This document shows positions 1-64,000 of a stretch of 64,000 nucleotides of DNA, in pieces. Both the position numbers and the translations under genes were made by a program. Below the pieces are notes generated by a model. It did not search any database. It was not told where the DNA came from and worked only from the letters and a program-made list of their open reading frames with translations. Where the stretch lies: contig CP137318.1 of assembly GCA_033182465.1 (NCBI GenBank), positions 3,720,001 to 3,784,000 of the forward strand, written 5' to 3'. This DNA is from Sanghuangporus weigelae (taxonomy: Eukaryota > Basidiomycota > Agaricomycetes > Hymenochaetales > Hymenochaetaceae). The stretch's first letter is position 1. Each line of letters starts with the position of its first letter.

Positions 1-228
1 CGGGTTCATTTGCGTCAAGTACGTGGAATAGATGGTCAGAGCTGGCCAAACGCAGTGCTAAACAGCCTTTTGGCGTTCAACCTATTGTATGTCTATCAAT
101 GTGACAAAGTTGACGATGATCGACTCAAAAACGAAAAACGGACAATAGCCGTTCTTCTGGGCCTTTGTTACCTTGCAGCTCGTGTTGCACTCAATACAGA
201 TCTTCACAAAATCAGTAAGCGCTTTTAG
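1..228 (+). CDS. 3' end of an unrecognised host gene (partial)
   Basis: An open frame runs from the first base of the window to a stop at 226-228 (about 75 residues), so the true start lies outside. The peptide has a basic start, a hydrophobic helix-like stretch (NSLLAFNLLYVYQ), a charged middle (DKVDDDRLKNEKR) and a second hydrophobic stretch (IAVLLGLCYLAARVAL) before a basic end (HKISKRF). I do not recognise the family. The two hydrophobic stretches could be membrane helices or buried helices of a soluble protein. It points toward the minus-strand ribosomal protein gene, so the two genes converge. An intron near the left edge cannot be excluded. Confidence 0.45.
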   Translation, partial: RVHLRQVRGIDGQSWPNAVLNSLLAFNLLYVYQCDKVDDDRLKNEKRTIAVLLGLCYLAARVALNTDLHKISKRF

Positions 229-533
229 CGCCTTAGTTCATGTTTGTCTGACTTAAAAAACGGTCTGATGTTCAGGATCCAATCCATCCTCCAACACTGC
301 TCGCGATGGCGCTTCCGTCTCTGCCGCCAGCATGGCGGACATTAACTACAAACTTACTCGTCTACGCCAGGATGCTGGGAATGCTGCTTGATGACATTGC
401 AGGCTTGGTCGTGGGCATAGGTATTCTGATTTGGATTTCAGCGTGGTCCACCAGTGGACAATAGTCGTGTAGTGTGATGTTCCCAATCCAACTGTTCTGA
501 TTTTCCAATGTATTCACAAGTTCGTATGAATAT
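229..533. other. Convergent intergenic spacer, no gene seen
   Basis: About 300 bases between the stop of the left partial gene and the stop of the minus-strand ribosomal protein gene. The short frames here are out of register with the neighbours and show no recognisable motif. It presumably holds both 3' untranslated regions. No clear terminator signal was identified. Confidence 0.5.
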
Positions 534-1112
534 TTAAGGTAAGGCAGCGGCAATCCCCTCCTTCGGTGTTGAATGGAGCTGGGTGGAAGGGATGTCTGGT
601 TCCTGTCCGGCAGTGCGACGTTCTGCTACATATGCCTGCCATCGGTCGCCGCCGGCGCGAACCATGAGCTCCTCGAAAATTGAAGTTGACCATTTATCCG
701 ATATATCCATAGTGGTCTGCGAGCCATTTTCTGCGCGAATACTGCTCTAGAGTTGACTGCAAGTGTAAAAATAATCCACGTACTGAACTCAAGCAGCATC
801 TCCGCCCTCCAAGTGTCTCCTACTGACCGCGGTATTTTGTCGATCTGAATCTGCATGCCGGGATTTGCATATCGTATACGTGGCAAGTCCTCCTTGATAA
901 AATGCCTTGGACAGGAGTTTTGGTTAGGTATTTCTTCCAACCAAACAAAGAAACGTGTCCGTTACTTACCTCGCTCCAAAATGGTCGTTACGAACTGCGA
1001 ACGTGAGCTTTAACGTCTTGACGGAAGGGAGAACTGGTTTTGGGTGTCGATTAAGATTTTTGAGGATTTGAGAGAGACGCGATGGTCCGAGAAGAGCCTT
1101 GGCTCGGGGCAT
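534..1112 (-). CDS. Mitochondrial ribosomal protein, L51/S25/CI-B8 domain (mL61/Mrp49-like)
   Basis: Three exons on the minus strand give about 158 residues: 1112-970, 905-about 780 and about 741-534. The first junction is clear (GTAAGT donor at 969, CAAG acceptor at 906) and joins ARHFIKEDLPRIRYANPGM, the hallmark of the thioredoxin-like L51/S25/CI-B8 domain (a basic, aromatic stretch after an N-terminal basic leader). The N-terminus MPRAKALLGPSR is basic as expected of a mitochondrial matrix protein. The last exon reads DISDKWSTSIFEELM and ends ...AAALP. The second intron is inferred from frame continuity; its donor is weak and it would be only 38 bp, so its edges may be a few bases off. 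The role is a structural protein of the mitochondrial ribosome; fungal mL61 (Mrp49) is the likeliest match, mS25 the alternative. It shares a short promoter region with SWC2. Confidence 0.75.
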
Positions 1113-1266
1113 CCTTCAAGGTACTTGAGTAAGTTTGTGGTTGATTGAACGGTGAACGGAGAAAGAAAGATACCGGCACGTGATCTGAACTTGCCTAAAA
1201 TTCTGTCGAACAACACCCGGGCCTCTGCATTTGACCATCCCCTGCCTGGAACAACTCGCAACAAAA
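1113..1266. promoter_or_regulatory. Bidirectional promoter between the mitoribosomal gene and SWC2
   Basis: Only 154 bp separate the two divergent start codons (ATG at 1112 on the minus strand, ATG at 1267 on the plus strand). Both 5' untranslated regions and both core promoters must therefore fit here or overlap the neighbouring gene. No TATA box is evident. The pairing of a mitoribosomal gene with a chromatin remodeller subunit suggests shared growth-linked expression, which is inference. Confidence 0.5.
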
Positions 1267-2811
1267 ATGGCCGATGAGGATCCTCTCGTACTGAGGCGCT
1301 CAAGGCGCAGTACTGCCGGTAACAGGTACCATCTCTCTTCACTCTGTCGTTCATTCGTTTCTGCTTACTTGGGATCTGCTCAGGATGGAAGCTGCTCTAG
1401 CCGAGATGGCGGCTCTACACCCTGAGCAGGAAATGGAGGCGGATGACGATAAGGACTTCCTCGTTCCAGCTGGTGAATTATACTTGGACAATCTGGCAGA
1501 CACAATTTTCTGATATTCGCATCCCCAGATGAAGAGGAAGTTTTCGACTCCGATTTTCAAAGTACGGATGAAGAAGCAGATCAGGGGGACGAATTTGCAG
1601 CGGAAAGAGAATTTGCCGCAGAGGAGAAACAGGCACGTAAGGTATGTATGTTCTTTTCAAGATATTTCGCGGCACCGACTTATAGCTCTTCTGTTTAGTC
1701 CTCCCGTCGTCAGAGTCTTAGAACTACAGAGGCTCGTTCGATCGCGATACAGCCATCATCGAAGATTTCAGCGGTCGTACCTCCGCCTCAGAGACGCAGA
1801 AAATGGCGAAAAATGGACGCCGGGCAGCTTCGTGATTCTGGTACCAGAATATCGCTCAGAGAGAGAGGCAAGGCTGTGGTAAAGCGCAAAAGTCAAAGGA
1901 AAAGCACGGTCCTTAGTTCTCAGATACTGCACTTGCGTCTCAAAGATGCGGAGGAGCGGAGAGCTGCCGTACCAAAACGCTCGAAAGAAGCGTTAGTGAG
2001 CTATACTCAGGCCGAGCTCCTGGCACGCGCTCTTGATAACGAAGAAGGAAATATTGTTTCACACCGCAATTACCTCGAAGAAGAGGAAGAAAAACGCAAG
2101 CGTGCTCGGGTTGTGAAACGGAAGCTCACAGGTCCTGTTCTCAGTTGGGTCAGCCGGATTGAAGATGAGACTGCCCAACCAGAACCAGCAGCGTCGGACC
2201 TTGTACCGGTATCAAAAAGTCTCCAGTGCTCGCAGACTAACGTTGCTCTCGGGAATACTGCTATGGGCGCGGATAATGCGAGCATTCACCAGCCATATGG
2301 TTCCGCCCCATTGCCAAGCTCGTATTTTGCAAGTTCTGCTGCTCTTCAGGCTCTTTCGCATCCTCAAGCTCGGCTCCAAACAACTAAAGTCGAGAGAGTA
2401 GTCAAGAATTACTTGATACATAAAGTTGACGAAGGAATGCCGAGACCTGGTTGGAGTGAATCGATGAAGGCATTCTTCGGAGATCATGCGGACTGGAACG
2501 AAATGAGAGTATATGTTGGAAAACACCGTCCTCTCTGTACGAGTTTCACTTATACTTCACTTGCAATATTCATTCATCTCTGAACAGCCAGACCTATTCG
2601 CAAATGCCCTGTCTCTGGACGGACGGCGATCTATCTCGACCCTCGATCAGGAGTCCCTTTCGCAGATGTTGATGCGTACAGAGTTATTTCTCGCCTCATG
2701 ACACACGAATATATCTGGAACGACGGGCTTCGTTGCTATACAGCCGATGAAAAGGCTGTGCAACTTGAACCGGAATTAGATGATCCAACGGATGGTGGGC
2801 AGCAGGATTGA
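1267..2811 (+). CDS. SWC2: Swc2/VPS72 (YL1) subunit of the SWR1 chromatin remodeller
   Basis: Five exons (1267-1325, 1384-1472, 1529-1641, 1699-2536, 2588-2811) sum to 1,323 bases, in frame, for 440 residues. All introns are GT-AG and 51-58 bp. The N-terminus MADEDPLVLRRSRRS leads into the acidic histone-binding segment (residues about 35-85, DEEEVFDSDFQSTDEEAD). The middle has the family's basic and charged helix ending KRKRARVVKRKLTGPVLSW. The C-terminus is a clear YL1-C domain (about residues 366-400: RPIRKCPVSGR, IYLDPRSGVPFADVDAYRVI). Swc2 binds the H2A.Z-H2B dimer and recruits SWR1 to promoters, in the nucleus, for H2A.Z deposition. Length, domain order and the in-frame exon sum support an intact gene. 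It is divergent from the mitoribosomal gene. Confidence 0.93.
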
Positions 2812-3336
2812 TCCACGCAATGCAGTTTGATTTGCTCTGCTTGACGCAGAAAAGCAAGGCGTTCTTATAATGTCTGCCCTGTGCCTCTCGCATTGGCCGG
2901 CAATGGCATGTGCAATGCTCGCGAATTGAAGCCCTTTGCTTTTCATCATATCTTATCTGGAAATTTTGCTCGATGGTATTCCTATTGCCTTCTGCCATGT
3001 GAATTGTGCCCCGTAGCTGAGTTGTTTTCGTCTAATGTCACGACATGGTGCGGAGCTATATGCGTCCTTTCCTCTTGAGGTGTGTGCTTAGCTGCCTTAG
3101 GAATATTTCCGGTTTACCGTAAGGCACAGATGTCAGTGGAACAGATGTACGTGTTACATGTTACGGGTTTAGGGCTAAGTACCGATTGTTGTCCCACTTA
3201 TTAGTGCGTATGTATTCATTATCATTGGCCTGTATCTGATCTCTGTCTCTTGGTCGAGAACTTCTCTGGCACGTCGCCTTACGTTTGCTTTGTGAATAGC
3301 AACCCGCTGCTCCAGGCTTCCACCGGTGTCCAACGG
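2812..3336. other. SWC2 downstream region, no gene seen
   Basis: About 525 bp of ordinary intergenic sequence. Short frames on both strands have no recognisable domain and look like chance. It must include the SWC2 3' end. Confidence 0.5.
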
Positions 3337-3730
3337 CTAGTGTAGGAGGGGAAATTCCCTGACCAAGTTGACAACAGGGTTTACCACAGTGGTTGACCGT
3401 AAGACCAAGTTGTCAACCAGTTAGCAGCGAGTCGTCAACACCTGTGAATGTTTTACTGTATTTGGAAATTTGTCAGAAAACCATGACCAATAGGCCTCAA
3501 AGCCCCTCCAATCTTGCACAAAGCCAGCAGATGGTGTGTGGGGGCAAATAGACGTGGTAGCATGATAAAAAGAAATTTTTTATGTGTTGAATGCTTACAA
3601 ATAACTATATTACAAATTGAATAGCCTTTAGTTTACCACATGCCACTTCCTGGCCCATGAGTTGACAACAGTGTTTTTAACCCAAGTTGTCAACTTGTGG
3701 CATTCATTTGAGTTGTCTCTCCTACACTAG
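3337..3730. mobile_element. 394-bp non-autonomous inverted-repeat element (MITE-like)
   Basis: The ends are perfect 12-bp inverted repeats, CTAGTGTAGGAG at 3337-3348 and CTCCTACACTAG at 3719-3730. Inside, the motif GTTGACAAC or its near mirror GTTGTCAAC recurs near both ends (about 3366, 3415, 3662 and 3690), giving subterminal repeats that a transposase could bind. There is no coding capacity. A target duplication cannot be separated from the terminal CTAG. The superfamily is undetermined. Confidence 0.6.
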
Positions 3731-4271
3731 TCCAACCCTAATCTAGATTTGCCTCTATGCTCATTCGTTACTTGCAGAACATGTATTTGGCAAGACTACA
3801 TGATATGAGTCACAAGCCATTAACACTGTATACTTTTTACTATAAGGTAGGGAAAGTATAAACTTGACTAGCTGTTACATGTGACTGATGACCCTAAAAG
3901 TCCCTAATCTAGCCCAATTAGAAAGGACCCTAGTGGCAAAAATCTCAAGGTCAGAAATCCCGGTACTTGTTAACCACCAATATAATAGCATATGTCTATC
4001 AATGTCTCTAGAGATGTAATATAATGACTTTTATGCTATTTAAACAAGTCTATGCTGAGTTCCAGACATTCATAGAATCTATAAGAGATAACTCTTACTA
4101 AGAATAGTTAGCTAACCATAAAATTACTATATTTAGGCTGTATTAGTCATTCAGAATCTCTTGAGAAGTGGCAAAAATCTAAAGGTCAATATTTCAAAAA
4201 ATTCTGAAACTTCACTAGGATAGTGGAAAATGAATTCTAAGCCATTTAGTACAAAAAAACTTGTTTTCTTA
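3731..4271. other. AT-rich spacer with a diverged internal repeat
   Basis: About 540 bp with no gene. A phrase beginning AGTGGCAAAAATCT occurs near 3931 and again near 4166 and continues with similar words (AAGGTCA), so this is probably decayed repeat sequence. It ends at the TA that borders the first arm of the palindromic element. Confidence 0.4.
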
Positions 4272-4386
4272 CAGCTAGTTGCAAAATTGTTGGCAATCAT
4301 GTGATTTCATCACTTTTCAGGTCACAAGAGCCTCAAAACATAGATAAAATCATATCTCACTCAAATCTCAACAGTTTCACATTATC
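4272..4386. repeat. Palindromic element, outer-arm fragment
   Basis: This is the first 115 bp of the palindromic family's arm, beginning CAGCTAGTTGCAAAATTG after a TA. It breaks off at the point where a second copy starts. The break is at the phrase CATTATCTA, equivalent to CATCATCTAAG in intact copies, so the younger copy went into a TA of the older one. The remainder of this older copy is not found on the far side of the stack. Confidence 0.8.
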
Positions 4387-4388
4387 TA

Positions 4389-5317
4389 CAGCTAGTTGCA
4401 AAATTGTTGGCAATCACGTGATTTTACCACTTTTCTCGCCATGAGAGCCTCAAAACACAGATAAAATCATATCTCACCCAAATCTTAGCAGTTTTACATC
4501 ATCTAAGTTGCTAAATTCATCTTTTTGAAAGGGCTTTCGTTTAAAAAAACGATCGAGAAAATAGAGTAAAAACTGACCCCAAAATGGCGAAAATCTCATT
4601 TTTTGCCTCTTCCTTGCATGTGCATTTTTTTCTGTGATCCCTGCTGGTCCAGCACCTCCCCAAAGCTGTCCAGAATGATAATATGATTATAAAATGAATT
4701 TACAGACTGAGTTTGAGTTGAATTGTGTACCAGAATGTGCTGCTTTGAGCCATGCCTGAATCAGTCAAAACTCATCATTTCCCCCTAGCCTCCCAGGCTC
4801 CAGGAAAAATTCTTACAGGCTAGATTCATGCATGTAAATTCATTTTAGATATAATAGACTAGGCTTATGTGCTAGCTAGGTCCTCAGCATCCACTAGTGA
4901 GCTGGCCTGAACATGAGATTCTGGTTGTATGCATCATTTTAGACAGCATCTTCCCAGCTCACCAGTAGATGCTGAGGCCCTAGCTAGTGCACAAACCTAG
5001 TCTATTACACCTAAAATGAATTTACATGCATGAATCTGGCCTGTAAGAATTTTTCCTGGAGCCTGGGAGGCTAGGAGGAAATGATGAGTTTTGAGTGATT
5101 CAGGCATGCCTCAAAGCAGCACATTCTGGTACACAATTCAACTCAAACTCAGTCTGTAAATTCATTTTATAATCATATTATCATTCTGGACAGCTTTGGG
5201 GAGGTGCTGGACCAGCAGGGATCACAGAAAAAAATGCACATGCAAGGAAGAGGCAAAAAAACGAGATTTTCGCCATTTTGGGGTCATTTTTTACTCTATT
5301 TTCTTGACAGTTTTTCC
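4389..5317. mobile_element. Palindromic foldback element copy 1A, distal end missing
   Basis: Starts with CAGCTAGTTGC after TA (4387-4388), runs through the full left arm, the loop near 4905-4960 and most of the right arm, then stops in the phrase TTTTTCC at 5317, where copy 1B begins. In intact copies that phrase continues TTTTTCCTAAAC, so copy 1B again sits on a TA of its host copy. The last 150-160 bp of the right arm are absent. Confidence 0.85.
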
Positions 5318-5319
5318 TA

Positions 5320-6403
5320 CAGCTAGTTGCAAAATTGTTGGCAATCACGTGATTTCACCACTTTTCTTGCCATGAGAGCCTCAAAACACAGATAAAATCA
5401 TATCTCACCCAAATCTCAACGGTTTCACATCATCTAAGTTGCTAAATTCATCTTTTCGGAAGGGCTTTCATTTAGGAAAACTGATTAAGAAAATGGAGCA
5501 AAAAATGACCCCAAAATGGCGAAAATATCGTTTTTTGCCTCTTCCTTGCATGTGCATTTTTTTCTGTGATCCCTGCTGGTCCAGCACCTCCCCAAAGCTA
5601 TCCAGAATGATAATATGACTATAAAATGAATTTACAGACTGAGTTTGAGTTGAATTGTGTACCAGAATGTGCTGCTTTGAGCCATGCCTGAATTACTCAA
5701 AACTCATCATTTCCCCCTAGCCTCCCAGGCTCCAGGAAAATTTCTTACAGGCTAGATTCATGCATGTAAATTCATTTTAGATATAATAGACTAGGTTTAT
5801 GTGCTAGCTAAGTCCTCAGCATCCACTAGTGAGCTGGCCTGAACATGAGATTCTGGTTGTATGCATCATTTTAGACAGCATCTTCCCAGCTCACCAGTGG
5901 ATGCTGAGGCCCTAGCTAGTGCACAAACCTAGTCTATTACACCTAAAATGAATATACATGCATGAATCTGGCCTGTAAGAATTTTTCCTGGAGCCTGGGA
6001 GGCTAGGGGGAAATGATGAGTTTTGAGTAATTCAGGCATGGCTCAAAGCAGCACATTCTGGTACACAATTCAACTCAAACCCAGTTTGTAAATTCATTTT
6101 ATAATCATATTATCATTCTGGATAGCTTTGGGGAGGTGCTGAACCAGCAGGGATCACAGAAAAAAATGCGCATGCAAGGAAGAGGCAAAAAACAATATGT
6201 TCGCCATTTTGGGGTCATGTTTTGCTCTATTTTCTCGATCGTTTTTCCTAAGCAAAAGCCCTTTCGAAAAGATGAATTTAGCAACTTAGATGATGTGAAG
6301 CCATTGAGATTTGGGTGAGATATGATTTTATCTGTGTTTTGAGGCTCTCATGGCGAGAAAAGTGGTGAAATCCCATGATTGCCAACAATTTTGCAACTAG
6401 CTG
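5320..6403. mobile_element. Palindromic foldback element copy 1B, full length
   Basis: A 1,084-bp element from CAGCTAGTTGC to GCAACTAGCTG, flanked by TA at 5318-5319 and 6404-6405. Two arms of about 520 bp are inverted repeats of each other and surround a loop that contains CTGGTTGTATGCATCATTTTAG. No open frame is conserved beyond a chance 60-codon one in the right arm. Terminal bases and TA duplication fit Tc1/mariner-type (IS630) mobilisation, which is inference. Confidence 0.88.
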
Positions 6404-6405
6404 TA

Positions 6406-6605
6406 ATGAACACCCTCAATGACTCTTGTTCCTTTAGTGACAATAGATAGGGCCTTGTAATTGCTTAGCTTGAAATCAGGCTTCAAGTCAACTGCATAGG
6501 CCCAAACTTGATGATTTGGTAAATTCTCGAAGCTCTTTTTGCTAAAGATGTCAGCATACTTGTCTAGATAGCTTGACTATTTCTTCACTCCTCCATCCGC
6601 ATATT
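6406..6605 (-). pseudogene. Ty3/gypsy reverse-transcriptase fossil fragment
   Basis: On the minus strand a short stretch reads DKYADIFSKKSFENLP and then AVDLKPDFKLSNYKA, the conserved segment just upstream of the reverse-transcriptase core in fungal Ty3/gypsy elements. It abuts the palindromic copy, which probably inserted into it. Only about 65 codons remain and no LTR was found, so it is a truncated, broken fossil. It differs from Gypsy-1 and Gypsy-2 at this position, so it is a third lineage. Confidence 0.6.
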
Positions 6606-6891
6606 CCTCAGGACAACAATAATACTTACAGTTCTTGTAGCAAAGCTAGTTACTGTAATAGCACCTCAAATTGCCTTTTAGCACAGTACAGCACCCGTAG
6701 TGAGTGGGCCAATACAATACAAAGTCGATACAGAAAAGCCAGAAAGAGAACGAGTGAAAAGTGCATCCGAACATATCGCATCCTAGCATAGAGCCCACAG
6801 TGATAAGAACAGCATAAAGCATCATAGACCGACACCAGTTGCGAGACACCGCCTTCATCTCTGCATGTTGTCCTCGAGCATCAGAAGTATT
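6606..6891. other. Spacer downstream of MSH4
   Basis: About 290 bp between the gypsy fragment and the MSH4 stop. Short frames on both strands show no motif. It should contain the MSH4 3' untranslated region. Confidence 0.5.
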
Positions 6892-9800
6892 CTAGTCCGA
6901 GTCCTTTTCATCAGGGACCTCGCACAGATTAGCACGGAGCACCTGAACCGTTTGCCGTTGCATGCGGGCAATGTATTCGATTAGCTCTCGATACGGTAGA
7001 GAAGAATGATCCAGAGCTTGGGCTAGGTGGGTGCGGAGCTGCGCAACATGTGTCAGAATAAGCAACGGAATATAAAAAGTAGGTTGGTAATGATACTCGA
7101 AGCATTGCCTTTCGCCTGTGGGCGACCTGGTTGCCCTCCGAAATTTCCTTGCGAGATTGCTCGAGCTCAGACAAGCGCAATGAGATTCTACTTGCCTCTC
7201 CGAGAATGTCTTCCCGGAGATCAGCTAGACGTGCGAGCTCAAGACCTTTTTGGTGTCAGCGGAGTAATGGCTTGAATACAAATAGATACCGTAATGGTCC
7301 ATGTTGTCCAGCGCTCCATCGACAATCCTAGCGAGCAGACATTAAGGTGGAGTCCGATATCATCAATGCTAGTCCTCACTTGTAGCTGAAAACCATTCCC
7401 ATGTTCGATAAGGAAGGACGCGATCTCTACAAGTCCTCGGTTATCAATATCCTTGTCGATTTTCTTCTTCTCATACCTGGACAGAAAGATGAAGACTGAA
7501 AATAGAGTGTCATTATACAGTATAGGAAAATCACGTTCCTACTTACTTGACTACAACTGGTTGTCGAGAAAGAGTTGTAGTAAGGTCATTGAAGTGACTT
7601 CGCAGTCTGTCAGAAACAAATCGACGGCAATGTTATATTACTTGCGTCGCGAAGAAAACAAAAGCCTGCATGATTCAATAAGTAAGCCACCAGAATAATT
7701 AACACAGTCGAACTCGCTAGCCTTTGTATGGATCAAGCGCTCTGCAATCGCATGAGATATGCCGAGTCCTTCTCTCGTCGAAGTGCCTCTTCCAAGCTCA
7801 TCGATAAGTATTATTGAATTGCCGGTAGAAAGACCTTGGACGAAAGCTCTCGGTCCGATCAACACTATGGGTGTGAAAACAGGCGAACCAAGTATCATCG
7901 CGGATGATGACATCTCCTCCGCAAACGTGCTGTGGCCACGTTCGATGTTGTCGTCGTTCGAGAGTCTTGCAAGCAACGCATCGTGAATTCTATATCGAAA
8001 TACTTAGCAAGAGTCTGAGTCTGAAAACAGTGAGCTTGCCTAAAGCTAGCATATTCTGCTGGGATGAAGCAACCGCACATAGCCATAACAGTTAGAAGTC
8101 CAATTTGACGCAGGTATGTGCTTTTCCCTTTTTTGTGTCTTTGAGCTGCACTCGAAGAATCAGAAGAGCTAGTCGTACCTGACATACTTTCGCCAGGTGA
8201 CAATCAGTTACTCGCAAAACCAGACAAAGGGCTGGACACGCACTTCGGTCCTTGAATAATTTGAAAATAGGATGAATCGCAGCAGTATACGTCATTAGGT
8301 ACCAAGGAACCAGCGGCTTGAGCCTTCTCAAGGACAGGATGTCGACCAGCTTTGATAGCCAGAGTGCCCGTGAATTCGGGTCTCACTGGAAAAGCAAGAT
8401 GAAACTGGGCCGAATGTCGTACACAGATGTCAAGCAAACCGTAGTTTTGATCTATACAACAGAGACCATTCGCTGACGAAGTTATCTGAAAGACTATGCA
8501 CATACGAATAGAAACATGGGCAAACGACCAGATCATGTCAAGCAATGCAATCTAGAGGTCTGAGTCGGTACACAAGCCGGGTGATACGGTACAACACCCA
8601 CAGCTTCGGACGCCTTATACAGCGCTCCCGCGTCCACCACTATTTTCATAACCATTTCTTTGATTATTCTAAAATGATTCAATCAAAACATGAAGAAAAT
8701 ACGATGAGCCTGATCGCACCTGTCAGTAATCATAAGGGTCTCATCAAGAGCATCTTTCATTCTTGCGTTCCTCTTTTTCTGCTCGGAATGAATTCATCAA
8801 TGAAGTCCTTAAATGTTAAAAACATCACACACTAAGTCAATGGTCTCAAAAAACCACTTCCCCTGCTTAGCTGTCGTATTGATGAAATGCTTCGGAAGTG
8901 TCGGTGTTCCCACTGCCTCAAAATCCCTCTTCCTCAATGTGAAGATAAATCCGTGCTCCTGGTGTACGAGTTGCAGTGGGAGTCCGTGTTCGCTGGATAA
9001 CGAACGATTCAAATCAAATATATCAGCTACATTTTCCTTGTATGTCTCTCGTGCAACATCCAGGAGGCAGTTTTGATTGGCCTGGGCGAATGACAGCGAT
9101 TCAGTTGCTTTCTGATAGCGGAATAGGAAACTCACTCTTAGTGCATAAGCACGAGCATTCACCGCGTTGAGTCCTCCGCCCTGCAGGAGAATGAAGTGAG
9201 ACCTCTGTCATGTGTACAATCACGGCGCAAACCTTCTGCGAGATCGCGGCATCGTTCAAGCTTTGTGATAGTAGGTTTTCTAGCTTTTCAAATCTTTCGT
9301 CGGATAGCATCTTATAGAAGTCAGATAATTGACTCAATCTCCCTTGCTTCGACCAGAGACTCACATCATACACGATCTCCAGAAGTCGCGATTGGCAACC
9401 CTTAATTGCTTCGCGGACCGTCGGCATTTGTTTGACAAATCCACGGAGCTGCAGCATCTGAGACACGCGCGAAGCTGCAGATCTCGCCGCATTAGAGACG
9501 CGTGCCTCCGACGTTGCAAGCTGTGGACAGTTAGCAGAAGCATCAATTAACAGTCAACACTTACTGAAGATATCAGCTTGTCTAAATCAAAGTTATTCAC
9601 GGATCGCAGGCCATCCCTGACTGCATTAAACTTGTCTTCTGCCTGGACAAGCTCTTCTACTGCGTCTAGTCGGGCTTCTATGGCCGAGTGCGCTGAGCGA
9701 CCGAGCGATAATAAGTACATAAGAGCGATACATTGCCCATGATCTTACCGGTGATTGGTGCAAGCAAATTGACTCGGAGTAGCCTAGAGCCCATTGCGGT

Positions 9801-10806
9801 CCATGTATGGTTAAGAACTCTGAACGGCATATTTACGTCTGCATGATCTCTGTACTGGAAGGACATACCCGAATAACGAGTGAGCTGACTTCTTGTTGAT
9901 CATATTTCCTACCAGTTCCAGATTCTTTGCAGTATCGTTGTCTATGAGCATTGTACCTTCTACGGGGGTGTAACGGATACGAAGTGAATGTGCAGCGTAA
10001 CGCGTGTTGAGTCTTGTCTCGGCATGCTTGAACAACGCGCATACCGCAGAGAGAGCATAATATCTACGCATTCACTGAGTCTTGGTTTACTCGGAGATCA
10101 TAAAGCTCACTTCGAGGACGTCGCCAATAAAGTTGCGGCCCTGTTTTCACTGTCGGCTGTTAACTGGTTGACAAAATGCAAGCCTACACACAAGGTAATC
10201 TCGATTTGAATCAACATGGTGCTCGAGGGTTGCTTACCAGATTCTTCGTTCCAGTACTTTCTTAAAACTGGTTCAATAGGCACGTGTGGAAATTCACCCT
10301 GGATGCATTGGACAAGCAAAGATGCATTTACTGCATGTCTTGTGGACGAGTTGACCGATGCATCAGTATCGGACAAGAATGTATCGGGAACAATGACAAC
10401 TGATGGATAGTGTAGATGAAGATGGTGAAGAGTCTTGACATATGTTTGGCAATCCGTAAGCTGGGGGATAGCCATCGTATGAATGCCTCTGGTATGAGAA
10501 AGGTAGAACAAGGAGATGTACCTGTATCAGATCGACTTGGCCGGTATCTCTATCGAGCGCTGCTATACCGATTTCACGTCCTATGCCGCGGCACTCGATT
10601 ACGGCGACAACAAAGCTGTTTTCATGACGGGATGAGGCGGCTGTGAGCGGCCTAGCGGTCGCTGGACGCGTCGAGTGAGCAGTACGCGGCTCCGAACAAG
10701 AAGTAAACGGTCTGTCGGATACAGATGATCGCGGGCGAGTCGATGCTTGATGAATCAAAGTTGATCCTGCAAGTTCTGAACGATTTACGCGCATGCGGAC
10801 TGACAT
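6892..10806 (-). CDS. MSH4: MutS homologue 4, meiotic crossover protein
   Basis: Minus-strand gene from ATG at 10806 to TAG at 6894-6892, with about two dozen introns of 40-65 bp and roughly 850-900 residues. The N-terminal exon is Ser/Thr/Arg rich (RPATARPLTAASSRH) and leads into the clamp-like connector (FVVAVIECRGIGREIGIAALD). Then follow YYALSAVCALFKHAE, SLFG/VLNHTWTAMGSRLLR, the lever region, RPEFTGTLAIKAGRHP, Walker A GPNMSGKST (about 8250-8118), LSNDDN and STFAEEM, Walker B IILIDELGRGTS, FATHF, and a C-terminal helix pair. The N-terminal mismatch-binding domain is missing, as expected for Msh4. Msh4 pairs with Msh5 as a sliding clamp on Holliday junctions in meiosis. Several junctions are decided by protein motifs: an 8-nt exon at 8186-8179, a 19-nt exon at 7495-7477, and GC-AG introns at 8039-7990 and 7645-7598. 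Possibly the intron at 7721-7666 is also GC-AG. No break was seen. Confidence 0.93.
8179..8186 (-). other. MSH4: 8-nt microexon within the MSH4 Walker A loop
   Basis: Exon bases are TATGTCAG. The upstream exon ends ...GGA CCG AA at 8244, followed by donor GTGCGT (8243) and acceptor GAAAG (8187), a 57-bp intron. Downstream, donor GTACGA (8178) and acceptor AAAAAG (8128) give a 51-bp intron, and the next exon starts GG AAA AGC ACA. Read together the phases give P N M S G K S T, the exact MutS P-loop. No other choice of GT-AG sites here that I could find gives the motif in frame. Confidence 0.8.
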
Positions 10807-10957
10807 GTTGTAGGCACCAAGAAAGATAGGATCAAGACGCGTCTCATCACGGTCACGGACACCCAGACATCACGTAATATCCTAAGATGACATAAGCATA
10901 TACAAATACAGAACTGCTGCATGGTTATGAGACAACAGTGGGCAATGCACTGTTACT
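10807..10957 (-). promoter_or_regulatory. MSH4 upstream region with an ACGCGT box
   Basis: About 150 bp between the MSH4 start and the target duplication of the neighbouring Harbinger derivative. A 10-bp palindrome AGACGCGTCT lies at 10835-10844, about 30 bp upstream of the ATG, and contains ACGCGT, the MluI cell-cycle box bound by MBF-type factors in yeasts. A role in S-phase or premeiotic control is inference from family knowledge; a single 6-bp match is weak. Confidence 0.3.
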
Positions 10958-10960
10958 TTA

Positions 10961-11695
10961 GAGCCTGTTCGGGTGCAGTAACTCATGCAATCTCTATCTT
11001 GCTCTATCTCTATCTGGCACTTTGCAAGATAGAGATAGAGGTAGAGGATCATATGTACCGAACAGTCTGCCTATTTCTGATGTGACGCACTGATGTGACA
11101 TGATTGTTCCTGCCGAGACTTGTGTATTATATAATATACTTTATTACAAATCTCTTCACTGCAAAATGCCCCCTCCCTCGATGTCGACACTGAAGAAGAA
11201 CAATCCAATGCCTCGATGACCAGCTCAAAAGCAGTGTTCTTCAATCCAGACTCCGACTGCAGACCGGCTTCCCTTGCCTTCTTAAGCATGTTAAGGAGGA
11301 TGGTCTCTTGGTGGCTGTTCCATGAACAGGGAGTGGACATCACATAGTCACCGATCGTCAAGCGAGTCACCTCAGAGTCGTCATTGGTCATAGATCAGTC
11401 AATTGACAACAGCCATTGATGGAGGGAGAGGGAGAGAGATAGTATGGAGAGGAGAAAGGCATTACAGAGGCCATGCCAAGAGATTGAGATTGCACGAATG
11501 AGATACAGGTCAGACCTGTATTTCGGCCGTGACAAGTTTTGGCAGAGAGATAGAGGTTACAGATAGAGATAGTGAGTCGAGATAGAGGCAGCCGAACAAC
11601 TCGTGAGATAGAGATTATCAATCTCTATCTCACGAGATCGTGATCTCTTTTTTTGGCACACGCTATCTCGCGAGTTACTGCACCCGAACAGGCTC
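10961..11695. mobile_element. PIF/Harbinger-type deletion derivative (735 bp)
   Basis: Perfect 24-bp terminal inverted repeats begin GAGCCTGTTCGGGTGCAGTA at 10961 and mirror at 11672-11695. A 3-bp direct repeat TTA flanks both sides (10958-10960 and 11696-11698), the target duplication of PIF/Harbinger elements. Subterminal tracts of AGATAGAG and its complement CTCTATCT occur inside both ends. The interior keeps a remnant of the element's Myb/SANT-like protein on the minus strand but no transposase. It sits about 155 bp upstream of the MSH4 start. Confidence 0.8.
11071..11391 (-). pseudogene. Myb/SANT-like domain protein remnant of the Harbinger element
   Basis: A 106-codon frame with CSWNSHQETILLNMLKKA, the tryptophan-led start of the Myb/SANT-like (trihelix) domain that accompanies Harbinger transposases in fungi, followed by LKNTAFELVIEAL. 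The second half of the domain, with its later tryptophans, is missing. In autonomous elements this protein binds the transposon ends and brings the transposase to the nucleus. It is probably a truncated leftover. The family match is from pattern recognition only. Confidence 0.5.
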
Positions 11696-11698
11696 TTA

Positions 11699-12190
11699 CT
11701 AACAGTGGTGACTGACAATCCCTATGTAAAATTGTTTATTCTCATGCACCTCAGCATCAATGCCGATAAGATGCCAAGACTCAGGTATTCTCCACTTTTT
11801 GAATTCAACATTTTGTGTATGCTCAAGCTTCCACAACACAATAATATGTCCAGAATTGTATGTATATAAACACCATTTTATTGTATGTACGTGCTCCAAC
11901 AAGAACAAAAAAATCCTTCAAAAACTAAGTGAAATATAACATATGTACAAGTAGTTTTGAAAGATCTAAGCAATTTCTTGAAATTTGTTTTTCAACAATT
12001 TGAAGATACTGTCTTGAAAGTTCCAAAAATGCATTGTTGTGACAAATCTTGAAGTGGATTGAGGGGGAAATGAATTGTTTACGACGAGAAGAACCTGAAG
12101 AAGTTCTTATAGAAAAAAGAAAAAAAGCGCTCACGTGATTGACAGAAGTTCATGGTTCGAATTTTGGCTACAACTCTACAAGGACAAAAC
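11699..12190. other. AT-rich region without a clear gene
   Basis: About 490 bp. Two minus-strand frames of 69 codons (11699-11908 and 11925-12134) have no recognisable motif and are probably chance. It may be the decayed upstream part of the coiled-coil gene that follows. Confidence 0.35.
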
Positions 12191-14477
12191 ACAGTGTCAA
12201 TCACCTGAAAACACACGTAAGTACATACAGTATGATATGTAGTGATTTAGGGATACTTATAAGTTTTTTTGTGGATTTTTAGATGCCAAAACGACATTGA
12301 TCGAAGCTACAAAGGGAGCACCTCACAAAGATTCAGAACAACTGTCTAGATGAGATACAAATCTCTAACGATGGGAGAACTGATGAAGTAGACAAGAAAG
12401 TCAGCATAGATTGGAAGCAAATGTCAGAGCTGACAGATCTCACCATGAAGCTTGAGGAACGCAACGAGAAATTTATGAAACAGCTCAGGATCTCTCAAAA
12501 AATGCAGAAATTCATCACAAACTATCTGCTCAAAGCAAGTACTTGAGCCTCTAATGCTCTTTGTGAACTCAGGGGTGTCCGCCAAAAGTACAAATACTTA
12601 CAGCTAGTTGCAAAATTGTTGGCAATCATGTGATTTCACCACTTTTCTCACTATGAGAGCCTCAAAACACAGATAAAATTATATCTCACCCAAATCTCAA
12701 CGGTTTCACATCATCTAAGTTGATAAATTCATCTTTTCGAAAGAGATTTTGTTTAGGAAAAATGATTGAGAAAATGGAGCAAAAAATGACCCCAAAATGG
12801 CGAAAATCTCATTTTTTGCCTCTTCCTTGCATATGCAATTTTTTCTGTGATCCCTGCTGGTCCAGCACCTTCCCAAAGCTATCCAGAATGATAATATGAC
12901 TATAAAATGAATTTACAGACTGAGTTTGAGTTGAATTGTGTACTAGAATGTGCTGCTTTGAGGTATGCCTGAATTATACAAAACTCATCATTTCTCACTA
13001 GCCTTCAAGGCTCCAGGAAAACTTCTTACAGGCCAGATTCATGCATGTAAATTCATTTTATATATAATAGACTAGGTTTGTGTACTAGCTAAGGCCTCAG
13101 CATCTACTGGTGAGCTGGGCTGAACAAGTGATTCTGGTTGTATGCATCATTTTAGACAGCATCTTCCCAGCTCACCAGTGGATGCTGAGGACCTAGCTAG
13201 CACATAAACCTAGTCTATTATATCCAAAATGAATTTACATGCATGAATCTGGCTTGTAAGAATTTTTCCTGGAGCCTGGGAGGCTAGGGGGAAATGATGA
13301 GTTTTGAGTAATTCAGGCATGCCTCAAAGCAGCACATTCTGGTACACAATTCAACTCAAACTCAGTCTGTAAATTCATTTTATAATCATATTATCATTCT
13401 GGATAGCTTTGGGGAGGTGCTGGACCAGCAGGGATCACAGAAAAAATTGAACATGCAAGGAAGAGGCAAAAGACGATATTTTCGCCATTTTAGGGTCATT
13501 TTTTGCTCTATTTTCTCTATAGCTTTTTTTAAGCAAAAGCCCTTTCGAAAAGATGAATTTAGCAACTTAGATGATGTGAAACTGTTGAGATTTAGGTGAG
13601 ATATGATTTTATCTGTGTTTTGAGGCTCTTATAGTGAGAAAAGTGGTGAAATCACATGATTGCCAACAATTTTGCAACTAGCTGTAAAAGAGCAATATTC
13701 TAGAATTTAGGATGAAAATCAGTGATTGGTCGACTCACTCTCAAAAACCAAAACAAAGCTTACCGAACTTGAAAGTTGCATTCTTCAGGCCTCCCTCGAT
13801 TCCCAGAGCCTTGAATACATGAATAGAACAATGCACAATGCTATCACTAGTGTGAAAAGTTTGGAAGATCAAGTGCAGTGGCTGACAGACGAGAAAACGA
13901 GTCAGCAGAGAAGTTACAAGTAGAAACTGTCCGACTTACAGAAAGAAACTGACTCTTTCAGATACAAGTGTCATACACTTGCATCTCAGCTCTCTAGAGC
14001 TCAGCAACAGATCGATCAGCTTAAAGTGTTCAAGAAGGAAGCTAGGAAAGCAGTTTAACTCACTCAGGAAGGTTTTTACAAGCCTGAAGTTTGTTCTCTC
14101 ATCTGAAGACTCGTTTCATTTGGTATCCCCTTGACCAAGTGTGGAACTGTCCTTGGTCTCTTCATTGAGGTGTTTGGCAAGGCTGTGCAAGTTGATGTAT
14201 CGAAAGTTCGAATTCTGAGCATTAGAACAGTTAGCTGCTTCATTGGAGAAGCGAGTGTTGCATCCAAGCTTCAGACTGCTATGGAATTGAAAGAATCAAA
14301 AAGTAAGCTTCATATTTATTTTATTTGTGATAATACTCACCTTGAATTGGCAGGTTTTACTTCTTGCAGCGATGGAACTACAAACAAGAGCCAAAATTTC
14401 GATTCTCTGCATTATAACATTCAGTTTGCAGAGACAGGTCAAACAAATAAACATACCCAAAATTTGACTCGACACGT
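12191..14477 (+). pseudogene. Decayed coiled-coil gene of a repetitive basidiomycete family
   Basis: Pieces of a plus-strand gene flank palindromic copy 2. Left of it, after an intron-like GTAAGT...TTTTAG stretch, charged helical sequence runs about 12283-12545 (MSELTDLTMKLEERNEKF). Right of it come more coiled coil (13726-14058, ESCILQASLDSQSLEYMN, QLSRAQQQIDQLK) and then 14131-14290 (GLFIEVFGKAVQVDVSKVRILSIRTVSCFIGEA). After a 51-bp GT-AG intron comes FTSCSDGTTNKSQNF. The order long coiled coil, R-T-V block, S-D-G-T-T motif is one I associate with a multi-copy uncharacterised protein family of Agaricomycetes; its function is unknown. Several in-frame stops and the inserted transposon mean it is dead. 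It is cut off on the right by the Gypsy-1 LTR. Confidence 0.5.
12601..13684. mobile_element. Palindromic foldback element copy 2
   Basis: 1,084 bp from CAGCTAGTTGC to GCAACTAGCTG, flanked by TTA on the left and TAA on the right (TA duplication in a TTAA-like target). Loop in forward orientation (CTGGTTGTATGCATCATTTTAG). It splits the decayed coiled-coil gene. Confidence 0.9.
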
Positions 14478-16058
14478 TGTCAAGTAGTTTTTGTAATTGA
14501 AGATATTTATGCAAATAGACTCAATCAATATACTACTTCTGAGTCAACCGGATTATTTATACAATCAGATAGTTTTCCCAGTTGTTCGTTATAAAGTAAG
14601 GGTGATCTAAGTAATAAGATAGCTATCTGATAAATGTATTAGTTTCTGAAAGATAATACTAAGCTTAAGACTGTTCTTGATTACTTAATACACTGAATAA
14701 CTAAGACTCTGTGTCCTAGTTCTAACTTATGTCTCTGTAGACAAACTGAATTACACTAAGCTCAAGTTGGTTCTTGATCACTTAATGCACTGATTAGCTA
14801 AGACTCTGTGTCCTAGCTCTGACTTGTTATACACACAAAGGTGCTTCTGAGAGTGAGCGATGTAGCTGATACGATAGTACTTGACTGAAATTCTATTGTC
14901 TCTACAGGGCCCAAAGGCTGCCCTTTTATAATTTACAGGCTGTGGCTATGCTACAAATGAGTCATAAATAGTTTCTACACTAGACCGTATAAGATATCAA
15001 TTTATCTCCTTATGTGTTCATCAGGAGAACAGTCCAAACTACCTACAGCTATTCACAGCTACCAAAGCTACTCACTACTATAGGCTGCTATATAGTGGCC
15101 TATAGTGGTGAGTAGCTGTGATAGCTATGGATAGCTATGGATAGTTTGGACTGTTTTCCTGATGTTAGGTCTCGTTACTTATATGTACTAATAATGAATA
15201 AATATAACTCCTTCCACTACTAGTCATCTCAGTTCAGAATCTTCTAGAATGTCCAAAGATAGAGTGTTCTAGAATGTTCTGGTCTATTCTAGTCCATTTC
15301 TAACTAATGCACACTAATTATAACTCATATCTCCTTATAGTTAGTTCTATTACTACTCTCAATCTGACTGTATCTATGGAGTAGACTAACTTAATCGGTG
15401 CTTGTTGTTTGCTATGGGTATTGACTCAGTCTTCTGAACCTCTCCATCCTTGGCATGCACCCTGAAACCTTTACTTTATCCGACATGTTCTGCTTCTTTT
15501 GATCGGGCACCTTTTCTATTCATTCATTGTACACCTTGGCATGTCTAGCAGTTTGATAAAAATCCATTAGTGAGCAGAATTATACAATATGCTCTTTATC
15601 ATGCATCTTTGTCCTATGAAAAATATTCTGAATCTATGTCTTCTTTACAAGCGTCTTTTGATATTTTGCCGCATGTTTTGTTCTCGTAAAACTCATGAGC
15701 CCATAAGGTAGTTATTTCTTTCTAACTTCATAGATAATCACTTATAGGGTCATATATAGAATCTGGGTCAATCGAAGTACCTCTGTGGAAGTTGAATAGG
15801 TTGCATGGTTCTTTGATGGTTATCGCGTTATTTCTAGAATTGTTCAGTAAGCCTATACATTCTTTACTGTACAAGCAGGTTTCATTCATACATCATTAGA
15901 CATATCAAATTTGACAATTTTGAAGAGGAATGGTGTTATGATGAGTGTTAGAGTATTTTGCAGTATTCACAAACTGTCATGTGTTGTCGCAAATTATGTC
16001 TGTTAGCAATGAGATGTGACCGCTATTAGTTATTATGTAATACATTTATAGCCTGACA
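14478..16058 (-). repeat. Gypsy-1 3' LTR, with a small foldback insertion
   Basis: 1,581 bp, TGTCAAGTAG...GCCTGACA. It matches 46686-49071 closely along its length apart from indels: this copy has a diverged tandem doubling of about 110 bp (phrases CTAAGACTCTGTGTCCTAG near 14698 and 14808) and the foldback insert at 15019-15164. Both differences are absent from the other LTR, which instead carries palindromic copy 8. Confidence 0.85.
15019..15164. mobile_element. 146-bp foldback mini-element with an empty site in the partner LTR
   Basis: The ends CATCAGGAGAACAGTCCAAA and its near-complement TTTGGACTGTTTTCCTGATG make a long hairpin around a centre with CACTACTATAGG and CCTATAGTGG. The matching stretch of the other Gypsy-1 LTR (about 48176) reads straight through TATGTGTTAGGTC, so this is a clean insertion after LTR divergence. 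The duplicated target is TT or TGTT; symmetry of the ends makes this ambiguous. Confidence 0.75.
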
Positions 16059-17057
16059 TCCGCCCCAAACATGAGATTGCAACCGTCCCCAGTTGTCTCC
16101 TTCTACACCAAGTTCCTAGGCTTGTGTCTAGAACTTCTCTATTGACTTCTTTTGTATTCATTGACCTTATCTCTATTTCCGCCATTGCTATAACTGAGCC
16201 ATGTTCCGGGATTTTGCTATCATTACATATGACTCCTTCTTCTACTCCAAAGCCGAAGTTCTGGGCTGTGGCAACATTTTCTGAGAAGATTTTAAATAAG
16301 GCTGTCTCTTGATTTTCTGTCGTTTGCTACTCTCTGACCTGTTCACATTCTTTGCTATGGCATATGCATCGACATTCTTCACCTCTGATCCCTGTCTTGA
16401 TGACTTTCCAAGCATACCTGGCTGACTTCCTTCTCCTTTCATCCTTCAGTCTCCACTGGAGCATGTCATTGCTGCTATCCAGATATCGTACACTGAGACA
16501 TATCCTTTTCCAAGTCGCATCTCTAGCTGGGTGGGCCATGAAATGAACACATTTTACTAGGTTTTGGACTGCTTTTCTTCCTGTATAGAAGACTTCTTTA
16601 TGTTCCTTTGTCTCCGGTGGGGAACAATGACATACTTTTGTCAATGCGAGTTTTTTGGTTTGCCCATGGGAAGTCATTCCGCACTCTGTCCTGTTCAAGT
16701 TATAGGCTCTCGTCTCGTTATATGTGATGTATTATCTTGTACATTGGCTGACATATCTGATATACTTGATCTATAGATACGTGCACACTATTTGCATCAG
16801 CATGAGTTTAGTCTTGGACAACATGTACAATATGGTCCACCTCGTCTCTTCAGTCATATACCTATTACTATGGGTGAACAAGAAATCTAATATAAATGTT
16901 TGTTTTGGGAGAGTGATGAGAAGTTACATGAGGTGTATGCACAACATAGTCAGAGTGACGCGCAAGTTTTGAATTCCTTCTTTGAAACTCGTAATGTTCC
17001 TAGTGTTAACATTTCATCTTTACTAACAAATTCCCTTACTCCAACTATGACCTTCCC
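16059..17057 (-). other. Gypsy-1 3' region with a Cys-rich open frame
   Basis: About 1 kb between the integrase end and the polypurine tract. The minus-strand frame 16698-16327 (123 codons) has paired Cys/His motifs (VCHCSPP, then CRCICHSKEC) around a region rich in basic residues. Similar Cys-x-Cys words occur in KDZ-transposase-associated proteins of basidiomycetes, but the match is weak. It could be an extra ORF of the element or captured sequence. The rest shows no motif. Confidence 0.35.
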
Positions 17058-17825
17058 TCAATCATCTTCTTCCTCACTCTCGCTTCCTGTTAATTCTTCT
17101 CCTTCATCTTCACTTGAAAATACCTCTTCCTGATCTTCTATACTCGATATTTGCTCTTCCACTATTTCTATTTCTTCATTCCGATTATTATCTTTTTGCT
17201 CTTTTAGTAATTCCTTAAGTGCCTGTTGATCTCTTGCAATATATGGTACAAGTCTAAAAGCTGCTACTTTTGTACGTCTTTTTCCACCATCAAGTTCTCG
17301 TAAGTCATATGCATTTCCTTTAGTATAACGTACTACCACAAAAGGTCCTAGATACCGAGGTTTAGTCTTACGATTTATCTCCTTCTCTACTTGAGAATTT
17401 CTTATTAAGACAAATTCTCCTGGATTGTAGACAGTCTTAGTAATACGTTTAGCAAAGCAATTTTCAAAGTGAGCTTTTGAAGTAAATTGCATTCTTGCAA
17501 GTAGCTTAGCAGCACGACTTATGTCTTCATCTCTCTTTTCTAACTGTCTAATTCTCAGTGCCAAAGATCTGTTGTAGAAATATTGTCTTTGAATCCCTGA
17601 ACTAAGAACATTGACTCAAATAGATCTAGAGGTAATACTGGTTCTATGCCATGTAGAAGATAATATGGACTATATCCTGTTGCACGTGTTGTCGTAATCT
17701 TATCTGTAAAGAATGCTGCATGAACCTTTTCAGGCCATTGGCTGATATGTCCTTGACATGCTTTTACAATAGATTCACGTATTATTGCATGACTTCTTTC
17801 CACAACTCCGTTTGCTTTAGAATTA
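17058..17825 (-). pseudogene. Gypsy-1 integrase core and C-terminal fossil
   Basis: Minus-strand fragments with NGVVERSHAIIRESIVKA and GYSPYYLLHG, the C-terminal half of a Ty3/gypsy integrase core, followed by a basic region (PRYLGPFVVVRY) and an acidic tail rich in Glu and Ser. No chromodomain is seen. The integrase sequence stops at palindromic copy 3 and resumes beyond it. Broken fossil. Confidence 0.75.
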
Positions 17826-18907
17826 CAGCTAGTTGCAAAATTGTTGGCAATCACATGATTTCACCACTTTTCTTGCCATGAGAGCCTCAAAACACAGATA
17901 AAATCATATCTCACCCAAATCTCAATGGCTTCACATCATCTAAGTTTCTAAATTCATCTTTTCAAAAGGGCTTTTGCTTAAAAAAAACTATAGAGACAAT
18001 AGAGCAAAAAATGACCCTAAAATGGCGAAAATATCGGTTTTTGCCTCTTCCTTGCATGTGCATTTTTTTCTGTGATCCCTGCTGTCCAGCACCTCCCCAA
18101 AGCTATCCAGAATGATAATATGATTATAAAATGAATTTACAGACTGAGTTTGAGTTGAATTATGTATCAAAATGTGCTGCTTTGAGGCATGCCTGAATTA
18201 CTCAAAACTTATCATTTCCCCCTAGCCTCCCAGGCTCCAGGAAAAATTCTTACAGGCCAGATTCATGCATGTAAATTCATTTTGGATATAATAGACTAGG
18301 TTTGTGTACTAGCTAAGGCCTCAGCATCTACTGGTGAGCTGGGCTGAACAAGTGATTCTGGTTGTATGCATTATTTTAGACAGCATCTTCCCAGCTCACC
18401 AGTGGATGCTGAGGCCTTAGCTAGTACACAAACCTAGTCTATTATATCCAAAATGAATTTACATGCATGAATCTGGCCTGTAAGAATTTTTCCTGGAGCC
18501 TGGGAGGCTAGGGGGAAATGATAAGTTTTGAGTAATTCAGGCATGCCTCAAAGCAGCACATTTTGATACATAATTCAACTCAAACTCAGTCTGTAAATTC
18601 ATTTTATAATCATATTATCATTCTGGATAGCTTTGGGGAGCTGCTGGACAGCAGGGATCACAGAAAAAAATTCACATGCAAAGAAGAGGTAAAAACCGAT
18701 ATTTTTGCCATTTTGGGGTCATGTTTTGCTCCATTTTCTCGATCATTGTTCTTAAGCGAAAGCCCTTTCGAAAAGATGAATTTAGCAACTTAGATGATGT
18801 GAAACCATTGAGATTTGAGTGAGATATGATTTTATCTGTATTTTGAGGCTCTCATGGTGAGAAAAGTGGTAAAATCACGTGATTGCCAACAATTTTGCAA
18901 CTAGCTG
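17826..18907. mobile_element. Palindromic foldback element copy 3 (mosaic arms)
   Basis: 1,082 bp, flanked by TTA and TAA, inserted in Gypsy-1 integrase. Both arms share variants absent from most copies (TATGTATCAAAATG and its complement; CTGCTGTCCAGCA missing one G). Yet the outer parts of the arms belong to two subfamilies: left CTTAAAAAAAACTATAGAG, right (complement) CTTAAGAACAATGATCGAG. Confidence 0.9.
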
Positions 18908-18974
18908 TAATTTTGTAAATGCACCTTTTACTTCTGATCCATTAGAGGTCTTTTGCTATTAAACAGTGACAGAT

Positions 18975-19140
18975 TTTCAAACGGTATCCCATATTCAGCC
19001 GAGGCAAAACCTTGTTTGTAATCAGGCGGCTGCGAGCCAAAGGGTTCTGTCACAGAGGTCACATCGTCCAGTTTGGGAATGCCGATCAACTGGATTAACT
19101 CTTCCTCATTTAAGGAGTAGGAGATGAGAATAATCTGATA
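18975..19140 (-). pseudogene. Coding fragment carried by the DNA element, possibly from a protein kinase
   Basis: The minus strand is open for about 55 codons with SLNEEELIQLIGIPKLDD and SQPPDYKQGFASAEYGIPF. The Gly-x-Pro-x-x-Asp-x-Val-x-x word and a following QPPDY resemble the insert region of fungal SRPK-type Ser/Thr kinases just upstream of the DFG motif. A plausible intron acceptor (TTTATCAG) precedes it, which suggests capture of an intron-bearing host gene. No catalytic motif is present, so it is only a fragment. The kinase assignment is tentative. Confidence 0.35.
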
Positions 19141-19232
19141 AAATTATGCTATTCATATTGAGTATGTGTTCTTATACTATATATTTCTGTGAACCAGAGC
19201 TCGAATCAGAAAAAGGATTTTATTTTGACTTA

Positions 19233-20317
19233 CAGCTAGTTACAAAATTGTTGGCAATCATGTGATTTCACCACTTTTCTCGTCATGAGAGCCTCAAAAC
19301 ACAGATAAAATCATATCTCACTCAAATCTCAACGGTTTCACATCATCTAAGTTGCTAAATTCATCTTTTCGAAAGGGCTTTCATTTTGAAAGAACGATTA
19401 AGAAAATAGAGCAAAACATGACCCAAAAATGGCGAAAATATTGTCTTTTGCCTCTTCCTTGCATGTGCAATTTTTTCTGTGATCCCTGCTGGTCCAGCAC
19501 CTCCCCAAAGCTATCCAGAATGATAATATGATTATAAAATGAATTTACAGACTGAGTTTGAGTTGAATTGTGTACCAGAATGTGCTGCTTTAAGGCATGC
19601 CTGAATCACTCAAAACTCATCATTTCCCCCTAGCCTCTCAGGCTCCAGGAAAAATTCTTACAGGCCAGATTCATGCATGTAAATTCATTTTATATATAAT
19701 AGACTAGGTTTATGTGCTAGCTAGGTCCTCAGCATCCACTGGTGAGCTGGGAAGATGCTGTCTAAAATGATGTATACAACCAGAATCACTTGTTCAGCCC
19801 GGCTCACCAGTGGATGCTGAGGCCTTAGCTAGTACACAAACCTAGTCTATTATATATAAAATGAATTTACATGCATGAATCTGGCCTGTAAGAATTTTTC
19901 CTGGAGCCTTGGAGGCTAGGGGGAAATGATGAGTTTTGAGTGATTCAGGCATGCCTCAAAGCAGCACATTCTGGTACACAATTCAACTCAAACTTAGTCT
20001 GTAAATTTATTTTATAATCATATTATCATTCTGGATAGCTTTGGGGAGGTGCTGGACCAGCAGGGATCACAGACAAAAAATGCACATGCAAGGAAGAGGC
20101 AAAAACCGATATTTTCGCCATTTTGGGGTCATTTTTTGCTCTATTTTCTCGATTAGTTTTTTGAAATGAAAGCCCTTTCGAAAAGATGAATTTAGCAACT
20201 TAGATGATGTGAAACCGTTGAGATTTGGGTGAGATATGATTTTATCTGTGTTTTGAGGCTCTTATGGTGAGAAAAGTGGTGAAATCACGTGATTGCCAAC
20301 AATTTTGCAACTAGCTG
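19233..20317. mobile_element. Palindromic foldback element copy 4 (loop reversed)
   Basis: 1,085 bp flanked by TTA and TAA, inside the DNA transposon. The loop reads GAAGATGCTGTCTAAAATG, the reverse of copies 2 and 3, so the element sits in the opposite orientation or its loop has flipped. Confidence 0.9.
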
Positions 20318-20477
20318 TAAAGGTTGTAGAGACAAGAACTTGCCAATCAGGTCAGAACTGCGTTACGGATCGGCAAGATGTTGCTTGAGTCTTTGTCATG
20401 ATCTCTCACGTTCAAAGGTGGGCCCCAGAATTTTCAAACGGTCGCTATCAGATATCATTTGATAGCAAAAGACCTCT

Positions 20478-20968
20478 ATTGTCAGTTACTACTTGTCCTA
20501 CTGCTCCATAACGACATAATATTTATTCCCAAAATAACTGAGCTAGTGAATCTGCATTTGCTTTCTTGAGTGCTCGACCTTCACTGGCACGTGATAAGTC
20601 ATCTTGAGCTGCTACAATATACTTGAATCCTTTTGCTAGTGGCATATTTATTACATCGACATGAATCTTGACAAATACTGTAGCTGAGGTTGATGGTAGT
20701 AGAGGAATCTCTACTTTTTGTGTACTTCGGATCTGGCATTCATGACATGATCGAACATGATGTTTAACATGTGCTCGCATAAATGGCCAGTAAAATCTCT
20801 GTCTAAGAATCTCATTAGTTGCAAATTCACCTCGATGTCCTAATTCTTCATGTGCTTGAACCATTATTCCATATCTTTCTTCTAGATCAAATATAACTTT
20901 CAATGGCTGATTCCTATTATATTTGAATAATATTTGATCTTTTACATAGAATTGTAAGAATTTCTTTA
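20478..20968 (-). pseudogene. Gypsy-1 integrase zinc-binding and early core fossil
   Basis: Minus-strand frame at 20993-20523 has HEELGHRGEFATNEILRQ, FYWPFMRAHVKHHVRSCHEC and KIHVDVINMPLAKGFKYI, the H-H-C-C finger and the first acidic motif of a Ty3/gypsy integrase. Its upstream end lies at palindromic copy 5 and its downstream end at the DNA transposon. Broken fossil. Confidence 0.75.
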
Positions 20969-22052
20969 CAGCTAGTTGCAAAATTGTTGGCAATCATGTG
21001 ATTTCACCACTTTTCTCACCATGAGAGCCTCAAAACACAGATAAAATCATATCTCACCCAAATCTCAACGGTTTCACATCATCTAAAATGCTAAATTCAT
21101 CTTTTCGAAAGGGCTTTCGTTTAGGAAAAACTATCAAGAAGATAGAGCAAACAATGACCCCAAAATGGCAAAAATCTCGTTTTTTGCCTCTTCCTTGCAT
21201 GTGCATTTTTTTCTGTGATCCCTGCTGGTCCAGCACCTCCCCAAAGCTATCCAGAATGATAATATGATTATAAAATGAATTTACAGACTGAGTTTGAGTT
21301 GAATTGTGTACCAGAATGTGCTGCTTTGAGGCATGCCTAAATCACTCAAAACTCATCATTTCCCCCTAGCCTCCCAGGCTCCAGGAAAAATTCTTACAGG
21401 CCAGATTCATGCATGTAAATTCATTTTGAGTGTAATAGACTAGGTTTGTGCACTAGCTAGGGCCTCAACATCCACTGGTGAGCTGGGCTGAACAAGTGTT
21501 TCTAGTTGTATGCACTATTCTAGACAGCATCTCCCCAGCTCACCAGTGGATGTTGAGGCCCTAGCTAGTGCACAAACCTAGTCTATTACACTCAAAATGA
21601 ATTTACATGCATGAATCTGGCCTGTAAGAATTTTTCCTGGAGCCTGGGAGGCTAGGGGGAAATGATGAGTTTTGAGTGATTCAAGCATGCCTCAAAGCAG
21701 CACATTCTGGTACACAATTCAACTCAAACTCAGTCTGTAAATTTATTTTATAATCATATTATCATTCTGGATAGCTTTGGGGAGGTGCTGGACCAGCAGG
21801 GATTACAGAAAAAAATGCACATGCAAGGAAGAGGCAAAAAACGATATTTTCGCCATTTTGGGGTCCTTTTTTGCTCTATTTTCTCGATCATTTTTCCAAA
21901 ACGAAAGCCCTTTCGAAAAGATGAATTTAGCAACTTAGATGATGTGAAACCGTTGAGATTTAGGTGAGATATTATTTTATCTGTGTTTTGAGGCTCTCAT
22001 GGCGAGAAAAGTAGTGAAATCACGTGATTGCCAACAATTTTGCAACTAGCTG
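20969..22052. mobile_element. Palindromic foldback element copy 5
   Basis: 1,084 bp flanked by TTA and TAA, inserted in Gypsy-1 pol. Private variants CTCAACATCC (left) and GGATGTTGAG (right) are shared by both arms. Confidence 0.9.
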
Positions 22053-22412
22053 TAAGAATCTCTTCCTTACTTGCTCATTGTCAAAATGAGGAACTTCCAT
22101 AGTTAGCAAGAACTTTATGATTTTAAGCAGAAATTCATCTTGCGATGTGGCATCAGTTGTATATACTGGTGCAATTGCTGGAAACCTTATATCTGACTGT
22201 TGCTTTATAATATATAGTGATATATCATCTAGAAAGTCATCTGTAAAGTCTTCATAATCTTCTGGATTGGGTAATCGTCTAGACAATCCATCTGGTCCCT
22301 TGAATTGTGTTGCTGGAACATGTATTAACTTGAAGTCGAATAATAGTATTCCTTGAATCCATCTATTTAAATTGCATTTGGTTGCAAGTCTGGTTCATTT
22401 AGCATGCCTTTA
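22053..22412 (-). pseudogene. Gypsy-1 pol fossil segment (RNase H to linker region)
   Basis: Minus-strand sequence with LSRRLPNPEDYEDFTDDFLDD and FDNEQVRKRFLQL, placed by order between reverse transcriptase and integrase. The phrase LSR..N resembles the end of the RNase H domain. It is bounded on both sides by palindromic insertions. Broken fossil. Confidence 0.55.
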
Positions 22413-23493
22413 CAGCTAGTTGCAAAATTGTTGGCAATTATATGATTTCACCACTTTTCTCGTCATGAGAGCCTCAAAACACAGATAAAATCATATCTCA
22501 CCCAAACCTCAATGGCTTCACATCATCTAAGTTTCTAAATTCATCTTTTCGAAAGGGCTTTTGCTTAAAAAAAACTATAGAGAAAATAGAGCAAAAAATG
22601 ACCCTAAAATGGCAAAAATATTGGTTTTTGCCTCTTCTTTGCATGTGAATTTTTGTTTGTGATCCCTGCTAGTCCAGCACCTCCCCAAAGCTATCCAGAA
22701 TGATAATATGATTATAAAATGAATTTACAGACTGAGTTTGAGTTGAATTGTGTACCAGAATGTGCTGCTTTGAGGCATGCCTGAATTACTCAAAACTTAT
22801 CATTTCCCCCTAGCCTCCCAGGCTCCAGGAAAAATTCTTACAGGCCAGATTCATGCATGTAAATTCATTTTGGATATAATAGACTAGGTTTATGTACTAG
22901 CTAAGGCCTCAGCATCCACTGGTGAGCTGGGCTGAACAAGTGATTCTGGTTGTATGCATTATTTTAGACAGCATCTTCCCAGCTCACCAGTGGATGTTGA
23001 GGCCCTAGCTAGTGCACAAACCTAGTCTATTACACCTAAAATGAATATACATGCATGAATCTGGCCTGTAAGAATTTTTCCTGGAGCCTGGGAGGCTAGG
23101 GGGAAATGATGAGTTTTGAGTGATTCAGGCATGCCTCAAAGCAGCACATTCTGGTACACAATTCAACTCAAACTCAGTCTGTAAATTCATTTTATAATCA
23201 TATTATCATTCTGGATAGCTTTAGGGAGGTGCTGGACTAGCAGGGATCACAAACAAAAATTCACATGCAAAGAAGAGGCAAAACCCGATATTTTCGCTAT
23301 TTTAGGGTCATTTTTGCTCTATTTTCTCTATAGTTTTTTTTAAGCGAAAGCCCTTTCGAAAAGATGAATTTAGCAACTTAGATGATGTGAAACTGTTGAG
23401 ATTTGGGTGAGATATGATTTTATCTGTGTTTTGAGGCTCTTATACGAGAAAGTGGTGAAATCATGTGATTGCCAACAATTTTGCAACTAGCTG
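22413..23493. mobile_element. Palindromic foldback element copy 6
   Basis: 1,081 bp flanked by TTA and TAA in Gypsy-1 pol. Its outer left arm carries the CTTAAAAAAAACTATAGAG subtype seen in copies 3 (left) and 9. Confidence 0.9.
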
Positions 23494-24151
23494 TAATTGC
23501 TCAAAGGCAGACTGTCTTCTATCATCCTATATAAATTCAGTAGAGCATCTTGTCAGCTCTGTTAATGGTTGAGCCATTGCTGAATAATTCTTGATCCAAA
23601 TATGTACTGTTCTACAAAGGCCTAAAAATCCCCAAACATCTTTTACAGTAACTGGGGTTGGCCATTCCTTGATCTTGCTCACCTTACTATCATCTGGTAA
23701 GTGTCCTAAATGTGTACATTTCTGTCCTACTATGACAACTTCAGGTTGTGCAATTTGTGTTTTCTTTGGTGAAAATGTTCCATCTGCATGTCTAACTCTG
23801 TACATAATTCTATGAACATCATTAGCATATTCCCATATGAAACATCTAATTCCTGGATTCTTAGGAATGGTTTCAGGGATTCCATTTTCATCTAGATACA
23901 TAGTTGCTGGTCCTTTTATTGGCAGATCATCAATAAAGATATTTGCAACATTTGGGATTTCATCTTGCAAAATACCATGCATTTCTGAAACTCTGCTGGT
24001 GAATTTGTAAAACCCATTGGCATAGATGTGATACGTAAAAGTCCTAGTGGTGTCCAAAAGGATGTTAAGTTGTGACTTTCTGGAGCTACCTTTCTTGCAT
24101 CAAGTCTCTAAAATAAGTCAAAGACTGTATAACACTGTCGTCCTGCATATG
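23494..24151 (-). pseudogene. Gypsy-1 reverse transcriptase fossil, central and C-terminal part
   Basis: Minus-strand fragment with NVANIFIDDLPIKGP (the region of the catalytic Y/F-x-D-D box), KCTHLGHLPDDSKVSKIKEWP and VWGFLGLCRTVHIWIKNYS, matching the C-terminal half of a Ty3/gypsy reverse transcriptase. It is separated from its N-terminal part by a solo LTR of Gypsy-2. Broken fossil. Confidence 0.75.
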
Positions 24152-25694
24152 TGTTAGGGAGTAGGCCCGGGGTTACACCGGTTTGATCCTTTTGCCTAAG
24201 TAGCGATGTGTTGTGCAGAGGTGATCTTATCTACCCACATCTGGCTGTACCACGTAGTCCCTTACTAGCCTTCCTAGTCGCAGTCCGAGTTATGGATGCT
24301 TTCAGATATGAGGTGATAGTAAAGCAGATTGGGATTTCCAAGAGGTGTGATAGTACAAGGCACACAGTAATAGCTCGCTGTAGGGCAAGCTTTACACCAG
24401 TGTATTAAGAGGATCGAAAGATGAGGAAATGAGGGCCTAATCCTACAGCTATTTATGCTCTCAGATATTCCATTTTCCGTCCTATTTCTTACTCATCCTG
24501 TCTCCACTTTACTCCACTTTACTCCACTTTTCTCCACCACTACATCTGTTCCTTTGTCATCCTGCTGCGCTTTGCTCCACTTTGCTCCAATCTTTGTAAG
24601 ATCGTCTTCACTATGACAGAATTCTTTGGAGTTGCTGACTGAGACAATAGAGGTGGTGCTCCGATATAGAATGCTCCACTGTCAGTACTCCATCACGATG
24701 TCATTGCCGTCATTGAGTGGCATCTTTGCTCTTGGAGCGATGTAGGCTGCTCGGTATGTGATTCTTCGGAATTCATCTCGAGGTCCATTGAATGTAAGCA
24801 TAACTCACACGTCAGTGTTAAGGTGTTGGGTTGGTGTGGAGTATGATCCAAGGCATATCATGAACTGCATAAGCTCTGCTGGCGGGTTCTGCTGTGTTCT
24901 GGTGACTAGCCATGCTTTGCCTTCATATCGTATATCTCAAATGTAATGCCATATCCTTCGTTGTATAAGGAGTTGTAATTGCTTGGTCTCCAGGTTCGCA
25001 TCTCTCGGTAAATAAAGGTTTGTCTGTATTGTAGATGCTAGACATGGTATGGTGTGTGCAACTCCGGTCTATACCATCTAATCATTCTCCAGGTTATCGG
25101 ATTTGCAGTTTGAGGGGTCCGAGTTGTGATCATGAGTTCCTCTCATTTCTTAGGTACTATTAGGTTTGGTGGATTGGAATGCATTGTATCTTGAAGGTGT
25201 CGCTCGGTTTCGATGTGACAGTCACATGTACCAACTGTTGCCATGCATACTATGTAGTATACCTCATAAAGGACCATGTAAACTTGGGCACAGACTTGAC
25301 AGTGCTGAAATGCCAGTGAGGTCTCTATAAACCTTATTAGCCTTTAGCCTTTTAGCGTTTAGGCTTTAGTAGTTGTGCTTCTGGACTTCTAAGAAGTTTG
25401 ATCGCTTCTTTGATTGAGGTCGCTCTGGTTGCTTGGTCGGCAGCATTAGAGTGGTAGTCTGCGGTAATAGGCGGTCGGTGGTGTTAGCTGTTAGCGGGAT
25501 TACGTATCCACTTTGGTGCTTCTAGCGCTCGGGTGGTAACAGGTTACTGTTGCCTAGGCCGCTTGATCGCTTGGGTCTGTGATAGCTGGCTTGGTTACTG
25601 GTCGCGTTTGGAAAGCTGATCGTGTAGATCTGTTGATCATGTAGATCTGTTGATTGTGTCGATCCTGATGCGAGATTTTGAGCGGATCCTTTCA
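24152..25694 (-). repeat. Gypsy-2 solo LTR (copy A) with perfect 5-bp target duplication
   Basis: TGTTAGGGAGTAGGCCCGGG...GATCCTTTCA, matching the LTRs of the 32.6-44.9 kb element in reverse. The flanks ATATG (24147-24151) and ATATG (25695-25699) are an exact 5-bp duplication. No internal Gypsy-2 sequence adjoins, so it is a solo LTR made by LTR-LTR recombination after insertion into Gypsy-1. Confidence 0.88.
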
Positions 25695-26190
25695 ATATGG
25701 CTTTACAAAGTCATCTAAGATTGGAGGTAATCCTGCATCACGAATAGTAATTGCATTCAGTACTTGAAGATCATGCACAATATATAATTTTCCATTTTTC
25801 TTAACTACACAAAACCATCAAGATCTATAAGATGCTTGACTTGGCTCGTATACTCCTGCATCAATCTTTTCTTTGAGTAACTTGATAACATCTTCTTTAA
25901 TTCCTGGTGGAATTGGAATGTTCTTATGCTCCCATGGTACATGAGGGACTATTGGAATAATGTATGGTGAAAAATAGTCTTCTCGAAATGTACCTCTGTG
26001 AATTTCTTCAAATGCTAATGTGTATTCGTTGAGTGAAAAGATATGTGCAAATAACATTTCTTCCTCTGGCCATAAATATCCTTCATCATTAATGTGCAAT
26101 TCTTGTAGACGTTCTTAAGTAAGTCTCTCAGATGGTACAAATTCTGGTGGGCATGTTAATAACTTGGGTAATGATAATAATGGTGTAGAC
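25695..26190 (-). pseudogene. Gypsy-1 reverse transcriptase fossil, N-terminal part
   Basis: Minus-strand fragment with IPIVPHVPWEHKNIPIPPGI and VIKLLKEKIDAGVYEPS, the start of a Ty3/gypsy reverse transcriptase in which the template is gripped by the fingers. Gypsy-1 sequence ends near 26190, where a GC-richer unrelated block begins, and resumes only at 44902 with gag. Confidence 0.7.
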
Positions 26191-26690
26191 TATCAGACCC
26201 TCTTAAGCAGCAGCGAAGGCGGCTGTGTTCGACCACAGGGAGGCATCGGCGATGTCAAAGATCGGAGAGGTAAGAAAGGGTGCAACTTGCGGCTAGGCCT
26301 CCTAGACAGCTCGATGCCGCAGCGAACGATTTGACCCGGAAGCACTGCTGCTGATCAGAATGGACATTCAGTCATGGAGGAGAGCTCAATTGTAAAGACT
26401 GAAACATGGTGTAGTGGGTGGTGTGTGTCTCTGAAGGCGCTACCAATGTCCGTCCTACTAAGGGTGCTGAATGTATGAAGAAACCTCCAAAAATGAGATG
26501 CCGACGCTATCAGACTCTAAATCCCCACTACCCAGCAGGTGCCAGGGACCGTCAGAGACGTGATGGATAGGTCTAGGGATGCCGAAGTATGAAAGGGATA
26601 AGCTAATAGGGCCGCCGCTCAAATGGGGAGATCACAGGAGGCTGCTGACGTGGTGGAAACTCAGACACAGGGTTGGCAGGACTGTATGAG
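26191..26690. other. GC-richer unclassified repeat block, left part
   Basis: Begins TATCAGACCCTCTTAAGCAG and contains a second, similar phrase TATCAGACTCTAAATCC near 26507. Base composition is clearly less AT-rich than the neighbours. No coding motif. It continues at 28205 on the other side of a solo LTR. Confidence 0.35.
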
Positions 26691-28204
26691 TGAAAGGATC
26701 CGCTCAAAATCTCACATCAGAATCAACACGATCAACAGATCCACACAATTGGCTTTCCATATGCGACCAGTAACCAAGTCAGCTATCACAGACCCAAGCA
26801 ATCAAAGTGGCCCAGGCAACAGTAACCCATTACCACCCGAGTGCTAGAAGCACCAAAGCGAATATGTAATCCCGCTGACAGCTAACACTGCCGACCGCCT
26901 ATTGCCGCGGACTACCACTCTAACACCGCCGACCAAACAACTGGAGTGACCTCAATCAAAAGAAGCGATCAAACTTCTTAGAAGTCCAGAAGCACAACTA
27001 CTAAAGCCTAAATGCTAAAAGGCTAAAGGCTAATAAGGTTTATAGAGACCTCACTGGCATTTCAGCACTGTCAAGTCTGTGCCCAAGTTTACATGGTCCT
27101 TTATGAGGTATACTACATAGTATGCATGTCAACCGCTGGCACTTGTGACTGTCACATCAAAACCAAAAGACACCTTCAAGACACAATGCATTCCAATCCA
27201 CCAAACCCAGTAGTACCCAAGAAATGAGAGGAACTCACGATCACAACTTGGACCCCTCAAACTGCGAACCCGATAACTTGGAGAATGATTGGATGGTATA
27301 GATTGGAGTTGCACACACCATGTCCAGCATCTACGATACAGGCAAACCTCTATTTACCGAGAGATGTGAACCTGGAGACCAAGCAGTTACAACTCCTTAT
27401 ACAACGAAGGATATGGCATTACATTCGAGACATACGATATGAAGACAAAGCATGGCTAGTCACCAGAACCCAGCAGAACCCGCCAGCAGAGCTTATGCAG
27501 TTCATGATATGCCTTGGACCATACTCTACACCAACCCGACACCTTAACACCGACGTGTGAGTTATGCTTACACTCAATGGACCTCGAGATGAATTCCGAA
27601 GAATCACATACCGAGCAGCCTACATCGCTCCAAGAGCAAAGATGCCACTCAATGACGGCAATGACATTGTTATGGAGTACTGACAGTGGAGCATTCCATA
27701 TCGGAACACCACCTCTATTGTCTCAGTCAGCAACTCCACAGAATTCTGTCATAGTGGAGACGACCTTACAAAGATTGGAGCAAAGTGGAGCGAAGCGCAG
27801 CAGGATGACAAAGGAACAGATGTAATGGTGGAGAAAGGTGGACTAAAGTGGAGACAAGATAAATAAGAAATAGGACGGAAAATGGAGTATCTGGGAGCAT
27901 AAATAGCTGTAGGATTAGACCCTCATTTCCCCATCTTTCAATCCTCTTAATACACTGGTGTAAAGCTTGCCCTACAGCAAGCTATTACTGTGTGCCTTGT
28001 ACTATCACACCTCTTGGAAATCCCAATCTGCTTTACTATCACCTCGTATCTGAAAGCATCCATAACTCGGACCGTAACTAGGAAGGCTAGTAAGGGACTG
28101 CATGGTACAGCCAGACGTGAGTAGATAAGACCACCTCTGCACAACACATCGCTGCTTAGGCAAAAAGGATTGAACTGGTGTAACCCCGGGCCTACTCTCT
28201 AACA
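26691..28204 (+). repeat. Gypsy-2 solo LTR (copy B)
   Basis: TGAAAGGATCCGCTC...ACTCTCTAACA, about 1.5 kb, close to the LTRs of the full Gypsy-2 copy. The flanks ATGAG and ATAAG differ at one base, consistent with an aged 5-bp duplication. No adjacent Gypsy-2 internal sequence. It splits the GC-richer block. Confidence 0.85.
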
Positions 28205-30036
28205 ATAAGATGAATATAAGGGCTGAACTGGAGCAAGTGGGTGGAGAAGGCGCCACTGGGTTGTCTGGTACTATGCCTGTGTTGCTGGATAGCCGCCGTC
28301 GTCAAATAGAGGGGTACAGGAAGGAGGGGAAGGCCACACAAGTCCGGTGAAGTAGCGTAAACACGATAGGTGAAAGAAAAGGGCTGTATAAGATGAGTAT
28401 ATGGACTAAGCTGGGGTGAAAGGCTGGAAAGGGTGCTGCAGAGGAGTCTGATAGGAGGCCTGTGTCACTGAAGGGCCGCCGACATCAGATAGAGGGGCGC
28501 TGATGAGGTACAAAGTGCAGGGAGGAGGCTCAGGGTTAAATCCCAAGCCCTACTCACTCACTGAATGTCAGAGCAGCCGAGGTGTATCAGAGGCGGCGAA
28601 GGCAAGTAGAATGGTGAGTCAAGCAAGAGGAGATGTCAAAGATAGTATATAGTCAAGGGGGGAGCTCAGTACATGAGGGGAGACTCAGAGTGAGGGATAT
28701 CTCAAACTCCAGCGCTCGGTCTGATACATGCTCTCTCAGATGATGGTCCCTTCTCTACCAACCTAATATAAGCTCTATATATACTCCGCTGCTGTCGCCA
28801 ACATGTCCTACTGTCTGACAACATCTCCTGAGTCATCTGGGTTGCCAAGGGCTGCTGCCGGAGCACCCAGGTGAAATCTGAGAGCAGCAGTGTGAGGGGG
28901 GCATCCAATAGCATGAAATATCAAGTATCTGCAATAATGCAGGCGCCAGCGGAGTTGAGCTTGGCGGCGCAAGTCAGGGGCTTGGCACGCCAATGTACCA
29001 CATGCCTACCTTCCATACATGGTCTAATGGGGGCCGCTGCATCGGGGGGAAGTCAGGAAACGTCGGAGCCAATGATCGGAGGCTAATATCGCGTATATGA
29101 GACAAGGGGCGCATCAGTCAGTGTTCCTGAGGTGTCTCATGTGTCGGCGGCACTCAATACAGAGTGTGGGCAATCTCTAGTGACTAATATGAGTGGCCGG
29201 AGCGGCGGTGCTGCGGGGGACTGCTGGATCGGCGCCAGATACGTCGTAATGAGGCATATAAGCATATATGACTATATGTAGCTCCCTAGGCAATGGGGGA
29301 CTGCTTGGTAAGCTGTAGGAGGCATTGGCAAAGGTACCTGAGGGTGTCTGAATGTCTGCCGCATCGATCGGCACCATGGGGGGCCGACTCGGAGGCATCC
29401 AGAATCGCTGCAAGGCTGTATGTACAGTAAATCGTAAGATCGGCAGCCTGTAGTCACTGAGGGATGTGTCCTATAGTGCCTGGTGCTGGGTAGGAGTTGT
29501 CGGCAGACCTTTCTGAGTGTCGGAGAGCCATCGGTGGATTGATCTGGGCCTTAGGAGGGCGCTGCAGTACAGCACATGTGCTGGAATTGGTGGAAATGTG
29601 CTTAAATGGTGTCTCGAGTGCAGTAAGAGTATGCCCTCACACTCTGAGGTGTAGGCGGCACTGGGATATGGTATCTGTAGTGGGAGGGAGTCATAGTATG
29701 AGTGTACTGGCACAGGAGGGACCAGTGCACTACAACAGTCGATGTACGGAGGGGCGCCGCTGATAGTGCACGGGACAGAGGCGCCGACGATCACTAAGAG
29801 ATTGGCGTTGTCACCGATCTTCACGATGAGAGCTTGGTTGGCGATCGAGTGTAAGGTCTCGGCGTTGTGGATAAGTAATAGAGCGATGGCGTCGACGGGT
29901 TGCATGGGCGTCGGCAACCACCAGGAGAGTGACGTCCTCGCCGATCACTAAGAGGAGAACTCAGTCGGCGATTGCTTGTATGGTCTCGGTGTCATGGATA
30001 AGTAGTAGAGCTACGGCATCGTTGGGTTGCAAACGT
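28205..30036. other. GC-richer unclassified block, right part, with a duplicated coding-like unit
   Basis: About 1.8 kb of G-rich plus strand without a recognised gene. On the minus strand two tandem, diverged units near 30025-29940 and 29905-29790 read QPNDAVALLLIHDTET and QPVDAIALLLIHNAET, inside a 148-codon frame at 29917-29471 in the second case. Many other short frames look like chance. It may be part of an LTR or other retroelement not recognised here; the TATCAGA words could be primer-binding-like, which is speculative. Confidence 0.35.
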
Positions 30037-32594
30037 CCGCAATAAAGAGTAAGACTAAAGCTTGGGAGCGTACAAAGTCGTTACAACCAGTTCTGTGGTG
30101 TTCCGACTGGTTTCGCCCGGTTCTGACTGGTTTTGCTGGAGCGAGTGGACTTAGCAAGAACACCATAGTCTAAATGGCACGTGCACCATTCCATGATCGG
30201 CCATCATATCAGACGTGGCGGAAGAATCACGCAATGATCCTACACGCGTCAATCACAAGTCTCCGGATCCCGGATCTGTACTCCTGACAAAGAGATTTGA
30301 CCCTGCAGCGTCGCCCACAGTCCCTCTCCCATTTAAAATGTCGCGGATTTGCCCTGTAAGGCTAGCCGAGGTCTTTTCAAGTCCTTTCCCCAAGTTCTGA
30401 CTTGTTCCGCTCAAAGACACCCGGTTCCGAAGGCTTTGCTTATGATCTCACCTTTCTATATGCGTTCCTTTTATTTCTTTATGCTCTCGTTCCGACCATG
30501 CTTAGTATTGTTTCTTTCTGCTTTATGTGTCCCTTAACCATTCATATGTGCCCCTCTCCTTTGTAGATAAGTGATATGTGTTTCCCTTTTCTTATGGCTT
30601 ATGTTTTCTGACCGATGGGAGGCACAGTCTTGGACATTTAGCATAAATATAGCACGACTCTTGTAGTGGGGGGACAGCTTAGTTGGAGCTGAGCAGTTCT
30701 CAGATCGTCTCAAGTCCCCCAGCATCGAGTTCTACTTGTTCGTAGTGGACTCTCTCGTCTCTAAAGCCTAATATACAATATTTCGTGTTCTGTACAGTCG
30801 ATCGGTGATCTCTCTTTGCAGCAGAGCCGTTCGTACATTCGTACAGTTCACCGTGTTCGTGTAAAGGACTCCTCTTGTCTCTATCATCCGTATCAAAACC
30901 TCCTCGCTGAAACTCCTGTGGGTGTTCTGATACCGGACAGGGAATATAAAGTTCGAGGGGCTGCCCTAGAATACCTTTGAGTAGTCAGCAGAGAGTTACA
31001 CCTAGACCAAAGGCAAGTGGAAACGAAGGGATAAGGGAATATACGAGGGAAGGGTTATAAGAGGGCTGAGGAGCATGTGAGAGACACTCGAGGAATGATT
31101 CCGAGGATGGGCTTCTCCCGAGATTGATGGTGGCGGTGCGAAGGCTAAATCGACTCTCCGGCTCAACTGCAAGCTCTGGACTAAAGCTGACTAACACAAG
31201 GCATGAGAACTAATCTATCTAATGCTAGGCTAGTCAAACCACCAACTCGAACGTGACTAATCAACTGCGCTAACACACTGGGAAGCGACGGTAGCCGATC
31301 TCACTCGTAGTCTAAAGTGTCGGAACGCGGCGTAACAATTCAAAACACGATACGATAGATGGAGGGACTGTACAGTGATAGAAAGGGATGATATGGTGTC
31401 CTTTTCTGACGACAGTGGAGAGGGGAAGGTCTTGCGAGACTGAAAGCATGTGGCACGCCAGGTAACAGGGTTACGAGCGAAAACAGCAAAACAGATTGGA
31501 ACACGCGAGGAGGTTTTGATACAGATGATAGAGACAAGAGGAGTCCTTTACACAAACACGGCAAACTGTACAAACGTACAAACAGCTCTGCTGTGAAGAG
31601 AGATCACCAATCGACTGTGCAGAACACGAAATATTGTATATTAGACTTTTAGAGACGAGAGAGTCCACTACGAACAAGTAGAACTCGAAACTGGGGGGCT
31701 TGAGACGATCTGAGAACTGCTCAGCTCCCACTAAGCTGTCCCCCTCACTACGAGAGTTGTGCTATATTTATACCAAACGTCCAATGCTGAGCCTCCCATC
31801 GGTCAGAGAACATAAGTCATAAGAAAAAGAGGAACACATATCACTATCTACAAAGGAGAGGGGTGCATATGAATGGTTAAGGGACACATAAAGCAGAAAG
31901 AAACAATACTAAGCATGGTCGGAATGAGAGCATAAAGAAATAAAAGGAATGCATATAGAAAGGTGAGATCATAAGCGAAGCCTTCGGAACCGGGTGTCTT
32001 TGAGTGGAACAAGTCGGAACTTGGGGAAAGGACTTGGAAAGACCTCGGCTAGCCTTACAGGGCAAATCCGCGACATTTTAAATGGGAGAGGGACTGTGGG
32101 CGACGCTGCAGGGTCAAATCTCTTTGTCAGGAGTACAGATCCGGGATCCGGAGACTTGTGATTGACGCGTGTAGGATCATCGCGTGATTCTTCCGCCACG
32201 TCTGATATGATAGCCGATCATGGAATGGTGCACATGCCATTTAGACTATGGCGTTCTTGCTAAGTCCACTCACTCCAGCGAAACCAGTCGGAACCGGTCA
32301 AAACCAGTCAGAACACCACGGAACTGGTCGTAATGACTTCGTACGCTCCCAAGCTTCAGTCTTACTCTTTATCGCGTGTTCCGATCTGTTTCGCTGGTTT
32401 CGCTCGTAACCCCATTACCTAGCGTGCCACGTGCTTTCGGTCTCGCAAGACCTTCCCTTCTCCACTGTCGTTGGAAAAGGACACCATATCATCCCTTTCT
32501 ATCACCGTACAGTCCCTCCGTCCCTCATATCACGTTTTGGTCACCCAGTTATCGCCCTCTGTCCATCGTATCGTGTTTCAAATTGTTATGCCAC
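30037..32594. repeat. Inverted LTR-like blocks of a further retroelement
   Basis: 30037-30915 and 31488-32372 are close inverted copies of each other (for example AATAAAGAGTAAGACT at 30044 mirrors AGTCTTACTCTTTAT at 32357). Separately, 31320-31487 and 32373-32590 are inverted copies, meeting the second block at GGAACACGCG and CGCGTGTTCC. Read in one sense each block has a TATA-like box (TATAAATATAGCAC) followed by a promoter-proximal stretch with GGGGGACAGCTTAG, as in an LTR. The middle (30916-31319) has no motif. A Gypsy-2 LTR truncates the right end. Confidence 0.5.
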
Positions 32595-34101
32595 TGAAAG
32601 GATCCGCTCAAAATCTTGCATCAGGATCGACGTGATCAGCAGATCCACACAATCAGCTTTCCAAATGCGACCGGTAACCAAGCCAGCTATCATGGGCCCA
32701 AGCGATTGAGCAGCCTAGGCAACAGTAACCCGTTACCACCCGAGCGCTAGAAGCACCGAAGCGGATACGTAATCCCGCTAACAGCTAACACCGCCGACCG
32801 CCTATTACCGCGGACTACCACTTTAACACCGCCGACCAAGTAACCCAAGCGACCTCGATCAAAAGAAGCGATCAAACTTCTTAGAAGTCCAGAAGCACAA
32901 CTACTAAAGCCTAAACGCTAAAAGGCTAAAGGCTAATAAGGTTTATGGAGTCCTCACTGGCATTTCAGCACTGTCAAGTCTGTGCACGAGTTTACATGGT
33001 CCTTTATGAAGTATACTACATAGTATGCACGGCAACAGTTGGTACACGTGACTGTCACATCGAAACCGAGCGACACCTTCAAGATACAATGCATTCCAAT
33101 CCACCAAACCCAGTAGTACCCAAGAAACGAGAGGAACTCACAATCACAACTTGAACCCCTCGAACTGCGAACCCGATAACCTGAAGAATGATTGGATGGT
33201 ATAGACCAGAGTTGCACACACTATGTCCAGCATCTACGATACAGGCAAACCTTTATTTACCGAGGGATGTGAACCTAGAGACCAAGCAGTTACAACTCCT
33301 TATATAATGAAGGATATGGCATTACATTCGAGACATACGATATGAAGGCAAAGCATGGCTAGTCACCAGAACACAGCAGAACCTGCCAGCAGAGCTTATG
33401 CAGTTCATGATATGCCTTGGACCATACTCTACACCAACCCGACACCTTAACACCGACGTGTGAGTTATGCTTACACTCAATGGACCTCGAGATGAATTCC
33501 GAAGAATCACATACCGAGCAGCCTACATCGCTCCAAGAGCAAAGATGCCACTCAATGATGGCAATGACATTGTTATGGAGTACTGACAGTGGAGCATTCC
33601 ATATCGGAGCACCACCTCTATTGTCTCAGTCAGCAACTCCAAAGAATTCTGTCATAGTGAAGACGATCTTACAAAGATTGGAGCAAAGTGGAGCGAAGCG
33701 CAGCAGGATAACAAAGGGACAGATGTAATGGTGGAGAAAAGTGGAGTAAAGTGGAGACAGGATGAGTAAGAAATAGGACGGAAAATGGAATATCTGGGAG
33801 CATAAATAGCTGTAGGATTAGACCCTCATTTCCCCATCTTTCGATCCTCTTAACACACTGGTGTAAAGTCCTAACTAGACTATTACTGTGTGCTTTGTAC
33901 TATCACGCCTCTTGGAAATCCCAATCTGCTTTACTATCACCTCGTATCTGAAAGCATCCATAACTCGGACAGCGACTAGGAAGGCTAGTAAGGGACCGCG
34001 TGGTATAGCCAGACGTGGGTAGATAAGATCACCTCTGCACAACACACCGCTGCTTAGGCAAAAGGATCGAACCGGTGTAACCCCGCGCTTACTCCCTAAC
34101 A
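32595..34101 (+). repeat. Gypsy-2 5' LTR
   Basis: 1,507 bp, TGAAAGGATCC...CTCCCTAACA. Near its downstream third lies a short minisatellite of GTGGAG-type units (near 33730-33760) whose unit number differs among the five LTR copies in this window. Confidence 0.9.
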
Positions 34102-34162
34102 TTGGATCGAAAGATCACTCGCTAGTTTTACCACCACCTCTCACGGGCAAGGTTCTTGGCTA

Positions 34163-34504
34163 GTGTTTTATCGAGGCGAGGACCGTCAACCTCAAGTCCC
34201 TATCGATGTCACTAGTTTCGAGACTAGTACCCTTATCAAATCCTCAGGACAAGTGCACATCCTGGAGAACGACAAACCCGATTCACTTAAATCACACATC
34301 TACTATCATAACCCCTACAACGACGAAGTGTACCTAATAGCAAAGGCATCTGGTAGCCCTGCAGTTGGGAGCACACAAACAACAACCACGAAAGTAGCAA
34401 TGGTCCCTTCCACTATTGCTACATTCGACGAGAAAGGAACTACTTGGTTAACAGCACCAAGGAACAATAACCCTGAAGCATCAGGTGAGAAACGAAGTTC
34501 ATGA
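34163..34504 (+). CDS. Gypsy-2 leader ORF (113 aa), unknown function
   Basis: MFYRGEDRQPQVPID... with SHIYYHNPYNDEVYLIAKA and a Thr-rich end. Its stop overlaps the start of the next ORF in the tetranucleotide ATGA (34501-34504). The same ORF and the same junction occur in the second Gypsy-2 copy on the minus strand at 49398-49144, which argues that it is a real part of the element and not chance. I do not recognise a domain. Confidence 0.6.
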   Translation: MFYRGEDRQPQVPIDVTSFETSTLIKSSGQVHILENDKPDSLKSHIYYHNPYNDEVYLIAKASGSPAVGSTQTTTTKVAMVPSTIATFDEKGTTWLTAPRNNNPEASGEKRSS

Positions 34505-35484
34505 ACCAATCAGGAAACGCCAATGGCAGAAGTAATGGTCATCGAACGGGTGAGCAAACAAACGATAATCAAACGAGGTTTACACCCAGATCCCTCGACA
34601 AACGAGTTCAATACATCACCAACAGGTTACGTAGTCTGGAAAGCAATCACGACATACTATACGCGACAACGAACCACAGCATGTTGTATCCACTAGTGAT
34701 CAGGAGACTACAAGAAAGGGTTGAACGACTAGAAGAACGAACTGCAAACATGGGGCAGTCAAACAGTCTATCAACCGGAGCATACGCGACAGCAGTAGGA
34801 GATCGATTTGAAGCACTCGAAGCAACTACTCGAAGAATTGGAGCTCAAGTAGCAGCACTAGAGAGATATACTCTGGAATTGGATCGAGCAGCAGGAGCAC
34901 TCAATCAACGAGTCATAGACGGGAACGGAGTACTTGACCGAGAGCTCAACGCTATCCAAAACAGGATTACTGCTCAGGAACAACAACTACAGACGATCGA
35001 GATGAGAGTCGGAGAGCTTAATAGAACAGCTCTAGATCAACCAAGGATTGTTCAAGACATCCATAACCTGCGAGAAGCCCTACTCCAACTAGGACAAACA
35101 ATCGAGTCAAGTCAACGTACCTACGCAGCTATACTCACATCGGTACAGACAACAGAGACTAACTCGAGGAACATACTCGAACACGCTCAATGGATTCGAG
35201 AAGTAGCTCAAGCAGCACAGCACTGGGAATACTTTCTACCAAGAGAGCGAACCCAACAAGAAGGAAGTTCTGATGAATCAGTGTCCTCAGACGAAGAAGC
35301 ATCACGAACGCGGAGGCCATTCTTACTCAGAACCCCACCTCAAACGGTTATCATCCAAGTACCAACAGTACCTGCAGTACCAACAAGTGGTTCAGTTGCA
35401 ACCCAAGCGCCAGAGAATCCACCACCACCATCCTATTCCCCACCAGCAGTGCCCATAAGCACATACGATCATGTTGACAACTGA
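34501..35484 (+). CDS. Gypsy-2 coiled-coil ORF (327 aa) upstream of gag
   Basis: Starts MNQSGNANGRSNGHRTGEQ, has long heptad-type helices (RLQERVERLEERTANM, RFEALEATTRRIGAQVAALE, NRITAQEQQLQTIEMRV), then a Ser/Asp/Glu-rich segment and a Pro-rich tail (PPPPSYSPP). The tail has a PPPSY word, the type of late-domain motif used by capsid proteins to recruit ESCRT factors; whether it acts so here is inference. It may be an N-terminal gag module encoded as a separate frame. No catalytic motif. Confidence 0.6.
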   Translation: MNQSGNANGRSNGHRTGEQTNDNQTRFTPRSLDKRVQYITNRLRSLESNHDILYATTNHSMLYPLVIRRLQERVERLEERTANMGQSNSLSTGAYATAVGDRFEALEATTRRIGAQVAALERYTLELDRAAGALNQRVIDGNGVLDRELNAIQNRITAQEQQLQTIEMRVGELNRTALDQPRIVQDIHNLREALLQLGQTIESSQRTYAAILTSVQTTETNSRNILEHAQWIREVAQAAQHWEYFLPRERTQQEGSSDESVSSDEEASRTRRPFLLRTPPQTVIIQVPTVPAVPTSGSVATQAPENPPPPSYSPPAVPISTYDHVDN

Positions 35485-36508
35485 CCAGAAGGTGCAAGCA
35501 CTGGAGCAGCAACTACAGACTCTTCAGACACAACTCTCTAAACACAGCATCAAGCTTCCAAAGTACTATGGCAAGCGAAGCGAAGATATTGATCTGTGGA
35601 TTAGTTGATGTATCTCGAAGCTGGCACAGCATGGAGTCAAGGATGAGGAGGAGATTGCAAAGAGCCTATTTGCGGCACTAGAAGACAACAGCTACGATTG
35701 GTTTGCAGAAAAGAATACCCTAACATCATTTGATGCCAATGGGAAACTGAAACCGGTACCTGCAATTATCGCTACAACAAACGAAATGTTCGCATCACTC
35801 AAGGACATGCTAAACTGGATGAGGATCCGAGCAGGACATCCGATCATTGGAGAACAGGAAGCCCTATTCTAACTACTATGCATCTAGCAGAAAGGAGCAA
35901 GCATTAGGGCGTACAACGATGAATTTCGACGACTCAAAGCACAAGCACCAGACACGATGGATAAGCAAATGCTCAAGTACATCTATGTCAAAGGACTAGA
36001 CATGTGGGTCAAACGACGAGTTGAATCCGTACAACCTGATGCTTTCGAGAAGAACGACCTCGATGCATGGATGGAATGGACAAGCAACCTAGCAAACTCT
36101 GATGCCAGGCAAAGACTCATGGGCAGTCAAACATATACCCCAAGGTTCAAATTGAACGGACAGTCATCTTTCCGACCACCAGTACAAACAACGAAACGAG
36201 ATCCAGACGTCATGGATGTAGATGCACTCCGAGGCTTGCCGAAGAAGGGAGGCAAATGCTACAACTGTGAAAAGTCAGGACATTACGCAAAGGATTGCAA
36301 GGCACCAAGGAAGCAAAAGGGTTCTTCCCCTAGGAAGCCGAAGAAGACTAATGGTGTAAAACGGAGGACGATGACAACACGAACAATCGATTTCAAGGAA
36401 ACATGTCCCAATCCACATTGCCAAAAGCCAGTCCACTACGACCATGTAGCATGGGCTAAAGGTGACAAATCAGCAGGATGGACTTGCAAGCATGATGAAG
36501 AATACTGA
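35472..36508 (+). pseudogene. Gypsy-2 gag with zinc knuckle
   Basis: Contains KLPKYYGKRSEDIDLWI (capsid-type Retrotrans_gag start), DEFRRLKAQAPDTMD and a C-x2-C-x4-H-x4-C knuckle CYNCEKSGHYAKDC at about 36258-36299, followed by a basic tail and a second Cys/His cluster (CPNPHCQKPVHYDH). Role in life: assembly of the virus-like particle. Broken in this copy. Confidence 0.75.
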
Positions 36509-36699
36509 AACAACATTCGCAAATCTCTAGCAAGTAAAGAGCAACAGGGAAAAGATCAAGACCTCCATCAAACGAGACTGCGCGATGTGAGTGTAACAAG
36601 GGTAACGAGAAAGGTTTCAACAACCAGTGTTTCAAACCTCCTGGGTTCAACCCCAGTGAAGCAATGTACAATAAGCGATTGCCAATACAAGCATTGTAT

Positions 36700-38034
36700 C
36701 CCCGATTACCTATTTGAGTAAAGGTTGGAACAAAGACCCTAGCAGTCAAAGCGTTAATCGATTCCGGAGCTACATGCAGCACGATACACCCCAACTTGGT
36801 ACGACACTACAGCCTATTCAAAAAGAGGCTTGATCACCCTCGACCTTTGAATAATGCGGATGGAAGTCCCAACCAAGGAGGAGCAATCACGCACGAGGTC
36901 TACACATTAATTTTTGATGGACCTAAACCGCAGCCACAAACGTTGGCAGTAGCAACCACAGGACAGGATCAAGTGATCCTAGGAATTGACTATTTGGCCA
37001 AAGTCAATCCCGAAATTGATTGGAAAAATCAAGTATGGAATCGGAATGGTAATTCGATACCATTCGAGCTCAACGTTATACGAGCTACCAAGAAGCGAAA
37101 GCGCAGGAAGCGCAAACGGAAATGGCAAACTAAAGGCAAACCTGACAAGATAAGACCTAGGCATAACACGAAGCAACAGGCTCAGGACAGAGACAACTAT
37201 CAACACTCTGGAGCACCAGGAATAATATTTGCGCCAAAGAGAGACAACAATGGACACTCTCATGAAACGAAGCCACAAGCGAAGCCAGAAACAAGACCAG
37301 CAACACCAAGGCTGGAACAGGTGAAACAGACACCAGAAGCGAAGAGTCCGAGCACGGAAAATATACCAGACTCTGCAACGAAACAGCCACAAAAGGAAGC
37401 AGCAAACAAGCATCATCGAGATGAGGAGGAAATAAACCACACTCCCAAGCGATGGAAGAAACAGCCACCACAAGGAACGAGTATAGTGCAACGACGACCA
37501 AGGCACATACCGAGACGGATGATCCCAGCACGGCAATTGTACCAGACATCCGAAGGCAAAACACAGGAGATAACAGGCAAGCATAGCCTAGACGAACAGG
37601 AGGAAATAAACGACTCTCCGAAACGTTGGAAGAAACAACTACCACTGAAGATACACCCACTGAGGCAAAACATGCCGGAAGATGAAGAACTCTGGCTATC
37701 ACCAGAAGAAAACCCAGGCATGAAGTACAGGATACGACCACGAAAGACACGGTATCCAGAGAAACCAGTGGCAGGCATTATACGACCTAGAACAGCATCG
37801 TTAATGCGAGGAGTGAGTCCCACACCGAAGCGTACAAGATGGGCAGACAACGAAAGTGATATCGAGATGCAAGACGAGCAGGAGACAACAGAAGACACTC
37901 CTATGCGCGATATAGAGCCGGAAGACAATGAAAGTCTTAGGACGACCAACCAACCAGCTACCCTTACCAGAAAGGAAGAGCTCGCTGCAAAGCTAGAGCT
38001 AGACATCAATCAAAATTGGTCACCAAGGCAGTAA
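36700..38034 (+). pseudogene. Gypsy-2 protease and long basic linker
   Basis: An aspartic protease active-site word, ALIDSGATCS, occurs near 36747-36776 and a second protease strand reads QDQVILGIDYLAKVNP. The open frame 36796-38034 continues into a 300-residue Lys/Arg/Pro/Glu-rich linker with an internal duplication (EEINHTPKRWKKQPP and EEINDSPKRWKKQLP). Such linkers are uncommon in chromoviruses and probably expanded by slippage or duplication. Confidence 0.65.
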
Positions 38035-38196
38035 AACCAAGTCTCACAGCCACTGAACAAAGCGAGTTCAGTATCTCAGCAGTATTCTCAGCAAAAGGCA
38101 GCTGCAGAAGGACTACTAGGAACACAGAAACGAGATTGGCGAAAACTCCTACCAAAGGAAATAGAAGACTACATAGACGTCTTTGATCCTGATAGA

Positions 38197-40572
38197 TTGA
38201 GAAGGTTACCCAAGCATACAAAATGGGATATGGCGATTAACCTCAAAGAAGGAGTACCACTACCAAAACCAAGGCCTATTATCAAGCTCACACGAGAAGA
38301 GCAGGCAGCACTCGACGCTTATGTCAAAGAGTTACTTGACAAAGGATGGATTGAAAAAGTTCAACCACACGAACCATGTCCGGTAGCAGCACCAGTCTTC
38401 TTTGTAAGAAAGAAAGACGGAGGAGCACGAGCAGTAACCGATTACCGAGACATCAACAACACGACAGTATCAGACCCATACCCGATACTGATTATGAGTG
38501 TTCTCCCAGAGAAACTGGAGAAAGGAAAATTCTTCTTTACACTCGACATGCGATCAGGTTACAACAACCTGCGAATCCGAGAAGGAGACGAGTGGAAAGC
38601 AGCATTCCGAGTTGGCAATGCAGTCTACAAGCCAAAGGTCATGATGTTTGGAATGAAGAACTCACCTGCAGTATTCCAACGATTCATGAATGATAACTTT
38701 GAATATTGGCTCAGGACAGAAGAAGCACTCAACTATTTGGACGACCTTATTGGTCAAGCACAAACTGAAGAGGAACATTGGAAACTCCTCAGGGCAATTC
38801 TACAGAAATGCCGAGAGCTCGACATTTACCTCAAAATTGAGAAATGTCACTTCCTCCAAACCCAGCTTGACTACTTGGGATTTGTAGTAGGAACGAAAGG
38901 CATCCAGATGGATCCTTATAAACTCAAAGCTATTCACGAATGGCCAGTGCCGAAAACGAAACAACAAGTTCGAAAGTTCCAAGGATTCTGTAACTTCTAT
39001 CGAAGATTCATCAAGAACTATGCCGATACATTCGCACCTATTGGCGACCTTATCAAAAAGGATCGCAAGTTCATATGGGCAGAGGCACAGGACAAGGCAT
39101 TCGAAAGTATCAAGAAGGCATTCGAAACAGAAGTCGCATTGGCAATGCCAAAGCCAGACAAATCATACACATTGGAAACTGATGCATCCGATGTAGCGAT
39201 TGGTGCAGTCTTACAACAAGAAGACAACCAAGGAGAACTGAGACCTTTAGGTTTCATGTCGAAAACTCTAACGAACACCCAACGAAACTATCCGACGCAT
39301 GACAAAGAGATGCTAGCAATCATGGAAGCACTCAAGCATTGGAGACACTTATTGGAGGGAACCAAGGAACCAGTAACAATCCGAAGCGATCATGCAAACC
39401 TCCGATACTTCATGACAGCTCAAAATCTATCGAGACGTCAAGCGAGATGGGCACTAGAGTTATCACAATATAACTTCAAGATTCTCCATTGGCCAGGCAA
39501 GAAGAACCAAGCTGACGAGCTATCACGACAATCCAACTATATGCCAGAGGACAAGGATAATTTAGGAGTTACCCTGTTACCTCCCGATACAATCAAGCAG
39601 CAAACACTGCAACAAACGGAGATCAATGGTCTATACAAGCTAGAAACCGAAATGGTCACTATCTCTGATCCTATTATTCGAACGATCAAGAGGAACTACA
39701 ATACTGAGGAGGCTAGGAAGGAAATTCAGGCGATCAAGCAGAGCAACGGGTACAGTTACAGGAACGGCTTGCACTACGTAACCAATGCATTATATATCCT
39801 GCCGTCCGCCAACCTACGAGCGTTGCTAATCCGAAGGCGCCATGATCACAAACTTGCAGGCCACCCAGGAGCAGAAAAGACCATAGAGCTTGTAAAGCGA
39901 TCATACTATTGGCCGAAGATGGAAGAAATGATCCGAGCATATACCGCAACCTGCGACATATGTCAGTGTGCAAAACCGATTCGACAGTTTCGAAATCCGC
40001 CGCTCCAACCGTTGGAGGCACCACATCAACCATGGGAAACCATAACCTGTGATCTGATTACCGACTTACCAGTCAGTAATGAAGGCTACAGTGCGATACT
40101 CGTTATAGTGGACAAACTCACTAAAATGGGGAAGTTCATACCTTGCCAAGGAATACCCAATGCTAAGCAGTTGGCACGTTTGTTCCGCCAACATGTCTTC
40201 AAATACTACGGGGCCCCTAAACGAGTAATCTCCGACCGAGGTAGCAACTTCACTGGGCAATTCCTCAAGGAGTTCTGCAGACTCATCGATGTCGATTGGA
40301 AAACTAGTACAGCATATCATCCACAAACCAATGGTCAAACCGAGCGACTCAATCAAGAGCTTGAACAGTACTTACGCTGCTATGTGTCCTACCGACAAAC
40401 AGATTGGGCAGAGTACATCGATATAGCAGAATTTGCCTACAACAATAGGAAGCACAGTACCACACATCAGTCACCATTCTATACACTGTATGGATGGCAT
40501 CCTCACCTGGACGTTGCGGAGACCGGTGATTCAAACATCCCAGAAGCAATAAATCACCTAGAGGAGCTTTGA
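38197..40572 (+). CDS. Gypsy-2 reverse transcriptase, RNase H and integrase
   Basis: Open for 791 codons. Reverse transcriptase: LDMRSGYNNLRIREGDEWK, MMFGMKNSPAVFQRFMN and the catalytic YLDDLI box at about 38737. RNase H: LETDASDVAIGAVLQQED and DHANLRYFM. Integrase: HKLAGHPGAEKTIEL with the CDICQC finger, CDLITDLPVS, SDRGSNFTGQF and YHPQTNGQTERLNQELEQYL, giving the D-D-E triad. This part of the fossil looks whole. Confidence 0.93.
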   Translation: MRRLPKHTKWDMAINLKEGVPLPKPRPIIKLTREEQAALDAYVKELLDKGWIEKVQPHEPCPVAAPVFFVRKKDGGARAVTDYRDINNTTVSDPYPILIMSVLPEKLEKGKFFFTLDMRSGYNNLRIREGDEWKAAFRVGNAVYKPKVMMFGMKNSPAVFQRFMNDNFEYWLRTEEALNYLDDLIGQAQTEEEHWKLLRAILQKCRELDIYLKIEKCHFLQTQLDYLGFVVGTKGIQMDPYKLKAIHEWPVPKTKQQVRKFQGFCNFYRRFIKNYADTFAPIGDLIKKDRKFIWAEAQDKAFESIKKAFETEVALAMPKPDKSYTLETDASDVAIGAVLQQEDNQGELRPLGFMSKTLTNTQRNYPTHDKEMLAIMEALKHWRHLLEGTKEPVTIRSDHANLRYFMTAQNLSRRQARWALELSQYNFKILHWPGKKNQADELSRQSNYMPEDKDNLGVTLLPPDTIKQQTLQQTEINGLYKLETEMVTISDPIIRTIKRNYNTEEARKEIQAIKQSNGYSYRNGLHYVTNALYILPSANLRALLIRRRHDHKLAGHPGAEKTIELVKRSYYWPKMEEMIRAYTATCDICQCAKPIRQFRNPPLQPLEAPHQPWETITCDLITDLPVSNEGYSAILVIVDKLTKMGKFIPCQGIPNAKQLARLFRQHVFKYYGAPKRVISDRGSNFTGQFLKEFCRLIDVDWKTSTAYHPQTNGQTERLNQELEQYLRCYVSYRQTDWAEYIDIAEFAYNNRKHSTTHQSPFYTLYGWHPHLDVAETGDSNIPEAINHLEEL

Positions 40573-40680
40573 CAAGTACAGCAAGAAGCCTATAATTCAA
40601 TTAGGCAAGCGAACAAGGCAATGAAGCTTTATGCAGACCTGCATTGAGGCAAACTGCCGGAGTACAAGCCAGGAGATGAA

Positions 40681-41112
40681 GTGTTACTAGACATGAGGAA
40701 TCTCAGTCGATTGGAACCAACGAAGAAACTTGCAATGAAATGGGCAGGGCCTTATAAAGTCGAGAAGGCAGTCGGACAAGTGTCATTCAGATTACGCTTA
40801 CCCGAAACCCTTCCGATCCACCCAGTGTTTCATGCGAGTCTTCTCAGGCCTTACAAACGAAAGGAATACCCTGGAAGACCCACTTTGGACAAACCACCAC
40901 CTATTGAAGTGGAGGGAGAAGCAGAGTACAAAGTGGAGACAATTCATAATACAAGATGTCATCGGAACAAGGTCCAATACCTTATCCAATGGAAAGGATA
41001 CCAGGAGCAAACATGGGAGCCACTTGACAACCTCAAGAACTCCTATCAAATGATCAAAGCATTCCATAAAAAGTATCCTCAGGCAATCCAGCCACCGAAC
41101 CTTAACCAATAG
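40681..41112 (+). pseudogene. Gypsy-2 integrase C-terminus with chromodomain
   Basis: LATKK-like basic start, KWAGPYKVEKAVGQVSFRLRL (integrase GPY/F motif), HPVFHASLLRPY, then a chromodomain EYKVETIHNTRCHRN, YLIQWKGYQEQTWEPLDNL. In chromoviruses this module steers integration to chromatin marks such as H3K9 methylation. The aromatic cage seems only partly present by eye. Confidence 0.85.
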
Positions 41113-41317
41113 ATCGCCGCACAAAAACGAATGAGGCAATAGTTGCATCACATGCACTCCACCCGATGGAGCCGCTTATGGATCCACAATAGAGACGATG
41201 AGTAAGATCCCCAACGACCTTACCAAGCAATGACATCAATGTGGCACACCAAAGCGAGGGCAGAGATAGAAGAATTAGGCAAGACATCGCCGACATACCA
41301 ACAAGATGGTATAAAAC

Positions 41318-42395
41318 ATGGAGAACTTTGAGCTGAAGGAACAACAACTCGAATCTCAACAGCTCTACTTCACTGCAAGCGAACTACTACTCAGCTATGC
41401 CTATCTTCGACGAGCTACATGCATTCTGTCAACCAGAAGATGCACCAGAATGGACATTTGCACTCAGGCCACCAACCGAACGTTATCAATGGCCACAGCT
41501 ATGCAACCAATTCAATGAAGAGAACTACGAAGACGAGATCGTACCCCTATGCCCAGGGAAGTACTTCGACGACCTATTCAACAAGTGGAACGCAGTCCAC
41601 CACAACCAAGACGAGATACCCCATCTGATGATGGCGAGTCACTCAGAAGAGTGGTTATTCAAACTCAGTAACCCTTGAGACACAGCAGTACACTGACTTA
41701 ATGATGATGCATTTCTAACCTACACGGTCGAACTCGAAACACAAGCCTTACACCGAGGCAAGATCGACTTTAGGCATGAAACGACATACAAGAATATCAT
41801 GGGCATCTATCATTCGGCGATTCAAATTTGCGCCTACCGACGAGACATGACTACCGCAATTCTTAACCAAATGATGCGATGGAGTCACTATCATCCGATG
41901 AGCATCGATGCGATGAAGTACATCATATACTTAGCCGACCAGACGGGCTTCTATGCATCCCACACCATGTAGTTCATGATGGTACTCAACATGACGAAGT
42001 ATTACGAAGGAACGAGATACCGAATGGTTATTGAAGCGAGGAACTCTACTACAGACGAGGTACCACTCGATGCCATAGAGCACCACGTAGTCAAAGGCAA
42101 AGAGGTTAACTACAACCCTCATTACCTTATGGAACTCAACAACCGAGAAGAAGAAGCCAGAGAAAAACTACAGGCTACACGACACCCATTATTGGAAGAT
42201 CTGATGATCTCAGTCTACCAGTACCCGAACGAACTCTACCAGCCGGACGAGATGCTTACTATATCAGAACAGGAGGACATGTACATACACTCCGACGACA
42301 CAGAGTCGAGCGAAGAAGGAGAAAGTAAGGAACTGTATACCCCAGCGAACTCAGCCCAGACTACACCTGAGGCTGAAGAACCCGAAGATTTGTAA
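41318..42395 (+). pseudogene. Extra Gypsy-2 ORF downstream of pol
   Basis: Fragments with MPIFDELHAFCQPEDAPEW, RYQWPQLCNQFNEENYED and later EARNSTTDEVPLDAIEHHVV, ending in an acidic tail (SDDTESSEEGESKE). There is no hydrophobic signal or membrane segment, so it is unlike an envelope protein despite its position. Function unknown. Broken in this copy. Confidence 0.5.
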
Positions 42396-43392
42396 ACAAT
42401 TCTTCTTTTATGCAACCCCTTTCCCATATCGTGACCCGACATGATCAATTATGCATTTCATTCTTACCTTATGGTATTTATGGTCACATCCGACCAAATT
42501 ATGCTTTATGCACCTCTTTATTTCACGCTCATTCGGTCTACCAGCACAAACGATGCACTATGCAGAAGTGTTAAAGAACCGACAAGGGCCTTTATGTTTT
42601 GTATATTGCGTCATTGTGCCAGCACCGAATTGGCAGATTATGCCTACCCTTTATTATCCTCTATGCAACGGAGAGGCCAAAAAGGTTACGTGAAGTCACT
42701 TCCTTGCATTATGCTAGAATGTGGCTTCACGCTGAAAGGCACTCCAATTCCACTTTTTCTTCGAAAAACTCCATTTGGGGGTTGAAGAGCCGTAGGTAAA
42801 CACCTGGAACTTCACTCCCAAATTGGTATAAAACTTATTCATTAACGACTTAATGATTTTAATGACTTTATGATTTCTTTCTTATCACTTTCAATTGCGT
42901 CATATTCTTTACATGATGCACATTTCATATTCATATCCCTTCCCACCACCCTTTACAAGTCAATGTCTTCCCAGACACCCTTTTCATGACGTTCCTGCGA
43001 AGCAATACCCACATTTTCGACGACCGGATCAATATCCTCAATGTCATAACCGAGCGCGAGGTGGACTCGAAGCATGACAGTAGTAACATCGCGATGGAAC
43101 GATTGCATTTCAAAGTCGGCCTCCTAGAGGAAGATTAACGACTTGAAACGGCACAGAGCATGCATCACTCACCTGAGCACGCCTCTTACACTCCAAAATC
43201 CAATGATTGATGCCAAAAATCGTGACAATAACGACAAAAACAGTAGCAGCAGCAGCGACTTTTGACATTTTGAAGCAGAGATGATGATGGTTTGATAGCA
43301 AAGATCAACCATCACTAGGCGACCCTTTATCCGAGCTTTCTCACGGATTAGGATGAACATTTCTCCGAAAGTTCATCTTAGGGGGGGTGTAG
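42396..43392. other. Gypsy-2 3' noncoding region and polypurine tract
   Basis: About 1 kb with no convincing frame; a 114-codon frame at 42441 lacks motifs. It ends in GGGGGGGTGTAG immediately before the 3' LTR. Confidence 0.55.
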
Positions 43393-44901
43393 TGAAAGGA
43401 TCCGCTCAAAATCTCGCATCAGGATCAATGTGATCAGCAGATCTACACGATCAGCTTTCCAAATGCGACCGGTAACTAAGCCAGCTATCACGGGCCCAAG
43501 CGATCAAGCGGCCTAGGCAACAGTAACCCGTTACCACCCGAGCGCTAGAAGCACCGAAGCGGATACGTAATCCCGCTAACAGCTAACACCGCCGACCGCC
43601 TATTACCGCGGACTACCACTCTAACGCCGTAACCCAAGTGACCTCGATCAAAAGAAGCGATCAAACTTCTTAGAAGTCCAGAAGCACAACTACTAAAGCC
43701 TAAACGCTAAAAGGCTAAAGACTAATAAGGTTTATGGAGACCTCACTGGCATTTCAACACTGTCAAGTCTGTGCACGAGTTTACATGGTCCTTTATGAAG
43801 TATACTACATAGTATGCACGGCAACAGTTGGTACACGTAACTGTCACATCGAAACCGAGCAACACCTTCAAAGATACAATGCATTCCAATCCACCAAATC
43901 CAGTAGTACCCAAGAAACGAGAGGAACTCACGATCACAACTCGAACCCCTCGAACTGCGAACCCGATAACCTGGAGAATGATTGGATGGTATAGACCAGA
44001 GTTGCACACACCATGTCGAGCATCCACGATACAGGCAAACCTTTATTTACCGAGGGATGTGAACCTGGAGACCAAGCAGTTACAACTCCTTATACAATGA
44101 AGGATATGGCATTACATTCGAGACATACGATATGAAGGCAAAGCATGGCTAGTCACCAGAACACAGCAGAACCCGCCAGCAGAGCTTATGCAGTTCATGA
44201 TATGCCTTAGACCATACTCTACACTGACCCGACACCTTAACACTGATGTGCGAGTTATGCTTACCCTCACCGGACCTCGAGATGAATTCCGAAGAATCAC
44301 ATACCGAGCAGCCTACATCGCTCCAAGAGCAAAGATGCCACTCAATGATGGCAATGACATTGTTATGGAGTACTGACAGTGGAGCATTCCATATCAGAGC
44401 ACCACCTCTATTGTCTCAGTCAGCAACTCCAAAGAATTCTGTCATAGTGGAGACGATCTTACAAAGATTGGAGCAAAGTGGAGCGAAGCGCAGCAGGATG
44501 ACAAAGGGACAGATGTAATGGTGGAGAAAGGTGGAGAAAAGTGGAGTAAAGTGGAGACAGGATGAGTAAGAAATAGGACAGAAAATGGAGTATCTGGGAG
44601 CATAAATAGCTGTAGGATTAGGCCCTCATTTCCCCATCTTTCGATCCTCTTAACACACTGGTGTAAAGTCCTAACTAGACTATTACTGTGTGCTTTGTAC
44701 TATCACGCCTCTTGGAAATCCCAATCTGTTTTACTATCACCTCGTATCTGAAAGCATCCATAACTCGGACAGCGACTAGGAGGGCTAGTAAGGGACCGTG
44801 TGGTATAGCCAGACGTGGGTAGATAAGATCACCTCTGCACAACACACCGCTGCTTAGGCAAAAGGATCGAACCGGTGTAACCCCGGGCCTACTCCCTAAC
44901 A
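43393..44901 (+). repeat. Gypsy-2 3' LTR
   Basis: 1,509 bp, TGAAAGGATCC...CCTAACA, with a short deletion relative to the 5' LTR near position 230 of the repeat (the ACCGCCGACCAAGT phrase is missing). The right edge abuts Gypsy-1 gag sequence directly. Confidence 0.9.
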
Positions 44902-45153
44902 TTAGTCATATCATAGTCTGGGTCTTTCATAAGTAGACGTGTTTCTAAGACCAAATGTGTGTGTGCATCAATCCCATTCCAATAATATGTTGCTTCTTCA
45001 TCTTCCGTAATCTTGTTATTGACCCGTAACCATCCTCCAATGATAATAAAGTCTCTTGTGTACTTGGCAAATTGATTCCAGTTCTTCATCTTCTTATCAC
45101 GATGCTCATGCATAAACTTTTTAAGATCATACTTTGTATACCGCTTCTTATTA
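44902..45153 (-). pseudogene. Gypsy-1 gag fossil, downstream part
   Basis: Minus-strand frame with YTKYDLKKFMHEHRDKK, WNQFAKYTRDFIIIGGWL and DEEATYYWNGI, a Retrotrans_gag-like capsid segment. It lies between palindromic copy 7 and the Gypsy-2 LTR. Confidence 0.6.
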
Positions 45154-46236
45154 CAGCTAGTTGCAAAATTGTTGGCAATCATGTGATTTCACCACTTTTC
45201 TCGCCATAAGAGCCTCAAAACACAGATAAAATCATATCTCACCCAAATCTCAATGGTTTCACATCATCTAAGTTGATAAATTCATCTTTTCGAAAGGGCT
45301 TTCGCTTAAGAACAATGATCGAGAAAATAGAGCAAAAAATGACTCCAAAATGGCAAAAATATCGGTTTTTGCCTCTTCTTTGCATGTGAATTTTTTTCTG
45401 TGATCCCTGCTGTCCAGCACCTCCCCAAAGCTATCCAGAATGATAATATGATTATAAAATGAATTTACAGACTGAGTTTGAGTTGAATTGTGTACCAGAA
45501 TGTGCTGCTTTGAGGCATGCCTGAATCACTCAAAACTCATCATTTCCTCCTAGCTTCCCAGGCTCCAGGAAAAATTCTTACAGGCCAGATTCATGCATGT
45601 AAATTCATTTTAGGTGTAATAGACTAGGTTTGTGCACTAGCTAGAGCCTCAGCATCCACTGGTGAGCTGGGAAGATGCTGCCTAGAATAGTGCATACAAC
45701 TAGAAATACTTGTTCAGCCCAGCTCACCAGTGGATGCTGAGGCTCTAGCTAGTACACAAACCTAGTCTATTACACCTAAAATGAATTTACATGCATGAAT
45801 CTGGCCTGTAAGAATTTTTCCTGGAGCCTGGGAAGCTAGGAGGAAATGATGAGTTTTAAGTGATTCAGGCATGCCTCAAAGCAGCACATTCTGGTACACA
45901 ATTCAACTCAAACTCAGTCTGTAAATTCATTTTATAATCATATTATCATTCTGGATAGCTTTGGGGAGGTGCTGGACCAGCAGGGATCACAGAAAAAAAT
46001 TCACATGCAAAGAAGAGGCAAAAACCGATATTTTTGCCATTTTGGGGTCATGTTTTGCTCCATTTTCTCGATCATTGTTCTTAAGTGAAAGCCCTTTCGA
46101 AAAGATGAATTTAGCAACTTAGATGATGTGAAACCATTGAGATTTAGGTGAGATATGATTTTATCTATGTTTTGAGACTCTCATGGTGAGAAAAGTGGTG
46201 AAATCACGTGATTGTCAACAATTTTGCAACTAGCTG
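45154..46236. mobile_element. Palindromic foldback element copy 7 (loop reversed)
   Basis: 1,083 bp flanked by TTA and TAA, in Gypsy-1 gag. Both arms share private changes: CTAGAGCCTC with GAGGCTCTAG, and CTCCTAGCTTCCC with GGGAAGCTAGGAG. Loop reversed relative to copy 2. Confidence 0.92.
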
Positions 46237-46540
46237 TAAGTCCAGCATTGAACAAACGTAGCATTGCTGCCTTCATTTCCTTCCAATTAGGTGTCTTGAA
46301 AGAAGGTAATCCTTCAATAACATTCTTGACATTTCTAGTGCAATATCTCGTTATAGTCTTGCACTTGTCTGCATCTTCGCTAACATTGTACTTTTTACAA
46401 AGTTGTTCACAGTGGTCTAGAAACTCCTCTACTTTAGAGAAATGGCCTTCAAATATCTTGAGGGCATTCTTTGATGTGGAGAAAGGCATATCTAAAACCG
46501 AAAGGCTGATTGCCTGAGAATCATTGTTTTTCTCAAGCAC
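46237..46540 (-). pseudogene. Gypsy-1 gag fossil, N-terminal part
   Basis: Minus-strand frame with MPFSTSKNALKIFEGHFSK, VEEFLDHCEQLCKKYNV and WKEMKAAMLRLFNA, the N-terminal part of a Ty3/gypsy capsid. It is the frame nearest the 5' LTR on the coding strand. Confidence 0.65.
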
Positions 46541-46685
46541 TTTTCTTTCTACTGTTATATTTAAATTCCTTATTCAAATCTGTTTCTTGGATACTGATCC
46601 CGATATACTGTTCTGTAGTACTTCCTGTTTAAGTAACTTGGATATTACTTAAGCCTACTTTCTCTCACCATGGGCTCCAATTCTA

Positions 46686-49071
46686 TGTCGAGTAGTTTTT
46701 GTAATTGAAGATATTTATGCAAATAGACTCAGTCAATATACTACTTCTGAGTCAACCGGATTGTTTATGCAATCAGGTAGTTTTCCCAGTTGTTCGTTAT
46801 AAAGCAAGGGTGATCTAAGTAATAAGATGGCTATCTGATAAATGTATTAGTTTCTGAAAGATAGTACTAAGCTTACAGCTAGTTGCAAAATTGTTGGCAA
46901 TCACGTGATTTCACCACTTTTCTCGCCATAAGAGCCTCAAAACACAGATAAAATCATATCTCACCCAAATCTCAACGGTTTCACATCATCCAAGTTGCTA
47001 AATTCATCTTTTCAAAAGGGCTTGCATTTAGGAAAAACGATCGAGAAAATAGAGCAAAAAAGGACCCCAAAATAGCGAAAATATTGTTTTTTGCCTCTTC
47101 TTTGTATGTGCATTTTTTTCTGTGATCCCTGCTGGTCCAGCACCTCCCCAAAGCTATCCAGAATGATAATATGATTATAAAATGAATTTACAGACTGAGT
47201 TTGAGTTGAATTGTGTACCAGAATGTGCTGCTTTGAGGCATGCCTGAATCACTCAAAACTCATCATTTCCCCCTAGCCTCCCAGGCTCCAGGAAAAATTC
47301 TTACAGGCCAGATTCATGCATGTAAATTCATTTTAGATATAATAGACTAGGTTTATGTGCTAGCTAGGTCCTCAGTATCCACTAGTGAGCTGGAAAGATG
47401 CTGTCTAAAATGATGCATACAACCAGAATCTCATGTTCTGGCCAGCTCACTAGTGGATGCTGAGGACCTAGCTAGCACATAAACCTAGTCTATTATATCT
47501 AAAATGAATTTACATACATGATTCTGGCCTGTAAGAATTTTTCCTGGAGCCTGGGAGGCTAGGGGGAAATGATGAGTTTTGAGTGATTTAGGCATGCCTC
47601 AAAGCAGCACATTCTGGTACACAATTCAACTCAAACTCAGTCTGTAAATTCATTTTATAATCATATTATCATTCTGGATAGCTTGGGGGAGGTGCTGGAC
47701 TAGCAGGGATCACAGAAAAAAATGCACATACAAGGAAGAGGCAAAAAACAATATTTTCGCTATTTTGGGGTCCTTTTTTGCTCTATTTTCTCGATCGTTT
47801 TTCCTAAATGCAAGCCCTTTCGAAAAGATGAATTTAGAAACTTGGATGATGTGAAACCGTTGAGATTTGGGTGAGATATGATTTTATCTGTGTTTTGAGG
47901 CTCTCATGGCGAGAAAAGTGATAAAATCACGTGATTGCCAACAATTTTGCAACTAGCTGTAAGACTCTGTGTCCTAGCTCTGACTTGTTATACACACAAA
48001 GGTGCTTCTGAGAGTGAGCGATGTAGCTGATACGATAGTACTTGACTAAAATTCTATTGTCTCTACAGGGCCCAAAGGCTGCCCTTTTATAATTTACAGG
48101 CTGTGTCTATGCTACAAATGAGTCATAAATAGTTTCTACACTAGACTGTATAAGATATCAATTTATCTCCTTATGTGTTAGGTCTTGTTACTTATATGTA
48201 CTAATAACGAATAAATATAACTCCTTCCACTACTAGTCATCTCAGTTCAGAATCTTCTAGAATGTCCAAAGATAGAGTGTTCTAGAATGTTCTGGTCTAT
48301 TCTAGTCCATTTCTAGCTAATGCACACTAATTATAACTCATATCTCCTTATAGTTAGTTCTATTACTACTCTCAATCTGACTGTATCTATGGAGTAGACT
48401 AACTTAATCGGTGCTTGTTATTTGCTATGGGTATTGACTCAGTCTTCTAAACCTCTCCATCCTTGGCATGCACCCTGAAACCTTTACTTTATCCGATGTG
48501 TTCTGCTTCTTTTGATTGGGCACCTTTTCTATTCATTCATTGTACACCTTGGCATGTCTAGCAGTTTGATAAGAACCCATTAGTAAGCGGAATTATACAA
48601 TATGCTCTTTATCATGCATCTTTATCCTATGAAAAATATTCTGAATCTACGTCTTCTCTACAAGTGTCTTTTGATATTTTGCTACATGTCTCGTTCTCGT
48701 AAAACTCATGAGCCCATAAGGTAGTTATTCCTTTTTAACTTCATAGATAATCACTTATAGGGTCATATATAGAATCTGGGTCAATCGAAGTACCACTGTG
48801 GAAGTTGAATAGGTTGCATGGTTCTTTGATGGTTATCGTATTATTCCTAGAATTGTTCGGTAAGCCCATACATTCTTTACTGTATAAGCAGGTTTCATTC
48901 ATACATCATTAGATATATCAAATTTGACAATTTTGAAAAGGAATGGTGTTATGATAAGTGTTAGAGCATTTTGCAGTATTCATAAACTGTCCTGTGTTGT
49001 CACAAATTATGTCTGTTAGCAATGAGATGTGACCGCTATTAGTTATTATATAATACATTTATGGCCTGACA
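46686..49071 (-). repeat. Gypsy-1 5' LTR, split by palindromic copy 8
   Basis: TGTCGAGTAG...GCCTGACA, matching 14478-16058. Without copy 8 it is about 1.3 kb. Differences from its partner are mostly transitions (for example GATAGTACTAAG against GATAATACTAAG). The right edge abuts a reversed Gypsy-2 internal sequence. Confidence 0.85.
46876..47959. mobile_element. Palindromic foldback element copy 8 in the Gypsy-1 5' LTR
   Basis: 1,084 bp. The left flank reads AAGCTTA and the right flank TAAGACTCTG; the partner LTR has AAGCTTAAGACTG near 14657, so an empty TTAA target is visible. The private change GCTTGCATTTAGG in the left outer arm has its complement CCTAAATGCAAGC in the right arm, so here homogeneity extends to the outer arm. 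Confidence 0.92.
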
Positions 49072-49548
49072 GTGTAAATCTCGTTCAATTGCTATTATCG
49101 TTCGTTCGTTGACCGTTACTTCTGCCGTTGGCATTTCCTGATTGGTTCATGAACTTCGTTTCTTGTCTAACACTTCAGGTGTTTCGTTCCTTGGTGCTGT
49201 TAACCAAGTGGTTCCTTTCTCGTCGAATGTAGCAATAGTGGAAGGGACTGCTGCTACTTTTGTGGTTATTGTTTGCGTGCTCCCAACTGCAGGGCTACCA
49301 GATGCCTTTGCTATTAGGTACACTTTGTTATTATAGGGGTTATGATAGTAGATGTGTGATTTAAGTGAATCGGGTTTATCGTTCTCCAGGGTGTGCACTT
49401 GTCCTAGGGATACGATGGGGTACTAGTCTCAAAACTAGTGATGTCGATAGGGACTTGAGATCGACGGTCCTTGCCTCGATAAAACACTAGCCAAGAACTT
49501 TGCCCGTGAGAGGTGGTGGTAAAACTAGCGAGTGATCTTTCGATCCAA
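49072..49548 (-). pseudogene. Gypsy-2 remnant, leader region
   Basis: Reverse-strand match to 34102-34580 of the full copy, including the leader ORF (49398-49144: TLENDKPDSLKSHIYYHNP) and the ATGA junction into the next ORF. It is cut at 49072 by the Gypsy-1 LTR within the sequence corresponding to about 34574. No further Gypsy-2 coding remains. Confidence 0.8.
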
Positions 49549-51054
49549 TGTTAGGGAGTAGGCCCGGGGTTACACCAGTTTAATCCTTTTATCTAAGCAG
49601 TGGTGTATTGTGCAGAGGTGATCTTATCTACCCACGTCTGGCTGTACTACACGGTCCCTTACTAGCCTTCCTAGTCGTGGTCCAAGTTATGGATGCTTTC
49701 AGATACGAGGTAGTAGTAAAGCAGATTGGGATTTCCAAGAGGCGTGATAGTACAAAGTACACAGTAATAGCCTGCTGTAGAGCAAGCTTTACATCAGTGT
49801 GTTAAGAGGATTGAAAGATGGGGAAATGAGAGCCTAATCCTACAACTATTTATGCTCCCAGATATTTCATTTTCTGTCCTATTTCTTACTCATCCTGTCT
49901 CCACTTTACTCCACTTTTCTCCACCTTTCTCCACCATTACCTCTGTTCCTTTGTCATCCTGCTGCGCTTCGCTCCACTTTGCTCCAATCTTTGTAAGGTC
50001 GTCTCCACTATGACAGAATTCTGTGGAGTTGTTGACTGAGACAATAGAGGTGGTGTTCTGATATGGAATGCTCCATTGTCAGTACTCCATAATGATGTCA
50101 TTGCTGTCATTGAGTGGCATCTTTGCTCTTGGAGCAATGTAGGCTGCTCGATATGTGACTCTTTGGAATTTATCTCAAGGTCCAGTAAGTGTAAGCATAA
50201 CTCGCACGTTGGTGTTAAGGTGTCGGGTTGGTATAGCATATGGTCCAAGGCATATCATGAACTGCATAAGTTCTGCTGGGTTCTGGTAACTAGCTATGCT
50301 TTGCCTTCATATCGTATGTCTCGAATGTAATGCCATATCCTTTGTTATATAAGAAGTTGTAACTGCTTGGTCTTCAGGTTTGCATCTCTCGGTAAATAGA
50401 GGTTTGCTTGTATCATAGATGCTGGATATGGTGTGTGCAACTCTGGTCTATACCATCTAATCATCCTCCAAGTTATCGGGTTCGCAGTTCGAGAGGTTCA
50501 AGTTGTGATCATGAGTTCCTCTCGTTTCTTGGGTACTACTGGATTTGGTAGATTGGAATGCATTGTATCTTGAAGGTGTCGCTCGGTTTCAATATGATAG
50601 TCACGAGTGCCAGCAGTTAACATGCATACTATGTAGTATACCTCATAAAGGACCATGTAAACTTGGGCACAGACTTGACAGTGCTGAAATGCCAGTAAGG
50701 TCTCCATAAACCTTATTAGCCTTTAGCCTTTTAGCGTTTAGACTTTAGTAGTTATGCTTCTGGACTTCTATGAAGTTTGATCGCTTCTTTGATCGAGGTT
50801 ACTCTGGTTGTTCAGTCGGCGGCATTAGAGTGGTAGTCCGCGGTAATAGGCGGTCGGTGGTGTTAGCTGTTAGCGGGGTTACGTATCTGCTTTAGTGCTC
50901 CTAGCACTCAGGTGGTAACAGGTTACTGTTGCCTAGGCCGCTCACGTTTGGGCCCGTGTTAGCTGGCTTAGTTACTGGTCATATTTGAAAGGCTGATTAT
51001 GTAGATCTGCTGATTGCATCAATCCTGATGCAAGATTTTGAGTGGATCCTTTCA
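49549..51054 (-). repeat. Gypsy-2 LTR (copy E), 5' LTR of the remnant
   Basis: TGTTAGGGAGTAGGCC...GATCCTTTCA, minus strand, contiguous with Gypsy-2 leader sequence on its left. It is visibly more diverged than the others by eye, mostly by transitions. Confidence 0.85.
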
Positions 51055-51199
51055 CTGGATGAGCAAAAAAAAAATAGTGAATATCTCAGTTAATACAGCA
51101 CATAAAAATCTGATATAACCATGTAAAAAACCTGCTCAAAAATGCGCTCCAGTACATATAAAAATGTCTGGGTTTTGTTGAGTATGTACTTCGCTACTA
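51055..51199. other. Short spacer between Gypsy-2 LTR and palindromic copy 9
   Basis: About 145 bp, AT-rich, with a run of ten A near 51066. Nothing recognised. Confidence 0.5.
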
Positions 51200-52283
51200 C
51201 AGCTAGTTGCAAAATTGTTGGCAATCACATGATTTCATCACTTTTCTCGCCATGAGAGCCTCAAAACACAGATAAAATCATATCTCACCCAAATCTCAAT
51301 GGTTTCACATCATCTAAGTTTCTAAATTCATCTTTTCAAAGGGGCTTTTGCTTAAAAAAAACTATAGAGAAAATAGAGCAAAAAATGACCCTAAAATGAC
51401 GAAAATATTGGTTTTTGCCTCTTCCTTGCATGTGCAATTTTTTCTGTGATCCCTGCTGGTCCAGCACCTCCCCAAAGCTATCCAGAATGATAATATGATT
51501 ATAAAATGAATTTACAGACTGAGTTTGAGTTGAATTGTGTACCAGAATGTGCTGCTTTGAGGCATGCCTGAATCACTCAAAACTCATCATTTTCCCCTAG
51601 CCTTCCAGGCTGCAGGAAAAATTCTTACAGGCCAGATTCATGCATGTAAATTCATTTTGGATATAATAGACTAGGTTTGTGTACTAGCTAAGGCCTCAGC
51701 ATCCACTGGTGAGCTGGGCTGAACAAGTGATTCCGGTTGTATGCATCATTTTAGACAGCATCTTCCCAGCTCACCAGTGGATGCTGAGGCCTTAGCTAGT
51801 ACACAATCCTAGTCTATTATATCCAAAATGAATTTACATGCATGAATCTGGCCTGTAAGAATTTTTCCTGCAGCCTGGAAGGCTAGGGGAAAATGATGAG
51901 TTTTGAGTGATTCAGGCATGCCTCAAAGCAGCACATTCTGGTACACAATTCAACTCAAACTCAGTCTGTAAATTCATTTTATAATCATATTATCATTCTG
52001 GATAGCTTTGGGGAGGTGCTGGACCAGCAGGGATCACAAACAAAAATTCACATGCAAAGAAAAGGCAAAAACCGATATTTTCGCCATTTTAGGGTCATTT
52101 TTTGCTTTATTTTCTCTATAGTTTTTTTTAAGCGAAAGCCCTTTCGAAAAGATGAATTTAGAAACTTAGATGATGTGAAACCATTGAGATTTGGGTGAGA
52201 TATGATTTTATCTGTGTTTTAAGGCTCTCATGGCGAGAAAAGTGGTAAAATCACGTGATTGCCAACAATTTTGCAACTAGCTG
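51200..52283. mobile_element. Palindromic foldback element copy 9
   Basis: 1,084 bp flanked by TA on the left and TAA on the right. Both arms share private changes: CTTCCAGGCTGCAGG with CCTGCAGCCTGGAAG, and CATTTTCCCCTAG with CTAGGGGAAAATG. Confidence 0.92.
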
Positions 52284-52693
52284 TAAAAAGATAGCATCAT
52301 AATGCTAAATCCTTATCATGCCCTCCATTCAGTGTAAAAATTGTAGCTTGCCCAACATCATCTGGAAAAATCTGATTCAAGTTTGATAAATCAGGCCAGC
52401 CCAGTAGGCACCTGTATGCAACTTCTTGAGACTCCCTGACATGATTGTGGTAGTGAAACTGGGTGGTTTGTTGTCACTCCTGCTCACAGAACTCTCCTCT
52501 ACTTCATTGCATCTGTCATAACTCACGCATTTGGACACCAAAAAATCTGATTGTTTCTGCTAAAAAGACAGCAGCATAGGCGCTTTTAGCCAAGACAGTA
52601 ACTGAGCTGACTTAGGCTTGGGTATGGCTACATTACATGTACTATCTACCAATCAGACTTGAAACCACCCCAGTGACCATCCTCTGCTGAAAT
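52284..52693. other. Spacer without a gene
   Basis: About 410 bp between palindromic copy 9 and the first copia LTR. No open frame of note and no repeat recognised. Confidence 0.45.
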
Positions 52694-53735
52694 TGTTAGA
52701 AGTGTGATTCTGACACTATTAGTATTTTGTTGTTTCTTATTCTGTTTATATTGTTTGTTATGTCCGCTTTCTTGATCATGTGATGCTTATGTAATTCCCT
52801 GTAAAAGCGGCACAGTCCATTGATGAGTACTCTACATTAAGTGTACTCACCACTGGACTCAGTGGTCCATTGCTGGACTTATGTGATCTAACAGGTTATG
52901 AGCCTTGAGCTCTAGCTGTCTGCACTGCCGCATTTTTGAGTTTTTGGGTTTAGAGAGCTGCTGTTGTTGTCAGAGAAGCTTTTGGTGTTCTGGACTGGCC
53001 TTTTGGTGTGTTCCCAGTGTTCCCATCACCTTCTGCACCCTTCTGTGCAGTTTCCACAGTCCCAGAGCCCTCTGCTGCTTTCTTTGGCTTCTATCAGTGC
53101 CAAATCTCCCCAAAACTTCACCTCTCAATTGCTCCACAACCGTCCAGCCGTTTTCGGCGCCCTTTGGCACGTTTACTTGGCTTATATAGGCCTACTGTCC
53201 TGCCAAGTTTCAGCCCAATCCGTCGCGATTTGATGCCGCTGCAGCCCTATCAATTTGAGCTATCTTCAAAGTTGCATTACCTATTCCGGAGGAACCGCTG
53301 ATCCGTTTCTCACGAAACTTGGCACGTCTATTTGGCCTATTACGACGCCCCTTGTCGCGAAGTTTCAGCCAAATAGATCAAGAACTCGCCGACTTATTGC
53401 AGGTTCTCTGTTTTAAACCTCATTTTGCCAATTTCCGATTTTCTCGGCATCTGTTGATCCGATCCGGACGCCCTTTGGTGTGCATACGGCTCCCATACCT
53501 GTGCACACTTCCACCAAGTTTCAGCTCAATTGGCTGTGCTTTAACTGCGCTGTGGGCTGTTCTTGTTCTGTCAAAAATCGTTGATTGTAGCTGATCCGCT
53601 GATCCGATCCGCATGATCTTTGCACCGTTCGATTCTGCTTGTCGTCCTCTATTTGCGTGCTAATTTGCACACCAATCCGCCAATCCGTTCCCTCTCTACA
53701 CTGCACTTTGTGTCTGGCAGCACTGGTGTTAATTG
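52694..53735 (+). mobile_element. Copia-A: truncated Ty1/copia copy (LTR and leader only)
   Basis: LTR 52694-52893 (TGTTAGAAGTG...ATCTAACA, 200 bp) followed by the same leader as Copia-B (GGTTATGAGCCTTGAGCTC...). Similarity to the Copia-B leader is lost near 53735, before gag. This LTR lacks a stretch of about 50 bp that is doubled in the Copia-B LTRs (the phrase GTACTCACCACTGGACTCA occurs once here, twice there). It is a fossil 5' end; the rest is missing. Confidence 0.8.
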
Positions 53736-54236
53736 GTGTATAGCTCTATCACTGTTGTTGGATCAGCCTAGCCTACAGACTGTGAAGCTTGCCTGCCCGG
53801 CCTTAGTTCGCTGGTTGTAGTCACTTTTTGAGTGTCTACTTAAGCCTAGAGCCTCTCTCAGTTAGCAGTGCCTGCGAGGTCTTAGCAGACCAACAGACTA
53901 GCACTGTCTTGTGGCAAATCTATGTATACTTCAGTGACTGTAGTAGACTGCACTGGTTGGCATTACAGCATGTTTAGAAAACCTTGACAGTGCTGACTTT
54001 TCATATATTTTTTCTGCCCAGGGTCCTGCCTTATGGAAAAACCTTGGCTGTCCATTTTGGGCGAGCCGTGTGACACGCTCACCAGCAGCTCATTAGCCTC
54101 CTATGTGAACCCGAGTGATCGACGCTATCAAATTTAGAATAGGAGACATGTGTCACGTGAAAATTATCAGCAGAAACAATTTTTTTGCTTCTCGTGCACC
54201 TTCTCTTCCTTCCCCCAGGGTGCTCAGCCCTCTGCA
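53736..54236. other. Unassigned sequence upstream of transposase 1
   Basis: About 500 bp of unclear origin, perhaps leader of a diverged copia copy and then the 5' part of the DNA transposon. No terminal inverted repeat for the transposase could be found by eye. Confidence 0.35.
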
Positions 54237-55347
54237 ATGCCATTTCGCAAGATCAGTGAGGACATCAAGCAACAGGCTATATGGCTCTATTCACAGGGCT
54301 ACATTCTCTATTCTTGTTGTGAACTCCTGGGCATTTCTCAGAGCTCTTTCTGGCGCTTTAGAAAAAATCTCCATCTCTATGGCTCTGTTAGACATCCAAA
54401 CTCTTTCAAAGCTGGTCGTCCTCGCTTGCTCAACACCCTTGAATCAAGATCCGAACTGTATGCTTTGCTTGAGGAGAACTCTGCCATGTACCTTGATGAA
54501 ATTCAGGAGTGGTTGATGGTTGCACATCAGATAGAACTTGCTAGAAGTACATTGCATCAAAACTTGAATGAACTTGGCATTTCCTATAAGAAGCTCTGAA
54601 AAGCAGCTGCAGAACAGGATGAAGAAGCTCGAGCTGAATTTTGTCAATACGCACAAAATAACTGGGTTGCAAACCAGCTTGTTTTTGTTGATGAAACTAG
54701 CAAGGATAATCGTACTATTTATCATCATTATAGACATTCAGTTGTTGGTCGGTGTGTGCAAGTGACTTAGCCATTTGCTTGTGGAAAACGATATAGCATT
54801 ATTGCTGCCATTACTACTGAAGGATATCTGTCTGCACATGTAGTTGAGGGATCAGTGGATACTATTGAATTTTTAAATTTTATTGCTGATAAAATTGTAA
54901 GTTTATTTTATTTTTCTTGGTATTATTATCTCAACTCCATACCAGCTGCCTCGCATGAATCCATGGCCACAGGAGAATAGTGTTCTTATTATTAATAGGC
55001 AGAGGCACTTTGAACACTTGTTAAAGGAGTTGGTATGTTTACTTTCTTATTAATGCTAATTTATGTATATATATCAAAATAGGATGCAAGCTTGTGTACT
55101 TACCAGCATATTTACCAGATTTCAATCCAATTGAAGAGAGCTTCAGTTCATGTACGTATTTTCTTATTATTTTAAATTTATTTATTTATCGACTTGCTGT
55201 GCTGCAGTGAAACATTATCTTCGAAGACACTATGTGGAGATGCAGACTGCAGAGAATCCTGAACTTGCCTTGCTTGAGGCTTGTGGTTATATTACAGGCG
55301 AGCTCGCACTAGGATGGTATAAGCATGCAGGTTATAGGCTTCAATGA
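54237..55347 (+). pseudogene. IS630/Tc1-like transposase 1 (DDE_3), decayed
   Basis: MPFRKISEDIKQQAIWLYSQ starts a helix-turn-helix (CCELLGISQSSFWRF) followed by KAGRPRLL, a second helix-turn-helix, LVFVDETSKD (first Asp), YSIIAAITTEGYLSAHVVEG, the second-Asp region SVLIINRQRHFEHLL and LPAYLPDFNPIEESF (third acidic residue). Three GT-AG introns interrupt the 3' half (for example donor at 54897, acceptor ending 54945). Two in-frame stops (TGA at 54597-54599 and TAG at 54768-54770) and replacement of the conserved second Asp (usual L-x-D-N becomes I-I-N-R) show it is inactive. The family inserts at TA dinucleotides. It lies between two copia copies. Confidence 0.8.
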
Positions 55348-55609
55348 ATTAGTTTGCGTAAAATATATACAATGAATAAATGGTATATGGTATGGGTATA
55401 CGAGTTACTGCATGACTATGTAGAGGAACTCAAGGTGCCATATGATGCCTATCATGAAGAGCTAAGAATTTAATTAAGATTTGTTGTTCCGAAGATTATT
55501 CCTATACTTCTTATTTGCAGAAACAACACGGTTCCATGCTAGCTGCTTGAAACCGACAGCCTCTCATTCCTCCTGAGGTAGTTGTGAAAGCTGGTCACTA
55601 GGGACAAAC
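55348..55609. other. Spacer between transposase 1 and Copia-B
   Basis: About 260 bp. Nothing recognised; it may hold the 3' end of the DNA transposon. Confidence 0.4.
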
Positions 55610-55861
55610 TATTAGAAGTGTGATCCCTGACACTCTTACTATTTTATAGTTTATTGTTCTGTTTCTATTCTTCCTTATGTCCGCTTTCTTGATCATGTGA
55701 TGCTTATGTAATTCCCTGTAAAAGCGGCACAGTCCATTGGTGAGTACTCTACATCAAGCGTACTCACCACTGGACTCAGGTATGTAGTTAGACTGTTAAT
55801 ATACATCAAGTGTACTCACCACTGGACTCAGTGGTCCCTTGCTGGATTTGTGTGTTCAACA

Positions 55862-56730
55862 GGTTATGAGCCTTGAGCTCTAGCTGTCTGCACTGTCGTA
55901 TTTTTGAGTTTTTAGGTCTAGAGAGCTGCTGTTGTTGTCAGAGAAGCTTTTGGTGTTCTGGACTGGCCTTTTGGTGTGTTCCCAGTGTTCCCATCGCCTT
56001 CTGCACCCTTCTGTGCAGTTCCCACAGTTCCAGAGCCCTCTGCTTCTTTGTTTGGCTTCTATCAGTGCCAAATCTCTCCAAAACTTCGCCGCTTGATTGC
56101 TCCACACTCGTCCAGCCGTTTTTGATGCCCTTTGGCGCGTTTACTCGGCCCATACAGAACTACTGTCCTGCTGAGTTTCAGCCCGATCCGACGCGATTTG
56201 ACGGCGCTATAGCCTTATCACTCTGGGCTATTTCTAACCTCTCTCAGACTTGCGTCGCCTATTCCGAACGAACCGCTGATCCGTTTCTCACGGTTTTTGG
56301 TCCATCTATTTGGCCCATTTCCACGTCCTCTGTCGCGAAGTTTCAGCCCGATCGGACAAGAACTCGCTGAGCTATAGGAGGTTCTTTATTTTACACCTCT
56401 TATTGGCGATTTTCGATTTTCTCGGCAACCGCTGATCCGATCCGGACGCCCTTTCGTGTGCACACGGCTCCCATACCTGTACATCCGTCCACCGATTTTC
56501 AGTTTCATTGGCCGTGGTTTAACTGCGCTGTGAGCTGTTCTTGTGCCATCGGAAATCGTCGATCGCCACCGATCCGCTTGCCCGATCCGCGTGATCTCTT
56601 CGCCGTTATCCTAGATTCGTTTCCCTCTATTGGCGTGCCGATTTGCGCATCGTTCCGCCTATCCAATCCCTCTCTGCGCTACATTTTGTGTCTGGCAGCT
56701 CTGGTGTCAATTGGTGTGTGGCATGATATG
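55862..56730 (+). repeat. Copia leader with a threefold degenerate repeat
   Basis: The leader shared by Copia-A and Copia-B contains about three diverged units of roughly 110-130 bp, each with a CTGATCCG or TCCAGCCG start, an ACGCCCTTTGG-type word and an AAGTTTCAGCCC-type word (for example near 56106-56200, 56273-56360 and 56428-56510). The function is unknown; it could hold packaging or transcription signals. Confidence 0.55.
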
Positions 56731-57711
56731 CGTGCTACACTTCAAGTTAAGAAGTTGTGGCGCCTGACCTCTGGTCAGGAAGCTAAGCCTAGTGCTCCAG
56801 ATGAGGCTGTTAAGCTCTGGGAAGAGAAGGCTGAGCAAGCTGCTGGCCTGATCTACCAGAGAATTGAGCATAGCATGCAGGTTATGGTGCAGGACAACAT
56901 AGATGATCCAGTCAAGATGTGGACTGAGCTTCAGAAGATCAATGAGCAGGACAACCCAGCTGCGCGCTTTAATGCCTATGATGAGTTCTTCAACATCACC
57001 AAGAAGGAAGATAAGTCCCTCACCAATCTGGTGAGCAGGGTTGAACTGGCATTGCACAAGATTAGAAGCACTCGTTCTAGCACTCTCAAACTTGAGGAGT
57101 TTGAGAATGAGCTTGCATGTGCATGCCTGATTTGTTCTCTTCCTAAGGACTATGCCTCCTTCCGCTCTGCAGTGCTCCTTATGAAGGAATTCAAGTGGAA
57201 TAACCTCAAGGAAGCATTTGCTCAAGAGCAGCAGAACCGTCAAGAGCGCATCCAGCTTCAGCCCCAGGCCATGTTCACATCCACTAGTAGTGCTGCAAAG
57301 CCTATCTCCTCTCAAGGTGTCACTTGCACCTTCTGTGGCATTCCTAAGCACACAGAGGAGAACTGCTACATGAAGCAGGCAGCCTCCAATGATGCACATG
57401 TCAGAGCTATGAGAAACAGGGAAGAGAAGAGGAGGAAGGGCAGAAAGGGCCAGAAGGCCCATATAGCTCAACAGGAACAATCTGCTGAATCTGCTGAATT
57501 TGCTGGCAATGCAAGTGCTCTTGACTTCACCAATCCCCATTCACCTCTTATCCCAGATGCAGGAACTGACTGGATTGGTGACACAGGTGCCACTTGCCAC
57601 ATGACTCCACATCGTCATTGGTTCACTAAATACTCAACAAATCACACCCCTATTCGTTTGGCCAACAATCAAGTTATTTATTTAGTTGGCATAGGCACAG
57701 TGCGCTTTTAG
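56730..57711 (+). pseudogene. Copia-B gag and protease
   Basis: UBN2-type capsid (MWTELQKINEQDNPAARFNAY, LPKDYASFRSAVLL), zinc knuckle CTFCGIPKHTEENC, and an aspartic protease DTGATCHMT with WIGDTGA context near 57575-57605. The open frame starts upstream at 56458, but the conserved part begins near 56730. Broken after the protease start. Confidence 0.85.
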
Positions 57712-58990
57712 CCTGTAGTTGGTGGCAAACCTGGACAGTTACTTGAATTTGAGCGTGTACTCCATGTTTCTGATCTTAGAAACAATTTCCTCTCAGTCCT
57801 GTATTTGACTCATTCCAAATCATATGTTGTCACCATTCATCATGACAAGATGCTTTTTCATTGTCATGGAACAGTCCTGTTCATTGCAAACATCACTCCC
57901 AACAATGCAGCAACTCTCAATGGCCATATTGTCCCCACCATTGCTTATGCTGCATTTACCAGCACCTGTCCACTTGATACTACACTTTGGCACAGGCACT
58001 TTGCACACCTCAATAATGGTGATGTGAACAGGTTGATGACTGAGGAGTTGGTCAAAGGAATGGTTGTCAAGTTCAAGAGCACTCCAGATCCTATCTGTGA
58101 ACCTTGCATTGCTGGCAAGCAGCACAGTCCAATGTCTCCAAACTTGCATCTTACAGAGCTTCTGGTCTCCTCCAACTGGTCCACTCTGACGTTTATGGTC
58201 CATTGCCTGTCCAGTCTAGACATGGCTTCAAATACTAGATCACCTTCATTGATGATTACAGCCACTACTGGGCTGTTCTTCTATTGAAGAAGAAGAGTGA
58301 TGCATTTGCTGCCTTTAAGCAATTTAAGATCTATGCAGAGAACCAGTTAGGAGTGAAGATCAAGGCCACTCGTGATGATAAAGGTGGAGAGTATATGTCT
58401 AAGGAATAGGACCAGTTCTGTATCACTGCAGGCATCCACAGGCAGCACACTATTAGAGATGAACCTCATCAGAATGGTGTTGCAGAGCGTGCCAACAGGA
58501 CACTTGCAGAGGGCATCACTACTATGCTTAATGAAGCGCATTTGCCCTCTACCTTCTGGTGGGATGCAGTTGCAGCATTTGTGCATGTGCACAACCGCTC
58601 TCCCACCTCTGCTGTGTCTGCCAGTACACCCTATAAGCTCTGGTACCAGTCAAAGCCAGATGTCTCTCACTTGCATGTATTTGGGTGCACCTCCTATGTG
58701 CTTGTGAAGAAAGATCAACACAAGCAGCTGCAGTCCCACACACAGAAATGTGTGTTCCTAGGCTACCCCTCCAATTATAAAGGCTGGCTGTTCTGGAATC
58801 CTCTTACCAGGAAGGAAGTCATCAGTGACTCTGCTCAGTTTGATGAGAGAGTGTTCCCTGGTACATCCAGAAACCCAGTTGACCTGAGGGTGAATATGCC
58901 TGCACAGACAGAAGACCTGCCAGAACAGAGGGGAGTAGAGGATGCTATTGATGTTCTGCCAGCTCCTCCTCCTCCACCTGCTCCTGGACA
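57712..58990 (+). pseudogene. Copia-B integrase
   Basis: GAG-pre-integrase finger LWHRHFAHLNNGDVNRL with CEPCIAGKQ, then integrase core words (YSHYWAVLLLKKKSDA, HTIRDEPHQNGVAERANRTL) and the copia C-terminal block LWYQSKPDVSHLHVFGCTSY. It ends in a Pro-rich linker (PAPPPPPAPGHP). Fossil. Confidence 0.85.
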
Positions 58991-61173
58991 TCCAGCAGAT
59001 CCTCCTATGCCTACACCTACACCTACACCCAGTCCTCCACCCAATCCATCACCTAGTCCTCCTCCACATAGTCCTCTACATCACTCTCCTTCACCAGCTG
59101 CTGATCCACCAAAGCGTGAACACACTACTTCACCACTGCTATCTGAGCAGGCCTCAAAGAAACAAAGGCCTACTTCTCCCTGGTGGCCAGATCCAATGTG
59201 GAGGCCTATTAGACGTCATACCACTGGCTGGTGGGATGTGGACTATGTTGGAAAGCGCCTTCCCAGACGTGTGCCAGGCTCTCCTATTCCACCACAGCGC
59301 TTCAACTTCAACTCAGCAGAGCCAACTGCATCTGACACTGCACCTGACACTGCTTCTGAAACTGACTCTGCAGCACAGCCAGATGTTGTAGAGCAGCCAG
59401 AGCAGGATGTTGAGATGGACAGTGATTCACCTGATGAACTGGACATCATGTCAGAAGAGGAGTTGCAAGCTGAAGCACTGATGTTTGCTGGCCTGATGAA
59501 TTTTAGTGCTAATGCAGGACTGGAGGACATCTATCTGTCTTATGAGGATGCTCTGGAATATGCACTTCAGACATCTCATTGCACTGAGCATGTGTTCTCT
59601 GCACAAGGTGTGCTGATCAGTCCTGAACCCTATCAGTGGAAGGACATCAAAGGACGCCCTGATGCAGACCTCTGGGAGAAGGCAGCCATAGAGGAATTTG
59701 TCAGTCTGATTGAGAATGGCACATTTGAGCCAGTCAGACTGCCTCCTGGCAGAAAGCCCATTGGATGCAGATGGGTGTTCAAGCTCAAGCGCAAGGCAGA
59801 TGGATCTGTGGACAGGTACAAGGCAAGGCTGGTAGCCAAGGGATTCTCACAGCAACAGGACTTGAATTCTCTCAGGTGTTTGCTCCTACAGCCAAATGGG
59901 CTGCACTTAGAGCTATCCTGGCATTGGCTGCATTTGAGGACCTTGAGCTGTACAGTGTTGACATCTCTACTGCTTTCCTCAATGGTGAGATGGAGCATGA
60001 TGTCTATATGAACCAGCCTGAAGGATTTGAGGACTACTTTGGCCCTGGATTTGTTCTCAAGCTGATCAAGTCAATTTATGGCCTTAAGCAGGCTGGCCAT
60101 CAATGGCACAAGAAGCTTGATTCAGTGATGAAGAGCATGGGCTTCAAGTTAGTGCGCTGTGATTACAGCATTTGGGTGTACAGCAGGGATGAAGTGCGCA
60201 TCATTATTCCAGTCTATGTTGATGATATGACCATTGCTGCAAAGTCTAAACAGCAGTATGAGTCTGTCAGAGATGAGCTGACCAAGCACTTCAAACTGCA
60301 TAAATTGGGCCTAACCTCATTCCTGCTAGGAGTCCACATTGAGAGAGACCACTCCAAGCACTCTATCAGCCTGTCACAGAGACAGTACATTATTGATGTG
60401 CTAGAGCACTTCAGTATGAGCAACTGTGGCACTGTTACCACTCCTCTCCCTGAGCAGAAGCTCAGCAAGAACATGGCTCCTAAGACCCCTGTAGAGACTG
60501 AATATATGAAGCAAGTGCCTTACAAGTAATTGGTTGGTGCACTCATGTATCTGGCTATAGCTACTAGGCCAGATATTGCATATGCAGTTGGTGTCTTAGG
60601 ACGCTTTAGTTCTAATCCTGGTCCAACGCAGCAAAGCATTTATGTCGCTATCTGCAGGGCACCAAGGATTTCAGGCTAACCTATGCACCTGATCCTAAGT
60701 CCTCTGAGCTGTTCACTACCTTCTGTGATGCTGACCATGGAGGAAATGAGGATAACAGGCGCTCCACAAGTGGGATGGTTGTCAAGATGGGAACTGGTGC
60801 TATCAGCTGGGCTAGCAAGCTACAGCCCTTTGTGACTCTGTCCACCACTGAAGCAGAATACATTGCTGCTGTCAGTGCAGGACAAGAGATTATGTGGCTT
60901 AGAAATCTGTTTACAGAGTTTGGCTACAAGTTTGATGCACCTTCTTCCCTATACATTGATAACCAGTCTGCTCTGTCTGTGGCAAACAATCCTGAGCATC
61001 ATGAACGCATGAAGCACCTGGATCTGCGCTTCTACTGGTTGAGAGATGTTGTTGATGCTTGTCATCTCAATGTGCATTACTTGCCTACTCAGACCAAGCC
61101 AGCTAACATCATGACCAAAGCACTAAGCAGAGTGAAGGTGCAGGAGATGTGTAAGATGCTGGGAATATGTTGA
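58991..61173 (+). pseudogene. Copia-B reverse transcriptase and RNase H
   Basis: Pro- and Ser-rich linker with tandem PTPTP words, then reverse transcriptase (PIGCRWVFKLKRKADGSVD, DISTAFLNGEMEHDVYMNQP, SIYGLKQAGHQWHKKLD, the VYVDDMTI box near 60210) and RNase H (STTEAEYIAAVSAGQEIMWL, YIDNQSALSVANNP). Fossil. Confidence 0.88.
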
Positions 61174-61453
61174 AGGAAGAAGTGTCAGATCAGGGGGGAG
61201 TGTTAGAAGTGTGATCCCTGACACTCTTACTATTTCGTAGTTTATTGTTCTGTTTCTATTCTTCCTTATGTCCGCTTTCTTGATCATGTGATGCTTATGT
61301 AATCCCCTGTAAAAGCGGCACAGTCCATTGGTGAGTACTCTACATCAAGCGTACTCACCACTGGACTCAGGTATGTAGTTAGACTGTTAATATACATCAA
61401 GTGTACTCACCACTGGACTCAGTGGTCCATTGCTGGACTTGTGTAATCTAACA

Positions 61454-61863
61454 GAAATGTCACCCAAAATTATATCTGGGCGAGGGCGAACAAGGTCGGC
61501 TCGGCTATATGCACTCCTGCTGCAACCAAACCAAGCATGCCCACCAGGGCCGCAGAAACATCTCTCAGAGAAACACGAGTGTACGTACACAACGGTAGTC
61601 TTTCGTACGCAGCATCTCCCCGCACAGCAGCTCTCATCACTTGTCCACAGTTCTCTACTCACCCTCACCAATCTCTCATCACCCACAGGCATGAGGGAAC
61701 CCCCAGTTGTTGGAGACGGACCATCATGAGAGACGAGGCACCACGGCAAAGAGATAGGAGGCAGCAACACATGTGAGGACTCACATGTTAAGTTGCCACT
61801 TGATCTCGAGCCATCACCATCTTCACAGCCACCATCTCTACAGCTTATGTTGAGCATTCGTTC
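61454..61863. other. Spacer upstream of transposase 2
   Basis: About 410 bp after the Copia-B LTR. Frames of 79-164 codons on both strands overlap each other and carry no domain. A terminal inverted repeat for the next transposon was not found. Confidence 0.35.
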
Positions 61864-62985
61864 ATGCAACCCCGGCAACATGGCAGAAGGCTGTCCAACA
61901 ATTTACAGGAATGCATCATCACTATGAACAAGAAACTCAGCACCTCTCAGATCACAGCCTTGATCGACATACTCAAGACAATAGTTTTCCAGATAATACA
62001 AGAGTTCAAGTGCAATGGGACTGTTGCTGCACATGAACTTGGTTTTCATGGAAGGCCTTGAGTGCTTGATTATATCCACACTGAGGTATGCACATATTGA
62101 AACCTGTCCTGGTAGCTGTTGGTTCACACTATGTAGTTCCTTTGTAGGTCACTAAGTAATCTCAACGACCGTTACATCGACAAGTTGAGGCTACTACTCC
62201 AGGAAAGATGGGAGAAGGAGGTCTCAGATGCAACTATACACAGGTCCTTGCTGCACACTGGTTTCACACTTAAGAAGGTGGCTGTCTCTGTCGCTTTGCT
62301 TCCCCTACAGTCCATACAAACTGAAATTGTCGTTGTCTAGTTATCGAAAAGGGCTCTCGAGCGGAATGAGACTCTGTGTGCACAGTACGTCGCACATATC
62401 GCCTCTCAGTACACAGTAGAACAGCTGGTGTTTGTTGATGAGAGTGCTTGCGATCAGCGGGCTTTTCTTTGCAACACTGCTTGGGCCCTTGAGGGTCGTC
62501 GTACGTGTCGCAAGCAGTTTTTCAATAGGGGGAAACAGTGATTCTGCCTCTTGTGGCACATTGCAAGCTTCTGATTCACTCCATTAGCTTCTCCATCTTG
62601 CCAGCTATCAGCCTTGACGGGACAATCAACTGTACTATCGTACAGGGCGCATTCAATACCAAATTATTTGTGGAATTCATTGCTGGCCTTTTGGACAAAA
62701 TGCATCCCTTCCCCGGCACCCAATCAGTCATCGTGATGGACAACTGCCCGATACACAAGGCTCCTGAGATCCGGGAGCTCATTGAATCTTGGTCTGTCTC
62801 ACTAGCAATGCAAGTTGCAGCATGTACTGACCCTTTTGCTTAGAGATGTCAGGCTTGAATTCCTTCCTCCTTACTCGCCAGACTACAATCCTATTGAACT
62901 TGCATTCTCCGTAATCAAGTCTAGGTTAAAACAGCAGGGTCCTGGTCCTCAGGATGACGCTTCAGTTGTTAAGCAACTCTGTAGG
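61864..62985 (+). pseudogene. IS630/Tc1-like transposase 2 (DDE_3), decayed, different lineage
   Basis: MQPRQHGRRLSNNLQECIIT, helix-turn-helix LSTSQITALIDILKTIVFQI and NGTVAAHELGFHGRP, then after an intron-like gap (donor GTATGC near 62085) NDRYIDKLRLLLQERW and TIHRSLLHTGFTLKK. Catalytic words: LVFVDESACDQRA (first Asp), VIVMDNCPIHKAPEIREL (second Asp), LPPYSPDYNPIELAFSVIKS (Glu). All three acidic residues survive, but there are several in-frame stops and frame changes (for example TGA at 62059-62061 and 62539-62541). It differs clearly from transposase 1 in sequence and intron position. It abuts the outer side of Copia-B. Confidence 0.8.
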
Positions 62986-64000
62986 TAGGTGTATTCCATT
63001 AATTCTTTGGATAGTTATTCCTTCTTTTGCCACTGTTGCTACAATGTACTTGTATAGGCTGTTGAATCTGAAGATAGTGTATGTTTGCGGACTTTGGATC
63101 ATTGATCTCCGGAGGGCTAGTAAGCAAGCTGGGAACATATTTATAAGCAGCTACCTTCTTCTTTATTGCCACATCACATTTTTTTTCATCTCTTATCATC
63201 ATGAGTCCCACTCCTAGAAAACTCACAGCTCACAAGACTGCAGTTTGCAAGACTGCCAGAATGAAGCAGGCATCTGCTGTCACAAGAAACTCCTCTCCCA
63301 AAAAAGTAGCAATGGCCCTCATTTGAACTCTCAAAATGCAGATGTCATTGCTGAAGGACCATGGAAACAAGGTTGGCCAAGGAAGGCAGAGTGACCTGCT
63401 GTCAACAAGAACAGTGTTGAAGAGATGATACTACTGATAGTCTTGTCTTCCAGTATTGCACTCATATTTCATAGTAGAATAACATGGAAGCGAAGCCCAC
63501 CACAACAAAAGCAAGTGGCCAGAGAGCTGCTGACAAGGAGCTGACATATCAATATGAAGAGCTCTATGATGAAGAACCATCACAACTTGATATTGCCTGA
63601 ATGGCGAATGACAATCTGCATCAAGAGTCAGATACCAATAGAGTCGGTACTGATGATCCTTGGGACTTTGATAATCTGTTACTTGCAGCCAGTGCGTAGA
63701 CCATTATAGGAGTTTGTCAGTCTCTAATGATTTAATAGACTTCGCTGACAATTCGGACCAAAAGTATAGATGCAACTTGTTAGTTGTATCTTACATATGT
63801 TTCATAGAGAATCTCAAATATGAAAAAGAGGAGCAGTAAGCTCCTAAAGAAACGTGATCAACATTTGTTATTCTAGTTGACAATGGGCAGGCTTTGCGCA
63901 AAATGAATGTCAAACCTCAACACAGCATAATCGATGTGCGTCAGAATGTGGCAAGTATTCTTCAGTGCTATCCCACCTTGATTACATTAGACTACACCGG
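62986..64000. other. Right-end region with short decayed frames
   Basis: About 1 kb to the window edge. A short Lys-rich frame begins MSPTPRKLTAHKTAVCKTA near 63200 and another, MEAKPTTTKASGQRAADKE, near 63484 ends in ELYDEEPSQLDIA, with DPWDFDNLLLAASA following in the same frame after a stop. They look like remains of one or two N-terminal, disordered protein regions, possibly transposon-encoded. Nothing is recognised with confidence. Confidence 0.3.

What the first reader, a model, noticed from the sequence alone, without database searches (positions are those of the whole stretch)
17826..52283. Arm-to-arm homogenisation centred on the hairpin loop
Changes found in only one copy occur in both of its arms: copy 3 (TATGTATCAAAATG and its complement), copy 5 (CTCAACATCC), copy 7 (CTAGAGCCTC and CTCCTAGCTTCCC), copy 8 (GCTTGCATTT), copy 9 (GGCTGCAGG and CATTTTCCCC). 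By contrast the outer 150-230 bp of the two arms often differ in the same copies (clear in copies 1B, 3 and 4). So correction between arms is strong near the loop and weak near the ends. This fits hairpin-mediated copying: intra-strand annealing with repair, or a replication step through a closed hairpin. It means one arm acts as the template for the other.
Basis: seen in the sequence. Interest (0 to 1): 0.82.

Follow-up and report, generated by a model that had tools for sequence, protein, structure and literature searches.

The report
Palindromic transposons copying arm to arm
A family of about 1.1-kb mirror-image mobile elements in a fungal genome keeps its two halves alike by copying sequence from one half to the other, a known kind of DNA correction, and the copying is not centred on the hairpin loop as first thought.

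Summary
The window holds nine complete copies (plus one truncated) of a ~1,088-bp palindromic element: arm 522, loop 45, arm 521. I aligned both arms of 119 complete copies from the same 33.9-Mb genome. Sharing of copy-specific changes between arms is real. In the window 13 of 80 one-copy variants are in both arms (re-paired mean 1.6). Genome-wide, 24 of 203 variants private to one element are in both arms. Five of 15 single-element deletions have identical breakpoints in both arms, three of them 28-58 nt from the tip. In the P subfamily the arms of one element differ at 2.1 sites, against 9.4 between elements. The claimed loop-centred gradient does not hold family-wide: the outer 230 nt carry 61.7% of family diversity and 61.9% of arm-arm mismatches. 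A trend is nominal in the window, weak in the T class, and absent in all 119 copies and in P. Homogenisation is best away from both arm ends. Best reading: recurrent gene conversion inside single elements, in internal tracts, in a Tc1/mariner-type non-autonomous element. Timing relative to insertion is unresolved. New member of a known kind.

The parts
4387..5317 (.). copy 1A: palindromic element whose B arm is cut short (arm positions 156-525 only) where copy 1B begins; a further tip fragment (arm 1-131) lies at 4270-4405
   Evidence: blastn of arm
5318..6405 (.). copy 1B: complete element (arms 5318-5837 and 5881-6405)
12599..13686 (.). copy 2: complete element; 40 arm-arm mismatches of 520
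17824..18909 (.). copy 3: complete element; outer 230 nt 22 mismatches, inner 290 nt 3; private TATGTATCAAAATG in both arms
19231..20319 (.). copy 4: complete element
20967..22054 (.). copy 5: complete element with the CTAGAATAGTG loop type; CTCAACATCC in both arms (also in one arm of two other elements)
22411..23495 (.). copy 6: complete element
45152..46238 (.). copy 7: complete element; CTAGAGCCTC and CTCCTAGCTTCCC in both arms (each also in both arms of one other element)
46874..47961 (.). copy 8: complete element; private GCTTGCATTT (T>G at arm position 151) in both arms
51198..52285 (.). copy 9: complete element; GGCTGCAGG (both arms of 6 elements in all) and CATTTTCCCC (both arms of 2 in all)

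Best explanation
The copies are non-autonomous, almost fully palindromic TA-inserting transposons of the Tc1/mariner type. Their two inverted arms undergo recurrent non-reciprocal exchange (gene conversion) within single elements. Tracts start and end inside the arms and can exceed 150-200 nt, so the middle of the arm is homogenised best and the tip and loop-flanking ends less well; occasional arm-arm exchange lets alleles outside the loop-flanking ~30 nt lose their link to one side of the loop. SHOWN: identical private substitutions and deletions in both arms of single elements; arms of one element more alike than arms of different elements; no loop-centred gradient family-wide; strong loop-side polarity only at two sites near the loop. 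INFERRED: that the agent is homology-dependent gene conversion; that much of it happens in resident copies between transpositions; that divergence of the arms, by mutation or by recombination with other copies, later weakens it, as in the T class.
For: Private variants in both arms: 24 of 203 across 119 elements and 49 of 87 in the 21-element P set; L133 has 13 both-arm variants and one one-arm variant. Deletions of 2 bp or more confined to one element: 5 of 15 are in both arms with the same breakpoints (L110 28-37, L019 45-55, L101 57-58, L081 412-416, L039 464-465). P set: 2.14 arm-arm differences within elements, 9.40 between; partner arm nearest or tied for 33 of 42 arms. Identical A/B runs of 200 nt or more: 47 of 119, 5.0 after re-pairing; 19 of the 47 touch neither end. 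In T-class elements with at least 8 mismatches, runs of 150 nt or more: 23 of 73, against 8.1 when mismatches are placed by family diversity. Hump-shaped profile in P: 5 of 20, 40 of 57, 4 of 10 from tip to loop. Loop-side polarity at p < 0.001 only at sites 494 and 511.
Against: No pair of copies descended from one insertion was found that would show a change made after insertion; the one candidate (L027_304 / L105_2407, same target in ~90% identical flanks) may be two independent insertions. Over the whole family the partner arm is nearest or tied for only 84 of 238 arms. Many P-set both-arm alleles also occur in other elements, so some may be imports or recurrent changes; counting only alleles absent from all other elements gives 6 both-arm and 9 one-arm in the 23 P elements. 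Most T-class private variants are in one arm (142 of 160). None of the few insertions of 2 nt or more is in both arms in identical form. Of the 47 long identity runs, 22 touch the loop end and 15 the tip, a lean toward the loop that lower inner diversity may explain. The hump shape rests on few variants and wide intervals. No strain comparison, reads or genetics were available.
Confidence: 0.62

Rival explanations
1. Hairpin or snap-back copying anchored at the loop: a strand folds back at the loop and one arm is rewritten from the other outward from the loop.
For: Window copies share 11 of 42 inner but 2 of 38 outer one-copy variants; T-class within/between ratio 0.625 inner vs 0.726 outer; T-class private variants in both arms 5 of 74 at 1-208 and 13 of 86 at 209-520 (counts; p = 0.13); nine of 119 elements have no A/B mismatch; 22 of 47 long identity runs reach the loop end, 15 the tip.
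Against: No gradient in all 119 or in P (31 of 55 outer, 18 of 32 inner, p = 1.0). In the T class the loop-adjacent 40 nt are about as poorly homogenised as the outer arm, and sites 494 and 511 keep side-specific alleles. Five elements show the reverse pattern.
Confidence: 0.12
2. Homogenisation is coupled to transposition or excision: after cut-and-paste excision the gap is refilled with fold-back or arm-switched synthesis, so each cycle tends to reset the arms.
For: P copies are the most perfect (0-8 mismatches). The three variants carried by 3, 4 and 5 P elements are in both arms of every carrier, and variants carried by two P elements are in both arms in 23 of 32 cases, so some homogenisation preceded amplification. 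Gap repair with template switching is named as a source of defective Galileo copies (PMC4168063, one passage).
Against: L015 and L016, with unrelated flanks, are identical over both arms and the loop yet both keep seven A/B mismatches at tip positions 7-24, so transposition transmitted unequal tips unchanged. In the T class the arms of most elements differ widely (mean 20.6 mismatches).
Confidence: 0.15
3. Short-range replication template switching between arms (quasipalindrome correction).
For: Known to homogenise inverted-repeat arms and invert spacers (PMC8604942, abstract and passages; PMC8794818, abstract); predicts two-arm private changes and loop inversions.
Against: The yeast examples seen in PMC8604942 have arms of 8-16 bp, whereas identity runs here often exceed 150-200 nt. 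A transversion excess among both-arm variants in P is not significant (p = 0.10).
Confidence: 0.08
4. Assembly or polishing artefact: one arm's sequence was written into the other.
For: The arms are long near-identical inverted repeats, where read placement is ambiguous; no reads could be inspected.
Against: Two-arm private changes and deletions also lie 19-58 nt from the element's end, next to unique flank where reads are anchored; 2,081 A/B mismatches survive in 119 elements.
Confidence: 0.03

Closest known systems
Galileo and other long-TIR / foldback-like DNA transposons (Drosophila)
   Same: Long TIRs; TIRs of one copy 98-100% identical; chimeric copies; exchange and conversion among copies proposed (PMC3573991, passages)
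   Different: P superfamily with internally repetitive TIRs and 7-bp target duplications; here TA ends, 522-nt arms without tandem repeats, a 45-nt loop and a probable Tc1/mariner partner
TIR-TIR recombination in ISWpi1 (Wolbachia)
   Same: Recombination between the inverted ends of a single element makes the TIRs identical and inverts the interior (PMC3004938, passages and Discussion section)
   Different: 23-bp TIRs in a bacterial IS with a transposase gene inside; shown with strain comparisons, which are lacking here
Sex-chromosome palindromes with arm-to-arm gene conversion
   Same: Inverted arms kept alike by conversion (PMC8981503, abstract start in search listing only)
   Different: Large palindromes; here ~0.5-kb arms in more than a hundred dispersed mobile copies, which gives replicate histories
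Template-switch homogenisation of short inverted repeats
   Same: Produces arm homogenisation and spacer inversion (PMC8604942, abstract and passages)
   Different: Short arms and short tracts
MITEs with extended TIRs / Tc1-mariner-derived non-autonomous elements (class recalled, not from a call)
   Same: TA ends, no long ORF inside, many copies, tips of one subfamily shared with larger tip pairs that hold a DDE_3 match
   Different: Nearly the whole element is TIR

Membership tests
Tc1/mariner-derived non-autonomous element (MITE with extended TIRs) | TA target duplication | tested here: met
   110 of 119 extracted copies begin and end with TA; flank -1 is T in 94 of 110 and +1 is A in 96 of 110. 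Some of the other nine were trimmed by the aligner (L047 and L055 begin with TA when re-extracted). No empty site was examined.
Tc1/mariner-derived non-autonomous element (MITE with extended TIRs) | No transposase gene inside | tested here: met
   No ORF of 150 aa or more lies wholly inside a copy in the window listing; the one that overlaps a copy (20523-20993) matches a retroelement integrase zinc-binding domain. Only the window copies were examined for ORFs.
Tc1/mariner-derived non-autonomous element (MITE with extended TIRs) | Tips shared with an element that encodes a DDE transposase | tested here: inconclusive
   The first 27 nt of the P tip end 10 complete inverted tip pairs 8-49 kb apart; 8 of 10 enclose a DDE_3 (PF13358) match. 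These stretches could not be fetched; no partner was sought by sequence for the T tip of the window copies.
Foldback (FB/Galileo-type) transposon | Long inverted repeats built of internal tandem repeats | tested here: not met
   Long inverted repeats are present, but the tandem-repeat search lists no array inside the nine complete window copies.
Palindrome with arm-to-arm gene conversion | Arms of one palindrome more alike than arms of different copies, with private two-arm changes | tested here: met
Palindrome with arm-to-arm gene conversion | Conversion events observed at one locus between strains or generations | not testable with these tools
   Only one genome; the tool states it has no relatives here.
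Loop-centred hairpin copying | Homogenisation strongest next to the loop and falling toward the tips | tested here: not met
   a weak outer-inner trend in the T class and a nominal one in the window.

The most novel reading that the evidence does not exclude
The P subfamily is actively 'self-templating': copying between its arms, during excision repair or in resident copies, resets each lineage to a near-perfect palindrome faster than point mutation erodes it, so both ends stay recognisable by a transposase encoded elsewhere, and subfamilies die (T class) once the arms diverge too far to recombine.
Probability: 0.15. Interest if true: 0.7.

Novelty: new member of a known kind. Interest (0 to 1): 0.42.

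Why it matters
More than a hundred related palindromes at many separate sites are a natural replicate experiment on how short inverted repeats exchange information. They allow tract length, end effects and loop inversion to be measured for ~0.5-kb arms, between the ~10-nt scale of template switching and the larger scale of sex-chromosome palindromes. They also show why a gradient seen in one window needs a control for diversity along the arm.

Tried and rejected
Loop-centred gradient: tested by within/between ratios, by private variants, by per-element outer/inner tests and by identity runs; rejected family-wide, with the weak T-class trend and the nominal window effect stated as found.

Pyrimidine bias of the 24 both-arm private variants (21 of 24 vs 101 of 179 one-arm, p = 0.003, post hoc): not pursued as a mechanism; in the table, 15 of 32 P both-arm variants start from C or T (counted by eye), so it does not repeat. 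A transversion excess among both-arm variants in P was not significant (p = 0.10).

Duplicate insertions as an in-place test: comparison of 250-nt flanks gave homology abutting the element on both sides only for L027_304/L105_2407, not decidable, and for the L048 array, which is an unequal-crossover product. Crowding as cause of arm divergence in the T class: Spearman -0.20, p = 0.059, and near vs far p = 0.18, not significant.

KDZ transposase as partner of the giant P-tip pairs: three genome-wide matches, none inside a complete tip pair; DDE_3 fits instead. Rfam (gathering threshold) and tRNA searches of the window: nothing. Literature searches listed no paper whose title or abstract start describes this family; they cover only the held open-access library, and I read none of the papers in full.

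Rows dropped: 119 complete two-arm elements entered the main analysis and 62 partial hits did not; one search used 111 elements; one search used 21 of 24 P-tip pairs (the others were 62, 804 and 882 bp long). Pattern searches list at most about 100 places, so some copies were not fetched. No phylogenetic tree was built.
Full report
WHAT IS THERE. The window (G000:C1:3720001-3784000 of a 33.9-Mb, 13-contig genome) contains nine complete copies and one truncated copy of a nearly perfect palindrome. Copies are ~1,088 bp: arm A 522 nt (74 of 119 elements), loop 45 nt (115 of 119), arm B 521 nt (81 of 119). 110 of 119 extracted copies start and end with TA, with T before (94 of 110) and A after (96 of 110). 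The tip pattern occurs 133 times forward and 142 times reverse in the genome at up to 3 mismatches.

DATA SET. Tip, loop and arm searches gave 151 clustered places, 141 of them outside the window; these were fetched, and three more stretches, chosen from the P-tip search. 119 elements had both arms essentially complete; 62 other hits were partial and left out. Arms were oriented by the loop and aligned. Arm position 1 is the tip, 520 the loop side. A and B pools are barely differentiated: between-element divergence A-A, B-B and A-B is similar in every 40-nt bin up to 520, while the junction column 521 differs. Large arm clusters mix A and B (27 A and 26 B in the largest), though some small ones lean to one side, such as 6 A and 1 B. 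No tree was built.

ARM-TO-ARM SHARING IS REAL. (a) In the window, 13 of 80 one-copy variants are in both arms; random re-pairing gives 1.6 on average, maximum 11 in 200 shuffles. (b) In 119 elements, 24 of 203 variants private to one element are in both arms. (c) Deletions of 2 bp or more confined to one element: 5 of 15 are present in both arms with the same breakpoints (L110 10 bp at 28-37; L019 11 bp at 45-55; L101 2 bp at 57-58; L081 5 bp at 412-416; L039 2 bp at 464-465), among 111 elements in that alignment. Independent identical deletions are not a plausible source. Of the few insertions of 2 nt or more none is in both arms in identical form. (d) Identical A/B runs of 200 nt or more occur in 47 of 119 elements, against 5.0 after re-pairing. 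(e) Compared with the five nearest other elements, within-element divergence is lower in each quarter of the arm (ratios 0.68-0.84). On the other side, over the whole family the partner arm is nearest or tied for only 84 of 238 arms.

THE P SUBFAMILY SHOWS IT BEST. The 19 elements with the tip TACAGCCGTTTGCAAAAGTAATGAGAATCAC on both arms, and four more with one tip unscored, fall in one tight cluster. In 21 elements with both tips intact, the two arms differ at 2.14 sites on average while arms of different elements differ at 9.40; the partner arm is nearest or tied for 33 of 42 arms. Of 87 variants carried by one P element, 49 are in both arms; L133 has 13 in both arms and one in one arm. A palindromic founder alone does not explain this, because after insertion each arm would mutate separately and the two distances would be equal. 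A caution: many of these alleles also occur in other elements; counting only alleles absent elsewhere gives 6 both-arm and 9 one-arm in the 23 P elements (my count from its table).

THE GRADIENT IS NOT A PROPERTY OF THE FAMILY. The outer 230 nt simply vary more: they hold 61.7% of family heterozygosity, and 1,288 of 2,081 arm-arm mismatches (61.9%). Within/between ratios are 0.567 outer and 0.563 inner for all 119 (difference 0.004, CI -0.057 to 0.079). Private variants in both arms: 9 of 104 outer, 15 of 99 inner (p = 0.19); in P 31 of 55 and 18 of 32 (p = 1.0). Among 91 elements with at least 5 mismatches, 4 have a significant outer excess and 5 an inner excess at the 230-nt cut (5 and 4 at 180, 5 and 7 at 260).

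THE SHAPE IS A HUMP, NOT A LOOP-CENTRED PEAK. In P the shared fraction is 5 of 20 in the outer 104 nt, 40 of 57 at 105-416 and 4 of 10 at 417-521 (intervals 0-0.43, 0.54-0.84, 0-0.8). In the T class the best-homogenised zone is 313-480 and the last 40 nt before the loop are back at 0.70. Alleles at 494 and 511 keep to one side of the loop (20:2 and 25:1) while most tested sites further out do not; weaker lean is seen at 485 (14:3), 496 (23:9), 165 (21:5) and 154 (20:8). Poor homogenisation at both ends is what conversion tracts with both ends inside the homology would give; copying started at the loop would do the opposite. The numbers are small and the intervals wide.

TIMING. The three variants carried by 3, 4 and 5 P elements are in both arms of every carrier, and those carried by two are in both arms in 23 of 32 cases, so some homogenisation precedes amplification. 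L015 and L016 have unrelated flanks, are identical in both arms and loop, and both keep seven A/B mismatches at 7-24: transposition passed unequal tips on. No duplicated insertion allowed a clean test of conversion in place. The L048 array shows how unequal arms can arise: the middle copy joins the A arm of one neighbour to the B arm of the other.

WHAT MOVES THEM. The first 27 nt of the P tip also end 10 complete inverted tip pairs 8-49 kb apart; 8 of the 10 contain a DDE_3 match (the three KDZ matches lie elsewhere). So a large Tc1/mariner-type element is the likely partner of P; this is an inference, since those stretches could not be fetched. A partner of the T-tip copies in the window was not identified.

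COMPARISON WITH WHAT IS KNOWN. Conversion between inverted arms is known from IS TIRs (PMC3004938, passages and Discussion), suggested for Galileo (PMC3573991, passages) and Tetris (PMC4079207, one passage), known for sex-chromosome palindromes (PMC8981503, listing only) and for short inverted repeats by template switching (PMC8604942, abstract and passages; PMC8794818, abstract). The family here is a new member of the known class of palindromic non-autonomous transposons, and the process works like arm-to-arm gene conversion; direct observation of events was not possible.

Noticed in passing
G000:C1:3701591-3715196, C7:2568053-2580044 and eight other tip pairs: Pairs of inverted tips 8-49 kb apart share the first 27 nt of the P palindromes; 8 of 10 contain a DDE_3 transposase match. 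Probable giant Tc1/mariner-type elements.
   Followed up: partly
L134:44-105 (G000:C1:3823103-3823164): A 62-bp perfect palindrome made only of two P tips joined at CACGTG, flanked by T and A: probably an internal deletion between the self-complementary AATCACGTGATT copies near each tip.
   Followed up: no
L048 (G000:C4:2612187-2616281): Tandem array of three palindromes with ~110-bp spacers; the middle copy is a hybrid of its neighbours' arms, an unequal crossover product.
   Followed up: yes
L015 and L016 (G000:C1:4374985-4376072 and ~4427475-4428562): Two copies with different flanks, identical in arms and loop, both with a P tip on one arm and a T tip on the other, lying just outside the two ends of a 49-kb P-tip pair.
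   Followed up: partly
arm positions 241-440 of all copies: The inner arm is less variable among the 119 copies (between-element A-B divergence 0.02-0.04) than positions 121-240 (0.09-0.13); reason unknown.
   Followed up: no
L027_304 and L105_2407: Two elements in the same target position of ~90% identical flanks but with the loop in opposite orientation: either two insertions at one site or an old shared insertion with loop inversion.
   Followed up: partly
window 24190-28165 and 30038-32376: Further large inverted repeats (93-95% complementary arms of 338-545 nt) that the arm search did not hit.
   Followed up: no
window 54138-55153 and 62559-62934: A frame with a sub-threshold HTH_23 match followed by below-cut-off DDE_3 matches, and further DDE_3 matches at C1:3782559-3782934: probable Tc1-type transposase remnants.
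   Followed up: no
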